NCBI GenBank assembly: GCA_031213475.1
Contig: JARUPZ010000003.1
Span: 9,691,266 to 9,755,265, forward strand
DNA length: 64,000 nucleotides
Direction of reading: 5' to 3'
From: Nereocystis luetkeana
Taxonomy: Eukaryota > Sar > Phaeophyceae > Laminariales > Laminariaceae
The first letter of the stretch is position 1. Each line of letters starts with the position of its first letter. Made by a program: the position numbers and the translations under genes. The notes beneath the pieces were generated by a model. That model was not told where the DNA came from, did not search any database, and saw nothing but the letters and a program-made list of their open reading frames with translations. Below, in pieces: positions 1-64,000 of this stretch.

Positions 1-242
1 TTCGAAGGGAGAAATGGAAGTACTAGTCGAGCATTACCGTAAGCTAGGAAGCCCACAGCCAACGAAACGTTCGACGCAGAATTCGAGAAGGAGGTCAACC
101 CGTGGGCAGAGGCGAACGTAGATACGTCAGAAGCGAAGACAGTGGTTCGGAAGGGTTACAGAGAGAGTTCACAAGGGAAGAGGTAAAAAAATGTGTACCT
201 AAACTTAAGAATAGAACGGCAGCAGGGGCAGACCAAATAGTG

Positions 243-588
243 CCGGTCGCCCCGGTGGTTCAAGTGGTTAACCTCGAATTCTACTTGTTTGAGTCCTGGG
301 TTCGAGCCCCAGGTGGGTCGAACAATTGACTTTATTTGCAAAAATCACAATCAAAAGGATTCAATTGTTGAGAGCGCCTTGCAGCGTGGGTAGGCACAAT
401 TCGATGCGAGTCGACGAGGGAAGAAAAGGCTGAAATCTTCTCGCGATAAAAATGAAGGCACGTACCGTAGCGGGAAGGGGGGAGAAGAGCCTGCTATGTG
501 ACCCCGGATCTGAGTTACGAGTGGGAAGGAGAGAGAGAAGAAGATGTGCGAAGATAATGAATGGGATGAGAAAACATAAAACAAAAAA
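243..588 (+). mobile_element. tRNA-derived SINE (family 1), copy A
   Basis: A tRNA-like head carries an A box (TGGTTCAAGTGG, about 255-266) and a B box (GGGTTCGAGCCCC). A roughly 270-bp body follows, nearly identical to the copy at 22034-22396, and it ends in an A-rich tail. Target-site duplications AAATAGTG (235-242) and AAATAGCG (589-596) flank it. It interrupts the LINE reading frame, so it is younger than the LINE insertion. Confidence 0.9.
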
Positions 589-942
589 AAATAGCGAATG
601 AATTTATGAAGTACGGGGGAGAAGGAATGCTTACCATGATGGTTATGTTGTATAACTGGATATGGAAAAACGAGTACGCACCTAGGAGGTGGAGAGAAGC
701 AGTAGTAGTAAACATATTCAAGAAAGGGGATTAGGCTGACCCGGGGAACTATAGAGGAACAACGCTACTGAGCACAGTAGGCAAAACATTTTGTAAGATT
801 TTGAACGATAGAATGGGAACGATGATGGAGAAGGAAGCCAAAATGAGCGAAGGGCAAGCAGGGTTTCGGCCAAACGGTAGCTGCGTAGACCATGTATACA
901 CCTTAGGTAAGATAATCCAAGGTAGGAAAGACGCGGGCCTGA

Positions 943-2441
943 GGGCCGTTTTCAACGACGCATATTTAGCAAAAACACTTGCTAAATTTCCAGAATAAGG
1001 ATTTTTTGTTTGCCAAAATAGTAAAAAACTTGCTAAAGTTTTTTCTGGATATTTCCGGTCTGCTTCCTTGGCAAGTTTGTAGAAAGTGATATTTGCTATT
1101 TTGAATTGCTATCTGAGCCCAACAACGCCAACACAAGGTTGTACAAACCAGACCACCCCACGACGCCCTACGCTTAAGTCGGTCTAACTTGTGTAGTAGA
1201 GGGAGACACGAAGGATACCCGGTAGCATTGATCACAGCGATGATAGGGCTGGCGACACTGGCCGTGAGCCCCGTGTGGATCCACCATGGGTGTCGTTTTG
1301 TGCGGGGTGCCAAAACAGAATCACAAACAGCATCCGCCCCAGCTTTTCCCAAGGGAATTTGGCCGCGCTGGAAGGACTGCCGATCTCTGAGGTACGTGGG
1401 CTGTGCCTGGAGTCCTTTCTGCGGCAGCATTTACTCCATGGAGAGCGTCGGCGTGCCGTCGGCTTCCTGCTGCTGCTGTAAGGTGTTTGAATAAAATCTG
1501 AGGGCGTTAGACTTATGCCAATGGGAAAGCGACGTATCAATACAAAGTTTGACTTTCAAAGATACCCTCCAAAAATATTTAGAACACGCTTCCTATAGGT
1601 TTAGAGAAACAAAAAGTTCCAAACTTTTGGGAAGCCCGAAAAAAACAAATCTGGGGCCGATGTTGGGCCAACATCGGCTTCAGAAAAACTCAGGCCGATC
1701 TTTGGTTCGAAGCGGCAAGATTCTGAGTCCTTGACAGACATCGATCGACAACGACTGCGTCATGAATTCTGAACCGAGTGCGCTCGTTAGGGGCTCCAAC
1801 CCACCCCAGGGTCACCGTCTTCACACCATGGCCGGTGTCATGTGGCGGGAGCTGACCAGGCGTATGATAACAAAACAAGTGGCCGCTGGTGTGCACGAAA
1901 CAGAAAACAAAAATTCTTCATCCGTCTCGAATGGCGAACACTTGGTTTTTTTTTCAGGTTTGGGAGGATACCGTAGGATGACGCCGGCAAGCTCTCGCCT
2001 CCTAGACCATGGATCCACCTGATATCTTCGAGGCCTTGATCTATATTCGTTGGCCTTGCCGGACACCGAGCGGGTTCGCAGTGGGCTGAGTTTATGTTGA
2101 GATCGAGCGTCGATCGTCGCACGAGCTGGTTTCTATCAGCGTGTCGACAATTTGCGACCAGAGAAAACAAATTGCGCCGCCTGCATCCGTTGGAGGGGGG
2201 GAAAAAAAGAAGAAAAAAAGTTTTTTTTTTTTTTCCCACAGCGGCGGTACGAGGAATTTTTCGGCTTTTCTTTGAAGGCAATATCTTTGAAACAAAACTT
2301 TTTAGACTTCCGCGTTCCCATTGGCATAGGTCTTGCGATGTGAACATTCGCCGAATATTGCCACATATGCAGCGTTTTACGATAGGTCATGGCAACTTGA
2401 CCGAATTTTTTGCTATTTTATTCGGTCGTCCCAAACGGCCC
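943..2441 (+). mobile_element. TIR DNA transposon (family O), copy 1, carrying a nested element
   Basis: The ends are GGGCCGTTT and its inverse. Without the nested element at 1516-2326 it is about 690 bp and matches an inverted copy at 25915-26565 along its length. It splits the LINE between the codons for KDAGL and QKAYD. It has no transposase ORF, so it is non-autonomous. The target-site duplication is unclear (TGA/TAA at the junctions). The superfamily is not assigned. Confidence 0.8.
1516..2326 (+). mobile_element. TIR DNA transposon (family I), copy 1, nested
   Basis: Terminal inverted repeats TGCCAATGGGAAAGCG and CGCGTTCCCATTGGCA are flanked by TA on both sides (1514-1515, 2327-2328). 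The 811 bp have no coding capacity that I recognise. A related copy lies inverted at 11592-12413. The host element continues across the insertion exactly as in the uninterrupted copy at 25.9-26.6 kb, so the nesting is direct. Confidence 0.85.
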
Positions 2442-2826
2442 TAAGAACGTTCTGTTTCTCTCCAAGTACAGAAGGCGTACGACACAGTATGTAGAAATGG
2501 ATTGTGGGAAAAACTGTGGGAAATAGGAATCAGGAGGAAATAGGCGGAGAATGACGAAAAAGATGGCGGAATGTGCGAGAAATGCTGTGATGCTGGACGG
2601 GGAAATATCGAAGTATGTTGATGTTTTACAAGGAGTTGCACAGGGCTGTACGATGCCACCTAACCTATTCAAGATATGTATTAACGACCTGATAGTAGCA
2701 GTCGAGCCAGCAAGGCAGGGAGTCCCGGTAGGGGAAGATGCGGTGTCGGGATTGATGTTTGAGGATGACTTCGTGGGGATATCAGAAACACCCGAACGAT
2801 TGCAGAAACAAATAGAGAAGGCGCTA

Positions 2827-2931
2827 TTACGGGGGACCATAGTTAATAGGACCTATGGTATACATAAAAGCGTACATATTCAAACATTTTTACTAACAAT
2901 ATTTGGTCCTATTAACTTTGGTCCCCCGTAA
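2827..2931. mobile_element. 105-bp palindromic MITE, copy M1
   Basis: The TIRs are TTACGGGGGACCATAGTTAA and its inverse, flanked by TA. It is inserted in the LINE frame between the codons for KAL and the next residues. Almost the whole length can fold back on itself. Confidence 0.9.
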
Positions 2932-4205
2932 TAATTACACTAGGAAATGGAGAGTACAGGTGTAACGAAGATAAGGTAAACCCGATAAATTTCAGTTGGA
3001 AGTGGGGAGAGGATGAATTGCCGATCGTAGACCAGTATACGTACCTTGGCGTAGAGATCCCCAGACTGCTCTTGGGATACACACATAGCAAAAGTAATAG
3101 GAAAAGGGGAAAGCGAACGTAGGCAAGATGGATGCGATCCTAACAGACTCGCACCTTGACACCAGGATTAAGAGATGTATCCTGATGAATGCGATAGTAC
3201 CAAAGCTAGGACATGCAGGAGAACTATGGCAAGAAAACGCGAAACTCGTAAAACAGTTGGAAACAGTACAGACGACAGCAGCTAAAAAAAAAATCCAAGA
3301 CGCTCACGTACGACTAGTAATACAGTATTAAGAGCAGAAGTGGGGATGCACCTACTCCAAGACAAATAGACATGAGAAAGTTGAAACGGCAATATAAAGT
3401 ACGAAACATGCCAAAAAAGAGGTTGCCAGCCATAGTTGATAGAACCGTACTGTATGGGAAAAAGTAACAAAAGGGCGAGCTGGAATAAGGTGGGATGGCG
3501 TAGTTGAGAAAGTATGGAAGGATAAAGGGGGAGCCAGGAAGAGGTGATGTCCGTCGGGAAGTTTGGGAGGTACAAGGCAGAAGTAGAAGAAAGGACAGAA
3601 AGAAGGGAAAGGCTAGCGCTACTAAACAACGTGGGATCGGGAAAAACACGAAAGAGGTATACGGGGGATTGAGGGGAGGAATAGGAATGAAAAAGTATCT
3701 GCACGGACCAATTGCCTTCGCGAAAACGCTGAAACTGCGATTTCGTGTAGGTGACCTGGACCTGCCAGAAAGAAGAAAGAGGTATACCAGTAGCCGGGAG
3801 GAGGAGGAGGAAGTAGATGCACACATGTGCCCGTGTGGCAAAGGAGTAGAGAGTAGAACTCACATAATAGGCGAATGTGACATATACATGGAGGAACGGA
3901 GTGTGTTAGAAGAGGAGATGAGGGAAATAGACGAATGTGACATGGAGGAGTTTGATACACCAGATAGCAACGAGAAAACGATCGCTAACTTGGGAGATAG
4001 ATGGTGGCCAAAGGCGGCTAAACAGGATGGGGATAAGATTAGCAAAAAGTTTCTATGAAATATATGGAAACAACGTAATGAGCGCCCCAAAGGTTGGAGG
4101 TGTCTCTATTAGGAGTAGGAACGGTGCTCCGTCTCGAAAGGGATGCGTGGTCAATGGTCAAATGACTAAGGCGAGCAACAAATGAATACGGCTTCCCCCC
4201 CCCTC

Positions 4206-4378
4206 CTGTAGGAAGGGGATAAGACTAGCAAAAAGTTTCCATGTAATATACAGAAACAACGTAACGAGCACCCAAACGTCGGAGGTGTCTCTATTAGGAG
4301 TGGGTACGGTGCTCCCTCTCGAAAGGAATGCGTGGTCGAAGGTCAAATGACTATTAATAAGGGAAGTGAAAAATGAGT
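4206..4378 (+). mobile_element. LINE 3'-end fragment
   Basis: A second copy of the LINE tail directly follows the first: the codons for the last ~45 residues, stop, then a C-rich run. Compared with the first copy it carries an extra TATTAA inside ATGAC-TA-TTAA-TA-AGG (4352-4359). Confidence 0.8.
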
Positions 4379-4401
4379 ACGCGCCCCGCGCCCCCCACTC
4401 C

Positions 4402-4620
4402 CTACTCCCTACCCCCCCTCCATGTTCTCGCCTGGTCGAAGCAGAGATGTCGAGCCTCCGCCGTCGCCGCCGCCTGCCGCACAGCCGCCGTAAGCTTGCC
4501 TCCCTCCAAGCCCTTCAGCGACACCCGGTGCACCATGGCGGGGCGCGTTAGCGTCTTCGGAGACGACGTAGAGGTGCCCCCCATCCCCATCCCCCCCCCG
4601 GTGGAAACGCCGCTCAATCC
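4402..4620 (-). CDS. Candidate 3'-terminal exon of the BAR-domain gene
   Basis: A GC-rich open stretch on the minus strand encodes a helical-looking segment (VHRVSLKGLEGGKLTAAVRQ, then AAATAEARHLCFDQ) and ends in a stop. It lies downstream of the last confident exon of the BAR gene, and its composition resembles the exons. A possible acceptor (CCACAG) precedes it, but the phase does not join directly to the exon ending at 5535, so an exon may be missing between them. It could equally be chance GC-rich sequence. Confidence 0.3.
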   Translation of the reverse strand, partial: GLSGVSTGGGMGMGGTSTSSPKTLTRPAMVHRVSLKGLEGGKLTAAVRQAAATAEARHLCFDQARTWRGGRE

Positions 4621-4679
4621 TGTGGCTTTCCTTGTCACTTCTACTGTCTCCTGTTATCATGCACCCATGCATAAGTGGA

Positions 4680-5060
4680 AGCGCGGGGGGGGGGGGAGGG
4701 GGCCGGCGGGGGAGGGGCGGGGGGGTGGTCGGTTACAATATCTGCGGTTTTGTATGTATGTACGGAAAGCATTCATGGAGGGGGGGGGGGGGATCAGATA
4801 CGTTGCCTCCGGTTCTCATGCGCATGAATAGGGGGGCGCGGGGCGGGGGAGGGGATCGGCGGGAGAGAGGGGTCGGGGTAGGTTTATGTTATATGCTGTT
4901 TTGATGCATGCACGGAAGGCATGCATGGAAGGGGGGAGTCAGTTACGTCGTCTCCTGTTCGCATGGCTGCATACATAGAACGGGGAGTCGGGGTGGGGGC
5001 AGGGGGTTGGATGCGCCTCACTTTATCTGTGATGTGTCTTGTAAAACGCCTTCATGGAGG
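4680..5060. repeat. G-rich degenerate repeat
   Basis: Poly-G tracts alternate with short blocks containing ATGCATGGA and CACGGAAGGCATGCATGG-like strings in tandem. There is no coding support. Confidence 0.5.
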
Positions 5061-5061
5061 G

Positions 5062-5137
5062 CGGGGAGGGGGGGCGTACTCGTTTGCTGCTTGCTTTAGT
5101 CATGAACCCATTAACCACGAATCCCTTCCGAGACGGG
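5062..5137 (-). mobile_element. LINE 3'-end fragment
   Basis: The reverse complement of the LINE tail, abutting poly-G (poly-C on its own strand). It is joined through a poly-G tract to the poly(C)-ended repeat at 5138-5420. Confidence 0.7.
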
Positions 5138-5420
5138 CGGGGAGGGGGGGGGGGGGGGGGGTGATACTCGACAGCAGAGATGTACTCGATCTCGTGCATG
5201 GCCGTAGTCGTATGACCATAGACCCTGGCACCCCTACAACGCCGGGACGGAGCATGTCGGGTTTTCACCGACCAGACAGACATTGCTTGCACCAAGCGCG
5301 AAGCGCTGTGAGATGTCCAGCGAGTCGCTTGGGGGGTGAGCTGCAATCTACTAAGAATCGCTTGTGAGGTGGACTTGCATATGGATGACAGCTTCAATTT
5401 TATTTTCCGGTGTGTAGCCA
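5138..5420 (-). mobile_element. Poly(C)-ended repeat, 5'-truncated copy
   Basis: On the minus strand this is the 3' half of a family seen full length at 13145-13691, 14113-14653 and 16605-17150. It ends in a C tract (G tract at about 5141-5160 on the plus strand). It has no coding capacity. Confidence 0.75.
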
Positions 5421-5534
5421 TTGGGCGGTGGCGGTAAAGTGAAGCCCAGTGAGGTTAACTAAACAAAATGAAAGTACCGTGGGCAAAATTTTGGTAATAG
5501 TAAATAAAACGAGCGGGCGGGGGGGGGGGCTGAC

Positions 5535-15242
<9,708 letters not shown>

Positions 15243-15335
15243 CTAGTGTCGATGTTGTTGTTCCGTTTCGATTTCGATTTCGGTTTCGGTTTCGTTTTTT
15301 TTTTTTTAATATGTTCCGTTCCATTTATTAGGTGT

Positions 15336-15380
15336 GGTTTGGTTTGGTTTGGTTTGGTTTGGTTTGGTTTGGTTTGGTTT
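15336..15380. repeat. (GGTTT)n microsatellite
   Basis: Nine perfect 5-bp units in non-coding DNA. Confidence 0.95.
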
Positions 15381-15654
15381 GGATTGTGTTGTTTTTGGTT
15401 AGGTTTAGGAGGGACGGAGGCACGTAGGGAGGGAGCAAGGGAGGGAGCAAGGGAGGGAGGGAGGGGGGGGGGGTGGGAGGGAGGGAGGAACGGTGGGAGA
15501 GAGGCAGGATGGATATGCCACGTGAAAAAGAAAGCCTGAATGGAGTACGATGTAGCAGTGGCAGGTGTTTCATGCACTATCATGCATTTCAAGCTCTTTG
15601 GAGGCTTGGGGGCTGAGCAGGGATGACGACCGAATCACGTTAACCATAACTGCA

Positions 15655-16265
15655 GCCTCATCGACCATCTGGCAATGCTCTCGGGGCCCACCAACAACCT
15701 ATCAACGTTACGAGGGCTTACCAACCATTTACTGCATCAAAAATTCTCGGGGCCTATCAGCCATCAATCAAAACTATTTGGGCTTACCAACCATCCGTCA
15801 CTATCGTCGGGGGCTATCAGACATTAATCAAATATATATATATCGGGGCTTACCAACCATCTGTCAATACTGCCCGGGCGTATTTACGACCATCTATCAA
15901 TAACATCGGGTCACACGAACCAACCGTCAAAGGTATCGGGGCATACCAACCATCTGCCACTAGTGCCGGGGCTTATCTACCATCACCTATCCATCAAACT
16001 ATCATCCGTGTCGAGGTCTATCAACCATTTATCAATCCTATCAGGGAGCACCAACCATACACGCGTCAACGTTGCCCGGTCTCACCAGCCATCTCTCAGT
16101 ATTTTCAGGGCTTCCCAACCATCTGGCAATACTTCGGGGTCATCATTACAATGGGGGCTCACCAACCATCCGTCAATGAAATCCGGGCTTACCAAACATC
16201 TACACACCGTTACGGTCGGTGGCTTATCACCCACTTATCAATATCGGGGAGGCTGATTGACCATC
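15655..16265 (+). repeat. Tandem repeat, ~33-37 bp unit, about 17 copies
   Basis: Units contain CGGGGCTTACCAACCATC-like sequence with variable spacers. An apparent RGLPTI repeat peptide arises only because the unit is open in one frame. I see no start, splice or family support for a protein. Confidence 0.85.
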
Positions 16266-16604
16266 TGTATACCACGTTCGTCGACGGCTGGTGGGTGTAT
16301 GTATAGTTGTACCGATTTATTGCCGATGGTCGTTACTCTTATCGTCTTTGGGCTGTTCCAGACTTCAAAACGTCAACGGTTGGGGCAGGGGCCACGCGCG
16401 CTACCATATCGGTCGGAATAGAAAACAAGCTACTGTAGCGAGTTGGGGATTTTAGACAGAAGAGGAACAAACAAGTTCTCTATTCAGTTTTTTTTCTTCT
16501 CTTCGATTTTAATAACGCCCCCCCCCCCCCCCCCCCCCGCACTGTCCGGGGCTCAAAATAAAAGTGGGGGTATCGTTTTTTTTTTTCGTGTACCCTTGGC
16601 TGGG

Positions 16605-17150
16605 GGGGGGGGGGTGGGGGGGGTGTACTTGATAGGAGAGATGTACTCGATCTCATGCATGGCCGTAGTCGTATGACCCTAGACCCTCGCATCCCTACAA
16701 TGCCGAGACGGAGCATGTCGGGTTTTCACCGACCAGGCAGACATTGCTTGCACCAAGCGCGAAGCGCCGTGAGGTGTCTGGCGAGTCGCATGAAGAGTGA
16801 GCTGCATTCTACTAAGAACCGCTTTTGAGGCGCACTTGCATATGGACGACAGCTTCGATGAGTTGATTTAATTTCCGGTGTAGGCATTTCCAGAGACAGC
16901 AATGGGAGTACTACGTAACTGCCTCTTGGGTGCCTTACCTTGAACACTACGTGATACGATCAATTCCTTTGTGCGGAGTAAATGCTCTTTACCTCGCATA
17001 AATGATGTAACTCGACAACCAGCTGTGGGCGACCGCCAAAAAAAAAAACAAAAAAAAACGGTACCCTGGTTGTCTAGCTCACGTAGTGAGCGGCATGTTT
17101 TACAGTGTCGTTGCCAACCGATGCCAACCCAACCTATATAAAACAGGGGG
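16605..17150 (-). mobile_element. Poly(C)-ended repeat, full-length copy 3
   Basis: Inverted copy. The C tract (G tract on plus, about 16602-16622) is at the low-coordinate end and the 5' end is near 17150 next to another short G run. It serves as the reference length for judging insertions in copies 1 and 2. Confidence 0.8.
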
Positions 17151-17254
17151 GGTTCAAATTTTCTCAGCTGACCGAACAAAACGTCATCGAATTGTACACC
17201 TTGCTTGGGTCGCCCCACGCCCAAACGCCTCCGAAAAAGGAAACCTTGCAGTAC

Positions 17255-17530
17255 CGCAAAGAGCCGTTGAGTTCGCACAGATGTGCGTGCGATCGTTTTG
17301 AAGCACCCGATTGTCCCAATAATGCCGAACAAACTACCCTCGGGTAAGAGTTGTTCGCAAAAAAAAAACTGGGCTGGTCGAGGGAGAGCCTTTTTTCCCG
17401 AAATTAAAGTAATGTTCGACATTAATTAGAAACCTTTCACCGTTGGGTAAGAGGGGAAACGAGGCGCTGCTGAAAAATAAAACCGATCGCAACGCTGCTG
17501 TGCGAACTCAACGGCTCTTCACGGTATAGG
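17255..17530. repeat. Inverted repeat with ~45-bp arms
   Basis: An arm at about 17255-17305 (AAGAGCCGTTGAGTTCGCAC) recurs inverted at about 17480-17525 (GTGCGAACTCAACGGCTCTT) around a ~180-bp loop. It is probably a TIR element; no second copy was seen. Confidence 0.6.
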
Positions 17531-17784
17531 CCCGTTCTTTTTCTCTTTCTTCCATTTTTTTTTAGGTTTTGCGCAGGCTAAAATTCCAACTACAGCAGTA
17601 AACCCACATTACGGGTGTGGGGGACAAAACTATGAATACCTGGAATTTCGTACGTATTGCAGGATGTGTGTGCGTTTTAGCAGTGGAGGCATTCAGTGCC
17701 GCCCGGTTTTCACGCTTCGCGCTTCGCCCCTTCACGATATCGGACCGCTCGTACACAAAAACACATGGTGCATCGGAAAGACAG

Positions 17785-18060
17785 GTCATGACCTATCTAT
17801 CTACTGCAGATCATCTACAGATCATCTAGATCATCTACAGTAGTTCCTCGCCTACCGCCTCGAGAGGTTGTGCAGGATCTGCACATGAATAGTAGAGATC
17901 TAACCCAGGAAGCATGTGCCACTGACGGATGATAGAGAAGGTAGATAAGGTAGTGCAGACGATACGGGTCTCATCCGGCAAACATGAGCTACTACTGTAC
18001 TCGTACATACTGTAGATCATACCGGACCCGGAATAGATCTGTCTCAAAATATCTAGATCG
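17785..18060 (+). repeat. AGATCAT-rich interspersed repeat, copy 2
   Basis: Shares the TCTACAGTAGTTCCTCGCCT block and the GCAGGATCTG and GATACGGGTC blocks with copy 1. Confidence 0.7.
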
Positions 18061-18119
18061 TAAAGTGGGAAACGATGGTCCGTCTACAACAAGGTGTGAA
18101 AACTTTAAAACAAGTACTA

Positions 18120-18224
18120 TTAGGGGGGACCATAATAAAAAGAACAAAATATTGTTAGTAAAAATAGTGAAATACATAGGTTTTTGTGTGCACCGTAGGT
18201 TCTACTAAATATGGTCCCCCATAA
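18120..18224. mobile_element. 105-bp MITE, copy M4
   Basis: 105 bp between TA dinucleotides. The left TIR reads TTAGGGGGGACC. Confidence 0.85.
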
Positions 18225-18337
18225 TATCAGGTATGTATGTGTGAACATACACCTGGTACACGTCAGCCGTGACTTCGACCGATTGGGAAACTGAAGAGTT
18301 CCGGAGAACCCCCCCCCGACACACCAGGGACGCAGCA

Positions 18338-18366
18338 GTCAGTCAGTCAGTCAGTCAGTCAGTCAG
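18338..18366. repeat. (CAGT)n microsatellite
   Basis: Seven tetranucleotide units. Confidence 0.9.
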
Positions 18367-18594
18367 ATGACCAAAACAAAAGTGGGGGATCGCTCACATA
18401 TAGTATGTGTCCTTGAAGAAAGTTCCGAAAAAATTCCAAGGAGAATACACCAGTACATCGATCGAAAAAGCACGGTCTGAAAAACCGTCCTCAATAACAG
18501 ACGTGTCAATGAAACAACAACGCATGGGCGCGCAGTACTTTTGAATTCCACACCTTAAGAGAGAGAGGGATCATCGATCCCCACTTAATGATCT

Positions 18595-18850
18595 ACGGTA
18601 GACCTTTCAAGGCAGACAGATAGATCTATTCTCTCGCTCTTGTATGATCTGCATGATCTATTAAAAGCTCGTGTTTCCCTTGTGGGACACGCGTAAAAAA
18701 TCTGCATGATCTACCTATTGTAGCACGCGTTTCCGGTGGGTTGAATCTGTACTACCGCAGATCCTGCACACAACCTCTCACGGCGGCAGGTGAGGAACTA
18801 CTGTAGATCATGATCCGTCCCGAGGTGGTGGGGTAGATCATGGTCTGCCC
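18595..18850 (-). repeat. AGATCAT-rich interspersed repeat, copy 3 (inverted)
   Basis: The reverse complement of the family at 12520 and 17785, including CAGATCCTGCACACAACCTC. Confidence 0.7.
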
Positions 18851-18910
18851 CGACTCGTACAATAATATCTTGCTGCGCGTACTTATCGAAGTACTGTAGT
18901 CCGACTACTA

Positions 18911-19015
18911 TCACGGGGGATCACATTAAATAGGACCTATGGTATGCTAAAAAAACTACATATTTTACTATTTTTACTCAAAATATTTGGTCCTATTTAC
19001 TATGGCCCCCCGTAA
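18911..19015. mobile_element. 105-bp MITE, copy M5
   Basis: 105 bp, left end TCACGGGGG, right end CCCCCCGTAA, TA on both sides. Confidence 0.85.
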
Positions 19016-19294
19016 TACCACTGCTTCTACTACTACCACCCCCATTCAAACCTTATCACACGGGTTGATAAGATAACCCCCCCCCCCCCCTGGGATGAAG
19101 CCAATTCCCTCTGAAACCAGGGGGGGAAGGAGGCAAAACAACGAAAACGGTGGTGCCTTTCGAGATATCTCGTCGAGAGCGTTTCATAGATATAGCAGAC
19201 GCATGCACTGCTCGGGCGTTTGCACGCCCCGCCCCCCGTTGTCCAAGAAAATCCGGGTTAAAGTTTTGTACGGGGGGGGGTGGGTTATCTCATC

Positions 19295-19695
19295 ACCCGT
19301 GTGATACGGTGTGTTACATCATCTCGCGTGCTGTATATACGGTGTTATCATATCACAGGTGTGGTGATATCTTACCACCCGTGTGATACGGTGTTACATT
19401 ATCACCCCTGTGATACGGTGTTATTTTATCACCCGTGTGATACGGTGTGATCTTACCACCCGTGTGATACGGTGTTACATTATCACCCCTGCGATACGGT
19501 GTTATGTTATCACCCGTGTGATACGGTGTTATCTTATCACCCGTGTGATACGGTGTGATCTTATCGCCCGTGTGATACGGTGGTGTGTTCTCTTATCACA
19601 CGTGTCCTATGGTGTGATATCTCATCATCCGTGTGATACGGTGTGTTATCTTATCACCCCTGTTGTACGGTGTTCTCTTATCGCGTGTGTTGTAC
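19295..19695. repeat. Tandem repeat, ~26-29 bp unit
   Basis: Units of GTGTGATACGGTGTTATC plus TTATCACCC, about 14 copies, degenerating to the right. Confidence 0.85.
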
Positions 19696-20135
19696 GTTCA
19701 CTGGTTCCCAGAAGCAAAGATGCCACATTCATATTTTGCGGGAGCGCGTCAAGGCTTCTACTGCCTTGTCACAACGACCTTGTGTTATACTATGGGGGCG
19801 TACTTGACTAGTTTCATGTCGAGTGTAGGGAGGCGGTTAGCCAAGAGGGGTCAAACCGCGCTCTCCTCTACGACGCTAATATTTGCCCGGCAGCCTCGCC
19901 AGCAGCCGGAAAATGAATCTGATCGGGTGGGCGGGAACATCACTGCAATCGTCACAAATCAGATTTTAAGGTTGCCGTTTCATGGAGGGTGAGTGCCCCA
20001 TACAGCCTTTTTTTTCACACGCTCCTTACTTTATACAGCGCCCCTCTTTCGAAGACAATGTGCGACAGTAAAAAACAACCCTCCACGTGACAATACAAAA
20101 CAGCAGCATAGGCCTACAAGAAAAGAAAGAGCCTA

Positions 20136-20222
20136 CTACGGGGGGCCATAGTAAATGGGATCAAATATTGTAAGCAAACATAGCAAAATAGAAAGGTTTT
20201 TGTGCATACCGTAGGTCCTACT
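20136..20222. mobile_element. 105-bp MITE, copy M6, 3'-truncated
   Basis: Matches the family up to CCGTAGGTCCTAC, then changes to unrelated sequence. Confidence 0.75.
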
Positions 20223-20827
20223 TTTAAGAACATTGGGCCCGCTTTTTTTTTCTCAAGGCGCTCAAAAAGCTTGGTTTCACAAACCGTGTTCAGCGACGAG
20301 CGCAACGCCAAATCCAATATCATACAGCAGTCAAACATCAAGGTTGAACAAGGGTGGCCTCGAAATAAGATTCTACAGGCCGGCTCAGATCAACCAAGTG
20401 TCTCTTCTTGGCGGACCCATACTGCATACAAACCTGACCAGGACTGCTCTAAGCCCCGTCCGAAGGATGACATGAATACCAAACGTACCTCACATTCCCG
20501 GTCAGAGAGGGATTGCGTCTCTCTTTTGGAAAAAATCAATGAATGATGACCCCCGTCTGTCCTTTACACACGAGTAAAAAGGCCTCCGTTCCTCCTTTAA
20601 TATAATAACGCCGTATATATATATATATATATTGATATTTCAACTTTCTGACGTGTCTATAGGCCTGGGGCGTGGTACCCCACGACGACACATTCGTCAC
20701 CGCTGTGGCATGTGGGATTCCGGGGGGGGGGGGAGGGGGGCGGGGGACGGTGATTTTTTTGTCTGATGTCGTAAGACAAACGAGCGAAAGCTGAGCGGGC
20801 GAGATTGCCCGCGGTCTCCCTTATACG

Positions 20828-20952
20828 TAGCATTTGCAAAGTGAAAGTTCCTTGGTCCATTTCCGTCCAAGTTCTCCCCCGTGGTTAGACTGGTCTCGTA
20901 TTTCGCCGAGAGCTTGCCCACATCTCGTAGCACCATCAAGAAATTAAACGTC
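20828..20952 (-). CDS. Candidate isolated exon
   Basis: A minus-strand open stretch reads LTFNFLMVLRDVGKLSAKYE then TSLTTGENLDGNG, between a possible acceptor (GTCACAG) and donor (GTATAAG). Codon use looks coding. It could be an upstream exon of the BAR gene or of an unseen gene, or chance. No family match is claimed. Confidence 0.25.
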
Positions 20953-21328
20953 AGCTGTGACACCGAGGACTTCGTCGAAACTCGTCACTGCAAGCTGTGT
21001 GTCATACTTCGATCGCGCCTACGACGAACCTGGTATGTACGGGTTTTAAACTACGCCATGCAGAATATACACCACCCCCAACGCAAGCGTTACTGCTCGT
21101 GCAGGCGCAAAATCCCCTGCCAGCTCCTCTCGAGCGCACCCACCCACGCCTGGCCGTGCAATCGCCGATTCTCGGGACGCACGGGCGGGCGCGAATAGGT
21201 GCGCTCGTGAAAGCTGCCAGCAGAAGAGATAACTGCACTTGCACGAACGAGAAGTAATTCTACGTTCGGGCGGAGTGAGCAAGAGGCGTCACCCGGACCC
21301 CCGCCAGACCTTCCGCCAGACCAAGACC

Positions 21329-21430
21329 TTAATCTTTTCAGTACTGCAGTGCACATAAACCTAAATCTCAGTCTAATTCCAAGTGTTTTGGCTCCCAAAC
21401 GGGGGAGCGTGTGCGGTCCTCAAGGCCTAA
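21329..21430. mobile_element. TTAA-type MITE, copy P7, decayed
   Basis: Ends TTAATCTTTTCAGTACTGC and CCTCAAGGCCTAA. The inner arms are diverged. Confidence 0.5.
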
Positions 21431-21819
21431 TGGGGTTGAAACAAAGGTGTACCTACGAAGAAATGTCCCCATGCCACCTGGAAAAAGGCGAAAAGGAACC
21501 CCTATCTCCAGCGCAGCTTTCAACTGCTTGGGTTTGGCATCACCGCCCCGCCCCCCCCCCCCCCCGCCTCGCTTTTCCTCCTTCCCCCCCCCGCTACTCT
21601 ACCCCCCCCCCCCCCCCCCCCCCCTCCCCCCCCCACCCCCCCCCACACCCCCCCCACACCCCTCCACCCCATAACGGTGTTGTTATTACTGTTGCTATTG
21701 CTATTGCTGGTAGTGGTGGTCGTTGTTGTTTTTGCTGCTGCCTCTGGACGTAAATGTAAGGACCGTTCAGTAGTCATATTGACACCCCAACTGTCCTTGC
21801 ATTGCCGCCCAAAGCGCTA

Positions 21820-21952
21820 CTACGGGGAACCATAGTAAATAGGACCAAATATTGCTATTAGTAGTAAAAATAGCGAAATATATTGAAGTACCAGGTATAG
21901 GTTTTTGTGTGCACCGTCGTACGTAGGTCCTATTTACTATGGTCCCCCGTAA
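21820..21952. mobile_element. 105-bp MITE, copy M7, with four micro-insertions
   Basis: 133 bp. All 28 extra bases are explained by short insertions relative to the 105-bp copies: TA-TTAG-TA (21856-21863), TA-TTGAAG-TA (21881-21890), TA-CCAGG-TA (21889-21897) and 7 bases at about 21917-21923 around CGTACG. Confidence 0.9.
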
Positions 21953-22033
21953 TACTAAATATTCCGATCGAACGTCACAACGCGTCACACCTTGAAAACA
22001 CAGCTCGTCGATTCCAACGCCATGATCTATCAT

Positions 22034-22357
22034 ACCGGTCGCCCCGGTGGCTCAAGTGGTTAACCTCGAATTCTACTTGTTTGAGTCCTGGGTTCGAGCC
22101 CTAGGAGGTTCGGACTTTGACTTTATTTGCAAAAATAAAAAAAGGGATTCAATTGCTGAGAGCGCCTTGCAGCGTGGGTAGGCACAATTCGATGCGAGTC
22201 GACGAGGGAAGAAAAGGCTGAAATCTTCTCGCGATAAAAATGAAGGCACGTACCGTAGCGGGAAGGGGGGAGAAGAGCCTGCTATGTGACCCCGGATCTG
22301 AGTTACGAGTTGGAAGGAGAGAGAGAAGAAGATGTGCGAAGATAATGAATGGGATGG

Positions 22358-22396
<39 letters not shown>
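22034..22396 (+). mobile_element. tRNA-derived SINE (family 1), copy B
   Basis: A box TGGCTCAAGTGG, B box GGGTTCGAGCCC, a body almost identical to 243-588 and a 39-bp poly(A) tail (22358-22396). The long pure tail suggests a recent insertion. Confidence 0.9.
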
Positions 22397-22399
<3 letters not shown>

Positions 22400-22649
22400 T
22401 CTATAAATAGTGCGTATTTCAAGACGTACACACTCCCGATCTTGTGTACGATCTATTGTAGCTCACGGCGGTGGTGCCCCGCTGTAACCCGCACGATCTG
22501 CATGAGTGGTTGCGTCGCCTACCCCTCTTTACTATCTACCCATGGGACAAGACGGGGGTGAAACGCTCTGCACCGCGAGACCATGATGACATCATGACTC
22601 ATGACAGCCAGACAAGACAGAAAGACAGACGTGAGCGCATGTTTTCAGG

Positions 22650-22650
<1 letters not shown>

Positions 22651-22680
<30 letters not shown>

Positions 22681-22684
22681 TTAA

Positions 22685-22764
<80 letters not shown>

Positions 22765-22768
22765 TTAA

Positions 22769-22850
<82 letters not shown>
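22651..22850. repeat. (CTA)n microsatellite, 200 bp
   Basis: Pure except for two TTAA interruptions that read TATTAATA at 22679-22686 and 22763-22770. Confidence 0.95.
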
Positions 22851-22851
<1 letters not shown>

Positions 22852-22914
22852 GTAATACACTCGTACATACAGACTGTAGTACATACAAACAGCAGTACCT
22901 GGCATCAAAGACGT

Positions 22915-23445
22915 CAGGGGACACGTCAAGAAGGCGAAACGTGCGCTGTCAAGGGTGTAGGGGTGACTGTCACACACTGAACCCTAGTAGTCTGGTGTCA
23001 GTAAAGGCATGTCAAGGCAAAGTTACTGTCCGTCAAGGGGTGAAAGTGTGGAGCAGTCGACACCCTTGACAGCGCACGTTTTGCGTTGCTTGACATGTTT
23101 CCTGACGTCAAAGAAAGGCAAAACGTAAAACGTGCGCTGTCAAGGTTAAGGGCTCAGGGCTGATTGTACTCTGTACGTAAAACCACCTACCTGGTGGTAA
23201 TTTGGCGACACAGAAGCGCCAGGAGACAGCGCTTTCACCCCTTGACAGACAACAACTTTGCCTTGGCGTGCCTTGACCGACACCAAACTACTAAATAGGT
23301 TTTCGATGCCAGGAGACATGTCAAGCAATGCAAAACGTGCGCTGTTCGAGATTCAAACCTACCTGGTAGTTTGGTGTCAGTTAAGCCATGTGAAGGCAAT
23401 GTTGCTTGCTGTCTGTCAAGGGCTGGACTTGCTGTCTCCCGACAT
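22915..23445. repeat. Degenerate TGTCAAGG-rich repeat array
   Basis: Both orientations of AAACGTGCGCTGTCAAGG and TTGACAGCGCACGTTTTGC occur several times, with GGTGTCAGT(A/T)AAGGCATGT between them. Confidence 0.7.
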
Positions 23446-24050
23446 CCTTGCCTGAAATTTTCTGTACAGAAGTACCGGTGTAATATGAAACTCCAACTTT
23501 CTATACGTCTCCATGATACGTACATATATCCCCACCATACTTCGTCCTCTCCATTCCCCGGCATCAGGCCTCTCTCCTCTCATCAATTTAATATTTTCCA
23601 CAATTTTAAAGCTATCATGAGATCTCCCTTTCACAACTTTCAACTCTCGCGCAGCAGCAAGACATTTACCTAAAACTAATTGCTGCTGCCGTGAACTTGT
23701 GTGCGTCGGTGTAAAAAAAGCAAAAGAGTGCCTGCAACAAACAGCACCAGGGCAGAGTTGGTCTCTTTCTGTTCGGAGATCAAACTTGAATGTACCGCGG
23801 TCGGTCGGTCGGTCGGGCGGGCGAAGATTCATGCTATTTGATACGGCGATCTCGAGTCTCGAAAGGGGTACGTACGTACGTACTGTTTACGTGCGTACGT
23901 ACAGCATTACGAGTTCGTACGTTCTGTTGGCGCCGTGGACGTAAGAAACTCGTCTGCGCTTCGTAGTACATACAGCAGTACATGCCTGCGCTTCGGGTGC
24001 CTCTACTACATGTAGTGCTACTAGCTGCTGTAAACCTCTTCATCTAAATT
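23445..24050. other. No gene seen
   Basis: Mixed-composition DNA with short (GGTC)n and (CGTA)n runs at 23800-23910. I find no supported feature. Confidence 0.4.
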
Positions 24051-24051
24051 G

Positions 24052-24395
24052 ATTTATTATCGTCAGTTTTACTTTCCAGCTCAGCTCGCAGGAGGTTTTA
24101 CTCTCAACGATCTTCTGGACAAGCCGTGGCCACAGGTGTCGTCCGGTCACAGGTGTCGTCCCTTCCCCCTCCCGGTACGTGCCTTCATTTTAATCGCGCA
24201 CAGGGGTCAGTATTCCCACTGCCCGTCGATTTTAATCGGATGTTGCTCGTAACTCACTCCCGCGCGCACCCCTCATTAATTATACACAAGAAAAAGTCCC
24301 TACGAGTATGCACTCGCTGAGACTCGCACCTAAGAAATTGATCTTAGAAGGCACCCGGACCACCTACCAAGCCACCGGGGACGCCGGCTTGGGAC
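24052..24395 (-). mobile_element. tRNA-derived SINE (family 2), copy A
   Basis: On the minus strand a tRNA-like head (A box TGGCTTGGTAGG, B box GGTGCGAGTCTC) leads into a body shared with 56185-56520. It ends in A/T-rich sequence near 24052. Confidence 0.8.
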
Positions 24396-24411
24396 TGCAT
24401 TCACTCCCATT

Positions 24412-25440
24412 TTTTTTTCTGTTCACTTCTACTTTCCAGCCAAACTCGTGGGAGGTTTTACCCTCAACGAGCTTCTGGACTAGAGATGGCACCCGGATTC
24501 AAAAATCGGAACCGAGACCAGTACCGCCTTCGGTGGGATTTGACCAGTACCGTCCCGGGTTCCCGCGGTACTGGGTATCCCGGGTACCCGGGTTCCCGGG
24601 TTCCCGGGTACCCGGGTTCCCGGGTTCCCGGGTACCCGGGTTCCCGGGTACCCGGGGTTACATGTACATTTTTGTCCACTCTTGTGTTTGAGCGGCGTGA
24701 CCGGTCTTCAGGCGGGGTGGTGAGGCGGAAGGTGGGAGGTGGGAGGACAAGCCTTCAGGTCGTCTCTCTCGATGAATAAAAATGAGAAAGAGAGGAGGCT
24801 GTGCGTATTCTCGGTGCAATCGAGGAGGTGAGGCGTGGGGAGGTGAAATACAAGTAATCATACAATCAAAGTCAACAAGTAGAGTTAAAAAAACTACCAG
24901 GTATCAATCTAATTTACCCTTATTTCGCTCGTGAATTCAACTCCATCAGGAAAATCCTTCGAATATAATTGTTTGCATCCACCAAACAAGCCCTGCGAGA
25001 TAAGCCCACACCCAGAAACAGCGAGCATATATATATATACATAATAAGCAGAGGAAGTAGGCTACAGCAGCCTCTGTCGGTTGCTCCATGAAGTGGGCAG
25101 CTTCCGCTGGTAGCTGGTAGGGGTCTCGCGTGTATGTGTATGGGTGTTGTGTGAAGGTAGGTAGGGTATGCTGTGCGCTGTGCGCTGTCTATCGGGGGCT
25201 CCGTGGAGCGTAACTAACGGGTACCCGGGTTCCCGGGAACCCGGGTACCCGGCATACCCAGTGCCGCGGGTAGTAAAAATGGAACCGGGACGATACCGGT
25301 ACCGACGGTTCCGACGGTTCCGGGTACCCGCCTCCGGGTACCCGGTTCCCACGAATCCGGGTGCCATCTCTATTCTGGACAAACCATGGTCACAGGTGTC
25401 TACCCTTCTCCCCCCCGGTGGAGACGAAACGCTCGGGGCT
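24412..25440 (-). mobile_element. SINE family 2, copy C, split by a hAT-like element
   Basis: The SINE 3' part (24412-24480, with a T-run on the plus strand) and its inner part (25373-25440) are separated by the element at 24481-25372. It is truncated at its 5' end. Confidence 0.75.
24481..25372. mobile_element. hAT-like non-autonomous foldback element
   Basis: The TIRs begin TAGAGATGGCACCCGGATTC and are precisely inverted at the right end. The 8-bp target duplication TTCTGGAC occurs at 24473-24480 and 25373-25380. The 8-bp TSD and TAGAGATGGCA-type end fit the hAT superfamily. Subterminal GGGTTCCCGGGTACCC repeats lie in both arms. There is no transposase. Confidence 0.9.
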
Positions 25441-25782
25441 TAGACTAGACTCAGATATGGGTTCCTGTACAATAGCTCCGTGAGTAAAAGGGCCAACTCC
25501 TAGGGCTCGGCACTGGCTGATTCAGCCACCAGCGATTGAACTCTCGTCAGAATCGATCAGAATATTGGATTGCAGCAGTATATTGCTGTCTCTCCTCTCT
25601 CCTCCCGAAACGCAATTGGTGGGTTTCCGTAGTATAACATGGCGTGTTTCTTGGGCGTACGTGCGATAAAAAGTACTGGCGAATGTACTGGCCAGGTCAA
25701 TCAGTGGATCACCACTACCAGTACATTGCTACTGCCAGTACATACTGCTGTGCCAGTGCCCAGGCCTATTTTAAGTCCAGTA

Positions 25783-25887
25783 TTACGGGGGCCCATAGTA
25801 AATAGGACCAAATATTGTCAGAAAAGATATCGAAATATATATGTTTTTGTATGGACCGTAGGTTCTATTTAATATGGTCCCCGGTAA
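25783..25887. mobile_element. 105-bp MITE, copy M8
   Basis: 105 bp between TA dinucleotides, starting TTACGGGGGCCCATAG. Confidence 0.9.
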
Positions 25888-25914
25888 TAGTAAACACACG
25901 ATAGACGCCTGTAA

Positions 25915-26565
25915 GGGTCGTTTTAAAGACCTAATGAAATAGCAAAAACTTGCTATTTGGGCAAGACAAAATTTCCATAAAGTTGCCAAAACCTTCTATC
26001 GTGAAACGCTGCATATATGGCAATATTTGGCAGAAATTCGCATCATAACGCCCTCGGATTGTATTCAAATCCCTTATAGCAGCAGTAGGTAGCCGACGGC
26101 ACGCCGACGCTCTCTACGGAGTAAATGCTGCCGCAGAAAGGACTCCCATCACAGCGCACGTACCTCAGAGGTCGGCAGTCCTTCCAGCCCGGCCAAAATC
26201 CCCTATGAAAAGCTGGGGTGGATGCTGTTTGTGATTCTGTTTTGGCACCCCGCACAAAACGACACCCATGTCCCATCCACACGCGGCTCACGGCCAGTGT
26301 CGCCAGCCCTATCATCGCTGTGATCAATGCCACCGGGCATCCTTCGTATCTCCCTCTACTACACAAGTTAGAGCGAGCCTAGCGTAGGGCGTCGTGGGGT
26401 GGTCTGGTTTGTACAGCCTTGTGTTGCGTTATTGGGCTAAGACAGCAAACAAAATAGCAAAATAGCAAACATCACTTTCCATGCACTTGCCAACGAAGCA
26501 GACCAGAAATATCCAAAACAAACTTTGGCAAGTTTTTTGTTAAATATGCGTCGTTAAAAAAGGCC
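25915..26565 (-). mobile_element. TIR DNA transposon (family O), copy 2, uninterrupted
   Basis: The inverted counterpart of 943-2441 without the nested element. Its continuity across the position matching 1516-2326 proves the nesting. No transposase is present. Confidence 0.85.
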
Positions 26566-26569
26566 GTAG

Positions 26570-27360
26570 TATCATACATAGCCTGCGCACGTGGCGTATA
26601 ACGTCAATTGTTTTTGTTCGGAGTTGGGATGTTCGGATGTTTGGATGTTTGAATGCACGCACGAACAGTTTAGCAGTCGGAGAGTGCCTGTTGTTGTAGA
26701 TAGGACCTTTTGAACCCCTTCGAGCCTTTTGAGCCTTTTGAGCCTTTTGAGCCTTTGAGTTGTTGTTGAAGAATGGCGCACCAGGGATGTTTTTGTTGTA
26801 CCAGGTATTAATACCAGGTACCAGTTATGTATTGATAGTTAATACCATGGTATTAATAGTAGCCTACTACTGCAGTCGACGGGTAGAAAGAACGGTTTCA
26901 TGTGAAGAACACACACACGTACAGCAGTAGTAGTTTACCAGTTATTACCCTGTGTTTTTATTGATGAAATACCTGGAATGCGAGTACGTGTAGGGTTATC
27001 AGCTTTTCCATCTTCACCGATGGTGCTTGTGCAGAGTGCAGAGCACGGGACGGCACCCCGCGCCCACGCAGCAACATGTTTTAGTTTTCGTTTGAAGACT
27101 TCGAGCTAAGTACGGTTACAACTTCGGGACAAGAAATAAAACAGAAGGGCGAAGAGTTCTGCGCTACCGGTTACTATCAATATTAATAATACATACCAGG
27201 TACCGGTTAAATATATTAAAGAAAGTGAATGTATGTAGAATGGTCCATGGAGGTTCACGCTCAGCAGTTTGAAAGTCGAGTTTATGCTATTAATACTATT
27301 TGACCAACGACTTATTGTAACTGGACATGAGGTCCAGCTTTCGGTGCGATGTTTGCTGGA
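26570..27360. other. AT-rich spacer with dense TACCAGGTA motifs
   Basis: Contains several TACCAGGTA, TATTAATA and CAGCAGTA strings (26797-26880, 27180-27210). There is no gene. Confidence 0.5.
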
Positions 27361-28610
27361 CGTGGCCTCACCTTGCTCGCCCCTCCCGACCCTGCCAGGG
27401 ACGGCCTCGGCCGGCTCGTACTGCGTCTGGGGGGCGAGTCCTGTCGTGGAGTTCCAAAAAGTTGGGTTCGAATCCCCCTATGGCTCAATTTGTTTTTGTC
27501 GCGTTGTATCGTATCGTACCCTGGTACCAGGTATGATTTAGGCTGTCGTCAGTACACTATTATACGAACGTTTCTTATCTATAGTATTAAGAGTGCTGTT
27601 GTTGCCGATGTTTTACGAATAGGTGCCAGGAAACAACGACAGCCTCAAGTAGACCCATGAAGGCGAAGGAACCAGACAAGAACCATACTACATGAGGGTA
27701 ATATTCGAAACGTTCGAGTAGGCTTTTCGCGTTGCTTCGTGGTAACTCTCTCTCTCTGTTTTCTCTTTTTTCTTCCCCAATTGCTGGAAGGCAACATTTG
27801 TTGCTGGTTTGATGAACCTGACATCGTGCCGGTGTTTTCTTTCTCGCCACTCGAACACGATGAATTGTAGATGTACCCCGTGGGAGTGCTATAAGTACTG
27901 CTATCGCATTTACAGCCTCGACTTGCCAACATCCTTGACCAATGCGGGCGTCAGCCCTCCTTGTACACATGTATGAAACTGTGTCATGTTGCACACATGA
28001 TGCATTATGTCACAGCAGTTTTGGTGGCTCTCGGCAGGAAGGCATTTTGCAGAGGGGCGCTACGTATAAAACAATAGCGGGGCTTGTACAAGGCGAAAGA
28101 ACAAGGCGGCCAAAATCGGCTGTCACATCTAAAACTGCAAATAGGGCAGTCGGCCCTGTTCAGGGAGGACACCGACCGACTCCCGACGCAGCTTTGGCCT
28201 CGCTGGGGCTCGAAGTACGTTGGGCATGTGCGTGCGTGGACGCAGCCGAGAAACTGGGATCTCCCTCGTCACGGAGACTGAGATTATCGACGTGTTGGTG
28301 GACCTGGTTACCACCACGGGGTTGGCTCCAAATGGGGCCGACCCTAATCCTATCCCTTTGGGGGGCTCAAAATCGGCACGGGCGACGGTCGTGCGTTCGG
28401 CTCCGCCACGTGTGTCGGTGTCGTTTGCCAAAGAAATCCGCCCGGCCCAAAGGCCAGCCCCCACCAATCACACAGGCAGGGGTGTTGCACGAGTTCAGGC
28501 ACAAGTTGGTGTTGGATTCAGGGCTTCTCTGCACTTGCTCTCCGGGCAGCTCCTATGGTTGCCCTAAAGTCGCCAGCTTCAGCAGTAGGTCCTACAGCTA
28601 GTTGCAGCGG
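27360..28610. other. GC-richer unassigned segment
   Basis: A 219-codon plus-strand ORF (27942-28601) is the longest here, but it has no recognisable family and is matched by ORFs in other frames. A B-box-like GGGTTCGAATCCCCC at about 27467-27481 hints at a pol III-derived remnant. Confidence 0.3.
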
Positions 28611-30049
28611 CACCAACAATTTTGACTGTTTGGGTTTCATTGTATATGGAAGGCTTATTTGCTACCGGGTGCGCATTTGCCCGTAAGAGAGAGCTGAGAG
28701 CTCTACCGTAAATCATGGCGCATCCAAAACCCATCGCCATGGACGGTGCCTGTGCCGATGCCGTGTGGATAAAGACTAGTGTGTGCGTTTATTATACAGC
28801 GTAACGTATTTTGTATACACATGTATACGACTACTTGAGCCGAATAGCACTAGCCGGCTGGTCAACTACAGCAGTAAGTAAGTGAGTTGGCTGTCGTCCG
28901 CCAGCCAATTCATAACCTGCCGGGAAGTCCAGCCAAGTCACGGCCCTAACATTTGGGCTACACCGAAAATGTGAGCTTGCGTTGTGGCTCTACGACCTCC
29001 TGCAACATTGGCATGGCCACATGGCTAGCCGACAGGTCTCGGCACGCTGGTGTGCGCGAGAGCGTCCATCAGGCAGCCACAACACTCGGCGTGGCACGTT
29101 GCTAGTCATGCCGCACTGGGTGTGCTTTTCGATCCGATGAATAGCGGGGGTGTATCTTGAACATCCACTGATTATTTCGGTATTTACCCATAAGGGCGTC
29201 ATATACAGCAGTATTCGCCAAACGTAAGACTTATGTCCGTACCCCGATATCGTTGACTACTCGCACAATATCTAAATACCAAATACTGCTGCACAGCTAC
29301 TTTTACCCAAACACTTGCTTGCAGCCGCCACCACACACCGTAGCAGAGCACGAGGGGTCCTTGAACAGCAGCGTAGGTTGGGGGCCCACGATGTGTGTTC
29401 GCGGGGTCAGTTTGTCCACGGTGCCCCACTACATGCAGTACACACCTGGTGCGTTCTCACTAGGTCTACCAACCAGGACATTGATTAGCGCGCAGCATTT
29501 GGGTCGGAATCGAGGCTTTGCGTAACAGGCCCCGGAAGGCGTGTTGTTCGGGCCGCGCAAGCTCTTACCATGGTATCATTTTCGCCGGAGGCTAGAAAAA
29601 GTTAGTTGGCAACTTATATCGCCGTAGGCGAAAAAAAAAGAATTTATGAGTCTAGAGGCACTGTGTCAAGTGACCTTCGGGCACATATCAACGCATATCG
29701 GCATATCGCATTTTTTGGCCTCCGGCGGCCCTCTGGGGGTCATCCGGGGGGGCTCCGGGGGTCGCTGCGGGGGGCTAACACGCCTGCCACTCGTGTTGCG
29801 CTGCGAGCAACATGCCTTCGGGCTCCTGGTGCGTTTCGCGCAACTGACGCCGGAACCCTACTTAATGTCCCGCTACGAACATCCCTACTACAGGGGCCCA
29901 ATGAGTTCACGGCCCCTACGTTCGCCTACGGGCCCCTCTCTCCTAAGGGTTCATGGGATTCACGGACCCTATTCCATCCGATCACGGACTCCTGTACCAG
30001 TACACCCCTCTTGGAATGCCTTGAAATCACGGGGTCCCCTATCATACCA
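28610..30049. other. No gene seen
   Basis: Mixed intergenic DNA. 29700-30045 has degenerate CGGGCCCCT-type repetition. Open frames here show no family resemblance. Confidence 0.4.
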
Positions 30050-30154
30050 TTACGGGGGACCATAGTTAACAGGACCTGTGGTATATATAAAAACCTATAT
30101 ATTCAATCATTTTTACTCACAATATTTGGTCCTATTAACTAAAGTCTCCCGTAA
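30050..30154. mobile_element. 105-bp MITE, copy M9
   Basis: Exactly 105 bp. The left flank is CA rather than TA, a point change. Confidence 0.9.
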
Positions 30155-30635
30155 TAAGAAGAGCCTGCTTGACAACGGAACCCCATTTGACCACTGACCC
30201 CTGCGTATATACCGGTAGTAGGTACCTGTAATGTATGGCAGGGGGGTTCGTGGAGGTTTACCAACCCCTATCGATCGGGGTCCATTAGAATGACAGTCCC
30301 TGCAGGGGCTCGTTCCCCCCGGGCCCCTGTTCCAGTAGAATCCTATTCTACCTGGCTACCTGGTAGGTTGGTATGGGGGTTCGTGAATCCAGTGGACCCT
30401 TCGTAGGGGTTCGTAACCCTGCATCCCCCCATCTTTCCCCCGGCAAACATGCGGCAGCGTATCGGATATCGGACTATCGGGTATCGGATGCTTACCGGAA
30501 ATCCGGACACTTTACTGTCCCATTCGAGACTACCCGATACGGTTTCGGTTTCTTTTTCTGAGCTTCCCGTTCGGTGTCCACCAGTCCTATACTCTATACC
30601 AGGTACTGTATTAGAAATCCGTTTGGGACTTCAAG

Positions 30636-30800
30636 GGGAGGGGGGGGGTACTCGATATCATGCGTGGCCGTAGTCGTGTACACGTAGACCCTTGCATCCC
30701 TATAATGCCAGAACGGAGCACGTCGGGTTTTCACAAACCAGGCAGACATTGCTTGCACCAAGCGCGATGCGTCGTGAGCCCGTGAGGTAAAGAAGGGGGG
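30636..30800 (-). mobile_element. Poly(C)-ended repeat, truncated copy
   Basis: The 3' 130 bp of the family, with a G tract on the plus strand at 30640-30648 and another at 30795-30808. Confidence 0.7.
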
Positions 30801-31039
30801 GGGGGGGGCGAAGCGTCGAAAAAAACACTGGTCACATGGACCAGCGGCCCGGGTCGCTCGAGGGAGAAGATACTATTAACAATAGCATACAAGCTGATCT
30901 CCGACACGCGCGCAACGCGACACTACTGGTGTACATTGCTTTAAGCCGTACATGCTGCGGCGCGCTCCCATTTAGGCGGCTAATGAGACCGCACCTGGCA
31001 TAGTTTACAGCAGTAGGTCGCGAGGCTGCACCTGGACCC

Positions 31040-31260
31040 CGTAAGGGTTCATGTTAGGCTGTTCACGGGTCATGACCACGAATCATGACCCGACCCGCGG
31101 ATCGGGTCAGGAGGTCTCCAAAAACTCACGGTTCGGGTCGGGTCGGGTCATGAGCCATGAGGTATCCGAAATCTTGCGGGTCGGGTCGAGTCGGGTCGGG
31201 CCTGGTTAGGTGACCCAATCCAACTCGACCCGCGAGTTTTGACCCGACCCGTGGACACCG
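31040..31260. repeat. GGGTC/GACCC simple repeat with inverted halves
   Basis: Runs of GGGTCGGGTC and CATGACCCGACCC in opposite orientations. Confidence 0.7.
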
Positions 31261-31269
31261 CCGTAGGTT

Positions 31270-33998
31270 AGTGGTTTAATTCGAAACTTTAAAAATAATA
31301 CCTGGTACATCGTACGTATCACGTATCAGGTACCTGGTGTAGTGGGCAAACCCGTCAACTCATCAACCAACTACAGGTACCAACAACAAGTAAGAGCCAT
31401 CGACGCTATGATATGATTCATACGATGCGATACGAAAACAGCGAAGAGAAATGATTCTTCTCGTTTCTGTGAGACGTAGTTTGTAGCACCTTGGTACCTG
31501 ACTGCCTGATACCTGTGGTAACTGCTACCAGTACAGCAGTAGTACCTGGCACATACCAGGTACATGGATACCAGGGTCAAGGATTGGCTTGTGCTCGCTT
31601 GAGGGTACATACCTGTACTCCTACCTCGTGCCACGCCGGACGGAAATGTAAGGAGCGTTTACACAGCAGTAGTCTTCGTATGTATACCCAAAATGCTCCT
31701 TATGTTTCCGTACAGACTGGTACATACGGCTGTACGGTAGGAGTGAGGAGTGAGGCAGGCGCGAGGCACATGGAGAGTAATTGGCATGCTATCGCCGTTA
31801 TAATCAACGGGAATTGGTGTCGGGGAGGGGTTGTGGGGGGCGGGGCGGCAGCAGCAGTTGTTGCTGTGTTCGAGGTGCTGCTCAGTAGTACGATCCCGCA
31901 GAGAACAAAGCTTTTCGGTCTGATTCGTACGAATTGGAGGCCGAAACCAATTGCGAAGTGAAAAGTGACGTACTCATGTCTATGTGAAACATCATGCCGG
32001 GATCTCCCGAAGGGTGCAGGTCTGGTCTTTATTTCATACGTTTCAGCCGTTTTTTAGCTCGGCTTGCCAACATGACCGAGCAGAACAGAACACCACGATC
32101 TCTTTGTCCCGCCCTCTTGCATCCCGACCCAAGATGCACCCGTCCTCCATCCACCACCCACAGCCACTAACACAGGCAAATACACTCCATGCATCCATAC
32201 CATGCGGTACGCTCATCGCCAGTCGAGGCAAAATAAAATCACGAAAATCAATCAAACTCAATCGTCGTCATTTTCAAGTCGTCCAGTTTGGTCCTCGCAA
32301 TGCAGCTTGTTGATATTTTTACTTGTGAAAAAATTAAGATTGAGACTACTGGCGGAAAAAGAAAGGAAACAAAACACAACCAAGGTTTGCTGTATATCGT
32401 ACAGAGCAGCACACACACACGTGCGCTGGAGGCGAACCAAACAAACAGGCCGCCTGTCCGCTGGATGAACCAAGACTGCTGTCGATATCGATGCTCGATG
32501 TCGCCCGTGTTACATACCTGGTACTCGTTTTTTATCTTCGTGATGCAATCTTTTTTTTGCACCGTGGATGATGTGAGAGGGACACCCTTCTCCGAAGGGA
32601 GGGGAGAGCAGGAGGCGACTCTTCTCAAGAGTACCACGCTCGGGTGCCGGGTGGGTTACTCTACTGATGGAAAGCTGGTTCTCACCTCAGTAATGGTGGG
32701 AACGGGGAGCGACCCCGGCTGTGGGGTACCTGACCCATCCATAGCCAATAGGCTGTCTGCTCCTGTCCCGTCTCCTGTCCGTCTCTCCCCTGGAAGTAAC
32801 ACCTAAAAACGCAAAGCAAGGCACTCTGAGCCTTTTCCTCCTCCCTCCTCCCGGCGGGCGCCCCTGTCCCCTGCTCTCCCCAGTTCTCCACACGCACAGG
32901 CAGTGGCCACGACAACTCTAGAAGTTCTCTCCACCGCGGTTCTCCTTCTCACTTAGTCGTCTCCCAGCTCCAAGCCCTCTCAATCACGAAGTCTCGCGTT
33001 CCTTGCGAAAGCAACACGAAGTCGGGACAAGCATCCTCTGGCGGTCAAACTATGTCTTTCTGCTGCCGTCTGAAGATGAGTCTACGAAACACATAAACAG
33101 AGAAATTAAAAAACACGTATTTCATTGGCTGATAAAGCCAGTCTTGTGGATCTATCATTGGCCAGTTCCTCCCGAGGGCTATATTGCGCCGCTCGTGCCC
33201 ACAGGCAGCACGGGGCGTTGCTTTGCCTTGCGCTTTTGCTCGATCTCAGTCAGTGCACGCGCGTGTCTGCCTCTGAAGCTAGCGGGTGTGTGTGAGGAGA
33301 GAGAGCCAAATAATTTTGGGGGAGTGGTTTGCTTCGATCCCCCCGCCCCTCCGATCTCGCGGTGTGAAGTTGATCGGAGGGATTGGTCGAACGCCGCTGC
33401 AAAACGCAGCCCTACACTTTTTAGCCTTTGAATTTTTCACTGAGTGCCTTGTGGGCAGATTGTGGGCAGATCGAGAGGGGGTGGTGGCCTGTCTTTGCTC
33501 AAAGGCCTGACTTTGACCCAGCGAAAGGGAGAGGGAGAGCGAGAGAGAGAGGGCGAAAGGGATTGAAGAATCTCGTTTGCCCTGTTTTCACGTTGAGGAA
33601 GAGCAAACGCAAACAGCTTCCCCCCCGCGTTTCCCCACTACTTGGCGGTGCAGGCAGCTTGGTATATTGAGGCGGAAGGCAGAAGCATCATCAGTAGCAG
33701 CAGCAGCACAGAGCAACGAGCGACCAATCGCTGGCGGGAAAACACGCTGTCTGCTGAGGCAGAAGCCCCCTCCAGTTCGAGGAAGGCGGGGAAGGGAGAG
33801 CGATCTCGGGGGGAAAGGTGGAGGGCACGCGGAGGCAGAGGGAGCGAACGGCCTGCCCAGGGCTAACGAGTCCCACGACCTCTCCTGGCGCCAAACAAGC
33901 TATCGACCTGCCGGACAGTCAGTAAATAAAGGCAGGGGAGGTGGGGATTCCCGGAACGGAGCAGTAGCAGGAAGAGGAGGAGGGAGAGGAGCAGCAGC
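31270..33998. other. Intergenic DNA and presumed RPB1 promoter/5' UTR
   Basis: 31290-31620 holds several TACCTGGTA motifs. No homologous gene is seen. The last few hundred bases before 33999 are purine-rich (AGGAGGAGGGAGAGG) and probably contain the RPB1 5' UTR; no TATA box or initiator can be defended. Confidence 0.4.
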
Positions 33999-34082
33999 AT
34001 GCCGTCTCAGTTCAGCTTTTCGTCGGCGCGGCTGTGCCGCGTCCAGAAGCTGCAATTCGGGATTCTCAGTCCCGATGAAGTG
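33999..34082 (+). CDS. RPB1: RPB1 exon 1 (start)
   Basis: ATG plus 27 codons, ending SPDEV before donor GTGAGA. The ATG is chosen because [13 protein letters not shown] aligns with the first conserved RPB1 block about 15 residues in. Confidence 0.92.
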
Positions 34083-37000
34083 GTGAGAAGAGTAGTTGAA
34101 AGCGTTTTCGACTGCTTGTTGCAGACTACCTGGTAGATTGTACTGGCACCGCCGTATACATTCAGCTGTCAGAGGAAGGAAGACACCCCCTCCCGTGCGT
34201 TGAGTATGGTCTCTGTCTGATCTACTTGCCATGATTGAAGTTTGTACCCTCGGCTATATATGACGACGAAGTTTTCACTAAGCAGTTGGTCGTTTAGCGG
34301 TATTACCGGTATAGATGAGCACTCTAATCTTGCTTTTGCTGCTGCTGCTGTTGTACGTGTCGCAGCAGTGTACATGGTACCTGCTACCTGGTATAGCATA
34401 GCAGCTGTGTATCATGGTATATACGAATCCTCGTATAGCAGTATTACTTGCAGTCAGGACGGTGGGCCTACCGCGTCTTCAATGAATTAACGTTCACTGT
34501 TGTGAAGAGCATGTATTGCTGCTATTAATATTATTATTAGTACTCATATAATATTAATCCAAGGATCATACCCACAGGCGCTCTACTCGCAGCCTGTGCG
34601 TGGACAGAAAACCTGATACGTTGCCAAGTACCAGGTAAGATGGCAGCAGCACAGGTGTCAAATTGCTGCTGCTGCGCTGACTTGGACTATGAACACGTAT
34701 AGAAGTCTTTTAAGCCAGTTGTGTTGGTCGTGCCTTACCTACGTACTGCGGTATCGCGGTCTCTGTTCTCTGCCCGAATTCTCTCTCTTCTGGGCGCCGA
34801 CATGCATGACGCATAAGCCATGGTATAATAAGCTGCGTGCCCTTGTCAGGAGGCACCCGAGGTTTGGCAGGCCGCTGCTTCTCTCTTGCGTTCCTGCCTC
34901 CCTGTGTCCTGCGTGCAAAACTTGGGACAAACGGAGGCGTCTTTGCTTCTCCCACGCTGCAATTGGGTCGGGGCGTTTACGTAGTCGGGTAGCATGGACT
35001 TTGTTTCCAGCCCACCTGGTATGATACGTAGGAGTACCTGGTCCCAACAGCACTATATACGAGCACCCAGCAGAAGGCTTTGCACTTTTCAGCAGGTACG
35101 TCGAGCAACAGCAGTACTAAAGAAGGCTCTACCACGAGCAGCAGCAATATTATCATGCTATTCATAGTACGAAGTGCTCCCGCGCAGGCAGTTTTTCCTG
35201 GCACAGGAGTAGAGTTAGAGTGTCGGCATATTATTTACTGCGTAGAAGACGAGGTATCCTCGCGGGCCCGGAAGAAACGCCGAAAAGCGCAGCAGCAAGT
35301 TTGTGGCAAAAGGCCGTTAGCAGTAACAGTAGCTGCGGAGGTCAAAGCCGTAGGTGTAGGTCAACAGCAGCTACAATAGTAGATCAGCGGCCGCAACAAC
35401 AGTAGGCCAGCCCGAACAGCATTAGGTCAGCAGCATTAGCAGCAGCAGTGTAGAACAAGTTTCAGAATCAACAGCTGTCAGTTAGCAGGAGCAGTAGCAG
35501 TAGCAGCAGCAGCAGGTTAGCAACAACAAAGTGGTAGCAGCAACAATAGTCAGCACCTCAGCAGGAGGTCGGGAGCAACAGCAATTGCAGTATCGGTAGT
35601 TCAGTAGCAGCTGCAATGTCGTAGGTCGGCAGCAACAGCAGCGGGTTAGCAGCGGAGCAGCAGGTCGACAGCTACAGCAGTGGCAGCAATAGCAGTAGGC
35701 CAGCACAAGTAGGGGTTGTTCAACAGCAGCAGCAGCAGCAGCAGCGGTAGCAGTAACACTAGTGGCAGCTGCTGTAAAGGTTGGTCAGCGTAAGGGTGAA
35801 TAATTACTTAGAGCACGGTAGCAGCAGTAGGTACGCGGAAAGAGGGGAGGCTAGGCGCCACCCCCGCTTCACCCCCCCGCCTTTGGAGGGTATCACGAGG
35901 TGAATCACGATGACCGCTTTTCTGTGGAGGGCGCGAACCTATTGGTTCACTGCGAGAACGCTCGCTGACTCCTCCCGCCCAACCTCGATCAACCCCCCAA
36001 CGCCCACGTCCTCCCATCCCAACCTCCAATAACTTCCCTCCCTACCCCCTCCCGCCCCGGCCTCCATCAACAACCCCACCCCCCAACACCCTACCCTCCG
36101 TCTCGATCTAACCCCCCTCCCCTACTCCCCGCCCCCCCCCCTCCCCTCGACTGTTGGCGTGTTTTCCCATTTTCTTGCGAGCAGCGTCAGATGTCGGTGC
36201 TCCAGAAGGTGAAGGTCAACGAAGTCGACATTCCGGAGGGTGTGACAAAATACGACCTCTACAAGGTGGGAAAAGTAGAGCAGGAGAGAAGGGGGGGGGG
36301 GAGGGGGGGGGGGGGGGGGGGGAGGGGAGGGGAGGCGGGGGGGTACTCACTTGTTGCTTAGTCATGTGACCATTCCGAGGCGGAGCACCGTACCTACTCC
36401 CAACGCTAATAAGAGACACCTCCAACACCTCCAACATTTGGGAGTCTATAATGGTTTTGTCCCATGTGTGTGGAGGGGGGGTTAGGGGAAGGGGGGGAGG
36501 GGAGGGGAGGAGAGTGTAGTTTTGGAGGAGGGTGAGGGAGTTGGACGCGGGGAGGGGAGAGCATTGGGGAAACGAACTATCTGAGAAGCGCGCTGAATCT
36601 CTTTTCTCCGTCTTGCTCTGCTCTTCTTTTTTCGTGCTGCGCGCGCCGAACGTCGGTAGCATTTTTCACGGGGGAAACATAGCGAGTTAATGGCTAGCTT
36701 TGTGAGTACTACTGCTGTTATACCGCTGTAGAACTTTGACGCTTCATTGGTGTGTTTTGTTTAAGCTCGGGGCCTCTTGTGTAGTGGAACATACTACTGC
36801 CGTGCTTCTGAATGGAGCACGAATATATTTGCCAGGTACCAGCTATTCATTGTGCGCTGCAGTATACTACCTATTATAGAAAGAATATGCAGGAAGGATT
36901 AGGACAAGGATTTGGTCGAAGTGGACTGGCGGAGCGCCGTCGATCGGTTGTTGTGCTGTGAGTCGTGGATACATTGACTTGGATAGTTTCGGTTCGGTGG

Positions 37001-40000
37001 TACCGGTGCCGGTTCGTTGCGTGTATGTGGCGGAACTTCCTACCCGCTAAGTACGCGGCTCGCTACTTGCTACCTGGTATCTTGCTATGGCTGGGTGGAT
37101 CGATGGGTGGCTGGCTCGCCTCGTATGATTGGCAGCAGTCACCACTTCAACAGCAGTAGTAAGGAACTTGAAGAACAAACATGCAAGGAAACGGGACATG
37201 AAAATGAAACGGACAAAAGTGTTTTCAAGTGCTGCTTCTAAGTCTCAAGAGCCTTATTGAAGAACAAGAATAAAACGTGAACGAGAGTGGAGAACGGAGA
37301 ACACCGTACTGGTAATGACGGTGGGAGGTGGAAATAATAAACGCTTGTGAGAATGTGCTAGTAAACGTATTGTTGAAACTTGAAAAAAAATGAGAGGACT
37401 ACCAGGTATCTGGTAAAAGCTGTGCGTACTTCTATTAATAGCAGAGCGCTGCCCTCCCCCCCCCCCCCCCACCTAGAAAAGTAACAACGAGGGGAAACAA
37501 ACGGGAGGGCGCATCATCGCATCCCAACCCAGCCCATACCATGCCCAGCAATTCCCATATTTTTCCATACCACAGTTGTACCATCGCATCCGATCGATAC
37601 CCAACCCCGTCCTATCCCATTCCACCATCTACCGTCTCCTCTCATGTTATCCGATCCCACCCCACTTCCTCCCACCCCATCTTGTCCCATCCATCCCATC
37701 CCATCCCATCCCATCCCATCCCATCCCATCCCATCCCATCCCATCCCATCCCATCCCATCCCATCCCATCCCATCCCATCCCATCCCACCCCACCCCATC
37801 CCATCCCACCCCATCCCACCCCATCTCATGAACCGAGCAGGAGGGTAGTGCGGTGTACGGCGGGGCCAATGACCCGCGAATGGGGACGCTTGACTTCAAC
37901 ACGCGATGTCGCACATGCGACTGCACTTATACGGGGATCGGAGGTAACCAGGTCAACGACTGCCCAGGCCACTTCGGACACATGGAGGTGGGTGGTGTGA
38001 GGGTTGGGGTGAGCAGTTGCGGGGCGTGCGGGGGGGATTTGGAAGGCTTGTGAGGGTGGTGGGGGGGGGGATGGGGAGGGTGGTGGGCGTTGGGGGGGGG
38101 GGCTGGATCGGTCCTACTGTAGCGCTGTGTGTAGGACGCTGTTGTTGTATTTGCTGATGTTGCTGCTGTAGTTGGACTTCGGGCACGCGCGCAGGATCGG
38201 ATGCGGGTGGGTGGGTGGGTGGGTGGGAAGTCTGTAGGCAGGGAGGGGGGGATGTTGTCGTGAGTAGGTGCGGAAGCTGGAATGGGGTTGTGGTGTGCGA
38301 CGTAGACGTTGCACTTGATGATGCCTGTGTCACTTTGTAGTTGTTGATGTTCCTCCCATCGTTGTTTGTCGCATTTGCTGTTGCTGTTGCTGGACTGTTG
38401 TTGCGATGGTGTTGGTGATGCGTTCGTGTCCTTGCCTGCCGTCATTGTGTTCCGAACGTCCGCGCGCCCTCTGCATGTGTTCTCTATTATTACGGGGGAC
38501 CATAGTTAATAGGACCTGTGGTATACATAAAAACCTACCAGGTATATATTTAACCATTTCTACTAACAATATTTGGTCCTATTAACTATGGCCCCCCGTA
38601 TTAGTTGTTCCTTATGTAAAGGCGCGCGTCTCCTGAAAAATGCCGCAGTCGATGGGTAACGTAAACTAAAAATCTGCTTCGTCTTTGCATGGAGCTCCAC
38701 TTTTGATACCAGTGTTTCACGGCGGTGTTTTTTCTTCTATTTTTTTTCGTGGGAGTTATCGACCAGAAAACAGTAGTTGTTGTACCACTCTGACTGGAAG
38801 CATACAAGAACCGTATGGGTTGCTTATTAATGTGGCATTACATAGTTTCCACCGGAAGCCATTCATCATCACATAGCACGGTCCGTGGTCGCACGAAGAC
38901 CGAAGACAAAATGTAGACGTAGTGCGGTAGAAAGCGATACATAAAAGGAGGTAATGCGTCGACCTTGACTGGCCGACCGAACGACCGCCGACCGCCATGC
39001 CTCATATTATAATCATGGCGCTACCTGCCGCCCCCACCCCGCAGCCCCCTCCAACCCCCGACCGCTGTGCGTGATCTTATTGTCACGGCCCTACGCCTGC
39101 CCCCCCCAACTGCTCCGTCTCGGAAGGGATGCGTGGTCAATGGTCGATTGGTTAAGGCGTGCAAACAAATGAGTACGCCCCCCCGCCCCTCCCTCCACCC
39201 TTCCTTTATAACTCTTGCGCAGCTGGCACGCCCAGTGTACCATGTGGGTTTCCTGGACGTGACGCTGAAGGTGCTGAGGAGCGTCTGCTTCCACTGCTCG
39301 CGCTTGAGGCTCGACAAGGCCGACCTGAAGTACAAGAGAGCCCTCTTGATTAAGAACCCGAAGGCGAGCGGGAGAGAGGGTTGGGGAGAGCGAGGGAGTT
39401 GAGGGAGGGGGAGGGAGGGAGGGGGATGTGCGCCCAGGAGAGGGGCGGGGGACGGGGGGGGGAGTGTACTCGATAGGGAGAGATGTGCTCATGTCATGCA
39501 TGGCCGTCGGGGGGGGGGGGGGGGGGTTGGGCTCTCGTTTCCTTGATTTTTTTTTTTTATTGGTTCATTTGGTTTTGTGATTCTGTTGTTTTTTATTTTG
39601 TGTTTCTTGACTGTCTCCTGTTTCCTTGTTTCCTCTTTTTCCCCTCAGAGGTTTATTCTTGTCCTCTTTTTCAACGTCGCACCGCCGCGAGACCTAAAAG
39701 AAGGGTTTGTAGAGTTTTTGGAAAGAAACCAGTGCAACCATCGACCCCTGTTCGCCCTCAGCCGTTTTGATCCAAGGCCCTTGACCTCCGCCCGCCGCAC
39801 CGCGTTGCTCCGCCCACAGACGAGGCTGAACTACATCCACGAGCAGTGCCGGAACTCCAAGAAGTGCGTGTTCGGAACGGGGGACCTGGAGGCCGGGATG
39901 GACCTCGATGGCGAAGGCGGTGGCGGGATGGGGGGGGGGGGGGGAGGACGGGAACGCTTCGGGTTGCGGTGGGCTGCTGGTGAGGATGGGCTAAAGGGGA

Positions 40001-40888
40001 TGGCAGAGGGAGGAGGGATGTGTTTTGTTTCGTTTCTTTTTGCGTCCCCCCCCCCCCCCCCCCCCCCCCGCCGAGGGTTACCTTTTCGCGGATTTCGAAA
40101 TGTGTTGTTTTATGTACTCGAAATCTGTTTGACAAGTTGTAGGTATGGTGTGTGCGGTCGGGTTTTGTGCGAAGTGCGTGGCTTTTGTGTCGTGTTGTTG
40201 TTTGTCATCGTGACGCTAGCTCAAGAGCCACGGCCCAGCAGCTCGTGGGCACCAAAATGCGCGCGAAGAGTCTGCGGCTTGGGAGTGGAAAACGAACCAA
40301 AGTTAGGTCGGTCGGGGGGTCCCAGGATTGCTACGCCGCCAGTATACATTCCTCGTGGAAGGGTGTGCATGCGTCGGGAGGGAGTCAGTTTGTTGTTGTT
40401 ATTGTTGTTTGTTTGCCTCGACTTTGTAGGTGTAAAAGGAGGTTAGTGAGTTCATGGTGTGGTGTCTTCAATCTCCAGTAACCTCACCGCGCACGCCGGT
40501 CATAAAGAGTTGGCAGGGGGGGGGGGGTGGGGGTGGGGGGTGGAGGCGGGAGTCTCGGTCTGGGTTTGTTTGTTTGTTTTGTGTTTTATGGGAGAGAGGG
40601 AGTTGCAACGCCACCAGGCGGCGTCGGGTGCGTGGGTAAAGGGTGCTTGGCACCATACTTGTTCCACTCAAGCGCCGCTTTTCGTGGGGATGATAACACC
40701 GAGTCGCGTGGGAAGGGGTGGAACCGTTCGTCGGGCGGCGCGCTTGAGGTTGCCACGGTTTCAAGGGCTTCGGAGGCTACGGTTGGGGGGAGGGCGGAGA
40801 GGATGTCTTGTGGTTTCGTGGGGTCTCTGTGCGTCCGCCGCTGACGATGGGTATGAAGACGATGGTGGTGGTGATTGTGGTGGTGATG

Positions 40889-40920
<32 letters not shown>

Positions 40921-43900
40921 GATGATGATGACGATGATGACAATGGTGATGATGGTGGTGGAGGTGGCTACTATGAGGATGGTGATAGTGATGATGATGG
41001 TGATGATGGTGATGACGCTGATTTTGACGCTGCCGTTTCCCCTCCCTTTCCCTTCCCCCCCCTCCGCCCCCCCCTCCCTCACTCTCGCCCTCTCCCCCCA
41101 CCTTCCGTCTGTCTGTCTGTCTGCCTGTCTGGGTGGCTGGCTGCCTCTCTCTCTCGCTTGCGATCTCTGGGTGGCATGTGATTGGTTCGGAATTGCAATT
41201 GGAATGGGTAATGTCACTGCAAATGTAACGTGTAATAACAGCCCAAGTTTACGAAGACGGGTCTCCAGGTGGAGGTGGAGTACCCGGCGGACATGGACGA
41301 CGTGCCTAGGTCCGGAGATCGACGGCAGTATCTTTCCGCATCGAAGGTGGGTGCCTCATCCCTGTCATCCTCCTTCTTTTGTACTGCTGAGAATTATATC
41401 GTCGCGTACGTTTTTTGGGGTTAAGGTGAAAAAAAGCGCGGCGTCACGTCGGTATCAGGTCCCCCTCCTCAATAAGTCCTACCGCCTCATTATCCTCCTG
41501 ATCCTTCAAGAAGGCCGTCCCCTCGGCATGGTGGCTGAGAGATTACTTCTGACAATAGATTGTTATTAATAATAGTAGTTGCTGACCTGGCACGAAGAGT
41601 GTGGTAACGCCTCACAGCCCACCTCGGTGCAGGAGTGGCACTTTTTTTGCCTTCCTAGGCAAATATTTCTGGCTGACGGGGCTAACCTAAAATCGTCGGA
41701 AACGTTACTGTGTTTTTTTGCAACACTGGATGATATTTTGTTATACCTGTATGCAGACCATGGGGTAATGGTTCATCGGGTTGAAACGTTCGTTTTTCTA
41801 AATAATCACTTTTTCGGTGTGTGACCTGGTAATAGTGTATTGGAGTTCCTGGAGTGAAGAATCTCAAAACGTTTGTTGGTGTATCTCTACCAAACCTGAT
41901 CGAAGAGATCTGCCTGCTATGGGACTGCCCGGTAGTATATTCCGGAGTCGCGGGATGGGCTCCGGTACTTGTATGGAGTGAAAAGAAACACGGGTTAGAG
42001 CTCCCCCCACCAGCCTCCCAACGTAAACCCAACCACCTACCCCCCCCCATCCTCTACTGTATACGCCTCTTGGCTCCCTGAAACCCCTGATAAAAAGGTG
42101 CACGAGATCCTGAAGAACGTGAGCGAAGAGGACATGAAAGTCCTCGGGCTGAACCCGCAGTACTCTCGCCCGGACTGGTTGGTGATCACGGTGCTGCCAG
42201 TGCCGCCGCCGCACGTCCGACCGTCAGTGGCGCTGGATGCAGGGGCGCGCAGCGAGGATGACCTGACGCACCAGCTGGTGAGTGGGCGCAGCGCGGGATT
42301 TTGTCTTGTCCCTCCCTCCCTTCCTCCCTCCCTCCCTTTGTTGTGGGTTGGGGTGCGGGCGGCTGGCTTGGCCGTTGACGGTTGTCGGTCGTTGATTTAA
42401 GGTTGGCGGTCGCTAAGTCGGTCGGCCGAATTTTCCGGTCGGTCGGACTGTTGGTCGGTCGGACTAGGCGGCCAGTCGGTCGGTCGGCTGATCGGTTTCC
42501 GGCTGATCGGTTCAGCTCTGATCCGTCGGTGGCTGTATTAAATCGGTTCGTTTGTCGTTCGGTGGTGTTGTCTTTTCGGTCGGGTTTAATTGAGTGCGTC
42601 GCACTATGATATTGCTAATAATCCCGCGCAGCTGTTGTATCATACGTAGACCTCCTCCCGGCCTGTGACGCTTTTTATTACGGGTGATGGCATGGCACTC
42701 GAAGCCCACGACGGACCGATAAATCGCGTGTCCCCCTATGTGTACACGCCTTTTTGGCTCTCATTACTATATATACATGTTACCCATTAATCGTGGAGTC
42801 GTTGAAGCCGCGTGCTTTTTTTTTGCTTACATTTTTCGCTTTTTTTCCCGCCCTCTAGTGTTTTTGAGGTTTGGTGTTCAATGTGTTTTGGCCTGTTTTT
42901 TGCTTTGTACTATGCCGTCGCAGGTGAACATCTGCAAGGCCAACATGAGGCTGGAGGCGTGCGTGAGGACGGGGGAGCCGGCGCACATCGTGGAGAGCTT
43001 CGAGCAGCTGCTCCAGTACAAGGTAAGCGGCCGAAGCCAAAAAACGAAAAAAAGGGCATACCGGGCATACAGAAGCTTTCCTCGGAACTCGCTCAGCAGC
43101 GTTTTTGTAACTGTCGTCGACGTTTTTGTGCGCATTGTTTGAACTCGGTATGCCGGTCGGTCGGTCGGTCGGTCGGTCGGTCGGTCGGTCGGTTCAGCCA
43201 GATCGCAATGTGGTCTCTTTTTTGTTTGTGCCGTGTTCATTTATCAACTCCCGATACTAGTTACAATGAAACCAACCGATCCAACTGAGTCAACCAAATT
43301 ACATCAAAACTAAACAACCAATCAATCGAACCTTTCTTGTTTTAACAACCTAACGAAAAAAATACACAAGGTGGCGTCCCTGTTCGACAACGAGCGGGCG
43401 GGACAGCCGCAGGAGACGCAGCGGTCGGGTAAGCCCCTGAAGACGCTCCGGCAGCGCCTGAAGGGAAAGGAGGGCAGGATCCGAGGCAACCTCATGGGCA
43501 AGCGCGTCGACTTCTCGGCAAGAACAGTTATCACAGCAGACCCTAACCTTGGCATCGATCAGGTCAGTCTTCATTGGGGCGATAGAGTGGTCGGTCGGTC
43601 GGTCGATGGGTCGTTTGGTCGGTGTGTCGATCGGTCGGTCTATCTCGGCGCATGTCTTATTGGGGGAGGATATTTTTATGGAGTGAAGTGAGGTGGATTC
43701 GGGTGCAGTCGGGTGGGGTGGGGTGGGGAGGGGTGGGGAGGGGTGGGGAGGGGTGGGGTGGGTTTTAACGATGTCTGGGGGGGCGTGGGGTCGGAGGGGG
43801 CGGGGGGATGTACCCACTTGCTGCTTGCCATAGTCATCTGGCCATTGATGGGGGGGGGTAATGGGTTTTGGCGATGGGGGGGAGTGGGTTGGAGGGAAGG

Positions 43901-44464
43901 GAGCGGGGTTGGGGGGGGGAGGGTGGGCAGCATGGCAGTGGGGAATGCGTCGCGAAATGTGTAATATGTTTTACATGCCTCATCGTGGGCGCGCGTTTTT
44001 TTCAAGTAGTCGTTGTTGCGTTGCGATAATTCGGTGGTTGAGGGAGGTGGTGCTTCGGTCACGAAATATGATGGTGTGTTGCAGACCCGTTCGTGGGTGT
44101 TTTCGTTTTTTTGTGTTGGCTCTACGTTCTTGGTTTCGATGTGCTTAACCCCTCCTGTGGCGTTTGGTGTTATGTGGAGAGGCGGCTTGTTTCCGTTCCA
44201 AACTCACAGCGCCGGCCGCCTTTGCGTGAGAGCCCCGCCCCGTCCTTCGAGTTGGGCTGCATTAGCGTGATAAAGTTTCAAATGTCACAACGTGATCGGA
44301 TGGATGATCGGTACACACATTAAAGGCCCGCCATGCATCTTATTTTGGACATGTGTTTGTTGTTTGTTTTGGAGGTGTCTCCATTAGGAGTAGGAACGGT
44401 ACTCCGTCTCGAAAGGGATGCGTGGTCAATGGTGAAATAACTAAGGCAAGCAACAAATGAGTAT

Positions 44465-44495
<31 letters not shown>

Positions 44496-46459
44496 CCTCA
44501 CGGCGCTTCGCGCTTGGTACATGCAATATCTGCCTGATCGATGGAAAACCGATATATGCTCCGTCCGGGCATCGTAGAGATGCGAGGGTATATGGTCATA
44601 CGACTACGGCCATGCATGAGATCGGGTACATCTCTTTTATCGGGTACACCCCCCCCTCCCTCCTAACGACTACGGCCATTCATGACATGTTACCCCCCGC
44701 GCCCCTTCCAGGTGGGCGTCCCAAAATCGATCGCCCTGAACTTGACGGTGCCGGAGCTTGTGACGGCGTTCAACGTCGAAGAGATGGCCCAACTCGTCGC
44801 GAAAGGGCCGCTGGAGCACCCGGGGGCGAGGTACATACCCGTATAATATAGATCCCACCCGGATAATGCACAGGAAAAACGAACACCCCGTCTCACAAAA
44901 TGTGTCGTTGGACGGTCTAGTTTTGGCTGGTCAAGGCCTCTTTAAACTTAATATACTAGTTTAGTGTTGATGATTTCTTGACGACTGTCCGCCAACCTCA
45001 AGCTTGACTGTTTGTCAAACTTAAACTGGGCGACTGTCCGTCAACCTTAACACTGACGGTTGTCTGTCAACCTTAACATTGACGGCTGTCTGTCAATTTT
45101 AACCGTGACGGCTGTCCGTTAACCTTAACCTTGACGGCTGTCTGTCAATCCCAACCTTGACGGCTGTCCATCAAACTTCCCGTTGACGGCTATCTGTCGT
45201 CAACCTTAACCTTGACGGCTGTCCGTCAAACTTCACGTTGACGGCTGCCTGTCGTCAACCTTAACCTTGACGGCTGTCTGTCAACCGTGACCTTGCCGGC
45301 TGTATGTCAACCGTGACCTTCACGGCTCTCATCGACCTTCACGGCTATCTGCAGGGGCGGGGGGTGGCTTATGTTGGAACCCCCGAGATATCGATCAGAA
45401 CAATGACACCCTTGGTGCTAGCTAGCTACAGCGTGAGACCCCATGCCATGCATCAGCACATGTGCACGGGTAGAGTCGTGCTGCTACAGCAGTATACATA
45501 CCCGCGCCGTGCATACCACCGAACTCCTTGCATTGCAACGCACAGGGGCTCGGATACCAAGTTGGGTCATCCGCCAATGATGCATTGGCGGTCTACCTAT
45601 TCCGTCGCTTTCGTCAGTTGTCAACTTTCCTTCTATGAACTCTGAAGCTCCTATTACGGGGGACCATAGTTAATAGGACCAAATATTGTTCGTAAAAATG
45701 GTTAAACAGTTAGGTTTTCATGTATACCATAGGTCCTATTAACTATGGTCCCCCGTAGTACGAGTTCGTGGAGGATTAACGTACCTTCAAAGTCGGGATG
45801 TTTATTTTCATACTCGTATATCATCAAGTGATATACAAGTATAGCTGAATTTTATGCGGGACGCTTCTCGTCACGACAGTCAAAAATCTCCCATCGCGCG
45901 TTTCCTCAGAGACAAGCCACGTACCCCTCCTTTTTCTTTCCTTTTGTTTTCTTTTCTAAGACGCACCAGGTACCGTTTCTCTGTACAGTTTCAATCAAAC
46001 ACGTCAGATGTCGACAGAGTAGTTCGACCGGTTGAGTTGTTTTGAGACTCAGCTCCGTATATGTGCACGCAATCACGCACCCCGCAGGTACATCGTTCGT
46101 CACGACGGGGTGCGGGTGGACCTGCGATTCGTGCGCAACAAGAACAGCCTGACGCTGCAGTACGGCTACGCGGTGGAGCGGCACCTGAGGGACGACGACG
46201 TGATCGTGTTCAACCGGCAGCCCTCCCTCCACAAGATGTCCATCATGGGGCACCGCGTTAAGGTGCTGGACTGGTCGACGTTCCGGATGAACTTGTCGGT
46301 GACGTCGCCCTACAACGCCGACTTCGACGGGGATGAGATGAACCTTCACGTGCCTCAGGTATGTGGCGGCTCGCAGAACGAGTTGGTGGTGATGGTGGTG
46401 GTGGTGTTGTTTTTGTTTGTTGTTGTTGGTCCTGTTGTTGTTGTTGTTGTTGTTGGTCC

Positions 46460-46496
<37 letters not shown>

Positions 46497-47917
46497 ATTG
46501 TTGTTGTTGTCAGTCGCCGTCGTTATCGCTGTTGTTGATCCTCCCTGCCCCCCCCCCCCCCCACTCCCCCCCTTCCCTCTCTCCCCTCCTCTTCCTCCAC
46601 CCTCGCTACCGCCGCCACGCTGTCTTGCTCTGTTGCTGTTGCTGTTGTTGCTGCTGCTGCTGCCCTGCTCTGCTGTTGCTACCCCCCCTGCTCTGATTTC
46701 GTGACTCGCCCCCCACACCTACAAAACGACGCTGGTGGGGTCTTGTCTGTCTGACGTGCTTTGAGCAGAGCCTGGTGGCTAAGGCGGAGGTGCAGGAGCT
46801 GATGATGGTACCGCGTAACATCGTCAGCCCGCAATCTAACAAGCCCGTCATGGGTATCGTTCAGGTGCCCCCTTGCCCCCCCTCCCGCGCGCGCGCACCC
46901 TGTTTTTCCGGTACGTATGTTGTCTGTGTCACGGTCTGTTGCGTCGCGTCACTACTGCTGTCGCACCGTGTCGCCTTTTGGTGTTGGCGTTGGCGGTGGG
47001 GTTGGTGGTGGCGTTGGCGTTAGCGCTGGGGGTACGCCCCCCCCCCCCCCCCCCCCCCTATCCCCTCTCACGCGCACGGCGTAGGTTTGTCTCTTTTTTC
47101 GTTTCGGTTGGTTGTTGGTTGTTGGTTGTTGTTGTTGTTGGTTGGTGGTGTTGGTGTTGTTGCCGTTGTTGGTTGTTGGTGGTGGTGTCGGTGTCAGTGT
47201 TGTTGTTGGTGTTGTTGTTGTTGGTTGGTGGTGTCGGTGGTGGTGGTGGTGTTGGTGTTGGTGTTGGTGTTGGTGTTGTTGTTGGTGGTGTTGGTGTTGA
47301 TTATGCTGATGATGGAGTTCATGCTGTTGCTGTTTTTTATTTTCAAGGAAACTCGTAGCCGTGTTTCGCCTCCATGGTCGCCATCCCGGTTCACAGGCAC
47401 TTGGGGGACGCGGAGCTACCGAACAAAGGGAGATACGCACAACCCTTCGTTTTAATACGTACAGTAGTCTGTATATACCATACCTGATATTCCCAACGTG
47501 TAGGTGATATGATGAAACCCCATGCTCTGGCATCCTCTGACACCATCTCGGCCTTGCTGTGGGTGGGTTTCGCGCTCGTTGCCTCCCCCCCCCCCCCCCC
47601 CGCGCCCATCCACCATCCATTCGGGTCATGTGCATGGTTTTATGTCTATTCCAATATTATTGTGGGGGGGGGCGGGGGGCGGGGATGGGGGACGCTACTA
47701 CCTACCGACGGCCACCGACGGGCGGGACGGAACGGAACAGGACTCTCTCCTGGGTGTGTGCAGGATGACGAAGAGGGACACGTTCGTGGAGCGCGATCTG
47801 GTGATGAACTTGCTCATGTGGGTCGAGACGTGGGACGGCAAGGTTCCGGCCCCGGCCATCCTGAAGCCGCGGCCCCTCTGGACGGGGAAGCAGCTGTTCA
47901 GTCTCATCTGTCCTAAG
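33999..47917 (+). CDS. RPB1: RNA polymerase II largest subunit (RPB1), N-terminal third, 13 exons
   Basis: Catalytic subunit of nuclear RNA polymerase II, which makes mRNA. Exons: 33999-34082, 36185-36265, 37841-37987, 39223-39363, 39820-39979, 41242-41346, 42098-42277, 42924-43022, 43371-43562, 44712-44830, 46088-46358, 46769-46864, 47741-47917. All junctions are phase 0 except the one between exons 10 and 11. Together they encode about 617 residues: clamp core with zinc ligands (CPGHFGH, CFHC), the rudder/switch region ([15 protein letters not shown]), [17 protein letters not shown], the metal-A loop [12 protein letters not shown], and the start of the pore domain ([15 protein letters not shown]). 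The match is to RPB1 rather than RPA1 or RPC1 ([25 protein letters not shown]). Family proteins run to about 1700-1970 residues, so the funnel, bridge helix, trigger loop, jaw and CTD are missing. They are not found after the N gap. Introns are packed with repeats. Confidence 0.97.
34083..36184 (+). other. RPB1 intron 1, CAG-rich
   Basis: 35080-35790 is dominated by CAGCAG and CAGCAGTA strings in irregular order. There are several TACCTGGTA motifs at 34128-34640. The 3' part is C-rich up to the CGAGCAG acceptor. Confidence 0.8.
36185..36265 (+). CDS. RPB1: RPB1 exon 2
   Basis: 27 codons, [20 protein letters not shown] then TKYDLYK. RQMSV continues the conserved SPDE(L/V)-R-MSV block of exon 1. 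Confidence 0.92.
36344..36450 (-). mobile_element. LINE 3'-end fragment in RPB1 intron 2
   Basis: The inverted LINE tail, adjoining a G tract (36290-36353), i.e. a C-rich tail on its own strand. Confidence 0.75.
37686..37828. repeat. (CCCAT)n minisatellite
   Basis: About 28 five-base units, ending 12 bp before the acceptor of RPB1 exon 3. Confidence 0.95.
37841..37987 (+). CDS. RPB1: RPB1 exon 3, first zinc motif
   Basis: 49 codons including CRTC, then 14 residues, then CPGHFGH. Human and yeast RPB1 have 6 residues between these ligands, so there is an 8-residue insertion (including an extra Cys) in the clamp zinc loop. Confidence 0.95.
38490..38601. mobile_element. 105-bp MITE, copy M10, with TA-CCAGG-TA
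   Basis: 112 bp. The 7 extra bases are TACCAGG at 38536-38544, compared with M13. It lies in RPB1 intron 3. Confidence 0.9.
39104..39190 (+). mobile_element. LINE 3'-end fragment in RPB1 intron 3
   Basis: GTCTCGGAAGGGATGCGTGG through CAAATGAGTAC and a C tract, ending about 30 bp before the exon 4 acceptor region. Confidence 0.75.
39223..39363 (+). CDS. RPB1: RPB1 exon 4
   Basis: 47 codons, [28 protein letters not shown] and so on to NPK. It contains the CxxC pair of the second clamp zinc. No GT donor fits; AAG followed by GCGAGC suggests a GC-AG intron. Confidence 0.9.
39450..39528 (-). mobile_element. Poly(C)-ended repeat, short fragment
   Basis: GTGTACTCGATAGGGAGAGA and GTCATGCATGGCCG between G tracts. 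Confidence 0.55.
39820..39979 (+). CDS. RPB1: RPB1 exon 5, with a frame problem at poly-G
   Basis: Starts [20 protein letters not shown] in frame with exon 4. After a 15-G run (39930-39944) the expected GGCG-type zinc ligand appears one frame over, as [11 protein letters not shown], before donor GTGAGG. That frame joins exon 6 (PKFTKTGL) in phase. The run is therefore one base too long (or two too short), through either sequencing error or mutation. Confidence 0.8.
40855..41030. repeat. (GAT/GGT)n microsatellite in RPB1 intron 5
   Basis: An imperfect ATG/GAT trinucleotide array with no coding role. Confidence 0.9.
41242..41346 (+). CDS. RPB1: RPB1 exon 6
   Basis: 35 codons, [20 protein letters not shown] to LSASK, donor GTGGGT. 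It follows the zinc region in the clamp. Confidence 0.93.
42098..42277 (+). CDS. RPB1: RPB1 exon 7
   Basis: 60 codons, [40 protein letters not shown] and SEDDLTHQL. Donor GTGAGT. Highly conserved clamp segment. Confidence 0.97.
42413..42500. repeat. (GGTC)n-type imperfect repeat
   Basis: GTCGGTCGG runs in RPB1 intron 7; a purer array lies in intron 8 at 43151-43193. Confidence 0.8.
42924..43022 (+). CDS. RPB1: RPB1 exon 8
   Basis: 33 codons, [20 protein letters not shown] to LLQYK, acceptor TCGCAG, donor GTAAGC. Confidence 0.93.
43371..43562 (+). CDS. RPB1: RPB1 exon 9, rudder/switch region
   Basis: 64 codons containing [20 protein letters not shown] and [17 protein letters not shown], the near-invariant block that contacts the template strand and RNA-DNA hybrid. 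Confidence 0.98.
43806..43860 (-). mobile_element. LINE 3'-end fragment, short
   Basis: CCCACTTGCTGCTTGCCATA and CATCTGGCCATTGATGG, the inverse of the LINE tail, in a G-rich intron. Confidence 0.55.
44370..44463 (+). mobile_element. LINE 3'-end fragment with C tract
   Basis: GGAGGTGTCTCCATTAGG to CAACAAATGAGTAT followed by about 30 C. Confidence 0.8.
44464..44658 (+). mobile_element. Poly(C)-ended repeat joined to the LINE tail
   Basis: Begins directly after the LINE C tract with ACGGCGCTTCGCGCTTGGT and ends GGGTACACCCCCCC. It shows the two families joined through poly(C). Confidence 0.75.
44712..44830 (+). CDS. RPB1: RPB1 exon 10
   Basis: 39 codons plus 2 nt, [20 protein letters not shown] to EHPGA(R). 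Donor GTACAT is weak, but the split Arg codon is restored by exon 11. Confidence 0.93.
44960..45350. repeat. Tandem repeat, ~26-30 bp unit, in RPB1 intron 10
   Basis: About 14 units of TTGACGGCTGTCTGTCAACC plus TTAACC-like spacer. Each unit has a short dyad (TTGACGG / CCGTCAA). Confidence 0.9.
45654..45758. mobile_element. 105-bp MITE, copy M11
   Basis: 105 bp, in RPB1 intron 10. Confidence 0.9.
46088..46358 (+). CDS. RPB1: RPB1 exon 11, catalytic loop
   Basis: The largest recovered exon, with [16 protein letters not shown] and [12 protein letters not shown]. The three Asp of DFDGD bind the catalytic magnesium; all are intact. Confidence 0.98.
46398..46514. repeat. (GTT)n microsatellite in RPB1 intron 11
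   Basis: GTT/GGT array right after the donor; a similar one at 47103-47305 lies in intron 12. Confidence 0.9.
46769..46864 (+). CDS. RPB1: RPB1 exon 12
   Basis: 32 codons, [20 protein letters not shown] to MGIVQ, acceptor TTGAGCAG, donor GTGCCC. Confidence 0.95.
47741..47917 (+). CDS. RPB1: RPB1 exon 13, last recovered
   Basis: 59 codons, [49 protein letters not shown]; donor GTGATG. The next conserved block is not found downstream. Confidence 0.95.
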
Positions 47918-47934
47918 GTGATGATGGGAACCGC

Positions 47935-47988
47935 CTTCCTTCCTTCCTTCCTTCCTTCCTTCCTTCCTTCCTTCCTTCCTTCCTTCCT
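47935..47988. repeat. (CTTC)n microsatellite
   Basis: A pure tetranucleotide run just downstream of the exon 13 donor. Confidence 0.95.
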
Positions 47989-48186
47989 CGCTTGCTTGCT
48001 TTGGACATGTTGAAAACGTGTAAAATTACGTACCAGGTACGTATAACCACTATGTCCCGAAACTGGCATTAATAGGCCTGTTTTCGTTCAAAACATATCT
48101 GGTACCAGGTGCCAGGTACCGCTTTGTTTTGTTTGTTTGTTTTGTTTTGTTTGTTAGTTCGTTCGATTTTTTCCCCATCCCATTGA

Positions 48187-48291
48187 TTACGGGGGACCAT
48201 AGTAAATGGGACCTCCGGTACAGACTCTACCTACATATCTCCTTATTTTTACTAACAATATTTGGGTCCTACTTACTAGGGTTCCCCGTAA
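48187..48291. mobile_element. 105-bp MITE, copy M12
   Basis: 105 bp; the most diverged interior of the set. It lies about 65 bp before the assembly gap. Confidence 0.85.
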
Positions 48292-48356
48292 TCATATCTT
48301 CGCCCTTGTAACCTCTCTCCCTCACTCTTATCTAGTCGTAGCTCATGGCCGGGGTC

Positions 48357-48456
48357 NNNNNNNNNNNNNNNNNNNNNNNNNNNNNNNNNNNNNNNNNNNN
48401 NNNNNNNNNNNNNNNNNNNNNNNNNNNNNNNNNNNNNNNNNNNNNNNNNNNNNNNN
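48357..48456. other. Assembly gap, 100 N
   Basis: Exactly 100 N, the usual placeholder for a join of unknown length. It cuts RPB1 after exon 13. Confidence 0.99.
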
Positions 48457-49850
48457 AGACGGAGGCGGTGATGGTGATAATGGGGATGATGGTGGTGGTG
48501 GTCACGGTGGTGGCGGCTTATCTGACTGGGCCAAGTGGGGCCGCAATGTAAGGGGGTGGCCGCCGTGGGAGTTAGTAATGATCATAAGGCCATGGGGGTT
48601 ATCATGGCGTTATTTTGTGTGTGTGGGTAAGGGGTGGGGGAAATGGGGGCGGAGAAGAGGGCGCGCGGGGGGGGGGGGGGGGGCTGGTTGACCGGTTGAG
48701 AGAGTTGCGCGTAAGGAAAACCGAAGAGGTTCTGTCATTTTGGATGCCATCTTGTTGTTGACTGTTTTGTGATCTGGTACAATATCTGACTTCTGACTTC
48801 TGCTACGTAGGCATGGTGTTAAAAGATATACCGGTCGGTCGCCCGCGAGCAACCATAACGGGCACCGTAGGAAACGTTTTTTGGGAGGGGAGGGTGGTGG
48901 AGTGGAGGTGGGGGGGGGGGAGGGGGGGGGGGTAGCGCCGGCGCGGGGGGGGGGGGTTGGTTGTGATATTTTGTGGTGCTTTATTTTAGGACGTACCGAG
49001 AGGGGGCAAGGGGGTTTGCACGCACGGTACGTTAGTAACAAGGGTGCTAATGCGCGTACCCCCCCCCACACCGACACCCATCCGTTCCATCTGCGGACGG
49101 ACGTCTTCCGTACCGTGAAACGGCGTGTCCTTTGTGGGTGTTGTTTGTCGCAACAGGCGTTTTTGTTCCCAATGGTGACCCGGCACTTTCCCCGCCCTCC
49201 TCCTGGTATCATCAGTGTTGGGGGGGTTTCACGCGCTGGCTCTGTGGTTAGGGTAGGGCTATGTGGCGCTCGTCGTTGTCGGGGTTGGAGAGACGCAGTA
49301 GGCATCCGGTACCTTGTATGTGGTTGTCGCAAGCGAGCGGTGCTTTTACGGGTAGTTGAGCGCGCCGAAGGGCACTGACTGCGCCGAGCGTGCGGGGGGA
49401 CGCGGGACGGTCCGTTTTCTGTGATGGTCGTTTGGAGCGAAGCAGCACGAAAAAAAAACAGAAAAAAAACAGAACTGGTTGGTGTCGAACGACAACGAAA
49501 AATATTGATATGATGAAAAAATAAACCATTCGAATTTTTTGTAGCCTCGGGCTGTTCGACAGAAAACGGTATACTACCGTGACAGGAGACGGCATCCTTT
49601 TTGGTTTGTCGGACCTTTGGCTTTGTTGGGCCTTGGGCTGATTGTAATTTCCATCGTCAACTGGCGTAGAAAACACCGATATTCTCAGAGTTTTTTTTTA
49701 ATGAAATGGTGAGATACGCCGGCTGTGACTACGACTGATTATGTAGTTGATACTCAGCTTCGCAAGCTGCGTAATACGCCTCGTATATACCCCATTCTTT
49801 CGAATTGCACAAATTATACGATAAGCCATTCGCGCGTATTCTACATGTAT
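48457..49850. other. No gene seen after the gap
   Basis: G-tract-rich DNA to about 48960, then mixed sequence. None of the expected RPB1 funnel, bridge-helix, trigger-loop or CTD blocks appears on either strand. Confidence 0.5.
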
Positions 49851-50803
49851 TTCCTTTTAAAACTGTTATCAGTTTGTATTACTGAGTCTCAGCTGCGGTG
49901 GTAAGTGCAAACTTGTGTGCTCCGTACCAGGTACGCCTGAAGTGTAGCATGATGGTTGATCGCTATAGCCGGTTGATATGCGCCAGGTTTCACAGGGTGT
50001 CATATCAAACCGTTCTTTCTGGCCGTTGATATCCAGCGCAATCAGTGTCCGTGCCGATTTTTTTATCCTAGAGTGACACAACTTCTGTGGTCTCAAAACT
50101 ACGCCAGAGATACTACATTGTTACGTATGGGGTATAAGCACACGAAGGAGAGAACACGAGGGTAAACATTGAACAAAGAAAACAAATCGAAGCAGAAAAA
50201 ATACCTGTACAGGGAAAAAAGAAAAGAAAAAATTGTCGTGCCTCCCAAAAGTTTTTTTGGTAAGAAAGATGCGTTGCAGTTGGATAGACCAGACTGCTGT
50301 ATTATGCAGCTGAACCACATGTGAATTGTGGAACCTCCAACCTTGGGCTGTACGCCATGTACCGTGTACCGTGTACCATGACAATGCAATGAATATACGA
50401 TACTTACTGGTACAGGCTAGGCACGGGGTGCTTTCAATCCAGCTGGTATCACTCTCTCACGAAGGCATACGGGGAGGAGGGGCAACAGGAGGAGGAGGAG
50501 TGGAAGGGAAACCGCGGTGGACGAAAGTAGGAAGGAGATGCTAGACAGACGCTATACTCGTGCCGCCAACTGCTGCTGCAGCAGATGGTTCGAAAGTGAT
50601 CTTCCTTCCTCTTCTTTTTATTTTTGGGGATGATCCTCTAGTTGGATTTGTGATGTGAATTGTGGAACCTAGAGCAGCACGCCTTGTATCATGGCAATAC
50701 CACCGTGAAAATACGATAATATTGGTCTAGCAGTGCCCCGTTAGTCTCGGGTGATGTGAACCACGTTAGGACCTCCGCCACAAGACAAGGCATTACTCCT
50801 ACC

Positions 50804-50842
<39 letters not shown>

Positions 50843-51690
50843 GTGTTTTTTTATTGCGATCACTGCCTCCTTTAGAGAGTTTCCTAGTTAGCCAACCCGG
50901 TTCGGCGACCAATCCCCGTTCGCACCTTTTGGTGCCCCAGACAATGGCTCCAGTAATACGTTTGCGCGCCCTTCTTTCGCCTGCACTTCGGCCTTAGTTT
51001 TCTTCTTCAGCCTTCGCTTCGGCCTTTTGTTCTGTCTCCTGTTTTCTTTCTTCTTTCTTCGGTTTTCGCTTTGCCTTTTTCTGCTTTCGCTTCCGCTCTG
51101 AGGTATTTCTTCCTCTCCTTTGTTCTACGTAAACACCCCATCGCAGTGTTTGGGGCTTATTACGAGGTGTGGGGGAATCTATAGCCTCATTTCTTTTGTT
51201 TCGAATAGCCGCATCTTCGACCACCTTTTCCTGGTATTTCGGGATGAACTTTGTCATCATCCTTCGACCATGTTGTGGTCTGCACATACGACTATTCAGG
51301 GTGGGCTAATGTGATATGAGTGGGGTACTCATGGGCTATATATATATATAGATAATGTAGTCGGCAGTTTCGTAGCCTGAGGAATACGAGAATATTCCAA
51401 AGAATGGATTAACCCGGCGGATATTCCGTTAGTTGAGATTAACGTTCTTTCAGGAATGCTCTCTAGGGCGGATAACCCGTTAGACAAGAGTAATGCTCCT
51501 TAACGCAGATAGGACCATAAAGTGAGAAATTCTTATATTAGCAGAAGAACAATCGGTAGCCCTAGGAAAGTTATTCAGGAGTACGTTAGATGAGAGGAAT
51601 TTAGGAGAGCTTGTGGCGTGTGGTGGGACGAGTATATCTGAGCGTCGAGTCCCACGCCCCTGCCTCTCACGTCTCTACCAGAGCACCTCC
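49850..51690. other. Intergenic, short repeats only
   Basis: GTGAATTGTGGAACCT recurs at 50320 and 50656. GGCACGGGGTGCTTTCAATC occurs at 50420 and 51920. A (TA)n run lies at 50806-50839. No gene. Confidence 0.45.
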
Positions 51691-51699
51691 TCAGCTCTA

Positions 51700-51804
51700 T
51701 TACGGGGGACCATAGTTAATAGGACCTGTGGTGTACATAAAAACCTATATATTTGACCATTTTTACTAACAATATTTGGTCCTATTAACTATGGTCCCCC
51801 GTAA
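51700..51804. mobile_element. 105-bp MITE, copy M13
   Basis: 105 bp with intact TIRs and TA flanks. The best reference for the insertion in M10. Confidence 0.9.
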
Positions 51805-52074
51805 TAGTCATCAATAAAGAAGATCTATATCAGAAGAAGCGAAGCACTGCTTCCCAGCTGCCAGATACACCTGCGTCCCTGACCCTTACCCTTACCTCGG
51901 CCATATCTTCACGCTACGTAGGCACGGGGTGCTTTCAATCCAGCCCATAATAAGTCCAATATGAAACGTATTCCACACTAATTTCAATCTCATTTCTCCA
52001 GAGTTGGAATAGAGTCAAAATATGGATATTGTTACGATTAAGGTCGGGACACTTTACCTCCCTGGACAGATTTG

Positions 52075-52165
52075 CTTTTAGTACTACAGTCCCGTTTTGG
52101 GGACAAAACACTTGGAACTAGGCTGGTTTGTCCCCAAATCGGGTCTTCAGTACTAAAGGGGTTAA
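52075..52165. mobile_element. TTAA-type MITE, copy P8
   Basis: Arms GTCCCGTTTTGGGGACAAAA and inverse; the right end is AAAGGGGTTAA. Confidence 0.8.
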
Positions 52166-52369
52166 GGCTCATTCTTATCGGAGAACGATTTTTCCATAAT
52201 TCCAAAGTTTGGAAATAATTGGAGATATGTATCGATATACGGAGGCGTTCTGTCACTATTCGTGAAATTCTCCAGGAGCAAAAAAAATAAGTTCGTTAAA
52301 TTTCACATATTATTAGGAAAAATAACCAGGAAATTATGGCTCATTCTCGTAGGTTTTCACGTGCGTGTG

Positions 52370-52545
52370 TTGTTTGCTTAGTTCGAGAAAGAAGAAGAGC
52401 AGCTTTATTCCTTTCGTGCACGCGGAGACCAAGAGCCAAGCTCGTGCCTCGCAGAGAAAACCTCTGTTTTTCCATCAAAGATACGCCTCCCAAGTACACT
52501 ACAAATACGACCCCAATACTGGAGCCTAGGCAATTACCGGTTTTT
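52370..52545 (+). repeat. Direct repeat, copy 1 (partner at 53400-53575)
   Basis: About 175 bp beginning at GAAGAAGAGCAGCTTTATTC and ending near CAATTACCGG. The copies are ~1.03 kb apart; both are preceded by a TCCCTGGACAG string. Confidence 0.8.
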
Positions 52546-52654
52546 CAGTCTTATTCAAGGCAGCATCGTAACACTAGCCCACTCTGATGAGCCGTATATA
52601 TACAGAATTATGGGAAATTCGGGGTTAGTGTTATGAGGTTTAGATTGGACAGGC

Positions 52655-52985
52655 ACTCGGTAAAGCTTTTACCTTTATTTAGCCCAACGGACTACGACCT
52701 TAGCAAATGGCGTCGTCGGCAGGACGTGGGTCGTTGGTCGTGAGTTCGACTCTCACGTCCGCCTTGAAATCGCTTTTTAAAGAAAAGTGAATTTCCTCAT
52801 GTATGTTAAGAATATGAAAAATGCTTCTGGACCCCAAAGAAATTGGAACCACGTGTTGGTGTCACGCGTCGATCCGTATATCCGGTCCGTTCCAAAGGGG
52901 GAGAGTGTTATGAGGCTTAGATTGAACGGGCAATCGGTTAACCTTTTACCTTTTAAATTAGCCCAACGGACTAAGACCTTGACAC
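52655..52985 (+). repeat. tRNA-like repeat (family 3), two partial copies
   Basis: TTTAGCCCAACGGACTA follows GTTATGAGG(C/T)TTAGATTG at 52633-52715 and 52908-52975. The first copy continues to a B-box-like GTGAGTTCGACTCTCAC (52740-52756). It resembles 56540-56625. It is too degenerate for a tRNA gene. Confidence 0.55.
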
Positions 52986-53230
52986 TAGAACGAGATGAGT
53001 CGAAGATGCGGCTCCTCAAAATCCACCCACACCTCCGAACGGCGAGGCAACGAAGCCGATAAGGCACGTCAAAAAAAGAGAAAGAAAGGAAGAGGCCTCG
53101 CCTTTAGAGGCAGGATTAAATCGTGTACGAAAGCTATCGCCATGCCACCCGCAACGGGGGGGTGGGCGAGGAAGTTTCACGGAAAAGCGAATATAGTTAA
53201 TACCAAAAACGATGCGTTCAAGGTTGTATG

Positions 53231-53327
53231 TTAACCCCTTTAGAACCACAGTCCCGTTTGGGGACAAAACTACTTGAAATTTGACTGGTTTGTTCCCAGA
53301 ACGGGACTGCGGTTCTAAAAGGGTTAA
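53231..53327. mobile_element. TTAA-type MITE, copy P9 (best preserved)
   Basis: 97 bp, TTAACCCCTTTAGAACCACA at the left and its near-perfect inverse ending GGGTTAA at the right. TTAA at both ends. Confidence 0.85.
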
Positions 53328-53399
53328 GACCAGAGCATGCGGGGGAGAGACGTTTGCATCCCTGGACAGGTCTGCCTATATTAAGTCGGTACTCGTTGG

Positions 53400-53575
53400 T
53401 ACTAACGTTTGTTTGTTGTTTGCTCATAGAAGAAGAGCAGCTTTATTCCTTTCGTGCACGACGAAGACTGAGACCACGCTCGTGCCTCTCTGGGAAACCC
53501 CTGGTTTTCCACCGAAGATACGCCTTCCAAGTACTACAAATACGATCCCAGTGCCTGAACCCAGGTAATTACCGG
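53400..53575 (+). repeat. Direct repeat, copy 2
   Basis: Partner of 52370-52545. Confidence 0.8.
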
Positions 53576-53579
53576 GCTT

Positions 53580-54085
53580 TCAACCTCATACATACAAATC
53601 AGTATCATTTCATGTCATGTATCATAACAAGATTCGAAACGAGTCAGAATCGAAAAGCAGCCAAAAAAACTGAGCGAGAGAGCGACTCCTCCTACCTTGA
53701 ATTCAAGATGGACAACATCCGAAATTGTTCATTAATTAGTAAAACAAGCTGAAACATATTTTCGGAACCCGAATATGGATCGAAAGCAGTCAACAACAAT
53801 TCAATTGGTCAAAACTGAGCGAGATACAGCTAGCTGCAGTTACTTAGTAGTAAGTAGCCGTACCACACGTACTTCAAGATAAGTAAATGATATCATACCA
53901 TGGACGCAGTACGAAATACCACGTACGTACGTACCTGGTAATAAAATATAAAAAAGGCACAAATAAATCACACCCAGCTCAGCTCAGCTTACATCATCAT
54001 CAGCAGCAGTCCAGCACAACAACAGGGAACAGCACAGCAGCGCAGCGGTATAGCTTTCTTCGTAATACCAGGGGTGTATATATGT
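53580..54085. other. No gene seen
   Basis: AT-rich spacer with one TACCTGGTA (about 53932) and short TA-flanked strings. Confidence 0.4.
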
Positions 54086-54180
54086 ACAAAGCGCTTCGCG
54101 TCGCGGGCGGTTCCGCCCGCAACGCTCGCTCATCATGACGAAGAATGGAATGGAACAGACGGTCCAAACAATCAGGTCGG
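54086..54180 (+). repeat. GC-palindrome repeat, copy 1
   Basis: GCGCTTCGCGTCGCGGGCGG, a short loop and CCGCCCGC, followed by GAATGGAATGGAAC and GGTCCAAA. Inverted relatives at 56046-56113 and 56720-56807. Confidence 0.65.
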
Positions 54181-56045
54181 GTGCAAACAGGCGTTTTGCA
54201 AATGCCAAGAGCTCCATGCTCTATCCGGGAAAACAACCCGAAGGACCCCCCCTCTACTCGCCAGCACGCGCTGACACCCGCGAGAGGCGCTGGGCTCGCT
54301 CGTGGTGCCGTGTTCCGAGTACAGGCACGCACACGAAACGAGAGAAGAAAAAAGGAGAAAATAGCCCAAAGTGCCGAGAGAAATGGAGAAAAAGCAAAGA
54401 ATCGCTGGAAAGGCCCGGCAAGTATTTGAATAAGGAGGCGTTGTCCAAGTGGGAGGTCTGAGAGGCCAGGGATGCACCAACCGAGCACGCTCAGAGAGTG
54501 ATAAATCTGTAAGTCGTTCTATTTGTCTTTTATGTGTACGAAGTACGAAGTGCCACATATACAGTAGTACTACTACCCATACATACATACAGTATTACAT
54601 ACTACGTCCCAGGTGAAATACACACAGTAAGAAGAAAAACACACCCAGCTTATAGCTCATCTGAGCAGAGCAGCGCAGTGCAGCGCCATGCCGTGCTGTT
54701 CCGAGCTGCGTTTTTTCTTCAGTACCCGGTAGATCTATCAAAATAATACCTGGTACCAGGGATGCGTATGTGTACGTATGTGTGCGTACAGTATACATAC
54801 GTGTATAAACATACTTACGTTTACCCTTTTCCTATTAAAATCACTTGATTATAATCACCTGCCTCACGCTCAGCGAGTCTCCCACGTTTTTTTGTCGCTT
54901 CTACGATCCTTGCTTTCTTCGCGTTCTTTGTTTTCTTCGCGTGCTTCTTCTCGTGCCACACTTATTTTCCCGGAACAATAGAATAATAATAATAATAATA
55001 ATAATAGAAAACAAATCTCGGAAAAAGAAAAAGTCGATATATATTGTTTTTTTTTGCGGTTTGGGAGGCACTCTTTCGCTGTTTTTCACCGGCTGGTTGA
55101 AATTTTTTTCGCACTACTTATAGTTCTTTTTTCCTTTTTTCTTCTTCCGTTTCGTGTACGTGTGTGTAGTCGGAGCACTGCGATGCGGGCGAGCCCGGCG
55201 CCGTCGCGGGTGTCGGTGGATGCTGGCAGGTAGAGGGGGGGTTGCAAGGAGTGCGGTCGCGGTTTTCGTGGCTAGGTGCTGCTGTCGTGTGTGCCTCGAG
55301 ACACAAGGGAAGCATGAATGGGCTCTGTTTTGCCTCCATCTGAAAAATTAGACTGAGGAAGTACGAGTCCATAAGGGTCGTTCGGGATTGCAAGCTACCA
55401 GATAACATTCAAGCGGTGCTTATTTTTGCGACCACTCTCAACTATACTCAGAGACGAACGCCCGTCTGACCATCGACATCGTCGAGCTGGCGAACGAGGG
55501 TGGGTCACGGTGAGCACCGGACTTCACGCGGGGCGGGCAACGGGGATCTCTGTGACAGAGAGGGAGGAAAGCTTTACCAGGACCGAATCGGTGGCGAGGT
55601 GGTAGAGAGAGGAGCGGGCGGCGTACGAGGCTGAGAGAGAAGCTCTGCTGTTCATTTTTTTTATTTTTTTTCTTGTTTGACTGGTACAAGGTGTTCCAGG
55701 GGCAGACACTTACTTATTACATGAGAGGGGACGGGGACTTTTTCTCTTTCCGAATTTTTCGGTTTCATATTGTTTTTGCGGTGCTGCTGTGCTGTGCCAT
55801 GCTGTGCTTTCTCTTGTGTACATACCAGGTACATATCATACAGCATACCTGGTATATATATATCGAAATAAGAAAATCAGTACCCTACATGGGGTATATA
55901 CATGTACGTACGTACGTACGGCATGTATGTGACTCTTGGCATTATCAAGTCGCCAATTTGCAACTACAACAATCATAACAATATATATATGTTCATTCAT
56001 CGACCTTCTGTCCGCTTCGCGTATAATTCGATGAACTTCTTCTTC
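54180..56045. other. No gene seen
   Basis: Low-complexity and AT-rich DNA with TACCWGGTA motifs at 54748, 55827 and 55847. Open frames are short and family-less. Confidence 0.4.
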
Positions 56046-56113
56046 CAGAGCGAGCGTAGCGGGTGGCGTAGCGGGCGGCGTAGGCCGCCCGCGGAGCGAA
56101 GCGCCTTGTATAC
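56046..56113 (-). repeat. GC-palindrome repeat, copy 2
   Basis: GCGTAGCGGGCGGCGTAGG and CCGCCCGCGGAGCGAAGCGC form a stem. Confidence 0.6.
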
Positions 56114-56184
56114 CTTACGCTCGTGAATAATAAGGCGGTGTCGGGTGTTATAGGGATTACCTTCTTTTTTTTCTCTTTTTTTTT

Positions 56185-56520
56185 ATCACTACTTTTATTT
56201 TCCAGCCTAGCTCGTAGGAGGTTTTTACCCTCGGCGATCTTCTGGACAAGCCGTGGTCACAGGTGTCGTCCCTTCTCCCCCCCGGTACGTGCCTTTATTT
56301 TTTGTCGCGCATAGGGTTCAGCATTCCCACTGCTCGTCGATTTTCATCGAATGTAGCTAACTCACGCTCTCGCACTTTCCGCTAATCAATTTCTTCATGC
56401 AAGAAAAAGTCCCTGCGAGCATGTATGTATGTGCACTCACTGAGACTTGAACCCACAAAATTGATCTTGATAGGCACGCGGACCACACCTACCAAGCCAC
56501 CGGGGATGCCGCGGCCTTGG
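56185..56520 (-). mobile_element. tRNA-derived SINE (family 2), copy B
   Basis: Minus-strand A box TGGCTTGGTAGGTGTGG and B box GGGTTCAAGTCTC. The body matches 24052-24395. T-runs on the plus strand at 56165-56184 are its A tail. Confidence 0.85.
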
Positions 56521-56539
56521 GCTGGGTAATCGATCGATC

Positions 56540-56625
56540 TTTTACCCCTATAGCTCAGTAGGTAACACCCTCACATTTGGCGTCGTCGGCCGGACACGAA
56601 CCTGCGCGTGAAATCACAATGGGTT
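56540..56625 (+). repeat. tRNA-like repeat head (family 3)
   Basis: CCCTATAGCTCAGTAGGTAA (A box) followed by TTTGGCGTCGTCGGCCGGAC. The B box is degraded. Confidence 0.5.
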
Positions 56626-56719
56626 TGCCGAGGGGCAGCATGGATGGGGCTCTTGGCATTTTTAAGAAAACAACTAAATTTTTGCATAATAATAATAAAT
56701 CTGTTCGCACCTAAACTTT

Positions 56720-56807
56720 TGGACCATCCATTTGTTGTCGCGTTCCATTCTTCCTCGCAAGAGAGAGAGTGTAGCGGGCGAAACCGCCCGCCACGCGAAG
56801 CGCCTTA
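56720..56807 (-). repeat. GC-palindrome repeat, copy 3
   Basis: TTGGACCATCC to GCGGGCGAAACCGCCCGCC and GCGAAGCGCC, the inverse of copy 1 including its flank. Confidence 0.65.
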
Positions 56808-57531
56808 ACCCAGCTGCAGCAGTTACTACTGTAGTAATTAGCTAACAGTAATGCTACGGAACCCCTTCACTGATTGTTGTGGATCCTTTTTGGATCTTTT
56901 TGAAGGCCTGTCTGTGTGTGGTTGGTCGGGACACATTTTCGGCGCTAGCGCCCGCCCTGGCCCTTGAAAAAAAACCCTGCCTGTGCCATCCGCTCCCGCC
57001 GTTCATTACGGTCAGTATGACACCAAAATGTGTGGCATTCGAGTATGTGTATACCAGGTAGCTATTATTGCATGCAGCATTCATGGCTGACGCAATTTGG
57101 GGCGTTTAACGAGCCGTTCGTACCCGAGGTATCTATGATACCCTGGTATGTGTGTACTATTAATACCAGGTACCAGGTATAGTACTTTAGTTTACAGCAC
57201 TTCTTGAAGAGGATTTTTCGGCACGCTGTCTAGCGGGCTCCTTGGTACAGCTCCCCACGTTTCTCTCCTGCCGTACGTGTCTTCTATCGTCTATCTTCCG
57301 TCTTCTACCTGGTACCTGCTGCCTCGGGCACGCGGTGTCGTCACATTATTACCGGAAAACAGAAAAGATCCTCGTACATTCTCGTACCCACCCCCAGTTC
57401 CCACTAGAACAATAGTTTTCCATCTATACGAAACCCAATTTCAAGCATGTTCTATCGACAGACAGCAACAGAGTCGACTGCTGCTGCTGTGCTGCTCTGT
57501 GTTGCCTTGGAGTACGAGTGGGTAAACAAAA

Positions 57532-62928
<5,397 letters not shown>

Positions 62929-63179
62929 GTGAGCCTTGCCAGCAGTTGATCGCATGTATATCGCAACTACTTACCATGTATGTGGCAATCGGTTTCTCGG
63001 AGTTTGTGTTTGGGGTTGTTGTTTTTAGTTTTTATAGTTTTTTGTTGGTTTTGTTCGGGCCTGGGTTTTTTAAGGAGCTTCTCCACGTGTAATCGTTGGG
63101 CGGTGCGTTTTTTTTTTTCAGGGGGGGGGGGGGGGAGGGCAGGGGGTGGAGGGGAGGGGAGAGGGGTGGGAGGTGATAT

Positions 63180-63460
63180 ACCATTTTGGTGGACTCCCAT
63201 GGAATATCCCATGGAATGTTTCCCATGGAGTATCCCATAGGATGAATGTTCCAGGTTTTTCAATGGATATCCCATGAGACTCCCATGGAATACCGCAATG
63301 GCATGAAGAATTTCCCATGGAGTATCCCAGGGTTTCTCATGTAGTATCCCATGGGGTGAAAAGATTTCCATAAAATACCCCCATGGCATAAAGACGTTCC
63401 CCATGGGATGTAGACTTTTCCGTGGAGTATCCCATGGGATACCGATTTTCCCATGGTACA
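63180..63460. repeat. Degenerate CCCATGG-rich tandem repeat
   Basis: About a dozen units around ATCCCATGGAGT in the presumed TELO2-like intron; palindromic CCATGG in most units. Confidence 0.85.
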
Positions 63461-63654
63461 AACAGCCCCTTTGAGATACACCGAGTTATACACGATATTG
63501 TTGTAGGGGGGGTGCGCGTGCATAAGAGGAATCTTGCTGGGAGGGTTGGTGACCGGTTGCCGTTTCTGGCTAGTAAATGCGAAGGCGGCGTGGGTGGACG
63601 GGTGGATGGGTGGGTTGTCAACCCCGCCCCGCCCCGCCCCGTCCCAGTTTGATG

Positions 63655-63800
63655 GTGAAGACGATTGTGATCACGGTGATGCTGGTGGTGGTGGTGGAGG
63701 AGGATGACGAAGATTCTGATTGCGATGAGGACAACGATGTTGAGGGTCACGGCGATGGTGGTGGCGATACTCTCGCTGTTGATGATTGTTGTTCATCATC
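63655..63800. repeat. (GAT/GGT)n imperfect microsatellite
   Basis: GATGATG/GGTGGTG repetition, open in one frame as an acidic peptide, with no splice or family support. Confidence 0.7.
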
Positions 63801-63842
63801 TTGATCGTACATACCATGATGATGCTGTTGTCGATGCCGATT

Positions 63843-63925
63843 CCCCCCCCCTCCCCTCCCCGAGGGTCTGTGTCAATATGTACGACTACGGCCATGCATA
63901 GCATCAGTACAACCCTCCTCCTTCC
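63843..63925 (+). mobile_element. Poly(C)-ended repeat, fragment
   Basis: GAGGGTCTGTGTCAATATGT, ACGACTACGGCCATGCATAG and a C-rich end. Homologous to the 3' terminus of the family. Confidence 0.55.
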
Positions 63926-64000
63926 CCCCTCTTACTTCCCCCAACCGGGCAGTGTTGCGCTCTCGGGAGCAACCAGACACGGCTGACAAGCACGAGGTCG

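Follow-up and report, generated by a model that had tools for sequence, protein, structure and literature searches.

What are the tiny insertions that interrupt copies of unrelated repeats at TA dinucleotides in a brown alga, and which elements left them? The window, i.e., the whole stretch of DNA analysed, covers 64 kb (64,000 nt) of Nereocystis luetkeana (GCA_031213475.1, contig JARUPZ010000003.1, 9,691,266-9,755,265, forward strand); TA-TTAA-TA and TA-CCAGG-TA are examples of such insertions. They are very probably, and are best explained as, excision footprints of TA-specific cut-and-paste transposons, moved by at least two transposases.

Insertions at TA and their excess

The first-pass annotation cited nine strings and held that sister copies lack the insert. 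All nine (9/9) occur exactly where it had placed them. In six of them (4352, 21856, 38536, 13220, 14343 and 14448), N(k)TA has been cleanly gained next to what is a lone TA in the sister copies, whereas the other three (8286, 8849 and 21889) have to be qualified:

4352–4359 (unstranded) TATTAATA scar in a LINE-tail copy; clean 6-bp insertion, single TA kept in three sisters
8286–8293 (unstranded) TATTAATA in a TTAA-MITE copy; fits an insertion, alignment gap of 9 bp
8849–8856 (unstranded) TATTAATA in a diverged repeat unit; the units align weakly, with only 68.6% identity
13220–13226 (+) TACTGTA scar in the poly(C) repeat; clean 5-bp insertion relative to two sisters
14343–14350 (+) TACTTGTA in the poly(C) repeat; clean 6-bp insertion relative to two sisters
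14448–14455 (unstranded) TATTAATA scar in the poly(C) repeat; clean 6-bp insertion relative to three sisters
21856–21863 (+) TATTAGTA scar in a copy of the 105-bp MITE (M1); absent from the other aligned MITE copies
21889–21897 (+) TACCAGGTA in an M1 copy; within a 15-bp compound insert, TA-TTGAAG-TA-CCAGG-TA
38536–38544 (+) TACCAGGTA scar in an M1 copy; clean 7-bp insertion

At the 38536 site, sister MITE copies such as that at 51696 read AAAACC-TA-TATATTT. At 8286, the placement of TTAATA plus 3 bp within the 9-bp gap is our own, and at 8849 no array was reported by Tandem Repeats Finder.

It had also been claimed that small insertions always sit at TA, which is not so. Among 35 distinct clusters of 4-12 bp indels obtained by self-alignment of the window, six duplicate TA (0.38 expected), and a 7-bp insert at 21915 does not follow the TA pattern. 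One of these six clusters, at 9019, is a tandem hexamer copy, which leaves five; several of the non-TA events are plain tandem duplications. TA has the highest count of all dinucleotides, but CG equals it by ratio (3 vs 0.19), and GT (4 vs 0.43) and TG (3 vs 0.31) are likewise raised. Therefore, the indel survey alone is not specific to TA.

Unlike this survey, word counts do single out TA. Window-wide, TACCWGGTA occurs 31 times for 0.60 expected, TATTAATA 15 times for 0.48 and TACTGTA 22 times for 5.7, with none of 100 shuffles as high in any of the three cases; the excess of TACTTGTA (5 vs 1.7, reached in 4 of 100 shuffles) is not clearly above chance. With low-complexity filtering applied, TACCAGGTA is the top-ranked over-represented 9-mer among those with 8 or more occurrences. 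TA stands on both sides of 31 of the 152 CCWGG words, the next-best flank pair reaching 3. Furthermore, palindromic inserts between TAs are in excess, both for N4 (32 vs 9.1) and for N5 (45 vs 9.1). Such a strong excess of short palindromes is restricted to TA among the 16 flanking dinucleotides: for the other 15, the top N4 excesses are those of CC/GG (27 vs 17.4) and GC (19 vs 11.3), and the N5 count is 17 or less throughout. The observation made on nine strings is real, and larger than first described. The words other than those above are:

7610–7617 (unstranded) TACTAGTA word, expected from a CT/CT MITE; close to a TAC microsatellite
7620–7627 (unstranded) TATTAATA adjoining a TAC microsatellite
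8971–8979 (−) TACCTGGTA in a repeat unit, with TACCAGGTA as its counterpart at 9175 in the sister unit
9175–9183 (+) TACCAGGTA, counterpart of the 8971 word
10437–10445 (−) TACCWGGTA word
22679–22686 (unstranded) TATTAATA within a TAC microsatellite
22763–22770 (unstranded) TATTAATA within a TAC microsatellite
23360–23368 (−) TACCWGGTA word
24895–24903 (+) TACCWGGTA word
27181–27188 (unstranded) TATTAATA word
27194–27202 (+) TACCWGGTA word
27288–27295 (unstranded) TATTAATA word
30357–30365 (−) TACCWGGTA word
30597–30605 (+) TACCWGGTA word
31299–31307 (−) TACCWGGTA word
31554–31562 (+) TACCWGGTA word
32515–32523 (−) TACCWGGTA word
34127–34135 (−) TACCWGGTA word
34385–34393 (−) TACCWGGTA word
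34523–34530 (unstranded) TATTAATA word
34629–34637 (+) TACCWGGTA word
37071–37079 (−) TACCWGGTA word
37400–37408 (+) TACCWGGTA word
37433–37440 (unstranded) TATTAATA word
41564–41571 (unstranded) TATTAATA word
48031–48039 (+) TACCWGGTA word
49925–49933 (+) TACCWGGTA word
53932–53940 (−) TACCWGGTA word
54747–54755 (−) TACCWGGTA word
55823–55831 (+) TACCWGGTA word
55846–55854 (−) TACCWGGTA word
57052–57060 (+) TACCWGGTA word
57306–57314 (−) TACCWGGTA word

Scars are also nested. Pairs of words sharing one TA number 6, for 0.81 expected (P 0.0002). Such nesting suggests a way in which TA-rich short tandem sequences could originate. The compound scars and scar variants are:

26799–26820 (+) compound scar TACCAGG-TATTAA-TACCAGG-TA
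26843–26858 (+) compound scar TACCATGG-TATTAA-TA
27517–27533 (+) compound scar TACCCTGG-TACCAGG-TA
29566–29575 (unstranded) scar variant TACCATGGTA
34535–34542 (+) scar variant TATTAGTA
57139–57148 (+) scar variant TACCCTGGTA
57158–57179 (+) compound scar TATTAA-TACCAGG-TACCAGG-TA

The 105-bp MITE and the probable donors of the scars

The structure of M1 is TA-TTAC...GTAA-TA, and 10 of its 13 copies are flanked by TA on both sides:

2825–2933 (+) TA at both ends
7179–7287 (−) TA at both ends
10322–10430 (−) TA at both ends
18118–18226 (−) TA at both ends
18909–19017 (+) TA at both ends
20133–20243 (−) one end disrupted, the other (CTACGG) adjoining TA
21818–21954 (−) one TT and one CT end; nested scars TATTAGTA and TACCAGGTA
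25781–25889 (−) TA at both ends
30045–30157 (+) TA at the right end only
38488–38603 (+) with a TACCAGGTA scar
45652–45760 (−) one TT and one CT end, TA at both ends; terminal match 23/24
48184–48294 (+) without flanking TA
51698–51806 (+) TA at both ends; terminal match 24/24

M1 has terminal inverted repeats adjoining TA and, judging from the flanks of its copies, a 2-bp TA target-site duplication. Footprints of the type TA-N(2-6)-TA made of terminal bases are matched in form only, TATTAATA corresponding to M1 ends and sharing the M1 flank preference. The Stowaway family was rejected for M1, since its ends (TTACGGGGGACCATAG; also TTACGGGGGACC) differ from the Stowaway terminal sequence, CTCCCTCCGT. 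In the same way, piggyBac was rejected as the source of TTAA in TATTAATA: at 4352 and 14448 a lone TA has gained 6 bp, and piggyBac excision is described as leaving no footprint.

Target preference provides a simple means of assigning scars to donors. A matrix was derived from 22 flanks of the MITE, in which YTAC is the consensus preceding TA, and five sets of positions were tried. On this matrix, the flanks of TATTAATA reach an AUC of 0.84 over four positions (0.76-0.84 across the five sets), a value as high being found in 0 of 20,000 resamples, and those of CCWGG an AUC of 0.50 (0.48-0.56, P 0.48). The CCWGG flanks predict each other (leave-one-out AUC 0.76), and those of CCATGG/CCCTGG agree with the CCWGG matrix (P 0.022) but not with the one from the MITE (P 0.51). 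Separation is less clean in the reverse test, where MITE flanks on the CCWGG matrix give an AUC of 0.54-0.72 depending on positions. TACTGTA flanks fit both matrices weakly, and the 8 flanks of TACTTGTA match neither. As the TACCWGGTA sites have their own flank preference, they were probably left by a second transposase. A donor for them, an element carrying CCA or CCT ends next to TA, was not detected in the window at the thresholds used, and the main scar is therefore without a seen donor.

Excision model and competing explanations

The reading of the insertions as footprints, proposed in the first-pass annotation, is supported by M1, which predicts TTAA, and by the flank preference common to M1 and TATTAATA sites. 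A transposon, probably Tc1/mariner-like, would insert at TA, duplicate it and later be removed by a short staggered cut, and end joining would leave both TAs with a few terminal bases, i.e., TA-N(3-6)-TA. A first transposase would move M1 and leave TA-TTAA-TA, or TTAG or CTAG after a TT-to-CT change at an M1 end. A second one, acting on an unseen family whose ends would begin with CCA or possibly CCT, would leave TA-CC(A/T)GG-TA. The two-base cut initially suggested does yield TTAA but fails for CCAGG, whereas a 3-nt overhang fits both; the cut model therefore needs refining. Judging from the scar spectrum, a 3-nt 3' overhang would cover all three kinds of insert, namely TTAA, CCWGG and C(A/T)G. 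Two overhangs reading TTA would pair at two bases to give TTAA; two reading CCA would either pair at a single mismatched A.A position, giving CCWGG, or be joined without overlap, giving CCATGG; and two reading CAG would pair at three bases with a central mismatch (CAG/CTG).

The transposons could belong elsewhere than to Tc1/mariner while also making a 2-bp TA duplication, in which case excision would be right and the 3-nt overhang and the family name wrong. To our knowledge, the M1 ends (TTACGGGGG) are unlike any Tc1/mariner end, which favours this possibility, and a transposase was not found in the 14 translated stretches scanned from part of the window, which gave no Pfam match. It is nevertheless unlikely, as mariner, Stowaway and Sleeping Beauty are all described as leaving a TA duplication together with a few terminal bases, and Mariner-Tc1 elements are reported as abundant in Ectocarpus (almost 12,000 copies, mostly non-autonomous; PMC12477816).

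The words could also be no scars at all, if CCWGG or TTAA between TAs were a protein-binding palindrome or if they were by-products of microsatellites. Both words are near-palindromic, three TATTAATA words are embedded in TAC microsatellites or adjoin them, and TA-CGTACG-TA and TA-CAGCAG-TA are in excess too. However, exactly N(k)TA is absent from sister copies of unrelated repeats, the strong palindrome excess is limited to TA flanks and the flanks reveal two distinct insertion-site preferences, which makes such a functional or compositional origin quite improbable. Another, very improbable, possibility is that tiny end fragments were pasted into TA, the whole element never being removed. No occupied allele is seen within the window, which also has more scars than visible donors (31 CCWGG words and not one donor detected), but the source documented for such strings is excision followed by end joining, and CCATGG, CCWGG and CCCTGG resemble alternative joins of two ends. 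Finally, error-prone repair without any transposon, adding untemplated or templated end-joining inserts that favour TA by chance, would fit the short-duplication indels seen elsewhere (GT 4, CG 3, TG 3 and TT 3 of 35 clusters) and the CG ratio, but is the least probable explanation, given identical strings at unrelated sites about 30 to 50 times above chance and a MITE that predicts one string plus a flank preference.

Scars as a possible record of transposition

The excision mechanism is itself already known; the interest lies in the density of the scars, their nesting and the missing donor. Excision footprints are usually encountered singly, locus by locus, and about 53 recognisable scar words are found here in 64 kb, some stacked at re-used TAs. 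There is an even chance that TA-transposon scars, some of them stacked and most coming from a largely vanished family, are a dominant dispersed sequence class in this brown alga. If so, the termini and target site of vanished transposons could be deduced from scars alone, together with their flank preference, which would amount to a fossil record that does not depend on surviving copies. If the top 9-mer is a scar whose donor is unseen in the window, scars may outlive transposons and record activity missed by repeat annotation. Any assembled kelp genome, or a comparison of strains, would allow the idea to be tested directly.

Several known systems are comparable. Papers on Sleeping Beauty and mariner (PMC7827188, PMC8151067) describe a duplicated TA target, a few terminal bases between the TAs, including a CAG footprint, and end-joined 3-nt 3' overhangs from which the footprints derive (PMC7827188), the overhang proposed here being deduced. 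Unlike theirs, the scars of the window were collected en masse from a single natural sequence, are nested and include TTAA and CCWGG, the CC donor being unseen in the window. The Mariner-Tc1 MITEs of Ectocarpus, such as TcMar-N1_Ec32, are by description likewise brown-algal, numerous and non-autonomous; "footprint" and "excision" have zero occurrences in the main text of that paper (PMC12477816). Stowaway elements of Triticeae and rice, as described in PMC1925063 and PMC4561436, are also short TA-flanked MITEs, with footprints of 1-4 TIR bases within the TA duplication. The Triticeae footprints were obtained at single gene loci by species comparison, whereas the identical scars reported here are dispersed across 64 kb.

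Micro-insertions at TA and the excess of scar words

The nine short TA-N(k)-TA insertions that the first-pass annotation had read as scars of transposon excision were all located exactly at its coordinates. According to alignments with sister copies of the same repeat families, six are clean insertions at a single TA: 4352 in the LINE tail (three sisters compared), 13220, 14343 and 14448 in the poly(C) repeat (two, two and three sisters), and 21856 and 38536 in the 105-bp MITE, a TA-flanked family with 13 copies in the window. The three others have to be qualified. The alignment gap at 8286 is 9 bp long and its division into TTAATA plus 3 bp is our placement; the repeat units at 8849 are 68.6% identical and Tandem Repeats Finder reports no array there; the insert at 21889 is a 15-bp compound, TA-TTGAAG-TA-CCAGG-TA.

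Indels of 4-12 bp were also taken mechanically from the self-alignment of the window (44 raw indels, 35 distinct clusters), a survey that missed or misplaced 8286, 8849 and 14343, which were assessed from multiple alignments instead. TA is duplicated in six of the 35 clusters (0.38 expected), the highest count of any dinucleotide, and in five once the tandem hexamer copy at 9019 is set aside. The other dinucleotides include GT (4 for 0.43 expected), CG (3 for 0.19), TG (3 for 0.31) and TT (3 for 0.55), CG equalling TA when judged by ratio; several of these non-TA events are plain tandem duplications. Such clusters, together with a 7-bp insertion at 21915, show that the insertions do not always sit at TA, as had been claimed. 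The indel survey by itself does not decide for TA, and the case depends on the word, palindrome, nesting and flank tests. The insertion at 21915 (CGTCGTA, within the MITE copy 21818-21954) lies outside the TA scar pattern; its opposite strand resembles ACG-TACG-ACG.

The statistics are all drawn from a single 64-kb window, and scar words other than those of the first-pass annotation were picked after this window had been inspected. There are 31 TACCWGGTA words (CC type; 0.60 on average in shuffles, maximum 3), 15 TATTAATA words (TTAA type; 0.48, maximum 3) and 22 TACTGTA words (CTG type; 5.7, maximum 14). The five TACTTGTA (CTTG type), for 1.7 by shuffle, are not clearly above chance, this number being reached in 4 of 100 shuffles. 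TACCAGGTA, the CCAGG form of the CC type, tops the ranking of over-represented 9-mers when low-complexity words are filtered out and a minimum of 8 occurrences is required. CCWGG is flanked by TA on both sides in 31 of its 152 occurrences, the runner-up flank pair being found 3 times; outside both TAs, the flanks share no common sequence and display a mild bias only.

As a control, each of the 16 dinucleotides was taken in turn as the flank on both sides, and palindromic inserts of 4 bases (those starting with TA or AT excluded) and quasi-palindromic inserts of 5 bases were counted. Between TAs, 32 and 45 were found, respectively, for 9.1 expected in each case. For the other dinucleotides, the 4-base counts go from 4 vs 10.8 (AG, CT) up to 27 vs 17.4 (CC, GG) and 19 vs 11.3 (GC), and the 5-base counts from 9 to 17 (8.8 to 17.2 expected). 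One-mismatch neighbours are also in excess, as decay of scars by point mutation would predict: 40 vs 14.3 for TACCWGGTA and 44 vs 10.9 for TATTAATA, a figure that TA-rich simple sequence may have raised. Of the TATTAATA words, three are located within a microsatellite or next to one.

At 22679-22686 and 22763-22770, TATTAATA breaks a long TAC microsatellite twice; these could be either scars or microsatellite mutations, which are indistinguishable here. At matching positions of two repeat units, 8971-8979 reads TACCTGGTA and 9175-9183 reads TACCAGGTA, i.e., one scar with a different centre base, due either to a point change or to both resolutions of a central mismatch. TA-CAGCAG-TA is found 8 times for 0.13 expected. 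Also scattered over the window are the following:
12858, 17592, 22889, 23972, 25743, 26921, 28868, 29205, 31007, 31533, 31663, 35108, 36710, 37150, 45486, 46953: ACAGCAGTA/TACTGCTGT words, 16 sites

Nesting, proposed overhangs and target preference

Nesting was analysed on a set of 53 words (TACCWGGTA, TATTAATA, TACCATGGTA, TACCCTGGTA, TATTAGTA and TACTAGTA). Six pairs of them share the TA common to both neighbours for 0.81 expected, a number reached in 0.02% of trials of random sequential insertion among the TAs of the window. Two of the compound scars are:
26799: TACCAGG-TATTAA-TACCAGG-TA
57158: TATTAA-TACCAGG-TACCAGG-TA
Two CC-type scars lie within MITE copies, one at 38536 and the other, belonging to the compound, at 21889, which suggests that the CC transposon was active after the insertion of these copies. 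From 57315 to 64000, none of the 53 words is present.

According to excerpts of PMC7827188, the transposases of Sleeping Beauty and mariner nick 3 nt within the element, giving 3-nt 3' overhangs that are joined to form the footprint; that of Sleeping Beauty is CAG (excerpts of PMC8151067). This rule was run on 64 end triplets with 0-3 overlapping bases (256 combinations), sets holding the microsatellite words TATA or TATATA being ignored in the ranking. CCA or CCT ends with a one-base overlap, giving CCWGG, rank first (31 vs 0.63), and TTA ends with a two-base overlap, giving TTAA, second (15 vs 0.28). Lower ranks are held by sets containing TTAA plus other words, by CGT with zero overlap (7 vs 0.09) and by GGA/GGT (7 vs 0.24), the last two stemming, by our reading, from TACG repeats and from a word internal to the MITE; CAG/CTG with a three-base overlap follows (22 vs 8.7). 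CCATGG is present at 2 sites and CCTAGG, its counterpart for CCT ends, at none, which favours CCA ends over CCT. As regards the cut, whose length we infer, the two bases proposed by the first-pass annotation account for TTAA and not for CCWGG.

The MITE reads TA-TTACGGGGGACCATAG...-TA, and 10 of its 13 copies are flanked by TA on both sides. In three copies, one end is CT instead of TT; such a TT/CT element would leave a TTAG scar, and TATTAGTA, of this type, occurs twice in the window.

A matrix was built from the 8 bases outside TA at 22 MITE ends and scored against all non-microsatellite TAs with five position sets. These ends prefer pyrimidine-T-A-C ahead of TA. Depending on the set, the AUC is 0.76-0.84 for TATTAATA flanks and 0.48-0.56 for CCWGG flanks. 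For the four TA-adjacent bases, it reaches 0.84 for the 18 TATTAATA flanks that do not touch another scar (equalled in 0 of 20,000 resamples) vs 0.50 for 54 CCWGG flanks (P 0.48). When scar-adjoining flanks are retained, the value for TATTAATA is 0.79 with 22 flanks. Before scoring, the microsatellite filter had removed four of the 15 TATTAATA sites and one of the 31 CCWGG sites. In CCWGG flanks, T is avoided before TA (2 of 60, the background being 20%) and positions -3 and -7 are rich in A/T; leave-one-out AUCs are 0.76 for CCWGG and 0.77 for MITE flanks. For the flanks of the CCATGG/CCCTGG variants, the CCWGG matrix gives a fit (P 0.022), which the MITE matrix does not (P 0.51). A TATTAATA matrix gives 0.72-0.79 on MITE flanks and 0.41-0.48 on CCWGG flanks. 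The reverse test is less clean, the CCWGG matrix giving 0.54-0.72 on MITE flanks according to the positions used. The fit of TACTGTA flanks is weak for both matrices (P 0.0004 and 0.002); TACTTGTA flanks fit neither.

The best reading is that the scars reflect two insertion preferences, which neither a binding motif nor random repair would yield. Word counts, nesting and flank tests hold; the insertions are real, and their main interpretation, as probable excision footprints, was correct. The mechanism is already known for Tc1/mariner-like elements, and Stowaway footprints have been described in rice and Triticeae. Unusual here are the nesting and the density: 13 MITE copies are accompanied by 15 TTAA words, and the CC words number 31 in a window where their donor is not seen. 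Equally uncommon is that target preference might serve to assign scars to donors.

Candidate donors

The CC donor is a transposon presumed from its CCWGG scars, and its identity is conjectural. Apart from pairs of scar words, a search of the window for inverted-repeat elements flanked by TA and with CCA or CCT at their ends gave nothing, whether at most 2 mismatches were allowed in the first 14 bases within 5 kb or 18 of 24 bases had to match within 6 kb. No Pfam transposase was detected in the 14 stretches scanned, which cover part of the window. Other repeats noted in the window are:
17252-17526: single TA-flanked 273-bp element whose inverted repeats start with CCG and are about 26 bp long
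1516-2328 and 11590-12413: pair of repeats of about 813 bp, 84% identical, with short inverted termini TGCCAATGGGAA; a single copy is flanked by TA on either side
7960-8065, 8155-8262, 8265-8392, 9447-9550, 10790-10898, 52070-52172, 53231-53334: second MITE family, TTAACCC...GGGTTAA-like ends, piggyBac-like form

The 273-bp element is the sole plausible CC-starting one, and the CCGG scar that it predicts is weakly represented (3 sites for about 1 expected). The 813-bp repeat predicts TGCA scars, yet TATGCATA is absent from the window. The pair 17836/18805, with CAG adjoining TA, was rejected as CTG donor because the repeat runs past that boundary, and piggyBac as TTAA source because its excision is seamless (excerpts of PMC8151067).

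Comparison with other DNA and a neighbouring reading frame

No scar-related DNA was found in viral contigs or in genome contigs (possibly without the genome of the window itself), save for a short compound scar pattern matched by 17 stretches of viral contigs, taken as chance. Rfam gave nothing at gathering score on the window. No paper was found with three of the scar strings as whole words, and none was recognised in the literature that surveys such scars in bulk in brown algae; in the kelp paper PMC12116465, "mariner" appears once, as a programme title. In the excerpts available, Mariner-Tc1 elements of Ectocarpus amount to almost 12,000 copies, mostly non-autonomous (PMC12477816), Stowaway footprints are described (PMC1925063, PMC4561436), rice excision sites carry many mutations in their flanks (PMC5023962), rice Mariner insertion-to-excision ratios are 2.6 and 2.8 to 1 (PMC4423477) and Hsmar2 footprints are non-canonical (PMC3770610).

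The window also holds:
58108-61026, + strand: open reading frame with brown-algal relatives
The frame itself has no Pfam match. Its residues 500-960 have 26 protein relatives (8000 candidates scored), of which six carry an NCBI organism name, all brown algae (Pylaiella, Scytosiphon, Ectocarpus, Hapterophycus, Ascophyllum and Discosporangium). These relatives suggest a brown-algal origin of the window, probably in a kelp. PF10193, which we take to be the TEL2 domain, is carried by 6 of the 26. The eukprot entry Undpi1, presumably Undaria, is 71% identical to the query over 28% of its length.
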